DNA of 64,000 bases from Vreelandella nigrificans (GTDB lineage Bacteria; Pseudomonadota; Gammaproteobacteria; Pseudomonadales; Halomonadaceae): contig NZ_NWUX01000021.1 in assembly GCF_002374315.1 (NCBI RefSeq), positions 1 through 64,000 on the forward strand, given 5' to 3'. Every line of letters starts with the position of its first letter. Within the stretch, counting starts at the first letter, position 1. Both the position numbers and the translations under genes were made by a program. Below, one piece after another: positions 1 to 64,000 of the stretch. The notes beneath the pieces were generated by a model, which ran no database searches, was not told where the DNA came from, and saw nothing but the letters and a program-made list of their open reading frames with translations.

Positions 1-3000
1 ACTGTCGACGATGTGGTGTTACAGAAAACGCCCTTCAGCTTTGATGTTTCTGTATGGGAATTCTTCTGGCCGCTAATGCAGGGCGCCCGACTGGTGATGG
101 CCCCTCCAGGCGCTCACCGCGAGCCAGCACAACTGGCTGAGCTAATCCGTACCCACAACATCACTACACTGCACTTTGTACCTTCAATGCTTCAGGCCTT
201 CTTGGCGTACGGCGAGGTAGAGGACTGTACCAGCTTGACGCGCTTGGTGTGCAGCGGGGAGGCGCTACCGGCAGAGCTGCAGAACCAGGTATTTGCCCGC
301 TTGCCTCATACGGTGCTCTACAACCTCTACGGCCCCACCGAAGCGGCTATCGACGTTACCCACTGGACTTGCCAAGACGATGGGCTCAATCATGTAGCTA
401 TTGGACAACCGATCGCTGGTATCCGCACTTACGTACTGGATGGCGATCTTAACTTGGCGCCGCCCGGGGTTGCGGGTGAGCTTTATCTTGGTGGCGTGGG
501 CTTAGCTCGGGGCTACCTGCACCGCCAAGACCTTACTGCAGAACGTTTTATCGCTGATCCATTTGCGCAGGGCGAGCGCCTCTACCGCACCGGAGATTTG
601 GTGCGCTGGCGTATCGATGGTCAGCTTGAGTACCTGGGTCGCCTTGATCACCAGGTGAAGATTCGCGGCTTGCGTATCGAACTGGGTGAGATCGAGGCCG
701 AACTATTAGTTCAGCCGGAGGTTCGCGAGGCGGTGGTGGTAGCGCAAGAAGGCCCCAGTGGTTCGAGGCTGGTGGCCTATGTGGCTCCCCAGACCGGTAG
801 TGAGCTTGATAGCACCCTACTGCGTGAGGCGCTGGGTCAAAAGCTACCGGATTATATGGTACCGGGAGTGGTAGTCACGCTAGAGACATTGCCGCTGAAT
901 GCTAATGGGAAGGTGGATCGTAAGGCCCTACCCGAGCCAGATTTGACCAGTGGTTCGCAGTACGAACCGCCTCAAGGCGAAATAGAAGTAGCGCTGGCAG
1001 AGATCTGGTCAGAGATACTTGGCGTCGAAAGAGTGGGCCGCTACGACAACTTCTTCGAGCTGGGTGGGGATTCTATTCTCAGCCTTCAGATCGTCTCACG
1101 GTTGCAACGGGCTGGTTGGATGGTTACTCCGCGTCAAGTTTTTGAGCACCAGAGCATAGCCGAGTTAGCTCTGAACGCGACCGGTGCGCTGGAGGAGGCG
1201 CAAAAACGTAAAGTCGAGCTAAATGTATTGGCGGATTATCTGAGCAGTGAGCAGATCGAAGCCCTAGGATTAGACCAAGACAATATCGAAGATGTTTACC
1301 CCCTGTCGCCCACGCAAGAGGGGATGTTCTTCCACTCTCTGGAAGCGGAAGAACCGGGGCTCTACGTCAATCAATTGAACGTAGACGTCAGTGGCCTGGA
1401 TGCCGATAGACTAGTAAGGGCTTGGCAAGCTATGGTCGAGCGCCATGCCACGCTAAGAACAAGTTTCTTATGGCAGACGGGGATGGCGCGTCCACTACAA
1501 CTTGTCTTTAAGCAAGTGGAACCGGGAATAGTACTGTTGGATTGGCGCGATAGGACAGATGGGGTTGAAGAGTCCCTTGCCACCTATGCTGAGCAAGTAC
1601 TCAAACGCCAAATTGACTGGCTGACACCTCCATTAGCCTGGTTGCATTTGATTCGACTCGATGATGACCGCTATCAACTGATTTGGACTCGGCACCATAT
1701 CTTGTCCGATGGCTGGTCAGAAGCCCATCTAATCAACGAGTGGCTGGCCAGCTATGCGGAAGAACCCTTGGCGGCTGTTGGGCGACCCTACGGTGACTAT
1801 ATTCGCTGGTTGCAGCGCCAGGATGCCGCTTCGACTCAAGCTTTCTGGACATCGGAACTGGCGGGGCTGGAGGGGCCGACACTGTTGGCCGAGTCGAGCC
1901 GTCAAGAGAGTGAGGCCCAAGGCTTCGCCAAACGCTATACCCATCTAGGACGGCAAGATACCGCGCTACTAAAAGCTGCTGCTCAGCAGCAGCGAGTGAC
2001 CCTAAATACTTTGGTACAGGCAGCCTGGGGTGTGCTATTGCAGCGCTACTGTCATCAGGAACGGGTGGTGTTTGGCGCGACGGTATCCGGTCGCCCACCG
2101 AGCCTGAAAGGCGCTGAGGAGATGGTCGGTCTGTTCATCAACACCATCCCTGTGGCATTGGAGGCGCGGCCTGAGCAGAGTGTTGGTACTTACTTGCAGA
2201 GTGTGCAGGCGACCAATCTGAGCATTCGCGAGTATGAGCATGCCGCGCTAGCAGATATTCAACGCTGGTCTGGATCATCGGGCCGCGCCTTGTTCGACAG
2301 CATCATTGTATTTGAGAACTTCCCCGTCGATAGAACAATGCGTGATCAGCAGCGGCATGGTCTGCGCTTTGGTGAGGTTGCTGGGGAAGGCGTAACTGGC
2401 TACGCGATGGATCTGCAGGTGGTGATCGACGATGAACTGGAGATTGAATACTGCTATAGCCGAAGGGATTTCCCTGAGCCGTTCGTTGATGAACTGAAAT
2501 ATGCTATGGAACTGCTCATTCGTCAGATGGCGGAGTCGCCTGATCGGCCTGTGGGTGAGTTGGAATGGATTGAATCAACTCAATGGGATGCACTAAGTGA
2601 ATTGGGCCAGAGTGGCCGCAGCGGGTTCTCACGGATGCCTGTGCATCGCCGCATCGCCGCGCATGCTGTTACTCGGCCAGATAATATTGCGCTTCGAATG
2701 GGTGACCAAGCTTTAAGCCATGCGCAGTTGAATGCTCAGGCTAATCGCCTTGCCCATTATCTGCGCGAGCAAGGTGTGGGGCCAGATGTGCGGGTTGGCG
2801 TGGCGCTCGAACGCTCTCCTCAGGTCATTGTGACCTTGCTGGCTGTGCTCAAGGCGGGCGGTGCCTATGTACCTCTCGACCCGGCCTACCCATCCGAGCG
2901 CTTGAGTTTTATGATTAAAGATAGCGGTATGGCCATGCTGCTAACGCAGCGTAATGTACTGCCGCGTTTAGCAAAAGTGGACGGTATACCTTATGTCGAT

Positions 3001-5259
3001 TGCGAAGCGCTCGATCTAATCCGTTATGACGACACTGACCCCGGCCTGGTAGTGCACGAAGAATCACTGGCTTACGTGATCTATACTTCGGGCTCCACCG
3101 GCACACCGAAAGGCGTCACGGTGGCTCATGGCCCGCTGGCGATGCATTGCCAGGCGATCAGCGAGATCTATGATATGGAACCAGACTCCTGCGAGTTACA
3201 TTTCATGTCATTCTCCTTCGATGGTGCCCATGAGCGCTGGCTGACAGCCCTGTGCTCGGGGATGAGCCTAGCAATGCGGGAAGAAGAGCTATGGACAGCG
3301 GAACAGGCCTACACGGCCCTGCAACACTATCAAGCAGCGAACGTGGCCTTCCCGCCGGCCTATTTGAATCAAGTCGCTGACTGGGCAGAAGATCGTGATG
3401 ATACACCATCGGTGGAGTTATACGTTTTCGGTGGTGAAGCGATGCCCAAGGCAGCCTATGACAAAGCGCGCCGAACGTTGCGGCCTCGCTGGTTCATTAA
3501 TGGCTATGGGCCCACAGAAACGGTGGTGACGCCACTGTTGTGGAAGACACCCGCTGAGGAGACCTTTGACTGTGCCTATGCACCGATTGGTCGCCCCGTT
3601 GGCGAGCGGTCGCTCTACGTGTTGGATGACAACCTACAGTCGGTACCCAAGGGCGTTGTGGGCGAGTTGTATATCGGCGGATATGGTTTGGCGCGGGGCT
3701 ATCTTGGGCGTACCGGCTTGACCGCCGAGCGCTTTGTGGCCGATCCCTTCGACACCTTGGGTGGACGCCTCTACCGCACTGGAGATCTGGTGCGCTGGCG
3801 TGAAGATGGCAATATGGAATATATGGGCCGTGCAGATCACCAAGTGAAGGTGCGTGGCTTCCGTATTGAACTGGGTGAGATAGAGGCACGTGCCCGCGAG
3901 ATACCTGGCGTGAGTGACGTCGCCATCGTTACCCATGAAGTCTCGAATGGGCATCAATTGGTTGCTTATCTGGTAGCTGATGAGGCGGATGACTCTCGAT
4001 TAGTGCGCCGTGCACGCCGACACTTCGAAGCGCATCTGCCTGATTACATGGTGCCAACCCATATGATGGTGTTAACAGCCCTGCCGCGTATGGTCAATGG
4101 CAAGCTGGATCAGTCGGCGTTACCCGAGCCACGGCTGGATGAGAACCGCGAGCACGTGGCTCCCTCTACACCGGAAGCCCGACAACTCGCCGAGATTTGG
4201 CAGGACGTATTGGGTATCGAACGGGTCGGCGAAACCGACAACTTCTTTGAGTTGGGTGGAGACTCTCTGCTGAGCCTAAAAGTGTTGAGCCGAGTGCGCG
4301 CTCTAAAGGAGACTGCGCTTGATTTCAAACTGCGTGACCTGATGCAGAAGCCGACCATTGCTGGCTTGCTGGGGCTGGGAGAAGCTTCGGATGCCTTGCT
4401 GGATGGTGTGGTTATGCTCAATGGCGAGAGTCAGGGCCAGTCACCGCTGTTCTGCGTGCATGCTGGTATGGGAACCCTTTACGACTACCAGCCGCTGGCA
4501 CGGAGTCTACAGGGAGTATGTACGGTATATGGATTGCCGTGCCGGATGCTAACCGGCCCGCAACATTGTGATACGTCGCTGGAAGCAATGGCTGATGACT
4601 ATGCATCAACTATCCGCAGTATTCAGCCTCAGGGGCCTTACCGGATATTAGGCTGGTCTCTAGGTGGTACCTTGGCAGCAATGGTTGCGGCACGGCTTGA
4701 AAAGCAAGGCCAGGAGGTGAGCCTATTGGCGCTGGTGGATACCTATGTCCCTGGTAGCGGCCAGAAGAGCGAAGATGATTGGCAGGAGGATTTTGCGGCC
4801 TTTGTGTCGGTAATCTTGCCGAGTATTTCATCTGAGATGGTCGCCAATAGTGCTCATGAAGCGCCCCGTAATGAGCCCAGTGAAACGGAACTTGCCATTC
4901 TGCTAGAACGCTTGCTGGCGTCAGATAAGGCCCACGGACGGGAAGGTTATGCCGCTCTGGGTGGTGAGGAACTGGCTCGGATCTTCTGTGTGGCACGCCA
5001 TCTGAAGAGGCTCTCCCTACAGACTGATACCTTGCCAGCGTTGGGCTGTGAAGTGGATTGCTGGTGGTCAGAAGGGCGTCCGCAAAAGGAGCGGCAAGCG
5101 CTAACGCATCAAGTGGGGCAAGCGCCACGTCTTGCTATTGAAACTTCTGAGGATCACTTCTCGATTGTTTCCAGTAATTCGCTGTTGTTACAGGTGGTGG
5201 AAAAACTGCAAGTGGTGCCCCACCCATCAAAGCGTGTAGTAGAGAACTCACTAGTCTAA
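1..5259 (+). CDS. Non-ribosomal peptide synthetase, C-terminal part (A-PCP-C-A-PCP-TE), 5' end outside window
   Basis: Cytoplasmic assembly-line enzyme for a peptide siderophore. The reading frame is open to base 1, so the gene starts upstream. Order seen: adenylation domain missing its N-terminus (to about 940), carrier protein (LGGDSI, phosphopantetheine Ser codon 1072), condensation domain (about 1290-2600, HHILSDG at 1693-1713), full adenylation domain (about 2640-4130, YTSGSTGTPKG), second carrier (LGGDSL, Ser codon 4264) and type I thioesterase (GWSLGG at 4651, His codon 5155). My reading of the pocket residues is D-V-W-H-V-S-L-I-D for the first A domain, like EntF serine, and D-G-E-A-V-G-G-V-T for the second, whose Glu suits a basic residue such as hydroxyornithine. 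The terminal thioesterase marks this as the last synthetase of the line. The hydroxylase and acyltransferase at 10163-12606 fit a hydroxamate product. Confidence 0.96.
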   Translation, partial: TVDDVVLQKTPFSFDVSVWEFFWPLMQGARLVMAPPGAHREPAQLAELIRTHNITTLHFVPSMLQAFLAYGEVEDCTSLTRLVCSGEALPAELQNQVFARLPHTVLYNLYGPTEAAIDVTHWTCQDDGLNHVAIGQPIAGIRTYVLDGDLNLAPPGVAGELYLGGVGLARGYLHRQDLTAERFIADPFAQGERLYRTGDLVRWRIDGQLEYLGRLDHQVKIRGLRIELGEIEAELLVQPEVREAVVVAQEGPSGSRLVAYVAPQTGSELDSTLLREALGQKLPDYMVPGVVVTLETLPLNANGKVDRKALPEPDLTSGSQYEPPQGEIEVALAEIWSEILGVERVGRYDNFFELGGDSILSLQIVSRLQRAGWMVTPRQVFEHQSIAELALNATGALEEAQKRKVELNVLADYLSSEQIEALGLDQDNIEDVYPLSPTQEGMFFHSLEAEEPGLYVNQLNVDVSGLDADRLVRAWQAMVERHATLRTSFLWQTGMARPLQLVFKQVEPGIVLLDWRDRTDGVEESLATYAEQVLKRQIDWLTPPLAWLHLIRLDDDRYQLIWTRHHILSDGWSEAHLINEWLASYAEEPLAAVGRPYGDYIRWLQRQDAASTQAFWTSELAGLEGPTLLAESSRQESEAQGFAKRYTHLGRQDTALLKAAAQQQRVTLNTLVQAAWGVLLQRYCHQERVVFGATVSGRPPSLKGAEEMVGLFINTIPVALEARPEQSVGTYLQSVQATNLSIREYEHAALADIQRWSGSSGRALFDSIIVFENFPVDRTMRDQQRHGLRFGEVAGEGVTGYAMDLQVVIDDELEIEYCYSRRDFPEPFVDELKYAMELLIRQMAESPDRPVGELEWIESTQWDALSELGQSGRSGFSRMPVHRRIAAHAVTRPDNIALRMGDQALSHAQLNAQANRLAHYLREQGVGPDVRVGVALERSPQVIVTLLAVLKAGGAYVPLDPAYPSERLSFMIKDSGMAMLLTQRNVLPRLAKVDGIPYVDCEALDLIRYDDTDPGLVVHEESLAYVIYTSGSTGTPKGVTVAHGPLAMHCQAISEIYDMEPDSCELHFMSFSFDGAHERWLTALCSGMSLAMREEELWTAEQAYTALQHYQAANVAFPPAYLNQVADWAEDRDDTPSVELYVFGGEAMPKAAYDKARRTLRPRWFINGYGPTETVVTPLLWKTPAEETFDCAYAPIGRPVGERSLYVLDDNLQSVPKGVVGELYIGGYGLARGYLGRTGLTAERFVADPFDTLGGRLYRTGDLVRWREDGNMEYMGRADHQVKVRGFRIELGEIEARAREIPGVSDVAIVTHEVSNGHQLVAYLVADEADDSRLVRRARRHFEAHLPDYMVPTHMMVLTALPRMVNGKLDQSALPEPRLDENREHVAPSTPEARQLAEIWQDVLGIERVGETDNFFELGGDSLLSLKVLSRVRALKETALDFKLRDLMQKPTIAGLLGLGEASDALLDGVVMLNGESQGQSPLFCVHAGMGTLYDYQPLARSLQGVCTVYGLPCRMLTGPQHCDTSLEAMADDYASTIRSIQPQGPYRILGWSLGGTLAAMVAARLEKQGQEVSLLALVDTYVPGSGQKSEDDWQEDFAAFVSVILPSISSEMVANSAHEAPRNEPSETELAILLERLLASDKAHGREGYAALGGEELARIFCVARHLKRLSLQTDTLPALGCEVDCWWSEGRPQKERQALTHQVGQAPRLAIETSEDHFSIVSSNSLLLQVVEKLQVVPHPSKRVVENSLV

Positions 5260-5311
5260 GGGGTAACGCCAATCAGTTAAGGGTTTTTTCAATTAGTTCG
5301 TAGTGACGTGT

Positions 5312-5347
5312 TCCGGTGTCAGTTATCTTCTGATACCGGATTTTTTT
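5312..5347 (+). terminator. Rho-independent terminator of the NRPS operon
   Basis: An 11-bp stem (TCCGGTGTCAG with CTGATACCGGA, one G-U pair) closes a 7-base loop and is followed by seven T. It lies 53 bases after the NRPS stop codon. Confidence 0.88.
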
Positions 5348-5505
5348 ATGCATCTTAGTCAGATGATTGATTCAATCGCCTGTTTTTTTTAATTACTTTT
5401 AGGGTAATCTATAGAGCTATTCGACCTCTATGGATTAAGAGGTAAGAATTCCTGGGAGTGAAAGATTAAGAGAAATATATTCATCGTTTGAGAGGTGTTT
5501 TTGAT

Positions 5506-5533
5506 AAAAAAAAACAGTCCCTTATAGGGACTG
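5506..5533 (-). terminator. Rho-independent terminator of the siderophore receptor gene
   Basis: Read on the minus strand, a perfect 8-bp stem (CAGTCCCT with AGGGACTG) with a 3-base loop is followed by nine T. It lies about 30 bases downstream of the receptor stop codon. Confidence 0.88.
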
Positions 5534-5564
5534 AGTAATATGTAAAATACTCTTCTTCTAATTT

Positions 5565-7736
5565 TTAGAAGTCATATTTCATTGTTATCATGAAGTTACG
5601 TGGCGCCCCATAGTAATTGTTTCGTGTTGTCCCCCGAACTGAGGAGTAATACTCTTTATCAGTTAGGTTATTGCCGTTCAATGAAAGATCCAAGTTCTCA
5701 TTTACTCGATAGCCTACCATAGCAGACACAGTGGTATAGCCCCCTTGCTCGATACGAGTATCACCGCTTTCGGTATACACGTTGCTGACAGTATTTAAAC
5801 CAGCACCAAGGCGCCAGCCCTGATTTGGGTTGTCGCTGAAGCGGTAACGTGACCATAGGTTAAAGTTATGTTTTGGCGTGTCCGGCGAGAACGTGAGCCC
5901 CTCTGAGCTAGCGTCTCTCACGTACTCAGTTTGTGTATAGGCATAACCTGCACTGAGATCCAAGCGGGGTAACAGTTGACCGCTGACTTCCAGCTCTATG
6001 CCCTCACTCTTTGTTTCGCCAATGGGAATAGAGAAACCAGGGTTGTTCGGATCCGCATAGGCGCGATTGGAGTCTTTAATTCGGAAAACTGCGGCATGCC
6101 AGTTCAAGTCGCCTCCTGCATGGGAGCCCTTAATGCCGATCTCGTACTGCTCACCTTCTCTTGGTTTGATGGCATCTCCATTGCTACCCACAGCCGTTTG
6201 CGGCTCAAATATACCCGTGTAGCTAGTGTATAAATTGAGTCCTTCGTTTAAACGATAGATCAAACCGGCATAAGGAATGAATTCAGTGCCGTCATCACCG
6301 GATGCATTACCACTAGTGAAATCAGTGTAATTGTCAGTTTTCCATCGGTTGAAGCGGCCACCAAGGGCGACAGTAACGTCATTTCGAACATTGAAGCGTG
6401 TTTGAGCAAAAGCAGCGTACTGTTTGGTGTTAAATTCAGACCTGCTGCGGTCTCCATCGAAATCTGGTTCAGAGCGGCTGTATACTGGATCAAACAAATT
6501 CTGGGGGAGGTATATAGGATCGCCGTATACCCAATAGCTATTCCGATCTCTATTCTGGTAACTCGCACCTACTACTACTTCATGTGCACGTCCTGCTAGT
6601 TGGAATGGAGATCTAACTTGCGCTTCTAAATAGTCGTCCTGCTGTTCAAAATCAAGATCGATTTGTCGGATAGCAAAGTCGCCAGTATCTTGATCGGCTG
6701 TAAGCACACCTTCACTGCTTTTCCTCTGGCCTGCATCGCGATCCAACCTGTTGGCTTTGAACGTTAATTCGCCACCATTATTGAGGCGATGTTCAATCTC
6801 CAGAAAATAGCGCTGTGAATCTGCCGTTTGTTTGTCCCAGTCGGATCCGAGGAAGGTAGAGCGGTCTACATTAGGCAGGGAGCCATCACTGTATGCCGGT
6901 AATCCAGAGTTGGGTCTGAACTCTTCATCTTGTACCGTAACGCCCAGTGACATTGTTGTGTTAGGAGATAAGTCGAACTCAAGGGTGCCATAGCCGATTT
7001 GGTTCTCTGAGTATACGTGGTCAATGAAGGATCCCCTATCATCGTAGACACCTATGAAACGCCCCCGAACTCGCCCTTCGCTGTCTAGTGCGCCGGTAAT
7101 GTCTACAACGCTTCGATAAGCATCTTCCGTACCTGCAGAAAGAGAGACAGAAGCTTGGTTTTCCGCTAAAGCACGTTTGCGAACCAAATTGATGGTGCCG
7201 CTGGGTTCTCCGGAACCATGGAGAATGCCTGCTGGCCCACGCAGCACTTCAATACGGTCTAGTAGTGCTGTATCAAATACCCCGGTGCTTCCCCAGGCGC
7301 CGCCAACATCCTGGACTGGACTACCGTCCATGAGAAAGGAATCAATAGAGTAACCTCGTGCCTTGATCTCAAACTGATTGGTTCCATACCCGTTTACGGT
7401 GATGCCCGTGACGTTGCGCATGGCTTCAGAGAGAGAGGTAGTTCCTTGGTCGTCTAGGCGTTCTCGTGTCACAATGCTAACTGACTGAGGTGTTTCCTGT
7501 ACTAATTGTGGTACCAAACCGATGTTAGTACTTTCACTCGTATAAGAATTACTATTTTCGGTCATTCCATAGGGCAAACGCTCTCCGGTAACCGTTAGCT
7601 TAGAAAGTTCATTGTTATCACTGTCCGAGCTATTTGCCGATGTAGCATTCTGAGCGAGCACAGTCGCGGAAGCACTATAAGCAGCAACCGCAATGGCGGT
7701 CGTTAGCCACCGCTTACGGTAAGTGAGTTGACTCAT
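5565..7736 (-). CDS. TonB-dependent ferric-siderophore receptor (no signalling domain)
   Basis: Outer-membrane receptor of 723 residues that would import a ferric siderophore using TonB energy. It has a Sec signal peptide (cleavage near residue 29), a short TonB-box-like stretch (LTVTGERLP, about 46-54), a plug domain (about 75-190, with ETPQSVSIVT and LRGPAGILHGSG) and a beta-barrel ending in a C-terminal Phe (MKYDF). It lacks the N-terminal STN domain of the three receptors at 22-36 kb, so it should be controlled by iron alone. A Fur-box-like site sits 46 bases upstream. The sequence is most like the FhuE/FoxA/FpvA class. Its position between the synthetase and biosynthetic genes suggests it takes up the locus's own siderophore; this is inference. 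Confidence 0.95.
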   Translation of the reverse strand: MSQLTYRKRWLTTAIAVAAYSASATVLAQNATSANSSDSDNNELSKLTVTGERLPYGMTENSNSYTSESTNIGLVPQLVQETPQSVSIVTRERLDDQGTTSLSEAMRNVTGITVNGYGTNQFEIKARGYSIDSFLMDGSPVQDVGGAWGSTGVFDTALLDRIEVLRGPAGILHGSGEPSGTINLVRKRALAENQASVSLSAGTEDAYRSVVDITGALDSEGRVRGRFIGVYDDRGSFIDHVYSENQIGYGTLEFDLSPNTTMSLGVTVQDEEFRPNSGLPAYSDGSLPNVDRSTFLGSDWDKQTADSQRYFLEIEHRLNNGGELTFKANRLDRDAGQRKSSEGVLTADQDTGDFAIRQIDLDFEQQDDYLEAQVRSPFQLAGRAHEVVVGASYQNRDRNSYWVYGDPIYLPQNLFDPVYSRSEPDFDGDRSRSEFNTKQYAAFAQTRFNVRNDVTVALGGRFNRWKTDNYTDFTSGNASGDDGTEFIPYAGLIYRLNEGLNLYTSYTGIFEPQTAVGSNGDAIKPREGEQYEIGIKGSHAGGDLNWHAAVFRIKDSNRAYADPNNPGFSIPIGETKSEGIELEVSGQLLPRLDLSAGYAYTQTEYVRDASSEGLTFSPDTPKHNFNLWSRYRFSDNPNQGWRLGAGLNTVSNVYTESGDTRIEQGGYTTVSAMVGYRVNENLDLSLNGNNLTDKEYYSSVRGTTRNNYYGAPRNFMITMKYDF

Positions 7737-7781
7737 AAATGTTCTCCTTGGATGATTTTCGTTTTATCTTTAGTAAATATT

Positions 7782-7808
7782 AATTGTTATCGTTCGTATT
7801 ATCATTAT
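7782..7808 (-). promoter_or_regulatory. Fur box upstream of the TonB receptor
   Basis: Minus-strand ATAATGATAATACGAACGAT closely follows the GATAATGATAATCATTATC Fur consensus (interlocking NATWAT hexamers) and lies in the promoter region of the receptor at 7736. Confidence 0.75.
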
Positions 7809-8011
7809 ACGTGACGCAAAATCAACACTCGGGATGTCTGAAAGTTAGAGAGTGCGGTTTCTTGCTAGAAGGAGGAAGCGATCAATCCTATCGTTGCCTG
7901 GATGCTTGCCGTGGTAGCTTGTCGGACAATATTTTCAGGCGAAGAAGAGCTGGCTTATGTTGCTAGAAGCATGCTTTTTCTTGGGCGTCAAATGTCGTTG
8001 ACCAAGAGAAT

Positions 8012-8869
8012 CTATGTATCCTCAAGGACTTCTACAAGTGCCTCGGCGAAGCGCATGGCAGAGGGGAGACCCCCTAGAGGCCAGTAGTCTACTGGGATAT
8101 AGACAGTACTGCTGTTACGTAGACTTAATAAATTTTGCCAGAGTTCACTGTGATTGAGGCGATCACTAATGGTAGAAATATAAAGAGGACTCCTCATAAT
8201 AACCAGTTGTCCTTCAATGGTAGGTAGTTCGTCAATACTGACGACAGAAACTCCAGCGTGGCTGGTTGGCTTATCCCAGGCATTGGTAAGACCGAGTTGA
8301 TCTAAAACACCCTGAAGTAAACTGTTCTGACCATATATCCAAACGTGCCGCTCATCTCTGAACTGGGCTATAATAATTGGCTTCTGATTGTCAGGGAGCC
8401 GATAGCTTAATCTGGAAAGCTGCCGCTCAGATTCATCAATGAAACGCTGAGCAACTTCCTGAAGACTCAGGCGCTCCGCTAACGCCATAGTGAAGTCTAG
8501 AGTCGCCGTCCAAGGGGCTCCCGTAATAGGAAAAAGGGAGACGTTTTCGGTGGGGGCGATGCGCGCAAGAGCTTGGCTCAGGCGTACATTGTTTACCAAT
8601 ATCAGAGAGGGCTCTATGTGTGACATTAGCTCAAGGTTTGGCATAGGAGTTAAGCCTAGATCTATAGTCCCAACTGGAATTAATTCTCCGCTTGTCCATG
8701 TGTTGTATCCTTTCAGTAACGTTACACCGAAAGGCTTGATATCTAACATGGCTAATGTTTCTGCTGTAGCCCAATCGAAGGTTAAGATTGGCTGCCTTGT
8801 ATTGGAATGAGCCATGCTACAAAATGTAACAGATATGATCAATATAACTGCAAGTTTTGTCAGCCGCAT
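8012..8869 (-). CDS. Periplasmic ferric-siderophore-binding protein (FecB/FhuD-like)
   Basis: Predicted class III binding protein of an iron-siderophore ABC importer. The 285-residue product begins with a Sec signal peptide (MRLTKLAVILIISVTFCSMA). I chose ATG 8869 because upstream extension starts at a TTG and precedes the signal peptide with a charged stretch. Features shared with the three other binding proteins of the window are TFDWATAETLAMLDIKP near the N-terminus, P-NLE, QLGLTNAW, and a C-terminal GGLPSAMRFAEALVE. The gene is AT-richer than the biosynthetic genes beside it. It is read toward the receptor at 7736 but both have their own Fur-like site. No permease or ATPase is adjacent; the FhuB-type permease at 16204 is the only candidate partner here. 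Confidence 0.88.
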   Translation of the reverse strand: MRLTKLAVILIISVTFCSMAHSNTRQPILTFDWATAETLAMLDIKPFGVTLLKGYNTWTSGELIPVGTIDLGLTPMPNLELMSHIEPSLILVNNVRLSQALARIAPTENVSLFPITGAPWTATLDFTMALAERLSLQEVAQRFIDESERQLSRLSYRLPDNQKPIIIAQFRDERHVWIYGQNSLLQGVLDQLGLTNAWDKPTSHAGVSVVSIDELPTIEGQLVIMRSPLYISTISDRLNHSELWQNLLSLRNSSTVYIPVDYWPLGGLPSAMRFAEALVEVLEDT

Positions 8870-9025
8870 TTTGAAACCGTATTGTGATTTATAAATAAAA
8901 TTTATAATGATGTTTCGATGATATTTACTATCCAAGTCGAATGTTTCCCTCTTTCTGATGATGACTTCCCATTATTAATGTTGAGTGCATTTATCCATAA
9001 CCTTAACGGCATAAACATTAAATAC

Positions 9026-9044
9026 AATCATTATCATTAGTATT
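9026..9044 (-). promoter_or_regulatory. Fur box upstream of binding-protein gene
   Basis: AATCATTATCATTAGTATT is a strong match to the 19-bp Fur consensus, located about 160 bases before ATG 8869. Confidence 0.78.
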
Positions 9045-9089
9045 ATGCTCTGAGTTTGCGCTTACATGCAACCACCTGTTGCTCAAAAT

Positions 9090-9120
9090 GGTACCTGCGG
9101 CAAGAGGCGCCACAGGCACC
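9090..9120 (-). terminator. Terminator of the GNAT-monooxygenase-esterase operon
   Basis: On the minus strand a 12-bp GC-rich stem (GGTGCCTGTGGC with GCCGCAGGTACC, two G-U pairs) with a 7-base loop is followed by ATTTTG. It begins 27 bases after the esterase stop codon. Confidence 0.75.
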
Positions 9121-9146
9121 AGTCATGCCGTGCCCATTAGAGGCAA

Positions 9147-10148
9147 TTAAGCATCAACAGGGCTTGGGTGCTTACTAAGATGCTGCTGTAGCTCCTTAGC
9201 AATATCCGCGCGTACTTGGTTGGCAGCATCGGGCGTAATGCTGCCCAGGCGTGCGAAGTCGTGCACCATGCCGGGGTATATGGTCAGTTGGGTATCCACG
9301 TTCGCTTCCTGTAAACGGTTCACGTAGGCGATGCCTTCGTCGATCAGGGGGTCATGTTCAGCTAGGGCGATAAACGCTGGTGGTAGGTTTTTGAATTCCG
9401 CAGCCTCTAGTGGCGCAAAACGCCAATCGTGGCGTTCCTCATCGCTATTTAGATAGTGGCCAAACATCCATTGCAGGGTGTCTGCTTCCAGCAGGTAGCC
9501 TTGTGCGTATCGACGATGAGACTCGCTGTCCTGCCAGGCGCTGGTGCAGGGGTAGAGCAAAAACTGGCAGCGTGGAAGGTGCCAGCCATTATCGCGTGCT
9601 GACATGCAAAGAGCAGTGGCGAGAGTGCCACCTACACTGTCACCACCGACGGCGATACGTGAGGTATCGATGCCCATCTCTTCTCCATGCTTCAGCAGCC
9701 AGCAATAGGCATCTTCAGCATCGTGAAACGCCGTCGGAAACTTGTGCTCGGGGGCTAGGCGATAGTCGACGGCAAGCACTGTGTAGCCAGTCGCCTGAGC
9801 GATGCTTTGGCAGAGCGAGTCGTGGGAATCCAGGCTGCCCAATAGGTAACCGCCGCCATGGAAGTAGAGCAGAGTGGGTGATAAAGCCTGCTCGCCTTGG
9901 TAGTGGCGTAGTTCAAGGCGATGTCCATCTCGGCAGGTGATACTCAATGATGTTGCGTCGTTAGAAATTGGCTCATCAAGCATCTGTGATGATGCTTCGT
10001 AAGCAGCGCGTGCTTGTTGTGGTGAGAGCGAGTGGAAAGGTGGGTTGCCGCTATCGGCGACCAGGTCTAAGAAAGCGGCGATATCAGGATGTAGGGACAG
10101 CATGGGCGTACGTCTCGGTATGTGGGGCCGCCCTGAAAGAGCGGCCAT
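9147..10148 (-). CDS. Alpha/beta hydrolase (HSL/GDXG esterase family)
   Basis: Carboxylesterase of 333 residues. The oxyanion-hole motif HGGGYLLGS (about 94), nucleophile elbow GGDSVGG (about 168), acid residue in EHDPLID and His in GMVHDFA identify the hormone-sensitive-lipase family (alpha/beta hydrolase fold-3). There is no signal peptide, so it should be cytoplasmic. The start is uncertain: an ATG at 10103 (MLSLHPDIAAF) fits family length equally well and neither has a clear Shine-Dalgarno site. It is the last gene of the operon with the monooxygenase (14-base gap). A role in siderophore ester cleavage or tailoring is a guess from context; a general esterase cannot be excluded. Confidence 0.88.
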   Translation of the reverse strand: MAALSGRPHIPRRTPMLSLHPDIAAFLDLVADSGNPPFHSLSPQQARAAYEASSQMLDEPISNDATSLSITCRDGHRLELRHYQGEQALSPTLLYFHGGGYLLGSLDSHDSLCQSIAQATGYTVLAVDYRLAPEHKFPTAFHDAEDAYCWLLKHGEEMGIDTSRIAVGGDSVGGTLATALCMSARDNGWHLPRCQFLLYPCTSAWQDSESHRRYAQGYLLEADTLQWMFGHYLNSDEERHDWRFAPLEAAEFKNLPPAFIALAEHDPLIDEGIAYVNRLQEANVDTQLTIYPGMVHDFARLGSITPDAANQVRADIAKELQQHLSKHPSPVDA

Positions 10149-10162
10149 GCTTTGATGGGCTA

Positions 10163-11458
10163 TTAGTCTGTGGCTGCCAGTGCTGGAACCGGGATATCTG
10201 CATGGGCTGTTGTTAGCGCCTCATCAAGCACTTCACAAATCTCACTTGTCCGTGCTGCCAAAATCGACAGTAGGGTATCGCTCAAGCCATGGGTGGGTTC
10301 GCAGCAGCCCTGCAGGAAAATAGCCGGTTTGAACGAAGGCTTGGTATAAAGCTGGTAGCTGCGGTTAACGGCATATTCCGGCAAGAACTCAGCTATTGGG
10401 GCCAGCAGCCGTTTATGAGTGTCGCGTACATAGCCGGTGGCTAATACCACTGCGTCGTAGCGGGTTGGCTCTGTGTGTCCGCTCTCCAAGTCGCGCACAA
10501 GTAGCTCAACGCCTTCGGTAGTTGCTTCGCTGCCAATAACCTCATGGCGGCGACGGAAGCGGTGGCGGGCTAGGCCGGTTACTTTTTGCTGATAGAACAC
10601 ATCGTAAATCTCCTGAATCAACGCCAAGTCAGGGGCTGAATAGTTGGTGCTTTTGTACTCCTGTAGTAGTGCTTCCCGCTGGCCGGTGGGGTTATTGAAC
10701 ACGTAGTCGGTGTATTCGGGATTGAAGATTTCGTTAACGAAAGGACTGTCATCCGAGGGTTTAAAGGCCCATGCCCGGCTAATAAGATCCACCTGAATGC
10801 CTTCACGGCCATGCAGATCAAGGAATATCTCAGCGGCGCTCTGGCCCGCGCCGATCACAGCGATGCGTTTAGGGGCGTCTTGCTTCGCCAGCTCCCGGAG
10901 GTAGTGGCTGGAGTGGAAGACCCGTGGGTCGTCTTTTAGCCCAGCGAAGCATTCAGGCACATTGGGCGCGCCACCTACACTGATCACTAGCGAGCGAGTG
11001 AGCCTCTCATGCACCGTGCCACTCTCATCCCGTGAACGAACACGGAGATAGGCGACCTCGTCGTTATCAGTTTCGGGCAGCACTTCAAACACATCCTCTC
11101 CATAGGTGCACTGGTGCTCAAAGTGGCTGGCAGTCCAGCTAAGGTAGTCATTGAACTCGTGGCGGCTAGGGAAGAAGGTCTGCAGGTTGATAAAGTCCTG
11201 CAGGCGGCCTTTGCTGTGAAGGTAATTGAGGAAGCTGAAACGGCTCCCTGGGTTACGCGGCGTGACCAGATCTTTGAGGAAGGAAATCTGCATATGGGCA
11301 TTTTCCAGCAGCATATGCGGGTGCCAAGCAAAGCAGGGCTGACGCTCAATAAACAAGGCATCCTTCGCTTGCCCTGCCTGACGCTGTTCGTCGAGAGCTA
11401 TGGCCAGGGCAATATTGGAGGGGCCGAAGCCGATGCCGATCAAGTCGTGAATATGCAT
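10163..11458 (-). CDS. L-ornithine N5-monooxygenase (siderophore hydroxylase, PvdA/SidA family)
   Basis: FAD- and NADPH-dependent enzyme that hydroxylates the side-chain amine of ornithine (or lysine) to form the future hydroxamate. At 431 residues it has the usual length. The FAD site GIGFGPSNIALA lies at residues 8-19, the NADPH motif GAGQSAAEIF near residue 200, and the ATGYVRD motif typical of N-hydroxylating monooxygenases near residue 366. The ornithine-type substrate is inferred from the NRPS pocket and the adjacent acyltransferase; lysine remains possible. It is separated by 23 bases from the GNAT upstream and 14 bases from the esterase downstream, so the three genes likely form one iron-regulated operon. 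Confidence 0.94.
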   Translation of the reverse strand: MHIHDLIGIGFGPSNIALAIALDEQRQAGQAKDALFIERQPCFAWHPHMLLENAHMQISFLKDLVTPRNPGSRFSFLNYLHSKGRLQDFINLQTFFPSRHEFNDYLSWTASHFEHQCTYGEDVFEVLPETDNDEVAYLRVRSRDESGTVHERLTRSLVISVGGAPNVPECFAGLKDDPRVFHSSHYLRELAKQDAPKRIAVIGAGQSAAEIFLDLHGREGIQVDLISRAWAFKPSDDSPFVNEIFNPEYTDYVFNNPTGQREALLQEYKSTNYSAPDLALIQEIYDVFYQQKVTGLARHRFRRRHEVIGSEATTEGVELLVRDLESGHTEPTRYDAVVLATGYVRDTHKRLLAPIAEFLPEYAVNRSYQLYTKPSFKPAIFLQGCCEPTHGLSDTLLSILAARTSEICEVLDEALTTAHADIPVPALAATD

Positions 11459-11481
11459 AAGAGTCCTCGTGGCTGACGTAT

Positions 11482-12606
11482 TTATGGGGTGAAGCGTGAG
11501 TCGGGTCGTGGCGCAGACCCAGGGTGCGGAGGCAGCGGAATCCAGCTGCGCTCGTTAAAAAAGTGTTCGCGTAGCTGCATGCCGAGCATGGCCCGCTTAT
11601 GGGGGAAATCGAACGCCTTAACATGGGCGTAACCGCACTGGGCAAGGTTGCGCAGCATCTTGGCGTTATCCACGCGGGGTTCAATCACCAGGCGTTGGGT
11701 GCGGCAGTCATCCAGAAACAGGTAGTGCGAGATGGAAGGCATCCAGGCCGCCACATAGGGCCGCCCGCGAAAAGCAGCTTCGCCGATCAGTACATGCCAG
11801 CCGCGATCAAAGTCATCGGCAGCGTAATAAGCGCCGATGCGATCCTCCTTGGCCCAGTAGGTTTCGAAATAGCCGAAGGGTTCGCCGTCGATACAGCCGA
11901 TCAGCGGTACTACACTGGGATTTTGCAACGTGCTCTCCAGCCGCTTGCGATGCTGTTGCAAATCACCCTGCTCTTCCCAGAAGTGGGCGACAACCGGGTC
12001 GTTCATCCAACGGTTGAAGCGTTCAAGGTCAAGTTCCAGGTCAAGAACTCGAAAGTTCAGGGTGGCATTCAGCCAGGGGATATGGCGCTGATAGACCGTG
12101 CCGCTGGGGCGAGGAGGGCGGCGTGGGTGCCGCTTTCCATTCTCCAAGATGGGCTGCTGCGGGTAGGGGCGCATGGAGGGGGAGGTGAGCCAAAGGGTTG
12201 GCAACTGCCAGAATAGCTCCGCGTAGGCCCAGAGTTTGCCATGGGGATCTTTAACCGCGATGCCATTGGCACACAGAGTGGTATGTAAAGCCGAGGGGAG
12301 CTGCAAGTGAAGCTCTACAGTACCTGGGTGAAAGGCAAAAGCCCCTTCGATAGCAGCAAGTAACGCCGGGAGAGGTGGTGCTGAACGCTGTGACCATTGC
12401 AGCATCAAGGTGCTGTTATCGTCTACTAATGACCACTCAAGACGCTCTTGATGCCCCTCCACATAAAGTGACTGCGTGGTTACCTCATAGGTGACTTGAT
12501 AGGCGCACCCTTCAGGGCGTGAGAGCAGAACAGGTGCTACTAAGCGCTCTCCATTGGATGGGTCTACCTCGTGGCGTTCTATTTGTGCCTGTACAGAACT
12601 GGACAC
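11482..12606 (-). CDS. Siderophore GNAT acyltransferase (N-hydroxyornithine/N-hydroxylysine acetyltransferase, IucB/AlcB type)
   Basis: Would transfer an acyl group, probably acetyl, from CoA to the N-hydroxy amine made by the neighbouring monooxygenase and so complete the hydroxamate. The C-terminal half (from about residue 185) is the IucB/RhbD-like GNAT domain: FNRWMNDPVVAHFWEEQG, GYFETYWAKEDRIG, YYAADDFDRGWHVLIGE and VIEPRVDNAKMLRNL. The N-terminal 170 residues are the less conserved accessory domain. I chose GTG 12606 because AGGAG sits 7 bases before it; the open frame extends to a TTG at 12651 but that extension is translated from an 18-bp tandem repeat and has no good ribosome site. 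Product 374 residues. It is first in the operon with the monooxygenase and esterase. Confidence 0.91.
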   Translation of the reverse strand: MSSSVQAQIERHEVDPSNGERLVAPVLLSRPEGCAYQVTYEVTTQSLYVEGHQERLEWSLVDDNSTLMLQWSQRSAPPLPALLAAIEGAFAFHPGTVELHLQLPSALHTTLCANGIAVKDPHGKLWAYAELFWQLPTLWLTSPSMRPYPQQPILENGKRHPRRPPRPSGTVYQRHIPWLNATLNFRVLDLELDLERFNRWMNDPVVAHFWEEQGDLQQHRKRLESTLQNPSVVPLIGCIDGEPFGYFETYWAKEDRIGAYYAADDFDRGWHVLIGEAAFRGRPYVAAWMPSISHYLFLDDCRTQRLVIEPRVDNAKMLRNLAQCGYAHVKAFDFPHKRAMLGMQLREHFFNERSWIPLPPHPGSAPRPDSRFTP

Positions 12607-12615
12607 CGTTAAGCT

Positions 12616-12656
12616 CCTATCAAGAAAGGTCAACCTATCAAGAAAGATCAACCTAT
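12616..12656. repeat. 18-bp tandem repeat in the GNAT leader
   Basis: Two copies of CCTATCAAGAAAGRTCAA (12616-12633 and 12634-12651) plus five bases of a third lie just upstream of the ribosome site of the GNAT gene. They would be in the 5' leader. Confidence 0.85.
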
Positions 12657-12779
12657 AAAAAAATATCAGCCCACCAAATGCGGAGGTTTGCTGACTTCCT
12701 TATCTAAGGACGAATGAGAATGAGGCTTGTTTACGTTGAGGGGTAACTTTTTGCAGGAGTGATTCGTCTGTAAGGGTAG

Positions 12780-14474
12780 GTGCCGCTTTCCAATCGCTTT
12801 TTTCAACTGCTTTCTAACGAGGTGAATGTGCTTCCCTATTTAATTCGTCGAACCCGTGGGCTGATGACCGCCGCCGCTATCGCCAGCATTCTCTCAGGGC
12901 TTTTTAGCGTGCTGCTGATTGCTCAAATTAATACAGCGCTAAACAGCGATGCCGCTAGCCGTGCTAATGCGGCTTGGGCTTTCGCAGGGATTGCCCTGGC
13001 CCTAATGGTCTGCCGAATGGTGTCGACGGCGCTGTTTGAACGGCTAGGGCAGCGTGCCCTGGCTGAATTACGCAGTTTTATCGCCCAGTGTGTAGCCGTT
13101 ACCCCTTTTGCCCAGTTCGAGCGTGTTGGCAGCGCGCGGATCCAGTCAGCACTCACCGAGCACAGCAACAACGTGGCGGTGCTGTTTGTTAGCTTGCCGG
13201 TGATTTTGACTAATACGGTCATTGTGGTGGGGTGTTTGGGCTACTTGGCGATGCTGTCATGGCAGGTGTTCTTGTTTGCACTTGGGGTGATTGGATTGGG
13301 AGCTGTCGGTTATCACCTGGTGCATTTACGCGCTATTCACTATCTCCAGAGTGCATCATCAGAGCAAGATCGCCTGTTTGGGCATTTCCGTGCGCTTACC
13401 GATGGAGCAAAAGAGTTGCGCCTGCACCAGAGCAAGAGCCGGGTCTTTATGGATCAGATACTGGGGGAATCGGTTGAAGGTGTACGACGGCTGCGTACCT
13501 ATGGCATGTCACTGTTTGTGATCTCGACCAGCTGGGGGCAGTTCCTGATGTACGCCTTTATTGGCTTGGTGCTGTTTGTATTGGTAAGCGATGGGCCTAA
13601 CCAAACCCAGGTGATGACCGGCTTTGCGCTGGTATTTGTGTTTATGGTGACGCCCCTTGAAGGCTTGTTGATCAATATTCCGCGGATCAATATGGCGCGG
13701 GTGGCTGCTAGCCGGATTGATGACATCACACGCGAAATGCCACAGCGACAAGGCCTGCAGGAACCGCGTGAAACGCCTGCTTTGCAGCGTCTCGAATTAC
13801 GTGGAGTGACCCATCAGTACTACCACGAGCAGAGCGATGACTTCTTCGAGTTGGGGCCTATCAATCTGAGCTTTACGCCGGGGGAAGTGGTGTTTCTGGT
13901 GGGGGGGAACGGTAGCGGAAAAACCACACTGGCCAAAGTGGTGGTGGGGCTTTACCCGCCGGATGGTGGCGAAGTGTTGCTCAATGGTGAGCGTGTAGAG
14001 GCGGATGACTGGGATGCCTATCGGCAGCTCTTCTCGGTGGTGTTCTCTGATTTTCATCTCTTCGAGCGTCTGTTGGAAGCGCCGCGTGATGATCTGGATG
14101 AAGAGGGCAATCGTCTGCTGGCGAAATTGCACTTGCAGCACAAAGTGCAGGTTGAAAATGGCGCGTTCACGACTCAGGCGCTCTCTCAGGGGCAGCGTAA
14201 GCGGCTAGCGCTGGTGGTGGCCTATCTTGAAGACCGCCCGTTTTTGGTGTTTGACGAGTGGGCGGCGGATCAAGATCCGTTATTCAAAGAGGTGTTCTAC
14301 ACAGAGGTGTTGCCCGAGCTAAAACGCATGGGCAAAGCAGTGCTAGTGATTACCCACGATGACCGTTATTTTCACCTGGCGGATCGATTGGTGAGACTGG
14401 AGAGCGGTAAGTTGCTAGCGCCAGAGCAGTCGGCTGGCGCTGAGGTGGAGGTGGCACACTCAGTGGCCACTTGA
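12780..14474 (+). CDS. Cyclic-peptide/siderophore ABC exporter (PvdE/SyrD-like)
   Basis: Inner-membrane half-transporter with fused ATPase, 564 residues. Six predicted membrane helices (about 30-300) precede an ATPase domain with Walker A GGNGSGKTT, signature LSQGQRKRL and Walker [14 protein letters not shown]; the DEWAADQDP string is characteristic of the PvdE/cyclic-peptide exporter family. PvdE moves the acylated pyoverdine precursor to the periplasm, so the analogous job here would be siderophore or precursor secretion. The annotated GTG start has a close AAGGG; a GTG at 12828 with GAGG five bases before it aligns better with the second exporter at 19084. The gene is divergent from the GNAT and overlaps the cytochrome b561 gene tail-to-tail by 15 bases. 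Confidence 0.92.
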   Translation: MPLSNRFFQLLSNEVNVLPYLIRRTRGLMTAAAIASILSGLFSVLLIAQINTALNSDAASRANAAWAFAGIALALMVCRMVSTALFERLGQRALAELRSFIAQCVAVTPFAQFERVGSARIQSALTEHSNNVAVLFVSLPVILTNTVIVVGCLGYLAMLSWQVFLFALGVIGLGAVGYHLVHLRAIHYLQSASSEQDRLFGHFRALTDGAKELRLHQSKSRVFMDQILGESVEGVRRLRTYGMSLFVISTSWGQFLMYAFIGLVLFVLVSDGPNQTQVMTGFALVFVFMVTPLEGLLINIPRINMARVAASRIDDITREMPQRQGLQEPRETPALQRLELRGVTHQYYHEQSDDFFELGPINLSFTPGEVVFLVGGNGSGKTTLAKVVVGLYPPDGGEVLLNGERVEADDWDAYRQLFSVVFSDFHLFERLLEAPRDDLDEEGNRLLAKLHLQHKVQVENGAFTTQALSQGQRKRLALVVAYLEDRPFLVFDEWAADQDPLFKEVFYTEVLPELKRMGKAVLVITHDDRYFHLADRLVRLESGKLLAPEQSAGAEVEVAHSVAT

Positions 14475-15080
14475 CACCATACGCGCCAACACCTTGTCCT
14501 TGAGCCAAAAACGATGAACCAGTGCCATCGCTATATGGCCGAACACTAATCCACATAACAGCCAAGAGAGCGGGCCGTGGAGAAGATCGGCGGGGGCAAT
14601 CATCCAAGTGATATTGCGCTCCGCCTCGGGCAGTAGCTCCATGCTGTAGAAGCGTAGCGCGCCACCACGGCCATACTGGCGGAGAATAGCAAACGCTGGT
14701 AGCCACAGTAGCAACCCATAAAAGGTGATATGCACCAGCCGCGCTAAGCGCCCGCCCAACCCAGGTTGGTGGGGAGGGCGCTGTTTTCGATTCGCGAATG
14801 CCCAACCGAGGCGAAACAGAGTCACTATCAGGATCATAAAACCTAACGAGCCGTGGGGCCCGATACTCGCCAAAAACAGCGTGATAGCGTTTTCACCCAT
14901 TCCTCTCCAGGCCAGCAACACGGCAAATTGCAGCGTGACCAGCGCGGCGGTCAACCAGTGAAGTGTACGACTGACCCGCCCATAGCAGTTGGGACTGTCT
15001 AGCCAGCCAATAGGTGTTTGAGCTGGCTTGCTTGTGTGGCTACTGTTTAACTCCATGCTGTTTGCCGTTCCCTTAACCAT
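14460..15080 (-). CDS. Cytochrome b561 family membrane haem protein
   Basis: Predicted inner-membrane b-type cytochrome of 206 residues with four transmembrane helices and paired His residues that could ligate two haems (RTLHWLTA, GPHGSLGF, LVHITFYGLLL, DLLHGPLSW, FGHIAMALVH). It would pass electrons across or along the membrane. Its ATG overlaps the stop of the siderophore-interacting protein by 8 bases, indicating translational coupling, so the pair may act together in reductive iron release. An internal ATG at 15056 is an alternative start. The link to ferric reduction is inferred from context only. Confidence 0.88.
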   Translation of the reverse strand: MVKGTANSMELNSSHTSKPAQTPIGWLDSPNCYGRVSRTLHWLTAALVTLQFAVLLAWRGMGENAITLFLASIGPHGSLGFMILIVTLFRLGWAFANRKQRPPHQPGLGGRLARLVHITFYGLLLWLPAFAILRQYGRGGALRFYSMELLPEAERNITWMIAPADLLHGPLSWLLCGLVFGHIAMALVHRFWLKDKVLARMVSSGH

Positions 15081-16002
15081 TGGCCTTGCCCAGTCGCCAG
15101 TAGCCCATGCTGGTAACGTACTGCTTGGGTAGCCCGCACTCGTTGACCAAATAGCGACGCAGCCTCATGGCGACCTTGGTTTCAGCGGCGATCCAGGCGT
15201 AGAAGGGCGCGCTGTCATCCTGAGTGGCGGGTTCCCAGAGTGGACCGTCCTCATCGACGTTGTCTTCGTTACTAATAGCGGTCGTCGGGGTGCCGCCTAG
15301 CGCTTGAATCTCCTTATGCAAATCAATATCGCGCACTGCTCTCATCAGCAGTTCTCCGTGCTGGCAGCTTAGCTCGGTATCGCGGGCCAGCCAGTGCAGC
15401 TTGGCGGCATAAGGTAGCGCCTGAACGTCATCGCTTCGGGGCACCTCGAACAGCGCTTCGACCCGAGGCTTAAGGGGGAGATCGTCGAGAGTTTCCAGAA
15501 TGCCCGCTGCTGCGGGCAGGGCGGTTTCATCAGCAATTATCAGGATGCGGCGCACGTTCTGCGGCGGCTTCCACTCATAGCCAAGTTTAGGACCTTCCGC
15601 GTTAGCAACGGGGGCTGTCATAGCCAGGCGGTCTCCAGGGCGGGCGCGCATGGCCCAGCGGGAAGCGGGCCCATTGTCGCCATGGAGCACAAATTCAACG
15701 TCCACCTCTGCACGTTCTGGACGTAGGGCGCGAATGGTATAGGTGCGCATTGAGGGGCGTTGGGCATCCGGCAGCGTGCGGTAGGCGCCATACCAGTCGT
15801 GCTCTTCCAATTTGGCAATCTCAAACAGTGGGTCGAGCGTACCACCGCCTTCCGGGAAGAATAGCTTGATGCGTTGGTCCGGGGCGTAGGTCGTCATTTG
15901 GCCGACATCTGGGCCATTAAAGGTAAATTTAACTAATGACGCACTGACCTGGGTGCGCCGAATAAGGGTGATATCAAAAAGCTGGTAGGGCTGCTGAGCC
16001 AT
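15073..16002 (-). CDS. Siderophore-interacting protein (FAD/NAD(P)H ferric-siderophore reductase, ViuB/SIP family)
   Basis: Cytoplasmic flavoenzyme that reduces Fe(III)-siderophore to release Fe(II). The 309-residue product has the N-terminal FAD-binding beta-barrel (FNGPDVGQM, DQRIKLFFPEGG, MRTYTIRALRP, then the HGDNGPASRWA segment) and the C-terminal NAD(P)H-binding half (ILIIADETALPAA, and near the end AWIAAETKVAMRLRRYL and YWRLGKAN). These are the standard SIP family signatures. A Fur-like site lies 37 bases before the start, shared with the divergent permease operon. It is coupled to the downstream b561 gene. Confidence 0.94.
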   Translation of the reverse strand: MAQQPYQLFDITLIRRTQVSASLVKFTFNGPDVGQMTTYAPDQRIKLFFPEGGGTLDPLFEIAKLEEHDWYGAYRTLPDAQRPSMRTYTIRALRPERAEVDVEFVLHGDNGPASRWAMRARPGDRLAMTAPVANAEGPKLGYEWKPPQNVRRILIIADETALPAAAGILETLDDLPLKPRVEALFEVPRSDDVQALPYAAKLHWLARDTELSCQHGELLMRAVRDIDLHKEIQALGGTPTTAISNEDNVDEDGPLWEPATQDDSAPFYAWIAAETKVAMRLRRYLVNECGLPKQYVTSMGYWRLGKANG

Positions 16003-16038
16003 AACGATTATCTCCTAATTAAATGGTATTAATTGTAG

Positions 16039-16057
16039 TGCTAATCGTTATCATTTA
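16039..16057. promoter_or_regulatory. Fur box in the divergent SIP / fhuB promoter region
   Basis: TGCTAATCGTTATCATTTA matches the Fur consensus at most positions, with further ATTATC hexamers continuing to 16066. It lies between the minus-strand SIP gene and the plus-strand permease and could serve both. Confidence 0.7.
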
Positions 16058-16203
16058 GAATTATCTTTTATTATTCAACCTTAACGTTCAGAAAATACGA
16101 AGGCGAAATCAATGCCTCTGAAAATCACCTCACGAACGACTCTTTTGCTTAGTGTGCTATTCGCTGACATATGCTGCCTAGCGGCAAGAGAGGATACATC
16201 GCC

Positions 16204-18204
16204 ATGTTAGGTTCAGTGCCTATGGGTAGGAGAGTACGCGGTAGTTCCCCAGCATTGATCTGCTGGCTGCTTAGTTTGCCGCTGGTGGTACTGTTTTGGA
16301 TAGCACTAGAGGGGCAGGGCGGCTTTGCCGTGGGGTTGCATGCGCTGGTAGCACCTTCATTCGAAGATGTTAACGAGCTACTGCTCTACTACGCCTGGTG
16401 GCCGCGCCTCTCGATCGCCTTGCTTGCCGGTGGTGGTTTGGGGCTGGCGGGAGTGTTGATGCAACAGGTGCTGCGTAATCCGTTGGCATCGCCCACTACG
16501 CTGGGTGTGGCGTCGGGCGCCAACCTAGCGTTAATGGCCGCCACTCTTATGGCCCCTGGGCTATTGGTAGTGGGCCGGGAATGGGTCGCCTTAGCGGGTG
16601 GGGCGCTGGCGGTGGGGTTGGTCTTTTTGCTCTCCTGGCGGCGCGGTTTAGCACCTATTGTGGTGGTGTTAGCGGGCCTAGTGGTTAACCTGTATTTGGG
16701 CGCGCTTTCCACTGCGCTGCTGCTGTTTAACCACGAGGCGCTCTCTGGGTTGCTTATTTGGGGAGCGGGCTCGCTGGCGCAGAATGGTTGGGATGGTGTT
16801 GCGATACTCTGGCCACGGCTGGCAATTAGTTGCGTGGCCGCATGGTTCCTGCTGCGTCCTTTGGCGGTGTTGGAACTAGACGATGCCAGCGCCAAGAGCT
16901 TGGGAGTATCACTTTCCTATTTACGCTTTGCGGGCATGGGGCTGGCGGTGTTTATTACCGGCAGTATCGTCAGCGTGGTGGGCATCATTGGTTTTATTGG
17001 TTTGGCGGCACCCAATATTGTGCGTATGGCAGGGGCACGCAAGTTAGGGCCTCGGTTACTTTGGTCGACGTTACTGGGGGCGGTGCTGTTGGCTACCACT
17101 GACCTGTTGCTACAGCATTTCGGTGGCATGGTGGCGGCCTTTATTCCCACCGGTGCGATTACCGGCGCCCTGGGGGCGCCGTTGTTAATGTGGCTAATTC
17201 CCCGTTTAAAGCTGCAGGGTGATAAGCCGCCTAAAGGAGCGGGGGTTTTTGCCCATCGCCACCCGAACCCTTCCCGATTAGCGACCGGTTTAATCCTGGC
17301 GCTGTTGGGAGCCACGGTGCTTGGGCTGCTAGTCGGCCAAGGTATTGATGGCTGGTATTGGTTAGCGCCCAATAACTGGAATGTGATGCAGTGGCGCCTG
17401 CCGCGGGTGATGGCAGCGGCGGCCAGCGGCTTAATGCTGGCGATTGCAGGCACGATTCTTCAGCGCCTTTCCGCCAACCCCATGGCCAGCCCTGAAGTGT
17501 TGGGTATCAGTGGTGGTTGCGCCATTGCGTTGATTCTAGGGATTTTCCTACTGCCTGCTCCGACCAACGCGATGCTGATCGGTGTAGGCACCTTGGGCGC
17601 TTTCGCAACACTGGTGGTGTTAGTGGGTATTAATCGCAAGAGCGGTTTTATGCCCGAGCGCTTACTGCTCACCGGGGTGGCGATCAGTGCATTGTTTGAT
17701 GCGGTGCGCAGTGTGATGTTGGCAGGCGGCGACCCCCGTGGTCAGCAGGTGATCGCTTGGCTGGCAGGCTCTACCTATTACGTGGATGTCACCAATGCCG
17801 TTGTCGTCGGCGGTATTGCTGCGGTATTGGCGCTGGTCACACTGCCCTTTACTCGCTGGTTGGATATCTTGCCCTTGGGCGCACCGACGGCTAAGGCGCT
17901 TGGGGTAACACTCAACCGTGCCCGTTTGGCGTTACTACTGCTCGTCGCGCTGCTCACTGCTTGTGCCACTTTAGTGGTGGGGCCGTTGTCGTTTATTGGT
18001 TTGTTAGCACCGCATATGGCGCGTTTAGTGGGCTTCTCCCGTGCGGGGCAGCATCTGCTGGGGGCAGCGCTTATCGGCATGTTGCTGATGGTACTGGCAG
18101 ATTGGGTAGGTCGTCAGATTATCTTCCCCTATGAGATACCCGCAGGCTTGGTCGCCTCGCTGATTGGCGGCGCTTACTTTATGTGGGGGCTGCGGCGGCT
18201 ATGA
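16204..18204 (+). CDS. fhuB: Ferric-siderophore ABC permease, fused double FecCD (FhuB-like)
   Basis: Inner-membrane permease of 666 residues, the length of E. coli FhuB (660). Two homologous FecCD halves are fused: the first with [27 protein letters not shown]; the second with [27 protein letters not shown]. About 18-20 membrane segments are expected. I chose ATG 16204, preceded by AGAGGA at nine bases, over the in-frame ATG 16171 that has no ribosome site. It would receive iron-siderophores from the binding proteins at 8012, 25044, 30367 and 36019. The gene for the matching ATPase is not adjacent, and none of the ABC ATPases in the window is of the FhuC type. It leads a run of same-strand genes (fhuF, exporter, fecI, fecR). 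Confidence 0.94.
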
Positions 18205-18226
18205 GGCAACGGTGAGGTAACTAGGA

Positions 18227-18261
18227 GTAGCTTGTATGAGTAGCCTGTATGAATAGCTTGG
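18227..18261 (+). repeat. 13-bp tandem duplication over the fhuF start, with a 6-codon minigene
   Basis: GTAGCTTGTATGA (18227-18239) is repeated as GTAGCCTGTATGA (18240-18252) and partly a third time. The ribosome site AGGAG (18223-18227) is correctly spaced for ATG 18236, which reads only six codons to TAG 18254, while the fhuF ATG is the repeated copy at 18249. Confidence 0.85.
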
Positions 18262-19037
18262 CGATCAAACCCAATCGGCTTGCAGCGGTAGCAGATCCAG
18301 CGGAGGCGTTGTTGGCACTTTACTGTCAGCCGCCGCTGGATAACTTAAAAGCACCTGTGTTTGGTCAGCCTAATGAGCCAACACTGGTAGCCTCCGCTTT
18401 GCTTGACCGAGACTTCCTAAGTGAACAATTGGCGCGCTATGCCTGCTTCTACGGTGAAGGTGCTGACCGCAAAGCCGCTGCATCAATCTGGTCGAAATTT
18501 CATTTCAGTAGTGTCTCAATTCCTACTCTGGTAGCTAATTTGCTGCTGGGGTATGTGCTACCGGTAGGTATGAATGAGCTTCGGCTGGCACTTGGCGATA
18601 ATGGTCAGGCGGCGCGTATCTGGCTGCCTCATGGTGGTGTCCCACTGGTCTCTCAAGCATCCCATGAGCGCTTTAGCACACTGTTTGATGATCACTGTGC
18701 GCCACTCATTGAGGCGCTTTCAGCGGTTTCTGGGCTTTCTGTCAAGGTGTTCTGGAGTAACCTCGGGCACTATGTTGAATTCATAGGTAAAACCTGCTCG
18801 CGGCACCCGAACTTCACTGGCGCTGGTGAACCGCTGCTCGATTATCTCGACACCAAGACGTTGCCTGACGGGCGTCGCAATCCGCTTTATCAACCTGTGC
18901 GCTACCTTGAACTGGGCGGTGAAACCCCGGCCAGGGTGCGGCGGCTATGTTGTGTTAAATATCGGTTGCCCAATGAGCCGCTGTGTGGCGGTTGCCCGCT
19001 GAAACCCGAGAATAAGCCGGCCAAACGCCAACGCTAG
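18249..19037 (+). CDS. fhuF: Ferric-siderophore reductase, FhuF family [2Fe-2S]
   Basis: Cytoplasmic iron reductase of 262 residues, matching FhuF (262 in E. coli). The C-terminal CC-x10-C-x2-C motif (RRLCCVKYR...LCGGCPL) binds the unusual FhuF 2Fe-2S cluster. FhuF releases iron from hydroxamate-type siderophores, in line with the locus chemistry. It follows fhuB by 44 bases. Its start lies inside a 13-bp tandem duplication, so translation may be coupled to a six-codon minigene. A second FhuF-like protein is encoded at 36929. Confidence 0.93.
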
Positions 19038-19083
19038 TTTTCAAATATCGCCTAACTTTTCGAACTGCCAGGAGGCCCTGTTC

Positions 19084-20742
19084 ATGGAGCTGTTGAGGAT
19101 TGTATGGCGTGATTACCGCTGGCCCTTTGTGGCGGTGGTAGTGCTTAGCTTGGCAAGTGCTGGCCTTGGTATTGGAGTCATCGCGTTTATTAATGAGCGG
19201 ATGCTGGGCACCTTTAGCGATCCTTGGCGAATCTTGCCTGAATTTCTGGGCCTGATTGCGTTGTTGCTAGCGATCACACTGGCCTCACAATTAGCGCTGA
19301 CCACCTTGGGCCACCACTTTGTCTATCGGCTGCGGGGGCAGTTGATCAAACGCATTTTGGATACCAATATCGAGCAGGTCGAGAAGATCGGCAGTGCGCG
19401 CTTGCTGGCCAGCCTTTCTACCGATGTGCGTTATATCACTGTTGCCTTTGTACGCTTACCGGAGCTGGTGCAGGGAGGAGTGTTGACGGTAGGTATCACT
19501 GCTTATCTCGGTTGGCTTTCACCTGCCATGTTGGGCGTAACGGCGCTATGGGTGATTTTTACCATCTTGGTGGGAGTGCGTCTGGTAGCAAAGGTTTATC
19601 GACATATGGCCAAACTGCGCGATTCTGAAGACCGTCTCTACGCGGATTACCAGTCGGTCATCGAGGGGCGCAAGGAGCTGGCGCTCAATCGCGACCGAGC
19701 CGAGTGGCTATATCGTGATGTTTACACCCCTAATGCTGAAGCGTACCGGCACCATATTATTTGCGGCGATACCTACCATCTTAGCGCGGTCAACTGGTTT
19801 AATATCATGATGCTGGGTGCTATTGGTGTGGTGTTTTTCCTGGCCAACGGCCTAGGCTGGGCGTCGGCCCAGGTGGCCACTACCTTCTCACTCACGCTGC
19901 TGTTTCTTCGTACGCCACTTATTCAGGCGATAGGCGCTTTTCCACCCCTGATCAATGCCCGAGTGGCGTTCGAGAAAATCAGCGCGCTCGATCTAGCAGA
20001 ACACCGCGATACCTTTGATAGCGACACACAGCGCCACGACTGGCAGGTACTAGCACTGGAACAGGTCTGCTATCGTTACCCCGCTGAAGAGGCGCGGCCA
20101 GGCTTTGCCATTGGCCCTATCGACCTGACCCTGCGACGTGGCGAGGTAGTGTTCCTGATCGGCGGTAACGGTAGCGGAAAATCCACCCTAGCGAGACTGT
20201 TGACCGGGCTTTATCAGCCTCAAAGCGGCTGTGTTCGGGTCGATGGCAGGCCGCTACAGGAGGAGGACTGGGCGACCTATCGCCAGCACTTCTCCGCTAT
20301 TTATACCGATCTACATCTATTTGACCGCTTGATGGGGCCGGAAGGAGAGTCTCCCGATGCGATGCTGGTAGAGGAGTGGCTGTCAGCCCTTGGCATGCAT
20401 AGCAAGCTCGACTTCGAGGGTGACCGGGTAACCAACATCAATCTCTCCCAGGGGCAGCGCAAACGCTTGGCGATGCTGCTGGCCGTGGCGGAGCAGCGTG
20501 ACTTGTTGCTGCTGGATGAGTGGGCTGCCGACCAGGATCCTCAGTTCCGGCGGGTGTTCTACCGTGAGCTACTGCCCCAGCTTAGGGCACTAGGCAAAAC
20601 GCTGGTGGTAATCAGCCATGATGACCACTACTTCGACCAGGCCGATCGTCTACTGGAAATGCGCGGTGGGCAGCTAGTTGAACTCACCGGTGAGCAGCGT
20701 GAAGCGGCCAGCCGCGATGCGGTGGCGAGGGTGAGTGGGTAA
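19084..20742 (+). CDS. Second PvdE-like cyclic-peptide ABC exporter
   Basis: Half-transporter of 552 residues with six predicted membrane helices (about 15-290) and a C-terminal ATPase: Walker [10 protein letters not shown], signature LSQGQRKRL, Walker [14 protein letters not shown]. It is a paralogue of the product at 12780, sharing the DEWAADQDP block and the domain layout. The ATG has AGGAGG at a normal distance. The stop codon is immediately followed by the fecI ATG, so it shares a transcript with the sigma factor. It may pair with the first exporter as a heterodimer or export a second intermediate; the sequence does not decide. Confidence 0.92.
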
Positions 20743-21294
20743 ATGGGCAACGATAGGTTAGCTGAGACCACGGCATACTATACCGGCTGCCGGGACTCAC
20801 TCGGACAACTGTATTACCACCATCAACCCTGGCTGCAGCAGTTGCTGAGCCGTCGGCTGGGCTGTGGTGAGTCAGCGGCTGACCTGGCTCAGGACGCCTT
20901 TGTGCGCTTACTGCAAACGCCGCGCCATCTGGATAGTTTCGACGGTGCCAGAGCCTATCTCAGCCGTATGGCTAAAGGGCTGTGCGTGGATTATTGGCGC
21001 CGCCTGGATATCGAAAGAGCCTGGCAAGAGGCGTTGGCTGCCCGCGCTGAAGTACACCTGCCTTCTGCCGAACACCAGCAGATTATTATCGAGACACTAT
21101 GTGAAATCGACCATATGCTGGCGCGGTTGCCCGAGAAGGTGGCGACTGCTTTTCTGGCGTCGCAACTCCATGGCAAGCCCTATCGGCAGATCGCTGAGGA
21201 GCTGGGAGTTTCTGAGCGCATGGTCAAAAAGTACATGGCCCAGGCCATGTTGCAGTGTGCACTGATCGAAGCCGGTTTCGAGGCCAGCCTCTAA
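20743..21294 (+). CDS. FecI-family ECF sigma factor (cassette 1)
   Basis: Extracytoplasmic-function sigma factor of 183 residues. Region 2 is visible as LLSRRLGCGESAADLAQDAFVRLL and YLSRMAKGLCVDYWRR, and region 4 as LPEKVATAFLASQL and YRQIAEELGVSERMVKKYMAQA. The FecI family drives transcription of a siderophore receptor gene when the FecR partner relays occupancy of that receptor. The ATG directly abuts the stop of the exporter gene, and fecR follows after one base, so the genes are cotranscribed. Expected target is the receptor at 22411. Confidence 0.94.
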   Translation: MGNDRLAETTAYYTGCRDSLGQLYYHHQPWLQQLLSRRLGCGESAADLAQDAFVRLLQTPRHLDSFDGARAYLSRMAKGLCVDYWRRLDIERAWQEALAARAEVHLPSAEHQQIIIETLCEIDHMLARLPEKVATAFLASQLHGKPYRQIAEELGVSERMVKKYMAQAMLQCALIEAGFEASL

Positions 21295-21295
21295 T

Positions 21296-22315
21296 ATGGC
21301 ATCTGCCGCTCGCCCTGATGACGCAACCAAGCGCCGCGCCTTGGCCGAGGCCGCCGAATGGTTTGCCGAATGGCAGGCGGACGAGCTCTCTCCAGCCCAA
21401 CGCGAACGTTGGCAGGCGTGGTTGGAGGCCAGTGATACCCACCACTGGGCCTGGCAACAGGTGGAGGGCGTTAGCCGACGCTTCACGGCTAACTTGGATG
21501 AGTCGGAGCGGCAAACCGCAGGCAGTGTGATTCGTTCTGCGCGACAGCAACGGCGGGGACGGTGGCACCTACTGAGTGGGTTCTCTAGCCTGGCGATAGC
21601 GGCAGTATTGGCAGGGCTCTCCTGGCAGTGGACGCCACTGCCTCAGTGGGTGGCTTACTGGAGCGCCGATTATCGTACTGCCACCGGCGACATTACCCGT
21701 ATTGAACTGGAAGATGGCACCCAGGTATGGCTAAGCAGCGCCTCAGCCCTGGATGTTGATTACGATCACCAGCGTCGCCGTCTGCAACTGGTGGCGGGAG
21801 AGGTGCTGGTGGTTACCGGTGATGACCCCGAACGACCGCTTTATGTGGATACCCGTAGTGCGCGGCTGACCCCCTTGGGCACCCGCTTTAGCGTGCGTCA
21901 ACGGCAAGCCGACGAACTGCTGGCAGTCTTTGACGGTGCCGTTGCTATCCATACCCACGGTGATGCCGACCATGCTAGCCAACGCCAAGTGGTCGACGCT
22001 GGGCAGCAGGCCAGCTACTCCGCTAACGGCATTAGTGAACTCACTTCTGCTGACGGCAGCCGGGCTGCCTGGGCCAATGGTGTATTGTTGGCGGAAAGCA
22101 TGTCGCTGGCCACCTTTGTCAGTGAGCTGAGCCAGCATCATCATGGCCGCCTTGAGGTCGACCCGGCAGTGGCTAACCTGACGCTGCTAGGCGCTTTCCC
22201 ACTTAACGATCTGGAGCGCACCCTGCATATGGTAGAGACCACGCTGCCGGTGAGAGTGCGCCAAGTCATGCCCTGGTGGATCAAGATTGAGGCGGCTGAG
22301 CCCGCCGTTCAATAA
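21296..22315 (+). CDS. FecR-family anti-sigma/transmembrane signal transducer (cassette 1)
   Basis: Inner-membrane regulator of 339 residues. The N-terminal FecR domain (AAEWFAEWQADELSPAQRERW, HHWAWQQV) would hold the sigma factor, a single membrane helix lies near residue 100 (SSLAIAAVLAGLSW), and the periplasmic part contains the FecR core (TATGDITRIELEDGTQVWLSSASALDVDY, RLTPLGTRFSVRQ) that contacts the receptor's signalling domain. Bases 21295 only separate it from fecI. The receptor follows after 95 bases that hold a candidate sigma-dependent promoter. Confidence 0.93.
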   Translation: MASAARPDDATKRRALAEAAEWFAEWQADELSPAQRERWQAWLEASDTHHWAWQQVEGVSRRFTANLDESERQTAGSVIRSARQQRRGRWHLLSGFSSLAIAAVLAGLSWQWTPLPQWVAYWSADYRTATGDITRIELEDGTQVWLSSASALDVDYDHQRRRLQLVAGEVLVVTGDDPERPLYVDTRSARLTPLGTRFSVRQRQADELLAVFDGAVAIHTHGDADHASQRQVVDAGQQASYSANGISELTSADGSRAAWANGVLLAESMSLATFVSELSQHHHGRLEVDPAVANLTLLGAFPLNDLERTLHMVETTLPVRVRQVMPWWIKIEAAEPAVQ

Positions 22316-22339
22316 AAGCAGAAATAAAAAACGATTTCC

Positions 22340-22364
22340 GGTTCCCTTTTCTTGCGCTGGTTCG
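22340..22364 (+). promoter_or_regulatory. Candidate FecI-type promoter of receptor 1
   Basis: The GTTCG at 22360-22364, preceded by GGTTCCCTTTT, lies 47 bases before the receptor ATG. The same GTTCG recurs 50 bases before the starts of receptors 2 and 3. This is a proposed minus-10 element from comparison of the three loci only. Confidence 0.4.
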
Positions 22365-22410
22365 ATTCCTCTATATAAGCAGCTAAAAACCATCTGCAAG
22401 GGGAACCGAT

Positions 22411-24879
22411 ATGCCACAGCAATGCACCGTATTACCTTCAGCATCTACCGCTATTCGTCTGTTTCCAAGACGTCATCGTGCACTCGCACTGGCGGTTCAT
22501 CTAGCTGCTTTCGGTTTGTTAGCCACGCCATTGCTGGCACTGCCCGCCATGGCGCAAACCACCCAGCAGCAAACACGCCAGTACGCTATCCCCGCTGGCC
22601 CGGTCAGCACTGTGCTCAACCGCTTTGCCGCCGAGGCTGGTGTTTTTATCAGCGGCGCTGGCGAGCTGGGGGAAGGGCGCGAAAGCCCTGGGCTGCAGGG
22701 CCAGTATAGTGTTGATGATGGACTGGAACGGCTACTTAGCGGAACCAGCCTTAGGGCTGTACGGCAAGGGGATGGGAGTTATCGGCTGGAAGAGCTGGCT
22801 GCTGATATGGCGCTGCCATTAGTTGAGGTCACAGGCGCTAGGACTCCAAACTCTCTCCCCATTGCTTATTTTGGTGGCCAAGTAGCAACAGGCGGGCGTC
22901 TCGGGCTGCTAGGCAATATGGATATAATGGATGCCCCTTTTAATATAGCCAGTTACACATCAGAACTAATTAAAAGCCAACAAGCTAGGAGCATGGCAGA
23001 TATTGCTGATAATGATCCATCAGTCCAGGTAGCTTTACGTGGGAGAGGAACAAACTCTGGAGGCGATGCCTTTAACATCCGAGGGTTTACTCTCTCAAAT
23101 GGTGATATATCCCTAAACGGGATGTACGGTGTTATGCCACTGAACACCATATCCATGGAAACTGTAGAGCGAGTGGAGATAATCAAAGGTCCCAGCACTC
23201 TATTAAATGGTGTATCACCTAGAGGCCAAGTTGGTGGTGCAATAAATATTGTGCCTAAGCGTGCAAGCAATACTCCTCTTACGGAAATCTCTACTGTTTA
23301 TCACAGTGACTCGCAGCTGGGTACTCATATAGATACTGGGCGCAGATTCGGAGAATCGAATCAACTTGGTATACGTTTTAATGGTGTCTTGAGAGACGGG
23401 GATACGGCGGTTGACGGTCAATCTTCATCGCTAGGCGTTGCTGCCCTTGGTATTGATTACCAAGGTGATAATTATCGATTTTCAGCCGATATGGGTTATC
23501 AGAAAGACAGCGTAGATGCTGCTAGTGGATTTGGATCTGGGCTGCAGATTCAACAAGGAGTAGAAGTCCCCACGGCTCCCAATGCAAGAAAGCAAACAGC
23601 GCAATCATGGGAAGAAATAGAGAATGAGGATTCATACGCATCTGTGCAAGGTGAATATGATTTTTCCTCTAATTGGGAGGGCTATGTTGGCTTTGGCGGA
23701 AGCAACAATACGCGCTACAACCTTAGAACCAATCACTCACTGCTAGATGCTACAGGCTCACTGGCGTCATTTCCTGTCTACTACCCGGACTATGTTGACA
23801 CAAGGAGCGCCATGGCTGGGATTCGGGGGCTTTTAACGACAGGTAGCGTCACTCACAACTTGAATATTAATCTCTCACAGATAAAAGAGGAGGGCGGGTT
23901 CCTTTACGAGAGCGACAATGTGAGAGTTTCCGAACTTCGTAGCGTTGGTGTGATTGATTATCCAGATCAATTTGAGCTTTTACGCGATATCCCTAAATCC
24001 TATGAAAGAGAGTTGACATCCATAGCAGCAGCAAACGTAGTTGGGCTTCTTGACGATCAACTGCTTGTCACTTTAGGAGCGCGTCATCAGAATGTCAGAA
24101 TTGAGAACTTTGACACTGAAAGTGGGAATAGAACCTCTCTTTATGATGAGAGTGCTGTAGCACCTGCCGTGGGAATAACGGTAAAACCTTCTGATAGCAT
24201 TTCCATCTATGGTAACTATATTGAGGGACTTGATCTTGGTTATACTGCCCCAGCTACAGCAGAAAATGCTGGAGAAACATTCCCTCCATCCAAAACTCAA
24301 CAACTAGAAGCAGGTATAAAGCTAGATCTTGGTAATTTTGGTGGGGCAGTGAGTGCCTTTGAAATTCGGCAGCCGAGCACAATCACTCTTCCAGGCTCCA
24401 CTGATGGAGAATTTATATCGACTCAAGATGGTGAGCAGCGTAACCGCGGCATCGAAATCAATATCTTTGGCCAACCTACATCAACCTTAAAGCTGCTAGG
24501 TGGTATAGCTTATCTACAGCCGACTTTAACTGAAACGCAAGATGGAATTAACGACGGAAACCAAGCGCCGGGTATCTCACGATGGTTGGGTAATGTCAGT
24601 GTTGAGTGGGATGCTCCTATTTCAGGATTGACTCTAAATTCACGCATTGTCAAAAGTAGCTCACAATATATTGATGCCAGTAACACTCGAGAGATACCAG
24701 GGTGGACACGTTGGGATGTTGGAGCAGGTTATCAGTTTGATGATCACCCAATAACAGTGAGAGCTAACATAAATAATCTGTTAGATAAAGACTACTGGGA
24801 GTCAGTGGGAGGTAGCGGCGGCCGTCTTCGACTAAGCGAGCCGAGAAGCGTGATCTTATCTGCAACGATGGAGTTTTAG
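22411..24879 (+). CDS. TonB-dependent siderophore receptor with STN signalling domain (cassette 1)
   Basis: Outer-membrane transducer-receptor of 822 residues. A long signal peptide ends near residue 49 (LPAMAQT). The STN domain (about 52-110: YAIPAGPVSTVLNRFAAEAG, QGQYSVDDGLERLLSG) would talk to FecR at 21296. Then come a TonB box (LVEVTGA), plug (about 160-290: RSMADIADNDPSV, EIIKGPSTLLNGV) and barrel ending in ...MEF. GGGG at 7-10 bases precedes the ATG. The 5' 430 bases are GC-rich like fecIR, while the plug and barrel from about 22840 are clearly AT-richer, which suggests a mosaic gene. The ferric ligand is not predictable. Confidence 0.95.
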   Translation: MPQQCTVLPSASTAIRLFPRRHRALALAVHLAAFGLLATPLLALPAMAQTTQQQTRQYAIPAGPVSTVLNRFAAEAGVFISGAGELGEGRESPGLQGQYSVDDGLERLLSGTSLRAVRQGDGSYRLEELAADMALPLVEVTGARTPNSLPIAYFGGQVATGGRLGLLGNMDIMDAPFNIASYTSELIKSQQARSMADIADNDPSVQVALRGRGTNSGGDAFNIRGFTLSNGDISLNGMYGVMPLNTISMETVERVEIIKGPSTLLNGVSPRGQVGGAINIVPKRASNTPLTEISTVYHSDSQLGTHIDTGRRFGESNQLGIRFNGVLRDGDTAVDGQSSSLGVAALGIDYQGDNYRFSADMGYQKDSVDAASGFGSGLQIQQGVEVPTAPNARKQTAQSWEEIENEDSYASVQGEYDFSSNWEGYVGFGGSNNTRYNLRTNHSLLDATGSLASFPVYYPDYVDTRSAMAGIRGLLTTGSVTHNLNINLSQIKEEGGFLYESDNVRVSELRSVGVIDYPDQFELLRDIPKSYERELTSIAAANVVGLLDDQLLVTLGARHQNVRIENFDTESGNRTSLYDESAVAPAVGITVKPSDSISIYGNYIEGLDLGYTAPATAENAGETFPPSKTQQLEAGIKLDLGNFGGAVSAFEIRQPSTITLPGSTDGEFISTQDGEQRNRGIEINIFGQPTSTLKLLGGIAYLQPTLTETQDGINDGNQAPGISRWLGNVSVEWDAPISGLTLNSRIVKSSSQYIDASNTREIPGWTRWDVGAGYQFDDHPITVRANINNLLDKDYWESVGGSGGRLRLSEPRSVILSATMEF

Positions 24880-24891
24880 TTTAAAGCCGCG

Positions 24892-24912
24892 GTCCCATTG
24901 GCACTATGGGAC
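24892..24912 (+). terminator. Hairpin between receptor 1 and binding protein
   Basis: Perfect 7-bp stem GTCCCAT/ATGGGAC with 7-base loop, 13 bases after the receptor stop. No T-run follows, so it may attenuate or stabilise the transcript rather than terminate it. Confidence 0.35.
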
Positions 24913-25043
24913 AGTAGGCTGTTAATAACTCTTAGATGTTGCTGTGGTAACAGCAAGCTTCACCTACCTTGGTGTGCTTAGAGAGGCTGCTTTCAGCAAT
25001 ATAAAGACTTCAGTTGATTTACTAAGATCAAGCAAGGATTGTT

Positions 25044-25955
25044 ATGCTCTGTTTCTCTATCGTCCGTATGCTGCTATTTCGCTGCATGGTAACGATGATC
25101 CCAATTGCATGTCTGGTACTCTCGACACCTAGCTTAGCAATTAACGCCAGTGACATTCCTTCCATTGCTTCTCTTGATTATCGTGTCACTGAAACATTGC
25201 TATCGATGGGCATAGTGCCTAGGGCCGTTATAGATCCGAACACCCCATACTCCACGCTAGAAGGGGCGCCACAGGCCATTAACCTCGGAACCATTATACA
25301 GCCCAATCTTGAACTGCTTGATCAAGTCTCACCCGAACTGGTTCTGACATCGCCAGAATTCATACATATGGTTCCTCGACTGTCAGGTGTTGCCACGGTG
25401 AAAAAACTAACTCCATATAGCTCAGAAATAGAAGCAAATAGCTGGCAACGAATGATGTTATTCACAAGAGAGGTGGGAGATGCCATTGGTTCTAAGGATC
25501 TCGCGGAAATCATGATTCAGAAAACCGAGTCGGATTTCCAAACATTGAGAAGTAGGGTAGCTAGCGAACAAATATCGCCTCTACTGGTTGTTCGCTTGAT
25601 GGATCATAAACATGCCCGGGTGTTTGGTAATAACAGTCTATTTCAAGGTTCTCTTGATCAACTGGGACTATTAAATGCCTGGGAAGACTCCGGGAATTAC
25701 TTTGGAGTCACCATGGTTAGTATTGACTCTTTAGCTGATATCAATGCTCGTCTAGTGATATTAGAAAGTCCTTACGCTACCAGCCCCAGTCGCGAACAAT
25801 TCGCCGTAAGTGGCATGTGGCAACATTTGCCCATGATAAAACGTGGTGATTTTATCTTCCTGCCGTCAACCTTTAACCATTTCGGCTCTCTCCCCTCAGC
25901 CCTCCGCTTCGCCGAAGCCCTAGTTGAAGCACTGGAAACGCCCTCTGAACCCTAA
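25044..25955 (+). CDS. Periplasmic ferric-siderophore-binding protein (cassette 1)
   Basis: Class III substrate-binding protein of 303 residues with a signal sequence (cleavage near residue 34, STPSLAIN). Conserved family blocks are SLDYRVTETLLSMGIVP, QPNLELLDQVSPELVL, RLMDHKHARVFGNNSLFQ, QLGLLNAWED and FGSLPSALRFAEALVEALE. AAGGA five bases before ATG 25044 supports this start. The DNA is AT-rich compared with fecIR. It should deliver the ligand of the receptor at 22411 to a FhuB-type permease. The last 30 codons and following 20 bases closely match the end of the binding-protein gene at 31260, evidence for cassette duplication. Confidence 0.9.
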   Translation: MLCFSIVRMLLFRCMVTMIPIACLVLSTPSLAINASDIPSIASLDYRVTETLLSMGIVPRAVIDPNTPYSTLEGAPQAINLGTIIQPNLELLDQVSPELVLTSPEFIHMVPRLSGVATVKKLTPYSSEIEANSWQRMMLFTREVGDAIGSKDLAEIMIQKTESDFQTLRSRVASEQISPLLVVRLMDHKHARVFGNNSLFQGSLDQLGLLNAWEDSGNYFGVTMVSIDSLADINARLVILESPYATSPSREQFAVSGMWQHLPMIKRGDFIFLPSTFNHFGSLPSALRFAEALVEALETPSEP

Positions 25956-26259
25956 CGCCACCTGTTTTCCCGCCGGGGGTTGTTACTGCTAATACGTATA
26001 TTGTGATGAACGCTATCACTTGTTGGCTGTACAAGCTTTGGGCCTTTTTGGCTGCCTCACAGCCCACGTCGCGGTTATTACGAACCTGAAACGAGCCTTC
26101 AGATCGAAGTGAAAGTCTCATCCAGCCATTGGCTCTATCTGGCACAACTTTCCAGATACATAAGCTCACAAATAGATGGCAAGGGCTTGTATCCTCCTGG
26201 GTCACCCAATATGATGGCAATAATTATCATTTGCATGTTGTTGAGGCCAGAAGGTAACC
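25956..26259 (+). other. Intergenic region between cassettes 1 and 2
   Basis: No convincing gene. The first 80 bases match the sequence after the binding-protein gene at 31260 and the promoter at 31688, including TACTGCTAATACGT with a decayed Fur-like palindrome (25984-26027). A better Fur site is at 26218-26236. Confidence 0.6.
26218..26236 (+). promoter_or_regulatory. Fur box upstream of fecI, cassette 2
   Basis: GCAATAATTATCATTTGCA carries the AATNATTATCATTT core of the Fur consensus and ends 23 bases before the fecI ATG. Confidence 0.68.
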
Positions 26260-26790
26260 ATGTCGTCTGGGAATTACCCACTGCGCGAGCAGGTACATAC
26301 CCTCTATTCCGACCATCACCGCTGGCTGCTTGGCTGGCTGCGTGGTCGTTTGGGCTGTTCGCAGCAGGCGGCGGATTTTGCTCAGGATACCTTTGTGCGC
26401 ATTCTGGGGCGCAGCGATGCCGAACGCCAGGTTGAGGCTATCCGCGAGCCACGCAGTTTTCTGGCGACCATTGCCAACCGGGTTATGATTGATCATTTCC
26501 GCCGTCATGCGTTGGAAAAAGCTTATTGGGAGAGTCTGGCCCATCAGCCGGAACCGGTTGCCATTTCGCCAGAAGAGCAGGCCATCATGCTGGAAACCCT
26601 GCTCGAACTGGATGCCATGCTCAGCGGCCTGGGTAGCAAAGTACGGCGTGCTTTCTTGTTATCGCAGTTACAAGGTATGCGCTACGCGGATATTGCCCAG
26701 GAGCTGGGGGTATCGCTCAGCTCGGTCAAAAAATATATGGCCAAGGCCACCGAGTCCTGTTTGCTCTATGCACTGGAAACGGAGCTGTAA
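26260..26790 (+). CDS. FecI-family ECF sigma factor (cassette 2)
   Basis: ECF sigma factor of 176 residues, paralogue of the products at 20743 and 31798. Region 2: WLRGRLGCSQQAADFAQDTF and FLATIANRVMIDHFRRH; region 4: LDAMLSGLGSKVRRAFLLSQL and YADIAQELGVSLSSVKKYMAKA. AGAAGG precedes the ATG at a normal distance. A Fur-like site overlaps the promoter region, so low iron should raise its level; ligand-bound receptor would then activate it through FecR. Expected target is the receptor at 27863. Confidence 0.95.
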   Translation: MSSGNYPLREQVHTLYSDHHRWLLGWLRGRLGCSQQAADFAQDTFVRILGRSDAERQVEAIREPRSFLATIANRVMIDHFRRHALEKAYWESLAHQPEPVAISPEEQAIMLETLLELDAMLSGLGSKVRRAFLLSQLQGMRYADIAQELGVSLSSVKKYMAKATESCLLYALETEL

Positions 26791-26793
26791 TCT

Positions 26794-27789
26794 TTGGCTT
26801 CCACAGCCCCTCATGAACTGAACCAGTCTCGGCGGGAGGCGCTACAAGCGGCTGCACAATGGTATGCGCGCCTGTGTTCGGAAGAAGCAGGGCCAGCCGA
26901 CGAGCAGGCTCTGCAGCAGTGGCTAAGTAGCGACCCAATGCATCAATGGGCTTGGCAGCGGGTAGACCAACTGCAGGCCCGGATTGGTCGAGTGCCGGGC
27001 CATCTGGCACTAAACACACTGGAGCGTGCCGAGCAGCACTTCAGTCTGAGCCGTCGTAGTGTGCTGAGAGGTTTGGTACTGATGCTTGGCACGGGGACTC
27101 TGGGCGTAGCCGCCTATCGCCACGCCCCGGTTGAGCTTTGGCTGGCGGATCACCACACCGCCACTGGCGAGATCAAACAGCTAACGCTGGACGATGGCAC
27201 CACCCTGATACTCAACACCGCCTCAGCCGTGGATATCCACTTTAACGCCAACGAGCGCTTGGTGATATTGCGCGAAGGCGAAATCATGGTGACCACCGCC
27301 AGTGATAGTGCCGAAAGCCCGAGACCTTTTATTGTGCAAACGCCGCAGGGCAGGGTGCGTGCCCAGGGTACTCGGTTCTCGGTGCGGATGCTGGAAGGGG
27401 AAACCCAAGTTGCGGTGTTCGAGCACAGCGTGGCAGTGACCACTCGCACGGGGTCTCAAAACCAGTGCTTTGCCGGCCAGCAGCTAACCTTTACCGCCGA
27501 CACGGCTTCCCCAGCAACAAGCCTGTCACCCACCGAGGACGCCTGGACGCGCCAGATGTTGGTGGTGCAAAACATGCGTCTGGATGCATTTCTTGCCGAA
27601 CTGGGCCGCTACCGCACGGGTGTTTTACGCTGCGCCCCCAGTGTGGCCCATTACCGTATTACTGGCGCTTTTAGGGTAGATGATACCGACCAGGCACTGC
27701 ATGCGCTGAGTAAATCCTTCCCAGTATCGGTCAATTTCCGTACGCGTTATTGGGTGACGGTGGATGAAAAAAATAATTTTCGCCAATGA
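26794..27789 (+). CDS. FecR-family anti-sigma/signal transducer (cassette 2)
   Basis: Membrane regulator of 331 residues starting at TTG 26794, three bases after the fecI stop, with GGAG eight bases ahead. The N-terminal domain (AAQWYARLCSEEAGPADEQAL, HQWAWQRVDQL) binds the sigma factor; the membrane segment at about 90-108 is preceded by SRRSVLRG, a twin-arginine-like motif; the periplasmic core has TATGEIKQLTLDDGTTLILNTASAVDI and RVRAQGTRFSVR. A Tat-dependent insertion route is a possibility from the motif alone. Confidence 0.93.
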   Translation: MASTAPHELNQSRREALQAAAQWYARLCSEEAGPADEQALQQWLSSDPMHQWAWQRVDQLQARIGRVPGHLALNTLERAEQHFSLSRRSVLRGLVLMLGTGTLGVAAYRHAPVELWLADHHTATGEIKQLTLDDGTTLILNTASAVDIHFNANERLVILREGEIMVTTASDSAESPRPFIVQTPQGRVRAQGTRFSVRMLEGETQVAVFEHSVAVTTRTGSQNQCFAGQQLTFTADTASPATSLSPTEDAWTRQMLVVQNMRLDAFLAELGRYRTGVLRCAPSVAHYRITGAFRVDDTDQALHALSKSFPVSVNFRTRYWVTVDEKNNFRQ

Positions 27790-27790
27790 C

Positions 27791-27813
27791 GGTACCTTTT
27801 GGTTTCCCGTTCG
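27791..27813 (+). promoter_or_regulatory. Candidate FecI-type promoter of receptor 2
   Basis: GGTACCTTTTGGTTTCCC followed by GTTCG (27809-27813), 50 bases before ATG 27863; compare 22340-22364 and 33398-33402. Proposed from position and shared sequence. Confidence 0.4.
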
Positions 27814-27862
27814 ACCTACTGGTTAAAGAGGCATTTTTTTGTTGCTAACCAGAGGGGAACCC

Positions 27863-30286
27863 ATGCACAACACGAGGTTTAAAAAAACACGGCTCGCCCA
27901 AGCGATTGGTGGTGCAGTGCTGTGTACAACGCTATCACTACCCAGCGCTCTGCTGCCACTGACCGCCCACGCCCAGCAACAGTCTCAACAACAGCTTCAG
28001 CAACGAGCCGAGCAAAGTGCGCAGCATTTTGAAGTGCCCGCCGGTGACCTGGGTAATGCCCTCAGCCGCTTCGCCGCCGATTCCGGCGTGGTCATCTACT
28101 TTGATGCCAGCCTAACCCAGGGTAAGCAAACCCGTGGGCTATCCGGTGATTACAATGTCGAAGGTGGGTTAAGGGCACTGCTCAGCGGGAGTGGTTTGTC
28201 TTTGGTTAAGGAAGCCGATGGTAGTTTTCGGTTGGTAGAGCAGCCTGCGGATGTTGACTTGCCGCTGGTAAGAGTAGAAGCCAATTGGATGCAGGAGACG
28301 GCCTACGGGCCAGTGCAGGGTATCGCCGCCGCCCGAAGTGCGACCGGCACCAAGACCGATACACCGATCATCGAGACCCCACAATCTATCTCGGTAGTGA
28401 GCAGTGAAGAGTTTAAAAACTATGGAGCTCGTAACTTCAATGAGGCCTTAGCCTATACTCCCGGCGTATCAAGGCAGGAAGGGGCTGACCGTACCACGGA
28501 ATCACTCAGAATCCGCGGATTCACCGTTGATAGATCTTATCGTGACGGCAGTAAATACCAAGCGAATCTTTATGATGGTCAACAGGAGCTTTATGGTCTG
28601 GAACGACTGGAAGTCTTAAAGGGCCCATCCTCTATTCTTTATGGCGTGGCCTCTCCTGGTGGTATGCTCAATGCTGTGAGTAAACGCCCTACCAGAGAGC
28701 CCCTGCGCGAGGTAAATATTGAGGCGGGCAGTTTTGATCGTCGCCAGATCTCTGCTGATTTCTCCGATGCTCTGGATGAGGATGGTGTTTGGTCATACCG
28801 CCTAACTATGCTACACCGGGATAGCGATACGTTTATCGACCATGTGCCGGACGATCGCACCTATATTGCCCCAGCATTGAAATGGCAACCAAACGAGAGC
28901 ACCTCGCTCACTCTGCTGAGCGAGTATCAGCGCGATCAAACGGCCTATGTTTATGGCCTACCCACCAACGGCACTATTCTTCCTAACCAGAATGGTCAAA
29001 TTCCCCGCGAGCGATTTACTGGAGAGCCCGGTTATGATGAGTATGATAACGAGCGCTACTCGATCGGCTACTTGTTTGAGCACGATCTCTCTAACAGCCT
29101 CCACCTCCGCCATAGCCTGCGGACATTCCAAGCCGACCGGACTTACGATTCTATAAATATGGGACAGAGTAGCGACCAGCGAACCTATACAAGGATCGCT
29201 CAAGATCGACGCGATGCGTCATCGGGCTTGACCTCAGATACCTCCTTGCAATACGACTGGGAGGCTGGTAATACCACCAACACCAGCTTGATCGGAATAG
29301 ACTACATACGACAACGCCACGAAACCGAGCGCTACAACCGCACAGCGCCACCGCTTGACCTCTTTGATCCTGTTTACGGCAGTGGAGATTTCGGCGAACC
29401 GGTGCCTTTTGCATGGTCATCCAAGCAACGCAGCGAGCAGGTTGGCTTGTATGCTCAAAACCAGATGAAAATCGCCGATAAATGGGTTCTCTTGCTGGGA
29501 GGGCGTCAGGACTGGACTGAGACTGAGACTTCACCCTATTTCGGCCCCACCGAGTGGACCCGCAGTACGAACAATGCCTTTACCGGGCGTGTCGGGGGTG
29601 TCTATCTTGCCGATAACGGTTTGGCGCCTTTTCTCAGCTATAGCCAGTCGTTTGAACCCACCAGTGGCACTGACCGTAATGGCAACCGGTTTGATCCCAC
29701 GCGAGGAGAGCAATATGAACTGGGCGTTCGCTACCAGCCAGAAGGGTGGGATACCATGCTCACCGCCACCGCTTATGAGCTAACACAGGAAAACGTCAGT
29801 GTCACCGATCCGGTAGACACCAGCTTTCAGACACAGATAGGAGAAGTGCGTTCACGTGGGGTCGAATTGGAAGCGAAGACGGCTATAGGCCCCAACGCCA
29901 ATCTTGTCGCAGCCTACGCCTACACTGATGCGCGTACAACGAAAAGCAGCCCCGTCACACCAGCCCAAGAGGGTAAGAGAGCGGCTAATACACCCTATAA
30001 TCAGTTCTCTTTATGGGGCGACTATCGCTTTGGCGATTTCGGTCTACCAGGACTAAAGGTAGGAGGTGGAGTTCGCTACGTAGGCCCCACCCGGGCGACC
30101 TGGATCGAGGGAGAAGTACCTGCATTTACGCTTATCGATACGCGCGTGAGTTATGAAACCGGTCCCTGGGTCTATGCACTGAATGCGACCAACCTTACGG
30201 ATAAAACCTATATCGAGTCCTGCACCTATGACTGCTTCTATGGCGAACCTAGAAGTATTATAGGCTCAGTTAGTTATCAGTGGTAA
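27863..30286 (+). CDS. TonB-dependent siderophore receptor with STN signalling domain (cassette 2)
   Basis: Transducer-receptor of 807 residues. I chose ATG 27863, preceded by GAGGGG, over the TTG at 27839 because the same AGGGGAACC-type site precedes receptor 1. Signal peptide ends near residue 38 (PLTAHAQ). STN domain about 55-110 (FEVPAGDLGNALSRFAADSG, GDYNVEGGLRALLSG), plug about 155-280 (ETPQSISVVSSEEFKNYGAR, VLKGPSSILYGVASPGGMLN), barrel to the C-terminal ...SYQW. The plug and FRLRIRGF-type signature resemble the FhuE/FpvA/FoxA hydroxamate receptors. Codon use is more uniform along this gene than in receptor 1. It should signal to FecR at 26794. Confidence 0.95.
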   Translation: MHNTRFKKTRLAQAIGGAVLCTTLSLPSALLPLTAHAQQQSQQQLQQRAEQSAQHFEVPAGDLGNALSRFAADSGVVIYFDASLTQGKQTRGLSGDYNVEGGLRALLSGSGLSLVKEADGSFRLVEQPADVDLPLVRVEANWMQETAYGPVQGIAAARSATGTKTDTPIIETPQSISVVSSEEFKNYGARNFNEALAYTPGVSRQEGADRTTESLRIRGFTVDRSYRDGSKYQANLYDGQQELYGLERLEVLKGPSSILYGVASPGGMLNAVSKRPTREPLREVNIEAGSFDRRQISADFSDALDEDGVWSYRLTMLHRDSDTFIDHVPDDRTYIAPALKWQPNESTSLTLLSEYQRDQTAYVYGLPTNGTILPNQNGQIPRERFTGEPGYDEYDNERYSIGYLFEHDLSNSLHLRHSLRTFQADRTYDSINMGQSSDQRTYTRIAQDRRDASSGLTSDTSLQYDWEAGNTTNTSLIGIDYIRQRHETERYNRTAPPLDLFDPVYGSGDFGEPVPFAWSSKQRSEQVGLYAQNQMKIADKWVLLLGGRQDWTETETSPYFGPTEWTRSTNNAFTGRVGGVYLADNGLAPFLSYSQSFEPTSGTDRNGNRFDPTRGEQYELGVRYQPEGWDTMLTATAYELTQENVSVTDPVDTSFQTQIGEVRSRGVELEAKTAIGPNANLVAAYAYTDARTTKSSPVTPAQEGKRAANTPYNQFSLWGDYRFGDFGLPGLKVGGGVRYVGPTRATWIEGEVPAFTLIDTRVSYETGPWVYALNATNLTDKTYIESCTYDCFYGEPRSIIGSVSYQW

Positions 30287-30304
30287 TGCTGTTATCAGTA
30301 GGAA

Positions 30305-30335
30305 CAATGACAGGCGGATCTACCGTCTGTCATTG
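30305..30335 (+). terminator. Terminator-like hairpin between receptor 2 and binding protein
   Basis: A 13-bp stem (CAATGACAGGCGG with CCGTCTGTCATTG, one G-U) and 5-base loop followed by CTTTATA, 18 bases after the receptor stop. Likely partial terminator. Confidence 0.6.
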
Positions 30336-30366
30336 CTTTATAAAAGCCGGAATAGAAAATATATTT

Positions 30367-31260
30367 ATGATCTATATGGGGAGATTGTTATTGTCTGTCC
30401 TCAGAGCGGTTCTTCCCGTATTACTGTCACTTTTACCGCTATTTGCTTCACTCTCTAACGCTGAAGAGTCAAAAAAGCTGGTCACTTTTGACTATGCCAT
30501 TGCAGATACTCTTTCTGCTTTGCGGCAGCCTCCTTTAGCGATGGCGGGCTTGGCACAATATAGGAGCTTCTACCGAGAACCCTTACTGCCTGACGCTCGA
30601 GAACTCGGAAATAGGTTTCAGCCCAATTTTGAATACCTGGCGTCGTTGGAGCCTGATGCCATTCTAATATCGCCACCGGCTCACTTGAACTTAGAAGGTA
30701 AACTTTCCCGTATTGCTGATGTAATAAAAATCCAGCTATTTGGAGAAAGCTTAAATATTTGGCAGAACCTTGAGCAATTGACTAGAGAAGTAGGGGGGCT
30801 AAGTGATCAGCAACAGCAGGCCGAAGCATTAATTGATTCTGTAGAGGCCAGAATGTCAGCAATCGCGGCACAAATTGAAAGGCCTGGTAAACCTCTATTT
30901 GTCGCAGAAATTTTAGACGACCGTCATCTGCGACTCTATGGGGCTGGGAGCCTGGAAGATATGGTTCTCACTCGGCTTGGCTTGGAGAATGCTTGGCAAG
31001 GGCCTACTAACGAATGGGGCTTCAGTATATTAACTCTCTCAGAGGCATTTCAATTAGAGGGAAGGTTTATCCTACTCCATCCGGCTTACTCTCAGTACCT
31101 CACTGATTCAGCCTTGCCAACGTCGGGGCTATGGCAACATTGGTTGAATGATACTCCGGTCAGTATAGAAGCAAATTATTGGCCATGGGGAGGGTTCTCC
31201 TCCGCCCTGCGCTTCGCTGAGTCCCTAGTTGAGGCACTGGAAACGCCCACGGAGCGCTAA
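30367..31260 (+). CDS. Periplasmic ferric-siderophore-binding protein (cassette 2)
   Basis: Class III binding protein of 297 residues, paralogue of those at 8012, 25044 and 36019. The chosen ATG 30367 gives a typical signal peptide (RLLLSVLRAVLPVLLSLLPL, cleavage near residue 36); the longer open frame back to 30280 overlaps the receptor. Family blocks: TFDYAIADTLSALRQPP, QPNFEYLASLEPDAIL, EILDDRHLRLYGAGSL, RLGLENAWQG, WGGFSSALRFAESLVEALE. It is more divergent than the copies at 25044 and 36019 in its ligand-facing half, consistent with a different ligand. AT-rich relative to fecIR. Confidence 0.89.
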   Translation: MIYMGRLLLSVLRAVLPVLLSLLPLFASLSNAEESKKLVTFDYAIADTLSALRQPPLAMAGLAQYRSFYREPLLPDARELGNRFQPNFEYLASLEPDAILISPPAHLNLEGKLSRIADVIKIQLFGESLNIWQNLEQLTREVGGLSDQQQQAEALIDSVEARMSAIAAQIERPGKPLFVAEILDDRHLRLYGAGSLEDMVLTRLGLENAWQGPTNEWGFSILTLSEAFQLEGRFILLHPAYSQYLTDSALPTSGLWQHWLNDTPVSIEANYWPWGGFSSALRFAESLVEALETPTER

Positions 31261-31456
31261 CGCCACCTATTTCCCGCAGGAGCCTGAGACTGCAAATACG
31301 CTTGCTGTGATGAGTATTGCCACTGGTCGACGGAGCCTGCCTTAGGCGCTCGCTTGCATCTTTTATGATATGTTATTACGTTGCATTTTTATCTGTTTCT
31401 GCCTAGCGCCTTACCCTTGTGGCCTCCCCCTTGTGGATTGTTCTGTAGGAGTCAAT

Positions 31457-31672
31457 ATGTCCGACTTTATTCCCAGCACCTATGACGAATGGCACCATTG
31501 CATTACCGAGATTTGCGGTATTCCGCTGACTGAAGCTTACATTCGCAAGCGCATCGACGCTTTAAATAATCACAGGGACTACATGACAACCCGTTTTGTC
31601 GAGTTGTACGGTGAATCTCAGCGTCAGCAAACCCTGGCCTGGTTTGAACAAGCCCTGAGCGAAGTGGCCTAA
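31457..31672 (+). CDS. Small hypothetical protein (71 residues)
   Basis: Not recognised. ATG 31457 has GTAGGAG six bases ahead, which supports translation from here rather than from the longer open frame at 31370. The product is soluble, acidic and probably helical (STYDEWHHCITEICGIPLTE, then a YIRKRIDALNN segment), with two Cys and no signal peptide or membrane segment. It is inserted between two copies of a cassette-boundary sequence, just upstream of the Fur-regulated fecI of cassette 3. A role in iron regulation is possible but unsupported beyond location. Confidence 0.7.
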   Translation: MSDFIPSTYDEWHHCITEICGIPLTEAYIRKRIDALNNHRDYMTTRFVELYGESQRQQTLAWFEQALSEVA

Positions 31673-31705
31673 GGGTTGATAATTCGATACTGCTAATACG
31701 TTTGT

Positions 31706-31724
31706 AATGATAAGTATTATCATT
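31706..31724 (+). promoter_or_regulatory. Fur box upstream of fecI, cassette 3
   Basis: AATGATAAGTATTATCATT is a perfect 7-5-7 inverted repeat and the best Fur-consensus match in the window. It lies 73 bases before ATG 31798. Confidence 0.85.
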
Positions 31725-31797
31725 TATTGTTTGCGCCTTGTGCTGCTCACTTGTGCTTTCGGGGGCAGTTGGCACAAGCAAACGATGGCAAGGGGCG

Positions 31798-32322
31798 ATG
31801 GTATCGATAAAGCAACGGGATAGGCGCGAGGGTCCTTTCGACGCGCTCTATCATAATCATCACAGTTGGCTGCGGCGCTGGTTGAGCGCCAAGCTGGGCT
31901 GTTCCCATACCGCTGCGGATCTCGCTCACGATACCTACCTACGCATACTGGCGCGGGGCACTACGCCAGCGCCGGATCAGTCACGGCGTTTTTTAACCCA
32001 GATCGCCAAGGGGTTAGTGATCGATCACTACCGCCGTCGGCGTATTGAAGCTGCCTATCTGGAAACCTTAAGCCTGCTACCTGAGCCCGAGGCGCCATCG
32101 CCAGAGGAGCGGGCGCTTGCCATTGAAGCGCTGGTCGAGATTGATGTGCTTCTGCATCGGTTACCCGATAAGCCTCGCCGGGCGTTCCTAATGTGTCGTC
32201 TTGATGGCCTGAGTTACCCGGAAATTGCCAAATCACTGGGTGTTTCGGTCTCCTCAGTGGAGAAGTACATCGCCAAGGCGCTACTGGTGTGTCACCAGGC
32301 AATGGGCGAATCTAAACCATAA
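31798..32322 (+). CDS. FecI-family ECF sigma factor (cassette 3)
   Basis: ECF sigma factor of 174 residues. Region 2: WLSAKLGCSHTAADLAHDTYLRIL and FLTQIAKGLVIDHYRRR; region 4: LHRLPDKPRRAFLMCRL and YPEIAKSLGVSVSSVEKYIAKA. ATG 31798 is chosen because it aligns with the starts of the two paralogues; its AAGGGG is unusually close (2 bases), so the exact start is uncertain. Strong Fur box upstream. FecR follows after 13 bases; expected target is the receptor at 33452. Confidence 0.93.
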   Translation: MVSIKQRDRREGPFDALYHNHHSWLRRWLSAKLGCSHTAADLAHDTYLRILARGTTPAPDQSRRFLTQIAKGLVIDHYRRRRIEAAYLETLSLLPEPEAPSPEERALAIEALVEIDVLLHRLPDKPRRAFLMCRLDGLSYPEIAKSLGVSVSSVEKYIAKALLVCHQAMGESKP

Positions 32323-32335
32323 GTGAGCCGATGCA

Positions 32336-33349
32336 ATGAGTCCCTCGTCCGCCAATACTTCTCGAGAGAGCTCTTCTCAAGAGCGCACTTCTCCAGACAC
32401 CATCCCCCCGGCTGCTCTGGAGCAGGCTAGCCTGTGGATGGCTCGGCTATGGAGCGATGACGCCACTGATGCCCAACGCAAGGCTTGCCTGCAATGGCGG
32501 CAAGCAGCACCGGAGCATGAGAGTGCTTGGCAGCAGTTGCAGGCCATCGACAGTCGACTTGGGGCATTACCGCGCCATGCGGCGCGTAGTGAGTTATTCG
32601 AGGCCTCCCCACAGGTTTCTCGGCGTCATTTGTTGCAGTGGGGCGGCGTTGCTCTGTTAGTGAGCAGCCTGGGATTTGGGCTGCCGCGTACGCCCCAATG
32701 GCAACGCCAATTCGCCGACTACTCTACCGGCATTGGCGAGATACGTAATGTGACACTGAGCGACGGCACTCAACTCCGCCTGGATACTGATACCGCCATC
32801 GACATAAGTTTCGATGACCATCAACGGCGACTCCATCTGCTGCGCGGTGGGGTGCTGATTACCACTGCCACAACAGCGGATGCCCGCGCATTCAGCGTGA
32901 TGACCAGAGAAGGGCTTTCTTATCCAATCGGCACTCGCTTCAGTGTACAACAACAAGCAGATAGCACCCGCGTAGCGGTGTACAAGGGGCGAGTAGCCCT
33001 GGAACGGCGGGGAAGCTCAGACAAGATGATGCTCAATGCGGGGCAGCAAGCCGCGATGAGCAATGCGGGGATGTCGCCAACCGAGCCATTAGACCCTACC
33101 GAACTAGCCCGCTTTCAAGGGCGGCTGGTGGCTGAGGGGATGCGGGTGATCGAGGTTCTTGATACCTTGGCACTCTATCGGCATGGGGTGGTGCGTTGCG
33201 CGCCTGAGGTGGCCAACCGGCGGGTAAGCGGTGTGTTCTCCCTCGAAGATACCGATCGTGCCCTGGCCAGCCTTGCCGATGCTTTGGCGCTGGAGCTGGT
33301 TTACCGCACGCCACTATGGGTGACCCTGGAGCCGCGGGGTGATAGCTAG
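32336..33349 (+). CDS. FecR-family anti-sigma/signal transducer (cassette 3)
   Basis: Membrane regulator of 337 residues. After a Ser/Thr-rich start come the sigma-binding domain (ASLWMARLWSDDATDAQRKA, HESAWQQLQAID), a twin-arginine-like SRRHLLQWGG just before the membrane helix (about 92-112), and the periplasmic FecR core (STGIGEIRNVTLSDGTQLRLDTDTAIDI, YPIGTRFSVQQ) with C-terminal receptor-contact region. It follows fecI closely and precedes the receptor by 102 bases containing a candidate sigma-dependent promoter. Confidence 0.93.
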   Translation: MSPSSANTSRESSSQERTSPDTIPPAALEQASLWMARLWSDDATDAQRKACLQWRQAAPEHESAWQQLQAIDSRLGALPRHAARSELFEASPQVSRRHLLQWGGVALLVSSLGFGLPRTPQWQRQFADYSTGIGEIRNVTLSDGTQLRLDTDTAIDISFDDHQRRLHLLRGGVLITTATTADARAFSVMTREGLSYPIGTRFSVQQQADSTRVAVYKGRVALERRGSSDKMMLNAGQQAAMSNAGMSPTEPLDPTELARFQGRLVAEGMRVIEVLDTLALYRHGVVRCAPEVANRRVSGVFSLEDTDRALASLADALALELVYRTPLWVTLEPRGDS

Positions 33350-33375
33350 CTTTTAAAGCAAAAAAATTAACAAAA

Positions 33376-33402
33376 ATATTGAGGGATTCTCGTTCTCGTT
33401 CG
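33376..33402 (+). promoter_or_regulatory. Candidate FecI-type promoter of receptor 3
   Basis: GTTCG at 33398-33402 lies 50 bases before ATG 33452, the same position as in the two other cassettes; upstream half less conserved (GAGGGATTCTCG). Confidence 0.35.
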
Positions 33403-33451
33403 GAAGAGAAGATGTAGACATAAAAACATGCATCACTCAACGGGGATCTTC

Positions 33452-35908
33452 ATGACGACGCAGCAAGCGCACTCTCGTTTTATCCGTACGCCTCTGGCGC
33501 GAGCCATTAAATACGGTCTGCTGGCCAGCTGCCTGGCAGGCGGATTGCTGCCCGCTATGGCGCTTGCCCAACAAGCAACTGGGCAGGGCAGCACCACTCA
33601 GCAAAGCTACTCCATCGAAGCAGGGCGGCTCGATACGGCCCTTAATCGTTTTGCGGTGAGAGCGGGAATCGAGATCGCTTTTGATGCGTCATTGACCAGC
33701 GGTAAACATACCGCTGGCCTGCAGGGGCAGTACAGTGTTGATGAAGGATTGCAGCGCTTGCTGGCGGGTACTGGGCTTGTGCCAGTACGCCGTGTTGATG
33801 GTAGTTATCGGTTGGATATCATTGATAGTCAAGTTGACCAGAGTCTGGAAACAGTCTCCGTCTACGGCACTCTGCCTGCCCGCTATGAAGCCCGCTACGC
33901 TGACTCTTCGATGCGTCTTCCCAAAGATATTATTGATGTGCCGCGTACGATTGACGTCATCCCAGAACAATTTCTGTTAGACCAACAGGCCCGTGAAATG
34001 GCCGATGCCTTTCGCCTATCACCCAATGTGGTCGTGGCTGATGGCTATGGTGGCACTCGTGAGCAGGCACTGATTCGCGGTTTCAGCCGCAACGATAATT
34101 TTTATCGAAACGGAGTGCCTTTTAGTCATGAAAGCCGTATTGATCCGGCAACTATCGATAACATTCAACTCATCAAAGGGCCCGTTGCAGATATCGGTCG
34201 TATGTCGCCAGGTGGTATTGTCAACATAGAGACCAAGCAGCCGCAGTTCCAGCGAGAGCATGCCATCTCGACAACCTTCGATGAGCACGGCCAACGCCGC
34301 GGAACGGTCGACCTCACCGGCCCAGTCGGTAACAGTCAAAACCTAGCCTACCGTATCACAGGTTCTCTGGAGGACAGCGAAACATTTCGCGACACCTCTG
34401 TCGATAGGAAATTTCTATCTTCTGCACTGCTCTGGCACAGTGATTCTGGCGCACGCGTAGGCTTCAACCATGAATATTCCCAGGATCGTCGAGAAATAGA
34501 CAGGGGCTTAATTACGGTACCGCTGGGGAATTCACAACGCCGACTAGCTGATGTTCCTTTTGATACTCGCTTTGATGGAAATATCCCTAATGAACGCGAC
34601 AACCAATATTACCTAGCTGAGCTTGATGTGGTCATTCCATTAGCAGATCCAGCTTGGGAGATCGATAATAAGTTTTTCTATTCTAGAGAAACTAGTGAGG
34701 ATCTTCGTGCCGAAGTCATCTCTGTGGGCGCGGATAGAGAGACATTATCCAGGCGTGTCGGTGCCAACCTGGACGGCGTGCGGACATACAAGTTTGCCCG
34801 CTCTCAGATAATTGGTGAAATCGATACGGCTATACCTATACGAGTAGCAACGGGGGTTGAATATCGAGAGTTCAGCCATGAATGGCGCAATTTAAGCGGT
34901 AATCCTCAAATCGGAGGTACTGTCTCATCGCCTAACTCTTTTTCTCTTATTAATGATCTTGATTCACCTAGCAGTGACCAATTCTTTGATGTCAGCCAAA
35001 AATCACATGGCATATTTTCGTCTACCGAGTTCTCGCTTACAGAAACAGTAACGCTTGACCTTGGACTTAGATATGAAATATCCGAGAACAGCTATCATAA
35101 TGACAACTTGCTGTCAGGGGCGGCAACGGACATTGACTCGGGTAGCAGCAGTAAGCTGACAAAAGGTCTCGGACTGGTTTGGGAAACCACGCCGGGATTG
35201 AATCTATACCTCAGCTACGCAGAAACCTTCGAGCCTCAAAATATATATGTAGGAAATCAAGAGGTATTCGAACAGGATCCTAGAGAAGGTCGGCAGGTTG
35301 AAGCAGGTGTGAAGTGGAGTTCTGCCGATAACCGCTACTTTATTACCGGCGCGATTTTTGACCTTCGCGAAGACAATGTGGTGGAAACCATTAACGGGGA
35401 ACCGGTGCCAACCGGCGGCATTACCTCTAGGGGAGCAGAGCTCTCCTTAGCTGCTAACCCAGTAGATGGCTTCAATCTGCGTGGTGCCATTGGCTTGCTT
35501 GATGCTGAGGTTGTCAGCGATAACGAAGTAACGCATGGAAACCGACCACGCAATGTACCTAAGGCTACTGCTAGCCTTTGGGCGAGCTACGAATTCCAGA
35601 ACCCAGAAAGTGCGCTTCGGGGGCTAGGTGTTGGAAGTGGCATTACCTATTCCAGCAATCGCTATGGCGATAATGGCCACGTTAACAACCTTGGTGAGAC
35701 CCTCCGTAGCTATGAGCTTGGTGACTATACCGTTGTTGATGCAGGGCTCTGGTACTACCTACCTGTTGGTAGCGGCGACCGCTTGCGTTTTGACCTGGGG
35801 GTCAAAAATGTGACCGATGAGAAGTATATAGTTGCCTCCGGTGGTGATACTCGAATTAACGTAGGCGACCCCAGAACATTCTATAGCGGCATCCGCTTTG
35901 AGTTTTGA
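33452..35908 (+). CDS. TonB-dependent siderophore receptor with STN signalling domain (cassette 3)
   Basis: Transducer-receptor of 818 residues. ATG 33452 is preceded by GGGG at seven bases and is preferred to ATG 33428. Signal peptide to about residue 40 (LPAMALAQQ); STN domain about 55-105 (YSIEAGRLDTALNRFAVRAG, QGQYSVDEGLQRLLAG); TonB box TVSVYG; plug about 140-265 (DVPRTIDVIPEQFLLDQQAR, LIKGPVADIGRMSPGGIVN); barrel ending FRFEF-like (GIRFEF). The STN segment strongly resembles that of receptor 1, while plug and barrel are quite different, again suggesting domain shuffling. Should work with FecR at 32336 and the binding protein at 36019. Confidence 0.95.
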   Translation: MTTQQAHSRFIRTPLARAIKYGLLASCLAGGLLPAMALAQQATGQGSTTQQSYSIEAGRLDTALNRFAVRAGIEIAFDASLTSGKHTAGLQGQYSVDEGLQRLLAGTGLVPVRRVDGSYRLDIIDSQVDQSLETVSVYGTLPARYEARYADSSMRLPKDIIDVPRTIDVIPEQFLLDQQAREMADAFRLSPNVVVADGYGGTREQALIRGFSRNDNFYRNGVPFSHESRIDPATIDNIQLIKGPVADIGRMSPGGIVNIETKQPQFQREHAISTTFDEHGQRRGTVDLTGPVGNSQNLAYRITGSLEDSETFRDTSVDRKFLSSALLWHSDSGARVGFNHEYSQDRREIDRGLITVPLGNSQRRLADVPFDTRFDGNIPNERDNQYYLAELDVVIPLADPAWEIDNKFFYSRETSEDLRAEVISVGADRETLSRRVGANLDGVRTYKFARSQIIGEIDTAIPIRVATGVEYREFSHEWRNLSGNPQIGGTVSSPNSFSLINDLDSPSSDQFFDVSQKSHGIFSSTEFSLTETVTLDLGLRYEISENSYHNDNLLSGAATDIDSGSSSKLTKGLGLVWETTPGLNLYLSYAETFEPQNIYVGNQEVFEQDPREGRQVEAGVKWSSADNRYFITGAIFDLREDNVVETINGEPVPTGGITSRGAELSLAANPVDGFNLRGAIGLLDAEVVSDNEVTHGNRPRNVPKATASLWASYEFQNPESALRGLGVGSGITYSSNRYGDNGHVNNLGETLRSYELGDYTVVDAGLWYYLPVGSGDRLRFDLGVKNVTDEKYIVASGGDTRINVGDPRTFYSGIRFEF

Positions 35909-35947
35909 TTGAACCCGCGACACGCTCAAAAATTAGCGCACAAAAAT

Positions 35948-35977
35948 AAAGGAAAGGGGGAAGGCCTCTTTCCTTTT
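35948..35977 (+). terminator. Terminator-like hairpin between receptor 3 and binding protein
   Basis: Perfect 9-bp stem AAAGGAAAG/CTTTCCTTT with 11-base loop, followed by T; 39 bases after the receptor stop. Probably partial termination. Confidence 0.55.
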
Positions 35978-36018
35978 GGTATCAATATTCACCGCCGGTT
36001 TATTCAAAAGTGATTATC

Positions 36019-36921
36019 ATGCTGTGTTCCACTATTCCCACTAGGCTGTTATGTAATAGTGTCGTGGTGATGGCTGCCATTGTGGCTTTAACGCTGCCTA
36101 TTAAAAGTCTAGCGTCTTCTAATGCCTCATCCATTGCCGCGCTTGATATACGCATCGTCGAAACACTATTGGCGATGAATGTAACGCCTATAGCACTCAC
36201 GGAGTCGAAAACTCAAACTTTCCCTGCCACCATGTTGTCGGATGCCACTGAACTTGGCCTGCTCTTCCAGCCCAATCTGGAGCTACTTAGCCTACTTTCA
36301 CCACGGCAGATTTTGATATCGCCAAATTTGACTCAAATTACTGATAGGTTGTCTGGCATCGCCACGACGGTGAGCCTAACACCCTATGACAACGAAATAA
36401 GGACAGCCCCCTGGCACCGACTAACCGATTTTACCCGGCAGTTAGGTAAACACATCGGTGAGAAGAGCTCCGCAGAAACCTTGATACGCGAAAGCGAGCA
36501 TCACCTCCAGGCATTGAAGAAGAGGCTCCCTGATAACCAACCCCCTCTTTTAATTATTCGTCTGATGGATCATCACCATGCTCGGGTCTTTGGTAGCAAC
36601 AGCATGTTTCAAAGTGCCCTAGATCAATTGGAACTGGTTAATGCTTGGCAAGGGCAGAGTAATCAATTGGGTTTTACGACCGTCAGCCTTGACGCTTTGA
36701 TAGATATAGACGCCCGCTTAGTAGTCTTAGAAAGCCCATTCGCTAATAGCCCCGTTCGTGGACAGTTTTTCGCGCAAGGTATTTGGGAGCACATGCGCAG
36801 CTTGCAACGCGGTGATGAGATCTATCTTCCAGCTAATTTTATTCATTTCGGGGCTCTCCCTTCTGCCCTAAGCTTCGCCGACCTGCTGGTCGAGGCTCTC
36901 GACGCTCGCAGCGAGCATTGA
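36019..36921 (+). CDS. Periplasmic ferric-siderophore-binding protein (cassette 3)
   Basis: Class III binding protein of 300 residues. ATG 36019 gives MLCSTIPTRLL..., matching the MLC start of the copy at 25044; a GTG nine bases upstream is in frame. Signal peptide ends near LPIKSLASS. Family blocks: ALDIRIVETLLAMNVTP, QPNLELLSLLSPRQIL, IRLMDHHHARVFGSNSMFQ, QLELVNAWQG, FGALPSALSFADLLVEALD. It is the closest relative of the 25044 product. GTGATTATCAT just before the start resembles half a Fur site. The FhuF-like gene follows after 7 bases, so the two are cotranscribed. Confidence 0.9.
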   Translation: MLCSTIPTRLLCNSVVVMAAIVALTLPIKSLASSNASSIAALDIRIVETLLAMNVTPIALTESKTQTFPATMLSDATELGLLFQPNLELLSLLSPRQILISPNLTQITDRLSGIATTVSLTPYDNEIRTAPWHRLTDFTRQLGKHIGEKSSAETLIRESEHHLQALKKRLPDNQPPLLIIRLMDHHHARVFGSNSMFQSALDQLELVNAWQGQSNQLGFTTVSLDALIDIDARLVVLESPFANSPVRGQFFAQGIWEHMRSLQRGDEIYLPANFIHFGALPSALSFADLLVEALDARSEH

Positions 36922-36928
36922 TGACATT

Positions 36929-37720
36929 ATGATCGAATTATTGACACCCATCTTTCGAGGCGAGTGGGCCCACTATGGGGAAGGCCTGATCTGTAAGGAG
37001 GCGTCGGGGAATAGCACCTACCTGATAGCCGACCTGCTCAATGAGCCAGAGAAAGTCGAGGACATTCTGTTAAGGCGTGCTCGCTTTTATGGTGTTGATG
37101 ACCTGCGCCCAGTGGCATCGATCTGGTTACTAAAATACGTCACTCTTCTCATTCCTCCTGTCGCCGTCGCTGCAACGGTGCTACAGCATGGATTCCCCGT
37201 CAGGCCGCAGGATATATCGGTAATATTGGATGACGATGCAACGCCAGTTACCTTCGTCATTCCCCAGCTCGGCGAAAGTATTGCTGGCCTCGGCACCCAG
37301 CAGCGTTATGCCCCTCTGCTCAAGGAGCATCTGCAACCGTTGATTGCCTATCTCTTCTCTTGCTCTGGAGTGCCGTCCAAAATTTTGTGGGGGAATGTTT
37401 CGCGGCGCTTAGAGACGATACTTACTCTTGCTCAACGAATAGAGACACTTTCTCCCGGCACTACCCAACGGGTTACCATAGATAAAGAGTTCCTGTTGGA
37501 GCGCCGCACCTGGCCCGAAAATGAACGCAATCCGATGTTCGGCTCTAAGCGGCAAACGACGCGGGTGACAGAGAGTGGAGAAGTGCCGGTACAGCTTCAT
37601 CGGCACTGCTGCCTTGATTATCTCTTGCCAGAAGGGAGTTACTGCGGGCTATGCCCTCTGTCGCCCGAGTTTCGCAGGCGAAAAAAACGAGTACCTTCAA
37701 CAAAACTTAATGCCGACTAA
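36929..37720 (+). CDS. FhuF-family ferric-siderophore reductase, second copy
   Basis: Protein of 263 residues ending in the FhuF 2Fe-2S motif CC-x10-C-x2-C (RHCCLDYLL...YCGLCPL). Overall alignment with the product at 18249 is only moderate (shared RARFYG, ASIW, PVG/PVR and ILWGN/VFWSN blocks), so it is an old paralogue or an independent acquisition rather than a recent duplicate. Coupled to the binding protein upstream. The 3' end overlaps the convergent threonine aldolase gene by 14 bases, which leaves no room for a terminator between them. Confidence 0.9.
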   Translation: MIELLTPIFRGEWAHYGEGLICKEASGNSTYLIADLLNEPEKVEDILLRRARFYGVDDLRPVASIWLLKYVTLLIPPVAVAATVLQHGFPVRPQDISVILDDDATPVTFVIPQLGESIAGLGTQQRYAPLLKEHLQPLIAYLFSCSGVPSKILWGNVSRRLETILTLAQRIETLSPGTTQRVTIDKEFLLERRTWPENERNPMFGSKRQTTRVTESGEVPVQLHRHCCLDYLLPEGSYCGLCPLSPEFRRRKKRVPSTKLNAD

Positions 37721-38714
37721 AGTAAGTCTCCATAACCGCAATCACTTTATCGATATCCGCATCGTTAATATCACGGTGAACCACAAAGCGCGTGGCGTAG
37801 AGTAGCTCAATCAAAATGCCATGCTCTTCTAACCATGCAGAAAGCGGCTGAATATGTGCATCGGGGAAGTGGGCAAACACCATATTGGTTGCCAGGGAGG
37901 TAATCTCGACCCCAGGCAGCTTCGCTAAGCCTTCTGCCAAGCGTTCAGCGCGTCGGTGGTCGTCGGCTAAGTCGGCGATATGGTGATCTAAAGCATACTG
38001 GCAGGCGGCGGCAATAATGCCGGATTGGCGCATGCCACCACCGACCATTTTACGCCAGCGGCGAGCGCGGTCGATAAGCGCTTGAGATCCCACCAGTGCT
38101 GAGCCTATAGGTGCCCCCATACCTTTTGAAAAACACAGCGAAACGCTATCAAACGGCAGGCAGAGTTGCCTAAGCGAGGTATCCGTGGCAACTGCCGCAT
38201 TGAACAGTCGAGCACCATCTAGGTGGGTTGCCAAGCCTCGCTCGCGGGCTAGTTCGGTGGCTTTTAATACGTAGTCTGCAGGCAGTACTTTGCCACCAAT
38301 GGTGTTTTCCAACGACAGCAGCTTAGTACGCGCAAAGTGAAAATCATCGGCTTTAATAGCTGCACTTATTTTCTCCAGCGGCAGCGTGCCGTCGGCGGCA
38401 TTTTCAATCGGCTGTGGTTGAATGCTACCCAGTACCGCAGCACCCCCTCCTTCATATTTGTAGGTATGCGCTGACTGCCCAACAATGTACTCATCGCCCC
38501 GCTCACAGTGGGCCATTAATCCTACTAAGTTACTTTGCGTGCCACTAGGGAATAGCAATGCCGCTTCTTTACCTGCCAGCTCGGCCAAATTTGCTTGAAA
38601 TGAATCAACCGTAGGGTCATCGCCCCAAACGTCATCGCCAACTGGTGCTGCCATCATGGCATCCAGCATGGCGGGAGTAGGGCGGGTCACCGTGTCACTG
38701 CGTAAATCAATCAT
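37707..38714 (-). CDS. ltaE: Low-specificity L-threonine aldolase
   Basis: Cytoplasmic PLP enzyme that splits L-threonine or L-allo-threonine into glycine and acetaldehyde. The 335-residue length and blocks RSDTVTRPTPAM, GDDVWGDDPTV, FPSGTQSNLVGLMAH, LENTIGGKV, HLDGARLFNAAV and the Schiff-base Lys in CFSKGMGAPIGS are those of the LtaE family. GGAGCTCC lies close before ATG 38714. It is convergent with the FhuF gene and appears to mark the return to core chromosome. Confidence 0.95.
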   Translation of the reverse strand: MIDLRSDTVTRPTPAMLDAMMAAPVGDDVWGDDPTVDSFQANLAELAGKEAALLFPSGTQSNLVGLMAHCERGDEYIVGQSAHTYKYEGGGAAVLGSIQPQPIENAADGTLPLEKISAAIKADDFHFARTKLLSLENTIGGKVLPADYVLKATELARERGLATHLDGARLFNAAVATDTSLRQLCLPFDSVSLCFSKGMGAPIGSALVGSQALIDRARRWRKMVGGGMRQSGIIAAACQYALDHHIADLADDHRRAERLAEGLAKLPGVEITSLATNMVFAHFPDAHIQPLSAWLEEHGILIELLYATRFVVHRDINDADIDKVIAVMETYFSRH

Positions 38715-38851
38715 GTGGAGCTCCTTGTCTTAGATTGTCTGTGCAGATGGTTTGTGTAGGGGCACCCAATTGAGTCGCTTAGTCGAGCAAGTTGCCAGGA
38801 ACCTTCTATGGTTAACAGCATACTGCAAGTCTCCCCAGCATAGGCAACACG

Positions 38852-39325
38852 ATGGACCTAAAAAGTGGCTACCCCTTTTGGGCGGTAAAAAACGGCCTGT
38901 TGAAAACTTTTCCTCAGCTGACTCGCGACCATCAAAGCGAGGTAGTGGTGATTGGTGGCGGAATTACCGGTGCGCTGATTGCTGATGAGTTGAGCCGCCA
39001 TGGCCACCATGTGGTGGTACTTGAGCGCCGTGATGCACGGGTAGAAGAGAAAGCCGAAGGGTTGGCACGTAAGGTCGAGGAACTTTTGCCTAAGCTGGAT
39101 ATCAACCTAACGTTCTCTTGGGGCGGCACCTTTGCTGAAACCGACGATGGCCTGCCTTTTTTTGGCCCCCACGAAGAGCATGGCCCACGGGTACAGTTCG
39201 CCATGGCTTATGGCGGTAATGGCATCAGCTATAGCATGATTGGTGCAAAACTATTAAGGGAGCTTATAGAGGGTCGAGAGCATCCCTTAGCGGCGTTATT
39301 TTCGTTCCAACGTCTGAAATTATAG
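38852..39325 (+). pseudogene. Internally deleted FAD-dependent oxidoreductase (DAO family remnant)
   Basis: Open frame of 157 codons that joins the two ends of a much larger flavoprotein. The N-terminus has the family start SGYPFWAVKNGLL and the FAD motif VVVIGGGITGALIADEL; then, near residue 62, the sequence jumps to a C-terminal part (SWGGTFAETDDGLPFFG, AMAYGGNGISYSMIGAKLL). Intact DAO-fold proteins of this kind run to about 400 residues, so some 230 are missing, with the frame kept. It lacks the substrate domain and is unlikely to be an active oxidoreductase. A stable short product is possible. Confidence 0.8.
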
Positions 39326-39339
39326 CTGTGTAAAATATT

Positions 39340-39440
39340 TTACCGAATTGGTTTTAAAAGGTTTTTTTTAAAGGGTTGGTTTTTAAAAAAATGGTTTTTA
39401 CTGAGCTGTTTTTTTCTGGTTTTATTTTTGAAAGGTTAGC
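39340..39440 (+). other. T/A-rich low-complexity leader before speG
   Basis: Runs of four to eight T alternate with GG or AAA (for example GGTTTTTTTTAAAGGG), quite unlike the flanking DNA. No hairpin with a clear stem was seen. It could be a promoter UP-like region or decayed sequence. Confidence 0.5.
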
Positions 39441-39471
39441 TGGCCGCGAGTATTTATAAGGATAGCAGGCG

Positions 39472-40035
39472 ATGAGTCACAAACTTTATTTGCGTGCACT
39501 AGAGCGTAATGACTTACGCTTTGTACATGAGCTTAATAATAACCAGAGTATTATGTCGTACTGGTTTGAAGAGCCTTACGAGTCATTTGATGAGCTGGAG
39601 GAGCTCTATAACAAACACATTCATGATAATGCTGAGCGCCGCTTTGTCGCTGAAGATAGCAGTGGTAACGCCATTGGCTTGGTAGAGCTGATTGAGATTG
39701 ACTACATTCACCGCAGCGGTGAGTTCCAAATCATCATTACGCCTGAACATCAAGGCAAAGGGTTTGCGCGCTCATTAATACAACAAGCACTGCATTACTC
39801 GTTCACGATCTTAAACCTTCATAAGGTATATCTTATCGTTGCGGTAGAAAACGTCAAAGCGATTCATCTTTACGAAGAGAGTGGTTTTGTTGAAGAGGGA
39901 CATCTGGTACAGGAATTCTTTATTAATGGTAAATACCGCGATGTAAAACGAATGTATATCTTGCAAGATACTTACTTGGCCGCGCTTAGCGCGGGGAAAA
40001 GCAACTTGCTTGAGGGAGATTCGTTTAGACCCTAG
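39472..40035 (+). CDS. speG: Spermidine N1-acetyltransferase
   Basis: Cytoplasmic GNAT that acetylates spermidine or spermine with acetyl-CoA to lower free polyamine. The 187 residues match SpeG (186 in E. coli). Family blocks: [50 protein letters not shown], the acetyl-CoA loop [11 protein letters not shown] and the C-terminal [17 protein letters not shown]. The gene stands alone, preceded by T-rich DNA and followed by a long inverted repeat. Confidence 0.93.
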
Positions 40036-40042
40036 CTGTAAA

Positions 40043-40105
40043 TACTGCATCGGCTCCCGAGTGGTACCTAGAATATTGAAGTGCAACTAGCGAGGCGATG
40101 CAGTA
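40043..40105. repeat. Long inverted repeat after speG
   Basis: TACTGCATCGGCTC (40043-40056) pairs with GAGGCGATGCAGTA (40092-40105) except at one base, with a 35-base loop. Neither side has a good T-run. It lies downstream of both speG and the minus-strand small gene, so it could slow or end both transcripts. Confidence 0.6.
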
Positions 40106-40129
40106 AAAATTTCTAACTGCTATTGGTGC

Positions 40130-40252
40130 TTACTGCTGGCACATATAAGCGGCAACAGCATCAAACGCTGCGCGCTGCAGTTGGGCACTTGTCTTCCAAA
40201 CTTCCATTACATCTACTTCTACCGCTTGGCCTTGGTTGACTGAGTGTTGCAT
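40130..40252 (-). CDS. Very small protein (40 residues), paralogue of the one at 40551
   Basis: ATG 40252 is preceded by AAGGAG at eight bases. The product starts MQHSVNQGQAVEVDVMEVWK and continues with an Ala- and Gln-rich amphipathic helix ending AFDAVAAYMCQQ. From the Trp to the Tyr, 18 residues align without gaps with the product at 40551, nine of them identical (W, A, Q, AA, A, AAY). No signal peptide or membrane segment. Function unknown; the helix pattern is reminiscent of phasin-like or oligomerising helices, which is only a resemblance. Confidence 0.65.
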   Translation of the reverse strand: MQHSVNQGQAVEVDVMEVWKTSAQLQRAAFDAVAAYMCQQ

Positions 40253-40401
40253 GGCGAGCACTCCTTAATTCAGGGGTTAGAGGTATTTTAGTTATACACG
40301 GCTTGTGTTGTGCTATGCAGCAAGTTAGCTGTAATGTCAGATATTAGGCGCTTTTCAGCACCAGGGGTAGTCCAAAAGATGTAAGCAATTTGCCATAAAC
40401 C

Positions 40402-40417
40402 GTAAGCATTTGCTTAC
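40402..40417. promoter_or_regulatory. Palindrome upstream of the 40-residue gene
   Basis: GTAAGCATTTGCTTAC is a perfect 7-2-7 palindrome; a half-like copy GTAAGCAATTTGC starts 21 bases before it at 40381. It lies between the terminator at 40475 and the minus-strand gene at 40252 and could be an operator. Confidence 0.4.
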
Positions 40418-40474
40418 ATTTAGTAGGATAAGCCTCCTATATCATTGAATGGAAAAGGTTTTCATATTACGAAA

Positions 40475-40497
40475 AAGCCGACAAGGAACGTCGGCTT
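40475..40497 (-). terminator. Terminator of the 37-residue gene
   Basis: Perfect 8-bp stem AAGCCGAC/GTCGGCTT with 7-base loop, followed on the minus strand by TTTCGT after the closing TT. It starts 54 bases after the small gene's stop. Confidence 0.75.
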
Positions 40498-40550
40498 GGG
40501 TAGTCATTTTTTCGTCTAAAGGGGCGTGCAAATGGTCAAAACGGCTGTTT

Positions 40551-40664
40551 TTAACCGAAATAGGCTGCCAATGCTTCGTTGGCAGCTTGTTGCCATTTCG
40601 CTTGTAGGCTCCAAAATGCGAGCACTTCGTCGTCTTCTACAGACATGACTAGAGAAAAGGTCAT
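40551..40664 (-). CDS. Very small protein (37 residues), paralogue of the one at 40130
   Basis: ATG 40664 has a perfect GGAGG eight bases upstream and the frame ends at TAA 40551, followed by a terminator at 40475. The product begins MTFSLVMSVEDDEVLAFWSL and ends in an Ala/Gln-rich helix (QQAANEALAAYFG). It matches the 40-residue product in the Trp-to-Tyr segment. An internal ATG at 40646 is in frame but has no ribosome site. It is divergent from poxB. Function unknown. Confidence 0.68.
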   Translation of the reverse strand: MTFSLVMSVEDDEVLAFWSLQAKWQQAANEALAAYFG

Positions 40665-40859
40665 TAGGTGGTCCTCCTATAAAGGGAACCCTGACAGTAT
40701 AGCTGTTTTTTGCTGCATTGCAGCATTTTGTGTCGTTAGCGTCCTATCAATAAGCTTTTTAGGCCAGCAAAGTCGCTGAACAGCAACTAGGCTGTGGGTG
40801 TTGCCCTGGTGATTTCTAGGAATTTCCAGGACTCAAACCTACTGCGAAAGGAGTCGCTG

Positions 40860-42572
40860 ATGAGCGTAAATGTTGCTGAAATCATCGTTGATACACTTCA
40901 AAACGCTGGAGCAAAGCGCTGTTATGGCATTGTGGGAGATACACTTAATCACTTCACAGATGCGTTACGGCAAAGCGATATAGCGTGGGTGGGGGTACGT
41001 CACGAAGAGGTTGGTGGCTTTGCCGCTGGAGGCGAAGCTTATATGACCCAAGAGCTTGCGTTATGCGCAGGCTCTTGCGGCCCAGGTAGCCTTCACTTTG
41101 TGAATGGCTTGTTTGATGCCCACCGCAACGGCGCGCCTGTGGTACTGATTGCTAGTCAAATACCGCTGAGTGAAATAGGTGGACAGTTTCCACAGGAGGT
41201 TGATCAAACCAGCATTTTTAAACAGTACAGCGTGTTTTGTGAAACCATTGTCTCGCCCGAGCAGGCGCGCCGTATGGCTGCACAAGCTGCGCAAGCCGCA
41301 CTGGCCAAACGTGGCGTAGCGGTACTGGTTGTGCCAGGCGATGTTATGACGCAAACGCCTGAAAACCAATTGAGTTACCGTGCCCATCAGTTTAGCTACT
41401 CGGTGCGCCCTAGTGCTGAAGCCCTGGTGCCAGCAGTAACGCAGCTAAATAAAGGCGGTAATATCACCATCTTTGCTGGCTCGGGATGCGAAGACGCCCG
41501 GGAGCAGGTAATAGCGCTTGCTGAGAAATTACAGGCGCCCATTGCCTGGACATCCCGAGCCAAAGACTTCATTGAGCACGAAAACCCCTATCAAGTCGGT
41601 ATGACGGGAGTTTATGGCCTAGAAGGTGGTTATCACGCTGTGGCGGAGTGTGACACGCTGCTAATGTTAGGTTGTAACTTTGCGTTTACTCAGTTTTACC
41701 CCGAACGTGCCAATATCATTCAGGTTGATTTTGAGCCAATGCAGATTGGTAAGCACCACCCAGTGGATGTTGGGATTATTGGTAGTGTGCGTGATACCTG
41801 CGAAGCGCTTTCGCAGGTGGTAAAGGTGAATTCCAACTCACGCTGGCTAGAGAAGTGCCTTAAGCGTTATACCAAATCGTTAAATAAGTCTGCTCATAAG
41901 AGCCAAGACGCTGATGTCATTCATCCACAGGAGCTAACGCTAGCCATTGACCGCCATGCGGCAGAAAACGCGTTCTTCACTGCGGATACCGGAAGTGTGA
42001 CCGTGTGGATGTTGCGCCATATTCGCGCCTTAAAACAGCGCCGCACCTTAGCTAGCCTGCAGCATGGCACCATGGCCAGTGCTTACCCGCAAGCATTGGG
42101 AATTCAGCTAGCCCACCCTGAACGACAAGTGATCGCTATGTGTGGGGATGGCGGTTTGTCTATGCTAATGGGCGATTTGCTTACGTTAGTACAATATCGA
42201 ATTCCGCTTAAAATCGTCGTGTATAACAATGGCTCGCTGAGTTTTGTGGAGCTAGAACAGAAGGTAGAAGGGTTGTTGGATGCCTACACTGAGTTGGAAA
42301 ACCCTGACTTCGGTGACCTTGCCAAGATAATGGGGCTGTGGGGGCAACGGGTGGATCGCGAAAGCGAATTAGACACAGTAGTAAGCGAGTGGCTAGCCCA
42401 GCCTGGGCCCGCATTATTAGATGTGGCAGTTAACCCCATGGAATTGGTAATGCCACCTAAAGTGGAGGCCGGCCAAGTGGCGTCAACAGCGCTTTACTCT
42501 GCCAAGGCGGTGGTAAGCGGGCGCATGGATGACGTTGTGCACTTAGTGAAGAGTAACTTCTTAAAACGCTAA
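40860..42572 (+). CDS. poxB: Pyruvate oxidase / dehydrogenase (ThDP- and FAD-dependent)
   Basis: Oxidatively decarboxylates pyruvate to acetate and CO2, passing electrons to the quinone pool. ATG 40860 with AAAGGAG six bases ahead gives 570 residues (E. coli PoxB 572); the open frame extends upstream to 40794 without support. Seen: catalytic Glu in VRHEEVGGFAAGGEA, GSCGPGSLHFVNGLFDAHRNG, the FAD domain in the middle, and the thiamine-diphosphate motif GDGGLSMLMGDLLT...VVYNNG. The family includes acetolactate synthase, but order and ends fit PoxB. It is divergent from the 37-residue gene. Confidence 0.93.
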   Translation: MSVNVAEIIVDTLQNAGAKRCYGIVGDTLNHFTDALRQSDIAWVGVRHEEVGGFAAGGEAYMTQELALCAGSCGPGSLHFVNGLFDAHRNGAPVVLIASQIPLSEIGGQFPQEVDQTSIFKQYSVFCETIVSPEQARRMAAQAAQAALAKRGVAVLVVPGDVMTQTPENQLSYRAHQFSYSVRPSAEALVPAVTQLNKGGNITIFAGSGCEDAREQVIALAEKLQAPIAWTSRAKDFIEHENPYQVGMTGVYGLEGGYHAVAECDTLLMLGCNFAFTQFYPERANIIQVDFEPMQIGKHHPVDVGIIGSVRDTCEALSQVVKVNSNSRWLEKCLKRYTKSLNKSAHKSQDADVIHPQELTLAIDRHAAENAFFTADTGSVTVWMLRHIRALKQRRTLASLQHGTMASAYPQALGIQLAHPERQVIAMCGDGGLSMLMGDLLTLVQYRIPLKIVVYNNGSLSFVELEQKVEGLLDAYTELENPDFGDLAKIMGLWGQRVDRESELDTVVSEWLAQPGPALLDVAVNPMELVMPPKVEAGQVASTALYSAKAVVSGRMDDVVHLVKSNFLKR

Positions 42573-42652
42573 CGCGATGGAATCCTAAGCGTGTATAGCA
42601 TGGTATGTTGTCAGTTCATCACCAATAACAAACTGATTAGCCGGGCCATGCC

Positions 42653-43444
42653 ATGACGATAATTCCTCAAGACCGCTGGGTAGATTCCCCTGGCGGTCAC
42701 TTATTTACCCGTACCTGGGAGCCGCAGCAGGTGTGCTGCGATACCCCCATTGTATTGTTTCATGACTCCCTTGGCTGCGTTGAGCTGTGGCGCAGTTTTC
42801 CTGCTGCGCTGTGTGCTGCCACCCAGCAGCGGGTCATTGCCTATGACCGACTAGGCTATGGACGCTCAGCAGCCTGTACGTCGCCACCACCATTCAGTTT
42901 TATCGACGATGAACCTACAGCCAGTTTTGCTGCACTCTACACTGCATTTCAGCTCGATCAGTTTATCGCTCTTGGTCATAGCGTTGGCGGTGGTATGGCG
43001 GTGCACTGTGCTGGGCATTACGCTGATAAGTGCACTGGGCTAGTTACCATCGCTGCCCAATCAATCAACGAGTTACGTACTCGGCGTGGCATCGAGGAGG
43101 CACAGGCTGCTTTTCAAATACCAGAGCAGTTTGCCAAGTTAGAAAAATACCATGGGGACAAAGCCAGCTGGGTATTACGCGCCTGGACGGATACTTGGCT
43201 ACACCCAGCGTTCGAAACGTGGTCGCTTAAGCCAGCATTAGAGCGGGTCAACTGCCCAACTCTGGTCCTTCATGGTGAGAAAGATGAGTATGGGTCGCAC
43301 CGGCAGCCAGAACAAATAGCTCGCTATACACATGGCCCCGTGCACTGTGAAATTCTGCCCGGTATTCATCATGTGCCTCACCGCGAAGCTGAGACAATGG
43401 TGGTAGGTCTTATTAGCCAGTTTATTGCCCGTCTGGGTGTGTAG
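42653..43444 (+). CDS. Alpha/beta hydrolase
   Basis: Predicted soluble hydrolase of 263 residues with the nucleophile elbow GHSVGGG (about residue 105), oxyanion strand VLFHDSLGCVELW, Asp in LVLHGEKDEYGS and His in PGIHHVPHREA. YDRLGYGRS is typical of the broad family that includes esterases and C-C hydrolases. The substrate is not predictable. It follows poxB by 80 bases on the same strand. Confidence 0.87.
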   Translation: MTIIPQDRWVDSPGGHLFTRTWEPQQVCCDTPIVLFHDSLGCVELWRSFPAALCAATQQRVIAYDRLGYGRSAACTSPPPFSFIDDEPTASFAALYTAFQLDQFIALGHSVGGGMAVHCAGHYADKCTGLVTIAAQSINELRTRRGIEEAQAAFQIPEQFAKLEKYHGDKASWVLRAWTDTWLHPAFETWSLKPALERVNCPTLVLHGEKDEYGSHRQPEQIARYTHGPVHCEILPGIHHVPHREAETMVVGLISQFIARLGV

Positions 43445-43492
43445 CAGCGCTGCGCTAATGGTGTGAGTTCATCCAGAAAATTGAGGGACTAT

Positions 43493-44254
43493 ATGCGTTT
43501 ACGAATTTTGTCTGATCTTCATTTAGAGTTTTTTGACGGTGATCGTGAGTTACCAGAGGTGGATGCCGATGTCATCATTCTTGCGGGTGATATCCACCGA
43601 CAAACAGAAGGGCTAGCCTGGGCGCGGCATCGCTTCCCTGATATGCCACTTATTTATGTGCCCGGTAATCACGAATTCTATGGCACATGCATGCCGCAGC
43701 TACGCGATGAGCTGGCGCTCGAAGCTGAGCGGTTGGGTATTACATTACTTGATAATCAATCGGTTACCATAAATGGCGTGCGCTTTTACGGCACGACGCT
43801 ATGGACAGATTTTGCGTTGTACGCTGATGACCCGACGAAAAATCCCGCAGAGACAGAGAGCAAAGCGCTGCGTGTTATGCCCGACTTTAACATCGTCCAA
43901 ACCTTGCCTGGGATAACGTTTTCTCCGCTGGCAAGCCAGCAACTGCATGCTGAAGCACTCGCATGGCTTGAAAGCGAGCTATCTCAGCCGTTTGAAGGCC
44001 CGAAGGTAGTGGTTAGCCATCATGCTCCGTTGCACGACTGCATTCCCGAGCAGTATCTCGGCGATGCACTTTCTCCAGCGTTTGCTTCTCACTTGCCGCA
44101 GTTGATGGGGAAAATGGATTTGTGGGTGCATGGTCATGTCCATGAGCCAGTCGATAGGCTGAACAACGGTACCCGTGTTATTGCTAACCCCGGTGGCTAT
44201 CCCGAGGAGTTCTGCCCGGCGGTATTTCAGCCAGGATTAGTGATTGAAGTGTGA
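43493..44254 (+). CDS. Calcineurin-like metallophosphoesterase
   Basis: Predicted dimetal phosphoesterase of 253 residues. All motifs are present in order: SDLHLEF, AGDIH, PGNHEFYG, SHHAPLH and HGHVHEP. GAGGG seven bases before ATG 43493 supports this start; the frame is open to 43463. The compact form without extra domains resembles hydrolases of small phosphate esters or nucleotides; substrate unknown. A hairpin follows at 44271. Confidence 0.9.
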   Translation: MRLRILSDLHLEFFDGDRELPEVDADVIILAGDIHRQTEGLAWARHRFPDMPLIYVPGNHEFYGTCMPQLRDELALEAERLGITLLDNQSVTINGVRFYGTTLWTDFALYADDPTKNPAETESKALRVMPDFNIVQTLPGITFSPLASQQLHAEALAWLESELSQPFEGPKVVVSHHAPLHDCIPEQYLGDALSPAFASHLPQLMGKMDLWVHGHVHEPVDRLNNGTRVIANPGGYPEEFCPAVFQPGLVIEV

Positions 44255-44270
44255 TAGTGGATTTTTTTCA

Positions 44271-44310
44271 AAAGCTTAGCTTCGGGGTTGTTTACCTGCC
44301 GCTAAGCTTT
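44271..44310 (+). terminator. Hairpin after the phosphoesterase gene
   Basis: Perfect 10-bp stem AAAGCTTAGC/GCTAAGCTTT with a 20-base loop. The T-rich flank (ATTTTTTTC) is on the 5' side, so it would work better for the minus strand; a weak terminator for the plus strand. Confidence 0.45.
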
Positions 44311-44402
44311 CTATGTGTTCATAGCTGAGTGTTTAGGTCTGATACTTTGGTTTAACTTCTAATGGTTCCGCTTGCGCCTTGGGGTCATGCTAATTATCTT
44401 CA

Positions 44403-44424
44403 TTGTTGTATGATGTATTACATA
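44403..44424 (+). promoter_or_regulatory. Operator-like site 1, tct-gudD operon
   Basis: Contains TATGATGTATTACATA, 204 bases before the TctC start. It shares the ATGTATTAC core with sites at 49021, 54302 and 63229. The centre ATGTATTACAT is a perfect palindrome. Confidence 0.6.
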
Positions 44425-44482
44425 AGATATTGGCGGGTCGCATAAACAATATACCTCCCAGCAGATAATGCCCGCACGCTCT

Positions 44483-44521
44483 TAACTATGTCGACTAACT
44501 ATGCCAACTAGCTATGCCAAC
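44483..44521 (+). repeat. Three 13-bp tandem repeats
   Basis: TAACTATGTCGAC, TAACTATGCCAAC and TAGCTATGCCAAC follow each other directly, about 110 bases before the TctC start, in the untranslated leader. Confidence 0.85.
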
Positions 44522-44627
44522 TCAAGATGAGTGCCAAAAGCTCGCCGAGCTAATTGAAAACATCAAATAAAAAAATACCGCGATCAAACGGTTGACGCAC
44601 TAACGCCACAACCATAGAGGTGAAACA

Positions 44628-45575
44628 ATGAAAAAGATAATGACGACACTCTCTGTTGCTACTGCTGCTCTGACGCTCTCTACTTTAGCAGTGGCTGATT
44701 ATCCCACTAAAAATATTGAATTTATCGTGCCGTGGAATGCAGGTGGCGGTGCCGATAATGTGGTGAGAGCATTACAAAATCCTGTTGAGAAGGCGCTTGG
44801 GACTAATCTTGTCGTTCGTAACATCTCAGGCGGCGGTGGTGCTGTAGGATTCTCTACTGCGGTGGGTGCAAAGACAGATGGTTACGTCGTCACTATTCCT
44901 ACCAATGCCACTTTTACACTTGAGGGACTGGGGAACGTTGGCTTTACCTATACCGACTTTGAGTATATTGCCCGAGTGTTAGTTGAGCCCTACGTGTTAG
45001 CCGCTAGCAGCCAGAAAGGCTGGGAGTCGCTGGAGGAAATGCTCAATGACCTGCAAGAGAATGATCGCCCCTTAATGGTAGGTGCATCTGGCGTTGGCTC
45101 TTCAACACACATCATGGCCGTTGCACTGGCCGAAGAGCTGGGTGTCCGTTTTGAAGTGGTTCCCTACGACAGCGGTGCTAACGCGGTAACGGCAGCGATG
45201 GGTGGCCATATTGATGCGGTAGTTCTGAACCCTTCAGAAGTGGTTTCTGGCATTGATTCTGGACGCCTCACCGCTATTGTCACTACCGGTGATGAGCGTA
45301 GTGGCGCGCTTCCTGATGCGCCTACCATGTTGGAACAAGGCTATGACTTCTCCGTTAGTCAGTGGCGTGGTGTGGCTGCTCCTAAGGGCATTAGTCAAGA
45401 AGTTGAAGACCGCTGGGTGGAAGCTATTCAAGCCGCCGTTGAAGACCCTGAGTTCCAACGTGCAGCAGAGATGATGGGTTCCGACATCATGCCACTTTAT
45501 GGCGACGAGCTTGATGAATTTGTGGAAAACACGGCTCGATTAATGATTGAAGAAGCTGCAAAACTGGCTCAGTGA
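44628..45575 (+). CDS. tctC: Tripartite tricarboxylate transporter solute-binding protein (TctC/Bug family)
   Basis: Periplasmic binding protein of 315 residues with a Sec signal peptide (cleavage after LAVA, residue 23). The mature start YPTKNIEFIVPWNAGGGAD, the GASGVGSSTHI block and LPDAPTMLEQGYD are typical of the Bug/TctC family. These proteins bind carboxylates; the neighbouring glucarate dehydratase suggests a hexarate or uronate ligand, which is inference. GAGG precedes the ATG. First gene of the operon tctC-tctB-tctA-gudD. Confidence 0.93.
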   Translation: MKKIMTTLSVATAALTLSTLAVADYPTKNIEFIVPWNAGGGADNVVRALQNPVEKALGTNLVVRNISGGGGAVGFSTAVGAKTDGYVVTIPTNATFTLEGLGNVGFTYTDFEYIARVLVEPYVLAASSQKGWESLEEMLNDLQENDRPLMVGASGVGSSTHIMAVALAEELGVRFEVVPYDSGANAVTAAMGGHIDAVVLNPSEVVSGIDSGRLTAIVTTGDERSGALPDAPTMLEQGYDFSVSQWRGVAAPKGISQEVEDRWVEAIQAAVEDPEFQRAAEMMGSDIMPLYGDELDEFVENTARLMIEEAAKLAQ

Positions 45576-45582
45576 GGAAGTT

Positions 45583-46092
45583 ATGCAACGGCCTATTCCA
45601 GAAGCAACGTTTCATATTGTGCTTATAGGTCTTGTGGGTTACTTCCTAATGGAGAGTTTTTCTATTCGAGGAAGTGCAGCTGGCGGCAACCTGTCGCCGG
45701 CCTTTTTCCCCAAGGCGATCTGTGCACTTTTAATCATTTTACTTTTGCTATCGCTTGTCAGGGTCGTCATTGAAGGAATATCCAACAAGGAGCTTGAGCA
45801 GCCACGCGAAGTCAGTTTCGGCATATCCGTCATTGCCTGGTTGGTCGTACTTGCGCTCTTGATACTTTATGCCTTTTTACTAGAGCCACTTGGCTACATA
45901 TTAACAACAGCATTGTTGATTTTCTGCATGGTTTCAACGTTGGTGTTACTTAATAAACAAGATCAAAAAGCGTCTTTAAAAGGTGCAATAGGGCTTGCTG
46001 GTTTTTCAATATTGACCTCATTAGCCATCTTCATACTTTTTAGTAAAGGCTTCAGCATTATTTTGCCCACCCTGGGAATAGCCGGAGTTTAA
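45583..46092 (+). CDS. tctB: Tripartite tricarboxylate transporter small membrane subunit (TctB)
   Basis: Inner-membrane protein of 169 residues with four predicted helices. ATG 45583, with GAGGAAG just ahead and 7 bases after the tctC stop, is preferred to the frame opening inside tctC at 45547. The GGNLSPAFFPKAI loop and YILTTALLIFCM helix are typical of TctB. It forms the membrane part with TctA. Confidence 0.9.
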   Translation: MQRPIPEATFHIVLIGLVGYFLMESFSIRGSAAGGNLSPAFFPKAICALLIILLLLSLVRVVIEGISNKELEQPREVSFGISVIAWLVVLALLILYAFLLEPLGYILTTALLIFCMVSTLVLLNKQDQKASLKGAIGLAGFSILTSLAIFILFSKGFSIILPTLGIAGV

Positions 46093-46094
46093 TC

Positions 46095-47582
46095 ATGAAT
46101 GATTATATCGATGCACTAGGGCTTGTTTTCCAGGGATACGTACTGTTAGCGATAGCCGGCGGAACGCTGCTTGGGCTTATTATGGGGGCGCTGCCAGGCT
46201 TGACCGCTGCCATGGCAATAGCGCTACTGCTTCCATTAACCTTTGGAATGCCGCCTGTCATGGGTGTTGGCATGCTGCTTGGCACGTTGTGTGGGGCTAT
46301 TGCCGGTGGTTCCGTATCAGCCACTTTATTGAATATTCCAGGCACTCCCTCTTCGGTAGCGACCACGCTTGATGCTTTTCCTATGGCCCGTAGTGGTCAG
46401 GCGGGGCGAGCCCTGGGAATTGCCATTGTCGCCTCTTTTCTAGGCGGAATTTTTAGTGCGGTAGTGTTAAGTGTACTGGCACCTCCCATTGCCGAGTTTG
46501 CTCTGCGTTTCGGAGCACCTGAATACTTTGCACTTAGTGTTTTTGGCCTGGTTATCATTGCATCTGTTTCCAAAAACTTAGCCAAGGGGCTTGCGGCTGG
46601 GCTGATAGGTTTGCTGTTAGCAACGGTTGGGTCTGACCCGATGTTAGGAAGCCCTCGGTTTACCTATGGCAACATGTCGCTTTTAACCGGCATTAATCTC
46701 TTACCTGCGCTTATTGGTTTGTTTGCCGTGTCACAAGTGTTGGCCGATGTCGTTGACTATTTCAAAACTGAGAAAGCTGATGCATCAAACACGCCTATCG
46801 ATAAAGCGTCGCCTCGTTGGATCGAGGTGCTCAAACATTGGAAGGTCGTCCTCTCTAGTTCCGTGATTGGTACGATCGTGGGTGCCATCCCAGGTGCTGG
46901 CGGCAGTATTGCCTCTTTCTTGTCCTACGATCAGGCCAAAAAGATGTCAAAAACACCTGAAAAATTTGGTAAAGGGCATTCTGAAGGCATTATCGCTTCC
47001 GAGTCTTCTAATAACTCATTAGTTGGTGGATCGCTGATACCCATGCTGACGCTTGGGGTTCCCGGTGAAGCGGCAACTGCTGTTCTAATGGGCGGTTTAA
47101 TGATTCAGGGCATACGTCCGGGACCAACACTTTTTACTGAGCAAGGCGCCATTATTTACGGCATCTTTATTGCTTTCTTTGTGGCGAATATCTTCATGAT
47201 GCTCTTCCAGTGGTTTGGCATCAGGCTGTTTATAAAGATACTGCAGATACCAAGGAAGCTACTGATGGCGATGATTTTGGTCTTCTGTGTCATCGGTGTT
47301 TACGCCGTCGACTCCAACATTTTTAACGTTTATCTGATGCTGGCCTTCGGTGTTCTTGGATTTTTCTTGAATAAGTATGGCTTTGGCACTGCCCCCGTTA
47401 TTCTGGGCTTAATTCTTGGACCCATTGCAGAGTCAAACTTACGCCGAGCTTTGATGGTTTCAGGCGGGGACTGGACCGTCTTTGTTACTCGTCCTATCAG
47501 TTTATCGTTCCTGGTGGTCGCCCTGCTATTTCTAGCGTTTAGCCTTTGGCAAAACGCTAAACATAAAACGTCATTTGCTTAG
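46095..47582 (+). CDS. tctA: Tripartite tricarboxylate transporter large membrane subunit (TctA)
   Basis: Inner-membrane carrier of 495 residues with about 11-12 helices. Family hallmarks are [42 protein letters not shown], and the repeat [20 protein letters not shown] with [17 protein letters not shown]. It starts 2 bases after tctB. Couples uptake to the ion gradient; ligand as proposed for TctC. Confidence 0.95.
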
Positions 47583-47593
47583 GATTAATCATT

Positions 47594-48919
47594 ATGTTTC
47601 CTAAAATTAAATCAATGAAAGTGGTTCCTGTCGCTGGCTACGATGGCTTCTTGTTAAACCTCAGCGGTGGCCATGCGCCCTGGTTTATTCGCTGTGTGGT
47701 CATTCTTGAAGATGACGCTGGTAACCAGGGTGTTGGTGAGATTCCTTCCAGTGGCGGAATTCTTAAAGGGCTGGAGCAGTGCCGTGGGATGGTAGAAGGC
47801 TCGCAGATCAATAATATCAAGCACACGCTTAATAAGGTGCGCCTGCGGCTAGCGCAAAATGGACGTGAAGAGCGTGGCCGCCAGACATTTGACTTACGCG
47901 TAGCGGTGCATGTGATCACGGGCATTGAATCGGCTTTGTTAGACCTTTATGGGCAGGCACTACAAATGCCCGTGGCCGACCTGCTTGGTCAGTATGGCCG
48001 TCAGCGTGATGAAGTCGAGGCATTGGGCTATCTGTTTTTATTAGGTGATCCAGGCAAGACAGATCTGCCGTATCCTAACGCGCTTAATCCTCAAGATACC
48101 TGGGATGAAATACGCTACCAAGAGGCACTGACACCTGAAGCGGTGGCTAATTTGGCCAAAGCCGCCTATGAGCGTTACGGGTTTAAAGACTTTAAATTAA
48201 AAGGGGGTGTGCTGCGCGGTGAAGAGGAGGCAGATTGCATTCGCGCGCTCCATGAAGCATTTCCAGAGGCTCGATTAACGCTTGATCCTAATGGTGCCTG
48301 GAAACTTGATGAAGCAGTGGGGGTGTTGGAGCCCATCAAACACCTGTTGAGCTATGCCGAAGATCCCTGTGGCCAGGAAGAGGGCTACTCTGGGCGTGAG
48401 ACCATGGCTGAGTTTAAGAAGCGCACTGGCCTGCCCACGGCGACCAATATGATTGCAACAGATTTTAAGCAGCTACAGTATGCCGTTCAGCTTAACTCCG
48501 TTGATATACCTCTAGCCGATTGTCATTTTTGGACCATGCAAGGCGCTGTAAAAGTAGGTGAACTTTGTAACGAGTGGGGCATGACCTGGGGTTCTCACAG
48601 TAATAACCATTTCGATATTTCTTTGGCGATGATGACTCACGTTGCCGCTGCTTGCCCTGGAGAGATTACCGCAATTGACACGCACTGGATTTGGCAAGAT
48701 GGTCAACGTATCACCAAAAATCCCTTACTCATTCGCGATGGTAAGCTAAAGGTTCCAACCACCCCTGGGCTGGGGATTGAGCTTGATGAAGATAAACTGA
48801 TGGAGGCACATCAGCTTTATAAGACGCTCGACACCACCCAAAGAAATGATGCTATGGCGATGCAGTTTCTTATTCCTGGATGGCAATTTGATCCCAAACG
48901 ACCTGCTTTGGTCCGTTGA
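47594..48919 (+). CDS. gudD: D-glucarate dehydratase
   Basis: Enolase-superfamily enzyme converting D-glucarate (and L-idarate) to 5-dehydro-4-deoxy-D-glucarate. At 441 residues it matches E. coli GudD (446). The KxK base is in FKLKGGV, the metal ligands in LDPNGAW and EDPCG, and the catalytic His in [24 protein letters not shown] and [10 protein letters not shown] are also family-specific. Last gene of the tct operon, 11 bases after tctA. Its product is the substrate of KdgD encoded at 49118. Confidence 0.95.
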
Positions 48920-48960
48920 TCCTTAAACAGTCATCTTTTTGCAAGCCTGTAGGTTACTGC

Positions 48961-49042
48961 TACTTTGGTTTAAAACGCGATAGTTCTGCTTGCGTCGCGG
49001 CAAGCCTATACATATCTTCATAAACATATGATGTATTACATA
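48961..49042 (+). promoter_or_regulatory. Promoter region of kdgD-TRAP operon, paralogous to 44343-44424
   Basis: This 82-base stretch aligns without gaps to 44343-44424, about two thirds of bases identical by eye, with exact matches at the start (TACTTTGGTTTA), the middle (GCTTGCG, ATCTTCAT) and the end (ATATGATGTATTACATA, less the first base). The operator-like site 2 is 49021-49042, 75 bases before the kdgD start. Confidence 0.65.
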
Positions 49043-49117
49043 GCTTGTTTTCCATTCGGTCATCACTCGCTCCAGTTCATCGAATAGAAGACGCAATGAT
49101 AAAAAAGAGGGCATAAC

Positions 49118-50035
49118 GTGACATTTTCAAGAGAAGCAGTAACCAATGCCATTGGCGATGGTTTGCTATCGTTCCCGATCACGGATTTCGATAGCCAAGG
49201 CCGCTTTGATGAAGCGAGCTATCGTAAGCGGCTGGAGTGGTTTATCAGCCATGAAATCTCAGCGGTCTTCGTCGCGGGCGGTACTGGGGAGTTTTTCAGC
49301 CTGTCGCTGGATGAGTATCGCGAGATTGTGCGCATAGCGGTTGAGGTGATTGATGGGCGTTTGCCGGTGATCGCCAGCGCTGGCCTAAGCGTTGAGACAG
49401 GTAAGGCTTTTGCAAAAGCAGCTGAAGAGGCGGGGGCTGATGGCATTCTGCTGATGCCGCCTTATTTAACCGAGTGCCCGCAAGGCGGTTTGGTCGAGTA
49501 CGCTCGCCAAATTTGCGATGCCACCTCAATCAATGTGATTTATTACAACCGCGGCAATGGCATTTTGAATGCCCACTCTGTTCAGCAACTGGCCGGTCTT
49601 TGCCCTAATTTGGTGGGGTTAAAAGATGGTAAAGGTGATATTCAAGCGCTTAACAAAATTATCAAAACCGTTGGTGATCGCTTGGTTTATATCGGTGGTG
49701 TACCTACGGCTGAAATTTTTGCTGAGGCTTACGTCTCTATTGGTGTGAATACTTATTCATCGGCTGTTTTTAACTTCGTACCTGAAATGGCCGTCACCTT
49801 TTACAAGGAGTTGCGTAAAGGTAATAAAGAGCTCGTGAAACAGATTACTAACGACTTCTTTATTCCTTTCGTGGATCTCAGGGATCGAAAAGCAGGCTAT
49901 GCCGTTAGCCTGATCAAAGCGGGCGCGGAGATTGTTGGCCGTCCTGCCGGTCACGTCCGTGCTCCACTGGAAATGCCAAGTGAAAAGGAGAGCCTGCAGT
50001 TGGCAGCGTTGATCGACGTGGCAAAAAAATACTGA
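49118..50035 (+). CDS. kdgD: 5-dehydro-4-deoxyglucarate dehydratase
   Basis: DHDPS-superfamily lyase that decarboxylates and dehydrates 5-dehydro-4-deoxy-D-glucarate to 2,5-dioxopentanoate. GTG 49118 with GAGGG six bases ahead gives 305 residues, the usual length. Seen: LLSFPITDFDSQGRFD, AGGTGEFFSLS, VIYYNRGNG with the Tyr of the family, and the Schiff-base Lys in GLKDGKGDIQ. It joins the GudD and Gci branches of the pathway. First gene of an operon with a TRAP transporter and gci; the next enzyme, 2,5-dioxopentanoate dehydrogenase, is not in the window. Confidence 0.95.
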   Translation: MTFSREAVTNAIGDGLLSFPITDFDSQGRFDEASYRKRLEWFISHEISAVFVAGGTGEFFSLSLDEYREIVRIAVEVIDGRLPVIASAGLSVETGKAFAKAAEEAGADGILLMPPYLTECPQGGLVEYARQICDATSINVIYYNRGNGILNAHSVQQLAGLCPNLVGLKDGKGDIQALNKIIKTVGDRLVYIGGVPTAEIFAEAYVSIGVNTYSSAVFNFVPEMAVTFYKELRKGNKELVKQITNDFFIPFVDLRDRKAGYAVSLIKAGAEIVGRPAGHVRAPLEMPSEKESLQLAALIDVAKKY

Positions 50036-50097
50036 CTAATAACATACCCATTAACATCTGCTAGTAAACGATCACTAATAATAAGAGAGCGTTAAAC

Positions 50098-51108
50098 ATG
50101 CATGCTAATAATAGCGTTATGAAAACTAGCCACATTAAGAAATTCTTACCTATCGCCAGTGTGGCGGCCATGATGGCCTTTGCGCTTCCGGCTCAGGCGG
50201 ATAACTGGCGAGGATGGAACATCCACCCAAATGGCTATCCCAATACAGTGGCGCTGGAAGAGTTCGCTGAGGCCGTGGCAGAGCAAACGGAAGGCCGTGT
50301 TAAGCCCCGCGTTTATAACAATGCTGTACTTGGCGACCAATCGGACGCCATTGAGCAGACCCGCAACGGGGCCTTGGACTTTGCCAATTTCAATATGGGT
50401 CCGATGGGCCCCATCGTTCCTGAAACCAATGTGTTCTCGCTGCCTTTTTTGTTCAATGACGTTGAACATATGCACGCGGTGATGGACGGAGAAATTGGCG
50501 AACGCTTTGCTGATGCATTAGAAGAAAAAGGGCTTGTCGTTCTATCGTGGTTTGATTCGGGGGCGAGAAGTATTTACAACACTAAGCAGCCTATTAATAC
50601 CCCTGAAGATGTTCGTGGCTTAAAGATCCGTGTTATGAACAACGATCTTTATGTTCACATGATTGAGGCGCTAGGTGGAAACGCTACGCCAATGTCCTAC
50701 GGGGAGGTCTATCAAAGTTTAACTACCGGTGTTTTAGACGGTGCAGAAAATAACTACCCGTCTTTTGAATCAAGTAATCACTATGAAGCATCAGGATATT
50801 ACTCCTTAACCGAACATTTGATTATTCCTGAGTGTTTGTGTGTTGCAAAAGCCAGCTGGGAAAAACTCTCGGAAGAAGATCAAGAGATCATTCGAGATGT
50901 AGCGCAGCAGGCGTCTGTGCGTCAGCGTGAGCTATGGGTGAATAGTTCTGAAGAGAGCCGGCAGATAGTGTTAGATCATGGTGTTGAAATCAATGAAGTG
51001 GAAGATAAAGCTGCCTTCCAGGCGCTTATGGAACCCATGTATGAAAGCTTCATTGCCAGTAACCCGGGCACAGGCGAGCTGATTGAGGAAATTCGCGCCG
51101 CCGAGTGA
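50098..51108 (+). CDS. dctP: TRAP transporter solute-binding protein (DctP family)
   Basis: Periplasmic binding protein of 336 residues with a signal peptide ending LPAQA (residue 34). Family blocks include VYNNAVLGDQSDAIEQTRNGALDF, LPFLFNDVEHM, the carboxylate-binding region FDSGARSIYNTKQPINTPEDVRGLKIRV, and SYGEVYQSLTTGVLDGAENN. DctP proteins use a conserved Arg to bind organic acids. Clustering with kdgD and gci suggests a uronate ligand. An internal ATG at 50119 is an alternative start. Confidence 0.94.
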   Translation: MHANNSVMKTSHIKKFLPIASVAAMMAFALPAQADNWRGWNIHPNGYPNTVALEEFAEAVAEQTEGRVKPRVYNNAVLGDQSDAIEQTRNGALDFANFNMGPMGPIVPETNVFSLPFLFNDVEHMHAVMDGEIGERFADALEEKGLVVLSWFDSGARSIYNTKQPINTPEDVRGLKIRVMNNDLYVHMIEALGGNATPMSYGEVYQSLTTGVLDGAENNYPSFESSNHYEASGYYSLTEHLIIPECLCVAKASWEKLSEEDQEIIRDVAQQASVRQRELWVNSSEESRQIVLDHGVEINEVEDKAAFQALMEPMYESFIASNPGTGELIEEIRAAE

Positions 51109-51194
51109 TTTTACACTTAAATGCTTCCGGTGGTTGCTAATACATCGCTTTGTCGCTGCTTAGCCACTACCGGAAGTTGAAAAGGAAAGGTTCC

Positions 51195-51731
51195 GTGAGT
51201 ATCGAACTTGAATCATCACTCGGTAAAGAAGACACGATAAATAGCAGCCCACTAAATCGAATCTTAGATGGCATTGCTAGCTTATGTATTTTGGTTGCAG
51301 GTGTCTTGCTAGTCATACTTATCGCCATATTTGGATGGCTGGTTTTTGGTCGCTATGTGCTGAATAACACGCCGACCTGGGTTGAACAGGCCTCACTGGT
51401 GATGGTGGTTTATATCACCTGTTTAGGTGCCGCGGCTGGGGTAAGGCATCATAGCCACCTCAATATTGATTTTATTCGTGAAAGCTTGACTGCTCCTTTA
51501 CGTAGCTTAATGCACCATCTTGCTGATCTTTTTATCTTCTTTTTTGGCGGATTTATGGCCTTTCAGGGTTGGACATTGGTGATGACAAACCTGAATAGAG
51601 CGATTCCCATGATAGGGCTCTCAGAGAGCTGGCGTGCGGCCCCTCTAGTGGTATGCGGTGTGTTAATCATGCTTTTTTCAGCCGCTGATATAGCGCAGCG
51701 CTTACTAACTCGAAAAGTTAAGAGGGTATGA
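51195..51731 (+). CDS. dctQ: TRAP transporter small membrane subunit (DctQ family)
   Basis: Inner-membrane protein of 178 residues with four helices. I chose GTG 51195, preceded by AGGAAAGG, because the longer open frame from 51150 only adds a basic stretch read from the leader. The family segments GRYVLNNTPTWVEQASLVMVVYITCLGAA and RHHSHLNIDF are present. It starts 86 bases after dctP, more than usual, and ends 3 bases before dctM. Confidence 0.9.
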   Translation: MSIELESSLGKEDTINSSPLNRILDGIASLCILVAGVLLVILIAIFGWLVFGRYVLNNTPTWVEQASLVMVVYITCLGAAAGVRHHSHLNIDFIRESLTAPLRSLMHHLADLFIFFFGGFMAFQGWTLVMTNLNRAIPMIGLSESWRAAPLVVCGVLIMLFSAADIAQRLLTRKVKRV

Positions 51732-51734
51732 TCG

Positions 51735-53015
51735 ATGGGGCTTATTATTCTTTTCGGGATATTTTTTCTAGGTCTTTTAGTCGGCGCGCCAGTGGCCTTT
51801 GCCGTTGGTTTGGCTGCCGTTGTCACCTTCCTTTATGAAGGCTTGCCCCTTTTTGTGGCCTTCCAACGTATCCTCTCCGGTATCTCCGTTTTTTCCTTAC
51901 TCGCGATTCCCTTCTTTATTTTTGCAGGGGAGTTGATGATGCACGGCGGTATTTCCACTCGTCTTGTGCGCTTAGCATCGGCCATGGTGGGCAAGGTGCG
52001 CGGCGGGTTAGGGATGGTAAATATCAGCTCTTCCATGCTGTTCGGTGGCATCTCTGGTTCGGCCGTTGCGGATACCTCTGCGTTAGGCTCTATTCTGATC
52101 CCCGTGATGAAAGAGAAGGGCTACGACGCCGACTATGCCGTCAATGTCACGGTGACATCGTCCGTTGCCGGGGTGGTGATTCCCCCTAGCCATAATATGA
52201 TTCTTTATGCGGTAGCGGCAGGCGGCGGTATCTCGGTTACTCAGCTGTTTATTGCTGGCATTGTGCCGGGTATTTTGATGTGTTTAAGCCTTGCTGTTGC
52301 CGCCTATGTGGTGGCTGTAAAGCGTGGCTATAAGGGCGAAGCATTTCCTGGTTGGGCTGCGCTGATGATCAGCTTTGTGGCTTCTCTGCCTGGGCTGATG
52401 ACCGCTGTGATTATTGTCGGCGGAGTGCTGTCGGGCATTCTTACCGTCACAGAGTCCGGCGCTTTTGGCGCTATCTACGCCATTATCGTTACAGGGCTGG
52501 TCTACCGCGAATTGACCTGGGCCTCTTTCAAAGCAGCCGTTGTTCAGTCAGTAAAAACCACCTCGCTGGTAATGATTTTGGTGGGCTGTGCCTCGGCGTT
52601 TTCCTACCTATTGGCCCTCTACAATGTACCGGAAATGTTGACCACAGGGCTGATGGCTATTTCCGATAAGCCGGTGGTTATCTTCCTTATGCTCAATATT
52701 ATCCTATTGATCTTGGGCATGATTATGGACATGGCGGCGCTAATCCTTATCTGCACGCCCATTTTCCTACCCGTTGCTATGCAGTTCGGTATGGACCCCA
52801 TTCAGTTCGGTATTATTTTAATGATGAACCTGGGGCTGGGCTTATGTACGCCACCGGTCGGTGCCTGTCTGTTTGTCGGCTGTGTGATTGGCAAAATCAA
52901 AATCGAAGAAGCCGTACGTACTATTTGGCCGTTTTTCCTGGCGCTGTTTGCCGCTTTGATGCTGGTGACCTATGTCCCTGCGGTCTCTTTAACGCTTCCT
53001 GGTTTTTTCCGCTAA
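51735..53015 (+). CDS. dctM: TRAP transporter large membrane subunit (DctM family)
   Basis: Inner-membrane carrier of 426 residues with about 12 helices, the sodium-coupled translocation subunit. Family features: LFGIFFLGLLVGAPVAFAVG at the start, FAGELMMHGGIS, FGGISGSAVADTSALGSILIP, the motif VIPPSHNMILYA and MNLGLGLCTPPVGACLFVG. Immediately downstream of dctQ. Confidence 0.95.
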   Translation: MGLIILFGIFFLGLLVGAPVAFAVGLAAVVTFLYEGLPLFVAFQRILSGISVFSLLAIPFFIFAGELMMHGGISTRLVRLASAMVGKVRGGLGMVNISSSMLFGGISGSAVADTSALGSILIPVMKEKGYDADYAVNVTVTSSVAGVVIPPSHNMILYAVAAGGGISVTQLFIAGIVPGILMCLSLAVAAYVVAVKRGYKGEAFPGWAALMISFVASLPGLMTAVIIVGGVLSGILTVTESGAFGAIYAIIVTGLVYRELTWASFKAAVVQSVKTTSLVMILVGCASAFSYLLALYNVPEMLTTGLMAISDKPVVIFLMLNIILLILGMIMDMAALILICTPIFLPVAMQFGMDPIQFGIILMMNLGLGLCTPPVGACLFVGCVIGKIKIEEAVRTIWPFFLALFAALMLVTYVPAVSLTLPGFFR

Positions 53016-53069
53016 TACCGAAGGCTACTAAAGCAGCTTTTATAAAGCTGTTAAGAGGATAGATCGAAT

Positions 53070-54206
53070 ATGAAAGTCGTTGCTGTAAACACCCATATAC
53101 TCGATTACCAACTTGAGACAGCGTTTGAGAGTGCTTCTATGCACTTTTCCCACCGCCAACACTGCCTGGTTGAGATCGTCTGCGATGATGGCACTATCGG
53201 TTGGGGAGAGTGCTTGGGACCAGCTAAACCCAATGCCACTATTGTGGAGGTCTACGCGCAATCGCTGATAGGTGAAGATCCGCTGCAAACAGAAAAAATC
53301 TGGTTAACCCTGTATAACCGGCTGCGCGACCAGGGCCAGCGCGGCTTAACCGTTACCGCGTTGAGTGGCGTTGATATCGCCTTATGGGATATCAAAGGGA
53401 AGCACTTTGGGGTACCGATCTCAACGCTGCTGGGCGGCCGCTTTCGTGACAGCGTACGTGCCTATGCTACAGGCTCATTCCGCCGGGCAGGGGTGGATCG
53501 CGTGACCGATATAGCAGCAGAAGTGGCCGGTTATCGCCGTGAGGGCTTTCATGCCGTGAAAGTCAAAATAGGCTTTGATGTGGAGGAAGACCTGGAAGTG
53601 ATAGCCGCCGTGCGCGATGCCATTGGCCCTGATATGCGCCTGATGATTGATGCCAACCACGGCTATGACTACCTGGAAGCGATCGAACTGGGCCAGCGTG
53701 CTGCCCCGTTTGGTATCGACTGGTTTGAAGAGCCAGTCTTGCCAGAACAAATCTCCACCTACGAAGCCGTTAGAGCGGGGCAGTCTATCCCTGTTGCCAG
53801 TGGCGAAAATTGGCACGGCCGTTATGCCATGCATGAGCCGTTAGCAAGACGCGCAGTGGATATCGTGCAGCCGGATATTTGCGGTGTAGGTGGTTTTAGC
53901 GAAATGCGCCGGGTGGCGGATATGGCCGCTATGCATGGTGTGCGCTTGGTGCCCCACGTGTGGGGTACGGCGGTATGTCTGGCAGCCAGCCTGCAGTTTA
54001 TGGCGGCACTGCCACCCAACCCACCACGCCGCAAGCCTATCGAACCTATCATGGAGTTCGACCGCACCGAAAACCCTTTCCGCCAAGCCGTCGTGCAAAC
54101 GCCTCTTGAGCATAAAAATGGGGTAGTGACGATTCCCGATGGCCCAGGACTGGGGATTGAAATTAACCGCAATACGCTCGCTAATTACGCTTTGAAAGAA
54201 GTGTGA
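53070..54206 (+). CDS. gci: D-galactarolactone cycloisomerase (enolase superfamily)
   Basis: Opens D-galactaro-1,4-lactone (and glucaro-lactone) to 5-dehydro-4-deoxy-D-glucarate, the KdgD substrate. The 378-residue protein closely recalls Agrobacterium Gci: FESASMHFSHRQH, VGWGECLGPAKPN-type block (IGWGECLGPAKPN), RDQGQRGLTVTALSG and IEPIMEFDRTENPFRQAV. Catalytic motifs: KVKIG base, metal ligands in IDANHGYD, WFEEPV and GENWHG, and His in VPHVWGT. It belongs to the route that begins with uronate dehydrogenase, whose gene is not here. Other acid-sugar dehydratases of the same fold are the alternative, less likely. It follows dctM by 54 bases with a small hairpin (53033-53050). Confidence 0.88.
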   Translation: MKVVAVNTHILDYQLETAFESASMHFSHRQHCLVEIVCDDGTIGWGECLGPAKPNATIVEVYAQSLIGEDPLQTEKIWLTLYNRLRDQGQRGLTVTALSGVDIALWDIKGKHFGVPISTLLGGRFRDSVRAYATGSFRRAGVDRVTDIAAEVAGYRREGFHAVKVKIGFDVEEDLEVIAAVRDAIGPDMRLMIDANHGYDYLEAIELGQRAAPFGIDWFEEPVLPEQISTYEAVRAGQSIPVASGENWHGRYAMHEPLARRAVDIVQPDICGVGGFSEMRRVADMAAMHGVRLVPHVWGTAVCLAASLQFMAALPPNPPRRKPIEPIMEFDRTENPFRQAVVQTPLEHKNGVVTIPDGPGLGIEINRNTLANYALKEV

Positions 54207-54301
54207 GGGATTGACGCAGCTTTTTGATAGTTCTCAATAGCTATGAATAAAACGCAGAGCAGGAAATAGAAATACGATGACAGTAGTAAGAATGATAAAC
54301 C

Positions 54302-54323
54302 CAAACATATTATGTATTACTAG
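54302..54323 (+). promoter_or_regulatory. Operator-like site 3, Dpp-type operon
   Basis: AAACATATTATGTATTAC (54303-54320) matches site 2 at 49022-49039 in 17 of 18 positions. It is 180 bases before the binding-protein start. Confidence 0.6.
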
Positions 54324-54503
54324 TGTGCTTCTCTACTCATTTCAAACGACCAGATTGTGAGATGGGCAAGCTCTTGCGGGGAGCTCCTGTAAAGAGCCCT
54401 TGTGTAGCGCTCTTGTGAGGCGTTCTCGTGCATATGGATTGATGGGGAATTTAAAAAATGACTTCGATTATAAATATAAATTGCTAACACATTGGAGTAT
54501 GGC

Positions 54504-56099
54504 ATGAACATTTGTACAAAGTGCTTAATAGGCGTAATGCTACTGATCATGACAACAGTGGTGCACTCAAATACGCCCAGTGATCAGCTTATTATTGCGC
54601 TTAAGATGAATAATATTTTGTCACTGGATCCGGCGGCATCAACGGGTAATGATATTGCATTCATCAACGCAAATCTTTATGACACGTTGATAGAACTGGA
54701 TCCAGAAGACCCGACCATTATCCTGCCCGCCCTTGCAAGAGACTGGGAGGTGGCTGACGATAATATGTCAATCTCTTTTAGTCTTCGTGAAGACGTCAGT
54801 TTTCATTCAGGAAATCAGCTTACGGCTGAAGATGTTGTTTGGACATTCGAGCGCGTACTAGATCTTAATCTGGCATTGGCAACCACTTGGAAAGCACTAG
54901 GGTTTACCAAGGAGAATATTTCAAACCTCATATCGGAGACAGGCACACATGAAGTAGAAATAAAATTTCCACGCGAGCTTGATCCCAAGCTGGTTATATA
55001 CACTCTTGCTACCAGCCCCAGCGCTTTCATCATAGATAAACAGCTGGTATTAGAGCATGAGCAAGATGGGGATCTAGGGCATCAATGGTTGACGACCAAC
55101 TCAGCTGGTAGTGGTGCTTTCAGCTTAGAGCAGTGGATACCTCAAGATAGAATAATCATGGTTAAAAACGCCCAATACTGGGGCGAAACTCCCAGTTTAG
55201 AGCGTATTGCTATGCGTAATCTAAAAGAGTCACAGACGATGCGGCTGATGATTGAGCGTGGCGATATCGACGTAGCCATCGGTATGTCTGTGCCAGACAT
55301 CCGGTCTTTAGAGGGGGCAGAGGGGGTTGATATTCAAACCACTCAACGAGGCACGCTTTACTACGTTGCCGTTAGTATGCAAAACGATATTCTGGCCAAT
55401 AAAGATGTCCGTAGAGCCATTAGAGGAACTATCAATTACGAGGGTATCAACGACAGTATCATGCCTTACTACGGCGTGTTTCATCAGCGCCCTGTAAAGC
55501 TTGGGTTACCCGCTACTCTACCCGAGCCTATGTACTCACTATCCACTGATGAAGCCCGAAAGCTGCTGGCAAATGCGGGTTATGAAAATGGTTTCACTAC
55601 AACCATAAGAGCGCTTAACGAGTCGCCATTTATCAACGTAGCTATCAATCTTCAAAGTAGCTTGGAAAGAATAGGCATCAACGCAGAAATTATCAGTGGG
55701 ACCGGCAACCAGGTATACGGAGCAATGAGAGATCGTCGCTTTGATATCATTGTAGGTCGGGGAGGGGGCGGTTTTGCACCTCACCCTGACTCTAATCTTA
55801 CACCACTCTTATTTAATCCGGATAACTCGGACTCTGCCAAGCTTACCAACTTTCAAGGATGGCGAACTGGCTATCATAATGAGCGTATCAATGAGTTGAT
55901 CATGCAAGCTGTTTCAGAAGCGGATAGTGAGCTGCAAAATAGTTTATATGCCGAGGTTCAGTCTATTTATGATGAGGATGTCGGTGCACTGTTTCCTTTC
56001 TCGCAAATGGTCAATACGGTCGCTGTCAGACAAGAAGTGGAGGGGTACTTGGATGATCCAGCCGCGATGACTCGTTTGAGGTCAGTAACCAAACACTAA
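54504..56099 (+). CDS. ABC transporter substrate-binding protein, peptide/nickel/opine class (DppA-like)
   Basis: Periplasmic binding protein of 531 residues (family SBP_bac_5). ATG 54504 with GGAG eight bases ahead gives a clean signal peptide (CLIGVMLLIMTTVVHSN). Family blocks: LSLDPAASTGNDIAFINANLYDTLIEL, LREDVSFHSGNQLTAEDVVWTFERV, DLGHQWLTTNSAGSGAFSLEQW, and DVRRAIRGTINYEGI. The class binds peptides but also oligosaccharides and other solutes. The shared operator site and flanking pectin genes suggest oligogalacturonides; that is inference. First gene of a five-gene importer operon. Confidence 0.93.
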   Translation: MNICTKCLIGVMLLIMTTVVHSNTPSDQLIIALKMNNILSLDPAASTGNDIAFINANLYDTLIELDPEDPTIILPALARDWEVADDNMSISFSLREDVSFHSGNQLTAEDVVWTFERVLDLNLALATTWKALGFTKENISNLISETGTHEVEIKFPRELDPKLVIYTLATSPSAFIIDKQLVLEHEQDGDLGHQWLTTNSAGSGAFSLEQWIPQDRIIMVKNAQYWGETPSLERIAMRNLKESQTMRLMIERGDIDVAIGMSVPDIRSLEGAEGVDIQTTQRGTLYYVAVSMQNDILANKDVRRAIRGTINYEGINDSIMPYYGVFHQRPVKLGLPATLPEPMYSLSTDEARKLLANAGYENGFTTTIRALNESPFINVAINLQSSLERIGINAEIISGTGNQVYGAMRDRRFDIIVGRGGGGFAPHPDSNLTPLLFNPDNSDSAKLTNFQGWRTGYHNERINELIMQAVSEADSELQNSLYAEVQSIYDEDVGALFPFSQMVNTVAVRQEVEGYLDDPAAMTRLRSVTKH

Positions 56100-56142
56100 A
56101 ATAAGCTTGTTAGTGGATGCATTAATAAAGGAGGAAATAATA

Positions 56143-57159
56143 ATGATAAGATCACGTGTTTCAAGAGTAACAAAAAAGACAGGCGTAATATTGATAACCC
56201 TGTTCGGGCTTTTAACAATGACCTTTGTCATTGGTAGATTAATGCCCATTGATCCGGTTTTAGCCGTTATAGGTCCCGATGCTGATTCGTCTACCTATCA
56301 GCAGGTTTTTGATGAGATGGGGTTGGGGAAGCCTATATGGGTTCAATATTACTATTATTTACAGGATATGCTGTCGGGCGATTTTGGGCGTGCCATTCTT
56401 ACGGGTAGTCCGGTCATTGATGACATTCTACGTGTATTACCAGCCACTATAGAACTTGCTTCAATTGCGATTATGGTGGGTGTTGGTCTGGGCGTTCCAT
56501 TAGGCGTGTATGCCGCTACTCATCGTGGCCGCCTGGGGGACCACCTGACGCGGTTGATAACTCTATTTGGTTATTCAACACCGGTGTTCTGGGTGGGCAT
56601 GGTCGGCTTGATTATCTTCTATGCATGGCTTAACTGGGCCGGTGCAGCAGGCCGTATCGGTTTTGCCTATGATGGCATGTTTACAAGCTATACCGGCTTT
56701 TACTTGGTGGATACGTTACTATCGGGAAATATTGAAGCCTTCGTTAGTGCGCTACGCCATATTGCCCTACCTGCACTTATTCTTGGTTTGAATTCAGTCT
56801 CCTTTATTGGTCGGATGACGCGCAGTTTTATGTTAGAACAACTCTCTCAGGAGTATATAAAAACCGCACGGGTCAAAGGTCTTTCTGAACGAAGTGTAAT
56901 CTGGAAGCATGCATTTAAAAATATCCGTGTTCAGTTGCTTACTATTGTAGCATTAGCTTATGGCGGATTGCTTGAAGGTGCTGTTCTTATTGAAACGGTT
57001 TTTGCCTGGCCGGGCTTCGGGCAGTATCTAACAGATAGTTTATTAATGGGTGATATGAACGCTGTGATGGCATCCGTTCTTTTTATCGGCCTTGTGTTTG
57101 TATTCCTGAATTTACTATCAGATGCCCTGTATAAAATGTTCGATCCGAGGACTCAATAA
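56143..57159 (+). CDS. ABC transporter permease (DppB-like)
   Basis: Inner-membrane permease of 338 residues with six helices. ATG 56143 has a textbook AAAGGAGG nine bases before it; the frame is open from 56107. Blocks: FGLLTMTFVIGRLMPIDPV, the EAA-type loop QEYIKTARVKGLSERSVIWKHAFKN, and AWPGFGQYLTDSLLMGD. Its last base overlaps the ATG of the second permease. Confidence 0.94.
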   Translation: MIRSRVSRVTKKTGVILITLFGLLTMTFVIGRLMPIDPVLAVIGPDADSSTYQQVFDEMGLGKPIWVQYYYYLQDMLSGDFGRAILTGSPVIDDILRVLPATIELASIAIMVGVGLGVPLGVYAATHRGRLGDHLTRLITLFGYSTPVFWVGMVGLIIFYAWLNWAGAAGRIGFAYDGMFTSYTGFYLVDTLLSGNIEAFVSALRHIALPALILGLNSVSFIGRMTRSFMLEQLSQEYIKTARVKGLSERSVIWKHAFKNIRVQLLTIVALAYGGLLEGAVLIETVFAWPGFGQYLTDSLLMGDMNAVMASVLFIGLVFVFLNLLSDALYKMFDPRTQ

Positions 57160-58067
57160 TGAAAAATGCCGAAGTAGTGAGGAACTCTGATTATTCATTG
57201 AAAGCTCGTCATAATCCTGAATATACCCGAGTGGCTCTTTTTGTTAAGTCCTTTAAAAAGCTCTGTAGAAACCCCTTGAGTGCTTCAGGCGTCATCATAG
57301 TCGCCTTATTACTGATATGTGCAATTGCTGCACCTCTCATCGCTACTCACAATCCGCTTGAGCAGGATTTGGCCCGCGTCCTGGCATCGCCCTCTCTTGC
57401 CCACTGGTTTGGTACGGATGAGTATGGTCGAGATGTTTTTAGCCGGCTGGTGTATGGCTCGCGTGTCACGCTGTATATCATCTTTTTGGTTACCATCATT
57501 GTAGGACCTGTTGGCCTTTTGGTAGGCACCATGTCTGGCTATTTTGGTGGCTGGGTGGACAGCGTTTTTATGCGCATAACGGATATCTTTATCTCCTTTC
57601 CCAGCCTTGTGCTGGCTCTGGCTTTCGTGGCAGCGCTTGGGCCTGGCCTGGAGCATGCGGTTATCGCAATCGCAATCACCTCTTGGCCTCCTGTGGCACG
57701 CCTTGCTCGAGCGGAGACGCTTACCTTGAGAAATTCAGACTATGTGGTGGCTGCACAGCTGCAGGGCGCTTCCGCATGCCGCGTACTGTTTCACTACATT
57801 TCATTAATGTGCCTGCCTTCATTGATTGTTCGCTTAACCATGAATATGGCAACGGTCATATTGACCGCCGCGGCGTTGGGATTTTTAGGCTTGGGTGCCC
57901 AGCCTCCGCTTCCTGAATGGGGGGCCATGATATCGACAGGTCGTAGCTACATGCTTGAAAGCTGGTGGTTGGTAGCATTTCCGGGAGCGGCCATCATGCT
58001 TGTAAGCCTAGCGTTTAATTTATTAGGCGACGGTCTTCGTGACCTTCTAGATCCCCGAACCGAGTGA
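57159..58067 (+). CDS. ABC transporter permease (DppC-like)
   Basis: Second permease, 302 residues, six helices. Typical blocks: NPLSASGVIIVALLLICAIAAPLIATHNP, LASPSLAHWFGTDEYGRDVFSRLVYG, the loop NSDYVVAAQLQGASACRVLFHY and GLGAQPPLPEWGAMIS. It starts in the TAATG overlap with the first permease. Confidence 0.94.
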   Translation: MKNAEVVRNSDYSLKARHNPEYTRVALFVKSFKKLCRNPLSASGVIIVALLLICAIAAPLIATHNPLEQDLARVLASPSLAHWFGTDEYGRDVFSRLVYGSRVTLYIIFLVTIIVGPVGLLVGTMSGYFGGWVDSVFMRITDIFISFPSLVLALAFVAALGPGLEHAVIAIAITSWPPVARLARAETLTLRNSDYVVAAQLQGASACRVLFHYISLMCLPSLIVRLTMNMATVILTAAALGFLGLGAQPPLPEWGAMISTGRSYMLESWWLVAFPGAAIMLVSLAFNLLGDGLRDLLDPRTE

Positions 58068-58076
58068 GGAATAAAC

Positions 58077-58922
58077 ATGGATGTATTAACAGTTGAAAAA
58101 CTGAACGTTACTTTCCGTACCGATGAGGGGCTAAAGCATGCGGTTCGTGATGTGTCTTTTACACTGAGAAACGAGAAGCTTGCGATAGTGGGGGAGTCGG
58201 GCTCGGGCAAGTCGACAGTGGGAAAGGCGATACTGAGGTTGAACCCACCCTCTACGCGTGTGACGGCTGAAAAGCTTCAGTTTGGGAAAACCAATCTTCT
58301 TGCCTGCAATGAAAAAGAGATACGTGCCATACGTGGGCAGCATATTTCGATGATCATGCAGGATCCCAAGTTTTCGCTTAACCCAGTGATGACAGTAGGG
58401 GAGCAAATATCTGAAGCGCTCAGTGTTCATCGAAATATTAGCAGACGAGAAGCCAAAGAAGCAGCGCTTGAGATGTTGAAGGAAGTCAGTATTGCTGACC
58501 CCGAGCACGTATATAGCCAGTACCCCCATGAAATATCAGGAGGGATGGGACAACGTGTAATGATTGCCATGATGGTTATACCCGAGCCCGACATCATTAT
58601 TGCTGATGAGCCAACATCTGCACTTGATGTTTCGGTCCAGCAGGATGTACTCAATATATTAACCAGGCTGATAGAGAAGAAGAATATTAGCCTTATATTT
58701 ATCAGTCACGACCTCAACCTGGTGAAGAAGTTCTGTGACCGTGTGTTGGTCATGTATGGCGGAAGAGTCGTGGAGTCGATCAAGGCGAATGAGCTCTCCA
58801 ACGCGTCGCACCCTTATACAAGAGGTCTGATGGAGTCGCTTCCAAGCCTTAAGCATCGCCGGGAGACCTTACCGGTAATGACGCGCGACCAGAATTGGCT
58901 TACCCAGGAATACACAACATGA
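58077..58922 (+). CDS. ABC transporter ATPase (DppD-like)
   Basis: ATPase of 281 residues. Walker [13 protein letters not shown]-loop [12 protein letters not shown], signature ISGGMGQRV, Walker [13 protein letters not shown] and switch His ISHDLNLV. The C-terminal oligopeptide-transporter extension is short compared with the roughly 330 residues usual for DppD. GAGGAA precedes the ATG. It overlaps the next gene by four bases (ATGA). Confidence 0.94.
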
Positions 58923-59662
58923 TCTCTATTCAATCACTTTCGTTTGATATGCCTGGCTCTACTAAATCCAAGCGTATCCTGAATGATATAAACATCAGTA
59001 TTGGCAAAGGGGAGTGTTTTGGGCTGGTAGGTGAATCAGGTTCTGGGAAAACGAGTATTCTCAAATGCTTGGCAGGCCAGTTTCAGGGCTGGGAAGGGGC
59101 GATCGCCATTCAGGGGAAATCGCTTGCCGAGACTTCCTTGAAAGAGCGCAGCAATACCATGCAAATGGTGTTTCAAGATCCCTACGGTGCCTTACACCCG
59201 CGGCATACCATTCGTAAAATACTGAATGAGCCCTTGGCCATCAAAGGTTTGTCTGATAAGTCAGAGCGCATACTCAAAGCACTCAAGGATGTGGGGCTTG
59301 ATGAGACGTTTCTACCTCGTTATCCACATCAGCTTTCAGGAGGGCAAAGGCAGCGAGTGGCCATTGCCAGAGCGATAATACTAGATCCGGATATTATCCT
59401 TCTCGATGAGCCTACATCAGCACTTGATGTGTCTGTGCAGGCAGAAATACTGAACCTGTTAACTAGCCTTCACCGACGCCACCAACTGACTTATCTGATG
59501 GTATCCCATGATCTTGGCGTCATTGCGCATCTTTGCGAGCGTGTTGCTGTGATGAAGTCCGGTGAGATCGTGGAGGTGGTATCCAGAGATGATCTAGTCG
59601 AGGGAAATGTAGCACACGCTTATACGAAAGTGCTTCTACAGCATGCTTTAAGCCGAGAGTAA
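58919..59662 (+). CDS. ABC transporter ATPase (DppF-like)
   Basis: Second ATPase, 247 residues. Walker A GESGSGKTSIL, Q-loop QDPYGALHPRHT, signature LSGGQRQRV, Walker [13 protein letters not shown], switch His VSHDLGVI. It ends soon after the ATPase core, so it too lacks the long C-terminal extension. ATG 58919 overlaps the stop of the upstream ATPase gene. Last gene of the operon. Confidence 0.94.
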   Translation: MISIQSLSFDMPGSTKSKRILNDINISIGKGECFGLVGESGSGKTSILKCLAGQFQGWEGAIAIQGKSLAETSLKERSNTMQMVFQDPYGALHPRHTIRKILNEPLAIKGLSDKSERILKALKDVGLDETFLPRYPHQLSGGQRQRVAIARAIILDPDIILLDEPTSALDVSVQAEILNLLTSLHRRHQLTYLMVSHDLGVIAHLCERVAVMKSGEIVEVVSRDDLVEGNVAHAYTKVLLQHALSRE

Positions 59663-59676
59663 GTGCTCGATTAAAC

Positions 59677-59711
59677 AACCGATAAAGGCGGGAACTCCGG
59701 CTTTATCGGTT
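59677..59711. terminator. Hairpin between the convergent Dpp-type operon and esterase gene
   Basis: Perfect 11-bp stem AACCGATAAAG/CTTTATCGGTT with 13-base loop, 14 bases after the ATPase stop. The T-run is weak on both sides. Probably a bidirectional terminator. Confidence 0.6.
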
Positions 59712-59752
59712 GGTGGGAAAGCATATTTGGCCTTTTACACTTGTGAAGAGAT

Positions 59753-59765
59753 GGGGGGGGGGGGG
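59753..59765. repeat. Homopolymer of 13 G
   Basis: Thirteen consecutive G in non-coding DNA between convergent genes. Such a tract is prone to slippage in cells and to length error in sequencing. Confidence 0.9.
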
Positions 59766-59810
59766 CGAAAAGATGGAGCGTGCGCGGTGAAAGAGGGCTG
59801 TTCGTGATGT

Positions 59811-60785
59811 TTACTCTGACATAACACCGATCTGAACCATCCAATCCGCGAGCAGTAGTGGCCAGCCCGAAACCGGTTTGCCGCTAGCGCCGCTAATGCC
59901 AAAGCCATGGCCGCCGTCGCGGAAGATATGCAGTTCAGTCTTCACGCCCGCGGCATGTAGTGCATTATAAAATGCAATTGCATTGGCTGGGGGCACGGAT
60001 GGGTCATCATCGGCTAGCACCAGGAACACTTCGGGTGTACCTGCCGTGACGTGCTCTTCAGGGGAGTGATTGCTCTTTTGTTGTGGCGTTGGGCTGTCGC
60101 CCAATAGGGCGGTGCGTGATCCTTCGTGAACGCTGTTATCCTGCATTGTTACGACTGGATAAACCAGGGCGACGAAATCAGGCCGAGCTGAGACGGCCTG
60201 TTCAGTGCCATCTGCTTCATAAAGCTCCCTGTTATACCCAGTAGCGAGCGATGCTCCTATATGTCCTGCGGCAGAAAAACCCAGAAACCCGATCCGTTCA
60301 GGATCAAGGCCCCATTCGTTGGCATGTCTACGTACCAGACGCATGGCGCGCTGTGCATCGGCCAGCGGTGCATCCGCTCGGTTAGCATGCCCCTCTCCTG
60401 GTAAACGATAGGTCAGAAGAAAGCTGGTGACGCCTAACGGTGCCAGCGCCTTGGCGATTTCAATACCCTCTTTATCTAACACCACCCGCCTGTAGGATCC
60501 GCCTGGTGCGATAATAATGGAAGCCCCGTTGGGTCGCTCTGGAACCCAGGCCGTTAGGCTTGGTTCAACAATGCCCGTTAGTGCCCGATCAGGCCGGAAC
60601 AAGTTTTTGGAACGTTCATCCACCATGGGCGTTAGGTCAACTGGCGTGCCCTCAGGGCGTTTATCCCAAAGCGGCAGAACCGCTTCATGCTGTAAAGTGT
60701 TAGCCATGGCACTTCCCATACTCATTAAGCCGCATAAGGTTAACGCCAGCCATGCGGATGAAAGTAGTATTCGCTCTTTTTGCAT
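59811..60785 (-). CDS. Secreted alpha/beta hydrolase, acetylesterase-like
   Basis: Exported hydrolase of 324 residues with a signal peptide (to about residue 28, MGSAMAN). Seen: oxyanion region APGGSYRRVV, DAQRAMRLVRRHANEWGLDPERIG, nucleophile elbow FSAAGHIGAS (G-x-S-x-x-G), Asp in LADDDPSVPP and His in GGHGFG. This layout is that of acetylxylan-esterase-like / BD-FAE enzymes that remove acetyl groups from plant polysaccharides. Next to a pectate lyase it may deacetylate pectin in the periplasm or outside; substrate inferred. It is downstream of the pectate lyase gene with a terminator-like hairpin between them. Confidence 0.88.
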   Translation of the reverse strand: MQKERILLSSAWLALTLCGLMSMGSAMANTLQHEAVLPLWDKRPEGTPVDLTPMVDERSKNLFRPDRALTGIVEPSLTAWVPERPNGASIIIAPGGSYRRVVLDKEGIEIAKALAPLGVTSFLLTYRLPGEGHANRADAPLADAQRAMRLVRRHANEWGLDPERIGFLGFSAAGHIGASLATGYNRELYEADGTEQAVSARPDFVALVYPVVTMQDNSVHEGSRTALLGDSPTPQQKSNHSPEEHVTAGTPEVFLVLADDDPSVPPANAIAFYNALHAAGVKTELHIFRDGGHGFGISGASGKPVSGWPLLLADWMVQIGVMSE

Positions 60786-60828
60786 ATTTACTATTTACAG
60801 AAGATTTTATCTAATCACTTTTTAGAAA

Positions 60829-60862
60829 CGAGTGCCTAGCGCTTGGTAGCACTAAGCACTCG
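60829..60862 (-). terminator. Terminator-like hairpin after the pectate lyase gene
   Basis: On the minus strand a 15-bp stem (CGAGTGCTTAGTGCT with AGCGCTAGGCACTCG, two G-U) and ACCA loop, then TTTCT. It begins 13 bases after the lyase stop. The short T-run suggests partial read-through into the esterase gene. Confidence 0.6.
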
Positions 60863-60875
60863 ACACCGGTTTTGG

Positions 60876-63113
60876 TTAGTTGAAAACTAGCTGCTGCAGT
60901 GCCAATGCTTGCTCACGCTGTTCACTTTCGTTGTTGGCCTCCTGCTGTAACAAGGCTTCAATTTCCGCTAATTTGTCTTCATCGAACGGTAATTCATTAG
61001 ATGGTGTATGGCTTCCCCCTTGCAGGAACCAGTTTTGAGGGCTTATATCACCATAAACGCTGTCGTCGACACTACTTGGGATTACTAGCTTTAACGAAAT
61101 ATTGTGTGACAATTGAGCTGGCTCAAGTTGCTCGCCATAGGGGCTTTTGCGAACAATATAGTTAAATCGCTTATTATCGATGGCGACGTTATTGTTAATG
61201 ATTAACGTGCCGGAATTAAAGTTATCCGTAAATCCATCCATTCCATTATTGAAGGCAAGGTTGCCCTCAACAATATGGGGAACAGGTAGACCTTCTCCGC
61301 CTAACTTAAAGCCATTGCCCAGATTTCCACCGGTTGGCTGGGTGTTCAATGTCTGGCCATTGTTGAACGCGATGGAGTTGGTAATGGTGACAGTGCCGTT
61401 GGGGCCATCTTCGACTTTATTGAATAAATCCCAGCCATCATCGATATTGTGGTGTGCAATACAGTGATCAAAGGTGTTGCCTTCACCAACCCGCATTTTT
61501 GCAGCGAAACCGTCGGCATTAATGCCAGAGCTATCTTCATTGTTGTAGCTCTCGCTATAACGAACCGTGTTATGGCTCGCCCAAAGCGCTCTCCCGACGT
61601 CGGCGGGGGAGGTGATTTGAAAGCCCGTATCTGGTGCGCTGTGGGTCACAATATGTTCGAAGACATTGTGGCTGCCATGCACAATCAAACGTTCGCCGGC
61701 GACTTCCAGGTGATCCAATTGCCAGTAATTGGCATTGTGCGACACCATCCCGGTAAAGCGTACATCTTCGCCTTCGCCAGTTAAGCGCTTAAGTTTGCCA
61801 GGCGAGCCGCTAGCGGTTAGAGGGATTTCTATTGCTTCGTAGTCACCGCTGGCAAGATAAATCGTACCGCCAGGAGCTAGCTGCACCAAGGCGGACGCTA
61901 GGTCTAGAGGATTCGTTTGGTCGCCAGCTTGCCCTGGGCTGCCAGCAGGGGATACATGGATAGTAAAAGGATCAGCAACGGTTAGTGGCTCAAGCGTTAC
62001 TGTTTTGTGCTGGGACTCTGTTTCTGGCCCTTCGGTTGGCTGGAAAGAGACGACAAGATCAGTGGGTTCAGTGATCTGCAAAGGAAGGCTAAATAAGTCG
62101 CCTGCAGCAACGGTCTGTTTATCCCCAATCGGTTGCCCAGCCTTTGAGACGCTAAATTCACCGCTATAATTCGCGATCGCTTGAAGAGTGTAGTCAGGAG
62201 TAGTGACGACGTCGGGTGAAGCTAATGACCATACAAGAGGGTTTTCCGGTGCTTGATAAGCGCTCGCCTCCTGGGTGTTGGCGTCGCTAAGCTCAATGTG
62301 AATATCATCAATGTGCAGGCGAGCATTACGCGCTGCAAAAAATCCCACATACTGATGATCAGGATCTTGCACTTCAACAAGGTTGGCGGGAGCTTGGGCA
62401 AGCTCGTGGTGATAAGTTTGCTGGCCATCGTTCACGGTCACGGCGAAGTGCTCATCACTACGTGTCAGCGTCATACGGTAAGGCTGCTCGTCACCATACG
62501 GCCTACCTTCTAAGTAATCTTCATGACTTAACAGATTGCCGGGATTACCCCATGGATCCTGAATCCCTTCTCTATAGGTAGCTGTCACATTCATTAACCC
62601 ATCGTTATCGCGGGTATGTGAGCGCAGCAGGTTCATCACCATATTGGACGCAGCGGGAAACTCTTCATGGCCCAGCGGCTGAGGGTTAGCACGTGGTGCG
62701 CCTAAAATGTCGCGAACCATTAGCCCAGCACCTTCCTGGCGATTAGGCGTTGCGCCTGTTTCTGGCCCCAGTTGCTCTAACGTTAAAGTGGCCGTCAGGG
62801 TGAAGTTTACGCCGGTGGGTAAGGTGGTGTAGTAAAACGTACCCCCTTCATGGGAGTTAGCCAACTTACCGCCGCGGCTTTCAATCGTCACTTGATCTAC
62901 CAGTGGGCCTGCAGTCACAGGATCGCCATTACTGGTAACTTCGTTAGTTCCTACCTTTTCAGGAAGGATAGTGGATCCAAAATTCAAGTCGGCCGATTGG
63001 CCGAAGGTGATGCTTTGCCAAGCTAGCTCAGAAGCATCTGTAGCGGCGTGTCCTAACGAAGCACCCAAGACAGGCGTCATCGTCGTTAGTGCAAACGCAA
63101 TAATTTTACGCAT
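60876..63113 (-). CDS. Pectate lyase, polysaccharide lyase family 9-like, with N-terminal accessory domain
   Basis: Secreted lyase of 745 residues that would cleave polygalacturonate by beta-elimination with Ca2+. Signal peptide ends near residue 23 (LGHAA). Residues 30-275 form a beta-rich accessory region; 300-390 look like a linker domain. From about 395 a right-handed beta-helix follows, opening IHVSPAGSPGQAGDQTNPLD as in PL9 enzymes, with the Ca2+/catalytic signatures NADGFAAKMRVGEGNTF, HHNIDDGWDLFNK and GNGFKLGGEG, whose Lys corresponds to the catalytic base of Pel9A. Operator-like site 4 lies 116 bases upstream. Alternatives are other parallel beta-helix lyases; the DGFAAK/DDGWDLF pair favours PL9. 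Confidence 0.88.
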   Translation of the reverse strand: MRKIIAFALTTMTPVLGASLGHAATDASELAWQSITFGQSADLNFGSTILPEKVGTNEVTSNGDPVTAGPLVDQVTIESRGGKLANSHEGGTFYYTTLPTGVNFTLTATLTLEQLGPETGATPNRQEGAGLMVRDILGAPRANPQPLGHEEFPAASNMVMNLLRSHTRDNDGLMNVTATYREGIQDPWGNPGNLLSHEDYLEGRPYGDEQPYRMTLTRSDEHFAVTVNDGQQTYHHELAQAPANLVEVQDPDHQYVGFFAARNARLHIDDIHIELSDANTQEASAYQAPENPLVWSLASPDVVTTPDYTLQAIANYSGEFSVSKAGQPIGDKQTVAAGDLFSLPLQITEPTDLVVSFQPTEGPETESQHKTVTLEPLTVADPFTIHVSPAGSPGQAGDQTNPLDLASALVQLAPGGTIYLASGDYEAIEIPLTASGSPGKLKRLTGEGEDVRFTGMVSHNANYWQLDHLEVAGERLIVHGSHNVFEHIVTHSAPDTGFQITSPADVGRALWASHNTVRYSESYNNEDSSGINADGFAAKMRVGEGNTFDHCIAHHNIDDGWDLFNKVEDGPNGTVTITNSIAFNNGQTLNTQPTGGNLGNGFKLGGEGLPVPHIVEGNLAFNNGMDGFTDNFNSGTLIINNNVAIDNKRFNYIVRKSPYGEQLEPAQLSHNISLKLVIPSSVDDSVYGDISPQNWFLQGGSHTPSNELPFDEDKLAEIEALLQQEANNESEQREQALALQQLVFN

Positions 63114-63136
63114 GTTTATAAAGCCTTCTTGTCATA

Positions 63137-63167
63137 GTTATTGTCTTGGTTATTGTCTTGGTTATGG
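63137..63167 (-). repeat. 12-bp tandem repeat in the pectate lyase leader
   Basis: GTTATTGTCTTG occurs twice in tandem (63137-63148, 63149-63160) with part of a third copy, close to the start codon and likely in the 5' untranslated leader. Confidence 0.8.
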
Positions 63168-63228
63168 CCATAGCAAGAGCAGCGTATCTAGCTGGTGACT
63201 AGCCATCTACGCTGAGGTATCCCTGATA

Positions 63229-63250
63229 AAGATAATACATAGTATGTTTG
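63229..63250 (-). promoter_or_regulatory. Operator-like site 4, pectate lyase gene
   Basis: Minus-strand AAACATACTATGTATTAT (63249-63232) matches site 3 at 16 of 18 positions. It lies 116 bases before the lyase ATG, between it and the partial lactonase gene. Confidence 0.6.
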
Positions 63251-63410
63251 TCATCAATACTCCCAGAGACCTGAACATACTCTTTTCCCAGCAACTGTCC
63301 TCTCTGCCGCAATCTGCCCAGCAGCCATATCTCCCACCGCCTTTCCCCTACCATTTTTCTTTTACTATTCTTCTCCTGCAGGAGGTGAGAGTTAGCCGTA
63401 ATATACTGAT

Positions 63411-64000
63411 TTATAGCATTTCAACCCAGTCGGGGCTTTGGCCTACCGGTAAACGGCTTATCAACCGCAGAGAGCCCGTTTCGGGGTTAATACGGTAGCT
63501 GGCAATGTGGTGAGAGTACTGTCCGGCAGCAACAAGGTAGTTGCCGTCAGGTGTGATGGCGAAGCCACGAGGGCGGTTCTCGGTCGCAAATTGAGCAACA
63601 AAGGTGAGTGTTCCATCAGCCTGTACGTTAAATAGGCTCAGCGTTGAGGTGGCTTTCTCCGAAGCATATAGAAAGCGAGCATCGGGGGTAATATGAATGT
63701 CGGCTGCTTGAAATGCCTCTGGTTGTTCTGGTAAATCAACCGTTTGGATATTTCGCAAGCCTGTGACGCTGCAACTAATCGTATTAATGGTGCCGTTGCG
63801 CTCGCCGATCACATAAGCGATAGGCTGGTTTGGGTGATAAGCGATGTGCCTAGGGCCGGTTCCATTGGGTAGCTGGAGCTGGCCAATATAGTACATGGGC
63901 GGTGATGTGTGTTCGTTGGATTGAGAGGGTGCCCATTGCCAATGATAAATGACATCCTCGCCAAGCCCTGTGCATAACACGGTTTTATTATCTGGGCTCA
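63411..64000 (-). CDS. Beta-propeller lactonase (6-phosphogluconolactonase/YbhE family), 5' end outside window
   Basis: The C-terminal 197 codons of a seven-bladed propeller protein. The frame is open to the window end (…SPDNKTVLCTGLGED), so the GTG at 63980 is not the start. Repeated blades show GPRHIAYHPNQPIAYVIGE, ITPDARFLYASEKATSTLSLF and RPRGFAITPDGNYLVAAGQ. The family (PF10282) hydrolyses sugar lactones. In this cluster it might act on glucaro- or galactaro-lactones made by uronate dehydrogenase; this is inferred from context. It is upstream of the pectate lyase on the same strand, about 300 bases away. Confidence 0.88.
   Translation of the reverse strand, partial: SPDNKTVLCTGLGEDVIYHWQWAPSQSNEHTSPPMYYIGQLQLPNGTGPRHIAYHPNQPIAYVIGERNGTINTISCSVTGLRNIQTVDLPEQPEAFQAADIHITPDARFLYASEKATSTLSLFNVQADGTLTFVAQFATENRPRGFAITPDGNYLVAAGQYSHHIASYRINPETGSLRLISRLPVGQSPDWVEML

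Follow-up and report, generated by a model that had tools for sequence, protein, structure and literature searches.

A candidate GntR/FCD regulator of the GguR group and six putative operators in a pectin and hexuronate gene cluster of Vreelandella nigrificans

The window analysed here comprises the first 64,000 nucleotides of contig NZ_NWUX01000021.1 of Vreelandella nigrificans. The genes considered, together with neighbouring features past the right edge of the window, are collected in Table 1. The tctB gene was assigned by position, with no family match, and gudD matches TIGR03247 at 692 bits, under the cut-off of 829. The MR/MLE enzyme is gci-like by context, and the Pel9-like right-handed beta-helix protein is probably a pectate lyase.

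Table 1. Features of the cluster (positions count from the first nucleotide of the contig and of the window; those marked "contig" extend or lie past the window).
Feature	Position	Strand	Remarks	Sequence
ACTU-like box	44340..44356	+	63 nt upstream of operator 1; score 9.4	TGATACTTTGGTTTAAC
Operator 1	44403..44424	+	form B; before tctCBA-gudD	TTGTTGTATGATGTATTACATA
tctC, tctB, tctA, gudD	44628..48919	+	tctC = PF03401, tctA = PF01970	
ACTU-like box	48958..48974	+	63 nt 5' of operator 2; score 8.7 (weak)	TGCTACTTTGGTTTAAA
Operator 2	49021..49042	+	hybrid (left arm form A, rest form B); before kdgD1-TRAP-gci	TAAACATATGATGTATTACATA
kdgD1, TRAP transporter P/Q/M, MR/MLE enzyme	49118..54206	+	kdgD1 = TIGR03249	
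Operator 3	54302..54323	+	form A; before Dpp-type importer operon	CAAACATATTATGTATTACTAG
Dpp/Opp-type ABC importer	54492..59662	+	five genes: binding protein, two permeases, two ATPases	
Alpha/beta hydrolase (BD-FAE/Abhydrolase_3)	59811..60785	-	downstream of lyase	
Pel9-like right-handed beta-helix protein	60876..63113	-		
Operator 4	63229..63250	-	form A; before Pel9-type lyase	CAAACATACTATGTATTATCTT
PF10282 beta-propeller lactonase, C-terminal part	63411..63998	-	whole ORF contig 63411-64430	
Operator 5	contig 64587-64608		past window; upstream of lactonase, between lactonase and second racemase-like enzyme	
Site 6	contig 68784		past window; before kdgD2-amidohydrolase-uronate dehydrogenase-like-GntR-aldehyde dehydrogenase run	
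GntR/FCD regulator gene	contig 71610-72335		starts 7.6 kb past right window edge	

The initial annotation had described four matching operator-like sites. All four exist, with their letters read directly, and each lies 5' of its named transcription unit. The AAACATA stretch is indeed common to sites 2, 3 and 4, two bases 5' of ATGTATTA, and the proposed palindrome, ATGTATTACAT, is symmetric about one central base in sites 1 and 2. Two further sites and the GntR/FCD regulator gene were found 0.6–7.6 kb beyond the window, and such sites also precede a unit of a second racemase-like enzyme and a Na symporter, with a porin of the KdgM type in between. The operator pattern can be written as TTGTATGATGTAT(G/T)ACAA.

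The 17-mer AAACATANNATGTATTA occurs in exactly four copies in the 4.93 Mb genome (one lies past the window edge, at contig position 64588, and site 1 is without the arm), all within the cluster, so that the motif is not scattered over the genome. With one mismatch no match was found in the 4.93 Mb and with two there were three, while at up to three mismatches there were 65, against 68 for the control. The 11-base core ATGTATTAYAT was rejected as an unspecific motif: it has eight exact genome copies (control 1), three of them intergenic in the cluster and five inside mechanical ORFs on other contigs. When scored by a matrix built without itself, site 1 reached only 11.2, which placed it 11th among the matches of the 82-kb contig; ranks 2 to 5 went to the other four sites.

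The 15-mer TGTATGATGTATKAC, the form seen at the core genes, has 115 sites in 73 of 151 family genomes against one for the control, although these genomes are related and the counts are therefore not independent. It is present in 72 of the 96 genomes that encode a regulator homologue (E ≤ 1e-40; identity 39–100%) but in only 1 of the 55 without; the exact 15-mer is absent from 24 of the 96. The gene for the regulator homologue lies within 35 kb of 88 of the 115 sites. A matrix made from the six V. nigrificans sites and applied to 46 loci of relatives (L065, L068, L069, and L071 were dropped as duplicates) matched 53 of 199 upstream regions, compared with a mean of 1.57 and a maximum of 7 for permuted matrices. 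Matches were found upstream of kdgD2 (12/13), kdgD1 (9/13), racemase-2 (7/7) and the lactonase (6/6, the same intergenic sites as for racemase-2). Matches also precede pel9 (4/4), dppA (1/1), tctC (5/9), trapP (3/11), gntR (4/33), kdgM (1/6), and udh (1/6), and none was found in the relatives' loci upstream of gudD (0/22), tctA (0/20), aldDH (0/9), ldh2 (0/9), or sss (0/7). An alignment of the racemase-2 upstream regions from eight genomes has its longest invariant run, 15 columns, in the operator. The motif is thus present before orthologous genes of relatives, and the additional matches that the initial annotation had predicted are represented by site 6, which precedes the uronate dehydrogenase-like/GntR/aldehyde dehydrogenase run, and by site 5 between the lactonase and the second racemase-like enzyme.

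The protein encoded downstream of site 6 combines PF00392 and PF07729, i.e., a GntR-type HTH with an FCD effector domain, and is the only transcription factor found among the ORFs of at least 100 aa at contig 44.6–76 kb. The earlier remark that the window holds no regulator gene stands for the GntR, IclR, and LacI families among the ORFs scanned, but three ECF-sigma/FecR pairs lie in the siderophore half. The regulator homologues form one group apart from 19 FCD paralogues of V. nigrificans (98/95), share the near-constant helix [GDS]VSRT[VA][IV]REA and include the GntR genes of GguR-like context. The gene set of the cluster and of the kdgD-tctCBA-gudD-gntR-aldDH loci of relatives fits the account of GguR given in PMC5507952. 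By its gene context the regulator is probably GguR; a plasmid search for a Burkholderiaceae GguR gave just two distant matches (38%).

The sites fall into two forms with a consistent difference in the left arm. Form A carries an extra conserved AAAC, its ACATA-N-TATGT arm is an inverted repeat, and the AAACATA arm is found mainly in this form. All 18 of the pectin-side sites in the count have form A, versus 4 of 42 elsewhere; in this count sites without an assigned downstream gene were left out except L063 (its lyase gene lies beyond the locus edge and was counted as pel9 by assumption) and 11 own or G117/L063 sites were added by hand. The pectin-side genes thus bear an operator form of their own, which is apparently new. 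As the left arms differ so consistently, form A could conceivably belong to a second regulator, with GguR acting on form B before the tctC, kdgD, and udh-side operons and another protein on the pectin side. The narrow distribution of form A would also suit two proteins: its pattern turned up in just five of the 151 genomes, and the match in one of these (G094, next to a reverse-transcriptase-like ORF) was judged to be due to chance. We nevertheless consider two regulators unlikely. TGTAT plus an A two bases on is kept in all 19 + 31 distinct sequences of the two forms, although these were selected by the matrix and the agreement is partly by construction. The orthologous kdgD1 promoter has form B in G117 and a hybrid here, L061 and L104 are intermediates, and all four genomes with racemase-2 and form A carry the regulator with at least 72% identity; the module yielded no other regulator gene.

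Predicted promoters were scored with a rough sigma-70 frequency matrix, after sequences >70% identical had been removed (58 to 48 promoters). Inspection by eye places the end of a TTGCGC-N17-TATCTT promoter 2 nt before operator 1 (the top pair of the script differs), and TTGCGT-N17-TATCTT stops at the same distance from operator 2, whereas operator 4 covers the 17-bp spacer and the -10 of the predicted lyase promoter TTGATG-N17-TATCTT, a spacer overlap seen in all five pel9 promoters. In 19 of 48 promoters, versus 3.5 for shuffled upstream regions, the end of the predicted -10 falls between -8 and +2 relative to the operator start, although for tctC, racemase-2, dppA, and kdgD2 of V. nigrificans the top pair of the script is not the one ending at the operator. 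Mean promoter scores are in slight excess (8.15 versus 7.28 for shuffled sequences). Since the operators sit on predicted core promoters, their position suggests repression.

The sites overlap or abut predicted -10 regions, which would also suit conserved core-promoter sequence or chance AT-rich matches. Such a view is largely refuted by the contrast between the family genomes and the control, by the linkage to one regulator gene and by the few regions matched with column-permuted matrices, and we regard it as scarcely credible. It is also very improbable that a KdgR-like IclR regulator controls the pectin genes. An IclR gene exists (C21:14109-14939) beside KduI-family, SDR, TRAP-like, and GH88 genes, but the best score in four upstream stretches of its cluster was 5.8, against 25.8–33.1 for the sites described here, and the sole match above 13 in those 20 kb, with a score of 14.7, falls within the GH88 ORF. 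KdgR/IclR was thus rejected as the regulator, comparable sites being absent from the stretches scanned. A KduI locus on C84 was likewise rejected as a regulon member, its best upstream match of 14.3 being judged background.

Many of the promoters carry a further element upstream. CrbS/CrbR (MxtR/ErdR) is an acetate two-component system with an ACTU motif, whose experimentally identified CrbR targets are given as acs, actP and two further genes in the section of PMC5715377 on this system. We built a matrix from the letters of its motif table, leaving out 3 of the 23 rows (two duplicates and one of 16 letters); the comparison was chosen after the element had been seen, and the rows are mostly predictions with q-values up to 0.93 and not verified sites (PMC5715377). 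Scores of at least 8 were obtained for 23 of 48 promoters (mean 1.1 and at most 5 when shuffled; mean 1.5 and at most 8 when column-permuted), with matches at 22 of 33 core promoters versus 1 of 15 on the pectin side, and the match starts 46–49 or 62–65 nt upstream of the operator in 17 of 48. In V. nigrificans itself only two of six promoters have such boxes, both weak, and there are 20 matches of at least 8.5 in 82 kb; the box before operator 1 scores weakly alone, yet its position is favoured in relatives. The pattern GACYWWNGTC was picked after viewing the promoters, and its count is therefore partly circular. The upstream element GACCAWNGTCNANNTTGY has 29 matches in 26 of 151 genomes versus 9 for the control. 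Twelve have a TGTATGATGTATKAC site no more than 60 bp away and the other 17 do not, so that an element private to the regulon was rejected; 13 of these 17, on 12 stretches, comprise eight intergenic matches and five inside ORFs, with mixed neighbours. The acs gene of V. nigrificans also has ACTU matches upstream and adjoins, on contig C6, genes for a response regulator of the LuxR type (crbR-like) and for a large PAS hybrid kinase (1313 aa, 11 hydrophobic segments in the first 520 residues, no SSF match). The pairing of a CrbR-type ACTU box with a GguR-type operator is apparently new, and a limited literature search found no paper on CrbR with glucarate or galacturonate.

Taken together, the four sites and the two beyond the window are very probably operators of one GguR-group GntR/FCD regulator encoded in the cluster. 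A single regulon spanning polymer cleavage, importers and catabolic enzymes, as initially proposed, is the best reading. The regulator would most likely occupy the core promoter, adjoining the -10 of the kdgD, tctC, and racemase-2 promoters and covering the spacer and -10 of the lyase promoter, and would repress until a hexuronate or aldarate pathway intermediate frees the operator. Release may then allow joint expression of the lyase, importers, uronate dehydrogenase, lactone-handling enzymes, GudD, KdgD and aldehyde dehydrogenase and, since its gene lies downstream of site 6, of the regulator itself. A second input, for carbon state, could come from a CrbR-type activator whose box lies just 5' of the -35; such boxes stand at many promoters on the core side in relatives and, weakly, at tctC and kdgD1 in V. 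nigrificans. We give roughly even chances to the wider arrangement, in which many aldarate/hexuronate promoters combine a CrbR-type activator upstream of the -35 with a GguR-group repressor on the core promoter and the regulon spread to pectin via form A. In Halomonadaceae the activator would then report carbon state, as part of an acetate-response system, and the repressor substrate, while in the pectin-using lineage the regulon would have been extended to the lyase and oligomer importer by a re-shaped operator, mostly without the CrbR box.

The analysis names a candidate regulator and six putative operators for pectin use in a halophile. It suggests that a monomer-level regulon could reach polymer attack through the change of one operator arm, and that an acetate-type two-component system may also feed sugar-diacid promoters. 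In enterobacteria, pectin and hexuronate use is controlled by the KdgR (IclR) and ExuR/UxuR regulons; in contrast, the regulator described here is not of the IclR family and falls far below the model cut-offs of ExuR (100.6 of 396 bits) and UxuR (90.5 of 442). The GguR regulon has reportedly been studied by Bouvier et al. in the Journal of Bacteriology. The regulon is known in kind, being of the GguR type in Halomonas: the passages on this genus in PMC5507952 report that GguR controls a TctABC/aldarate operon in two genomes and, in one, also Udh-Gli-Gci-UxuPQM. Common to that regulon and the present one are a GntR-family regulator, TctABC with galactarate/glucarate enzymes, Udh, a lactone isomerase, Gci and a TRAP hexuronate importer. 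Unlike the regulon as outlined there, the sites here also precede a Pel9-type lyase, a Dpp-type importer and the second racemase-like enzyme/Na symporter unit with the KdgM-type porin between, and operator form A occurs. Compared with the CrbS/CrbR system as presented in PMC5715377, the box falls in the same sequence class as ACTU and is likewise an imperfect inverted repeat, but here it precedes aldarate/hexuronate promoters. A precedent for coding pectin cleavage together with aldarate/lactone genes is the uxuL operon of Ralstonia solanacearum, which, in the description of that operon in PMC6580516, holds garD and the polygalacturonase gene pehC, although the enzyme class and the organism differ.

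The four operator-like sites proposed in the initial annotation, each placed upstream of one transcription unit, were found at their coordinates, and the genes downstream are annotated as transporter and catabolic units and a lyase. An 11-mer core occurs eight times in the V. nigrificans genome, three times in this cluster and five times within ORFs. The extended 17-mer AAACATANNATGTATTA has exactly four copies in 4.93 Mb, all within the cluster, and no copy with one mismatch was found in that genome, so the motif is confined rather than scattered. In 151 Halomonadaceae genomes, AAACATANNATGTATTA occurs at seven sites in three genomes (control 0). Elsewhere in V. nigrificans (L010, G000:C38, 4933-7356), successive similar ORFs about 1 kb apart each carry ATGTATTACAT within the coding sequence.

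Operator-like sites and other features (contig coordinates)
Feature	Coordinates	Strand	Context
Site 1	44403-44424		Upstream of tctC (PF03401), tctB (by position) and tctA (PF01970), a tripartite tricarboxylate transporter, and a glucarate dehydratase-like gene in the same unit
Site 2	49021-49042		Upstream of KdgD, TRAP transporter and mandelate-racemase-type enzyme (gci-like by context)
Site 3	54302-54323		Upstream of Dpp/Opp-type ABC importer
Site 4	63229-63250	minus	Upstream of Pel9-like beta-helix protein, then alpha/beta hydrolase
Site 5	64587		Between PF10282 lactonase and second racemase-type enzyme, which is followed by Na symporter and KdgM-type porin
Site 6	68784		Before KdgD2, amidohydrolase, uronate-dehydrogenase-like SDR, GntR/FCD regulator and aldehyde dehydrogenase
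GntR/FCD regulator	71610-72335		Between uronate-dehydrogenase-like SDR and aldehyde dehydrogenase
Three ECF sigma/FecR pairs	20743-22315, 26260-27789, 31738-33349		In a siderophore region (hydroxylase, acetyltransferase, FecCD, FhuF, binding proteins)
FAD oxidoreductase remnant	38852-39325		157 aa; start and end of DAO-type models matched, middle without match; looks like an internally shortened gene

Sites 5 and 6 and the regulator gene lie past the window, on a contig of 82,418 nt. Leave-one-out matrix ranking across this contig placed sites 1-5 at 11th, 4th, 5th, 5th and 2nd. Its rank and score (11.2) make site 1 the weakest of the set within its own genome, and it is backed by the family-wide form B described below. 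The five-site matrix revealed site 6 (score 18.1); the next match, reverse-strand readings of known sites aside, scored 13.9. Further matches had been predicted at uronate dehydrogenase or a GntR-type gene, and site 6 precedes a uronate-dehydrogenase-like gene and a GntR/FCD gene. As the longest KdgD2 ORF opens within site 6, we assume a start codon further down. The regulator, GguR-type by gene context, is one of 20 FCD matches in the genome and alone in its group at E ≤ 1e-40. A separate KduI-family/SDR/IclR/TRAP-like/GH88 cluster (L126, G000:C21, 12379-18986) seems to be an additional route for unsaturated uronates that has its own regulator.

The motif was also present before orthologous genes in related Halomonadaceae. 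On 46 non-duplicate loci, the matrix matched 53 of 199 upstream regions (permuted mean 1.57, maximum 7), six of the 53 being lactonase upstreams that share the racemase-2 site. The regulator is 72-93% identical in ten named loci, nine of which have sites with scores of at least 22; the tenth (L064) reached only 11.1 within its 20 kb, and in the matching genome (G150) two sites lie some 16 and 25 kb off. Across the 151 genomes, TGTATGATGTATKAC and a regulator homologue occur together in 72, the regulator only in 24, the motif only in one and neither in 54 (Fisher 1e-20, a statistic that ignores kinship), and 88 of 115 TGTATGATGTATKAC sites lie ≤35 kb from the regulator gene. The homologues form one group (support 98/95) against 19 V. 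nigrificans paralogues, in a tree with a long-branch warning among the paralogues, and their recognition-helix region is near-constant. One genome (G142) has two GguR-group regulators about 19 kb apart (L070, G142:C7, 2685, and G142:C7:806430), 58-59% and 80% identical to that of V. nigrificans, each with a separate udh-like gene. Inverted-repeat variants such as GTATGATGTCATAC lie near the regulator gene in three loci of relatives (L092 6614, L093 10481, L105 10462), possibly an autoregulatory site with another half-site arrangement.

Two versions of the operator can be distinguished. Form B, TTGTATGATGTAT(G/T)ACA, is common at kdgD and tctC across the family. Form A, AAACATANTATGTATTAY, was counted at 18/18 pectin-side sites (one gene assumed) versus 4/42 elsewhere, three of these four being gntR upstreams sorted by one column only. 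The pattern AACATANTATGTATKAY occurs in five of 151 genomes, the four with the second racemase and one other (G094), where it was judged a chance match. Beside that match (L108 450-1919) lies what reads, from its translation, as a reverse transcriptase-like ORF with a TIR-like C-terminus. Since the kdgD1 site is a hybrid in V. nigrificans and form B in its G117 orthologue, the two forms probably belong to one operator family.

In the racemase-2 upstream alignment (eight genomes), the operator holds the longest invariant run (15 columns); a TTG(C/T)TG-N17-TANNAT promoter, recognised by eye, adjoins the operator at its 5' end. Of 48 promoters, 19 have a predicted -10 that ends between -8 and +2 relative to the operator start, versus 3.5 in shuffled upstreams, the mean promoter score being slightly above shuffled (8.15 vs 7.28). 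At all five pel9 promoters the 17-bp spacer and the -10 lie under the operator. This geometry on the core promoter suits a repressor, and we infer repression.

A second input may act upstream. Word search there returned a GAC-N4-GTC element (top 10-mer in 21/48; shuffled best 11-14); GACYWWNGTC with at most one mismatch occurs in 25/48 promoters (shuffled mean 2.2, maximum 7), and 20 of its 29 matches lie 43-45 or 60 nt upstream of the operator. Sequences of the same kind appear as motifs of CrbR, from the acetate-response two-component system CrbS/R, in Table 4 of PMC5715377. A matrix of this ACTU motif, built from 20 of the table's 23 rows, matched 23/48 promoters (shuffled mean 1.1, maximum 5; column-permuted mean 1.5, maximum 8), 22/33 core-side versus 1/15 pectin-side. 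Match starts lie 46-49 or 62-65 nt upstream in 17 of the 48, the other six elsewhere. In V. nigrificans, the boxes of tctC and kdgD1 lie at 63 nt and score low (9.4 and 8.7); they are identified by position rather than score because 20 matches ≥8.5 occur in 82 kb. Racemase-2 has GACTATTGTC at 43 nt (ACTU score below 8), and neither matrix nor element search found a box upstream of dpp, pel9 or kdgD2. Upstream of the acs ORF, at about 50 and 125 bp, lie matches scoring 13.3 and 14.5, of which the latter falls at the end of another ORF. The acs ORF adjoins genes for a response regulator of the LuxR type and a PAS hybrid kinase, a neighbourhood that would be expected for CrbS/R. ACTU-like GACCA(A/T)NGTC boxes before other genes, including enoyl-CoA hydratase, GH1 glucosidase and unassigned genes (L133 2658 and 10624, L137 6802, L138 5805, L140 6715), hint that the CrbR-type regulon of Halomonadaceae is wider.

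Among the papers searched, only one, on an Enterobacter genome, combined pectate lyase, Halomonas, galacturonate and a regulator, and none linked CrbR with glucarate or galacturonate. GguR itself is described in PMC5507952 for two Halomonas, where it is reported to control the aldarate operon and TctABC; in one of the two its reported targets also include Udh, Gli, Gci and UxuPQM. The predicted regulon is of this known kind; its reach to pectate lyase and its pairing with a CrbR-type box look new against the literature searched.
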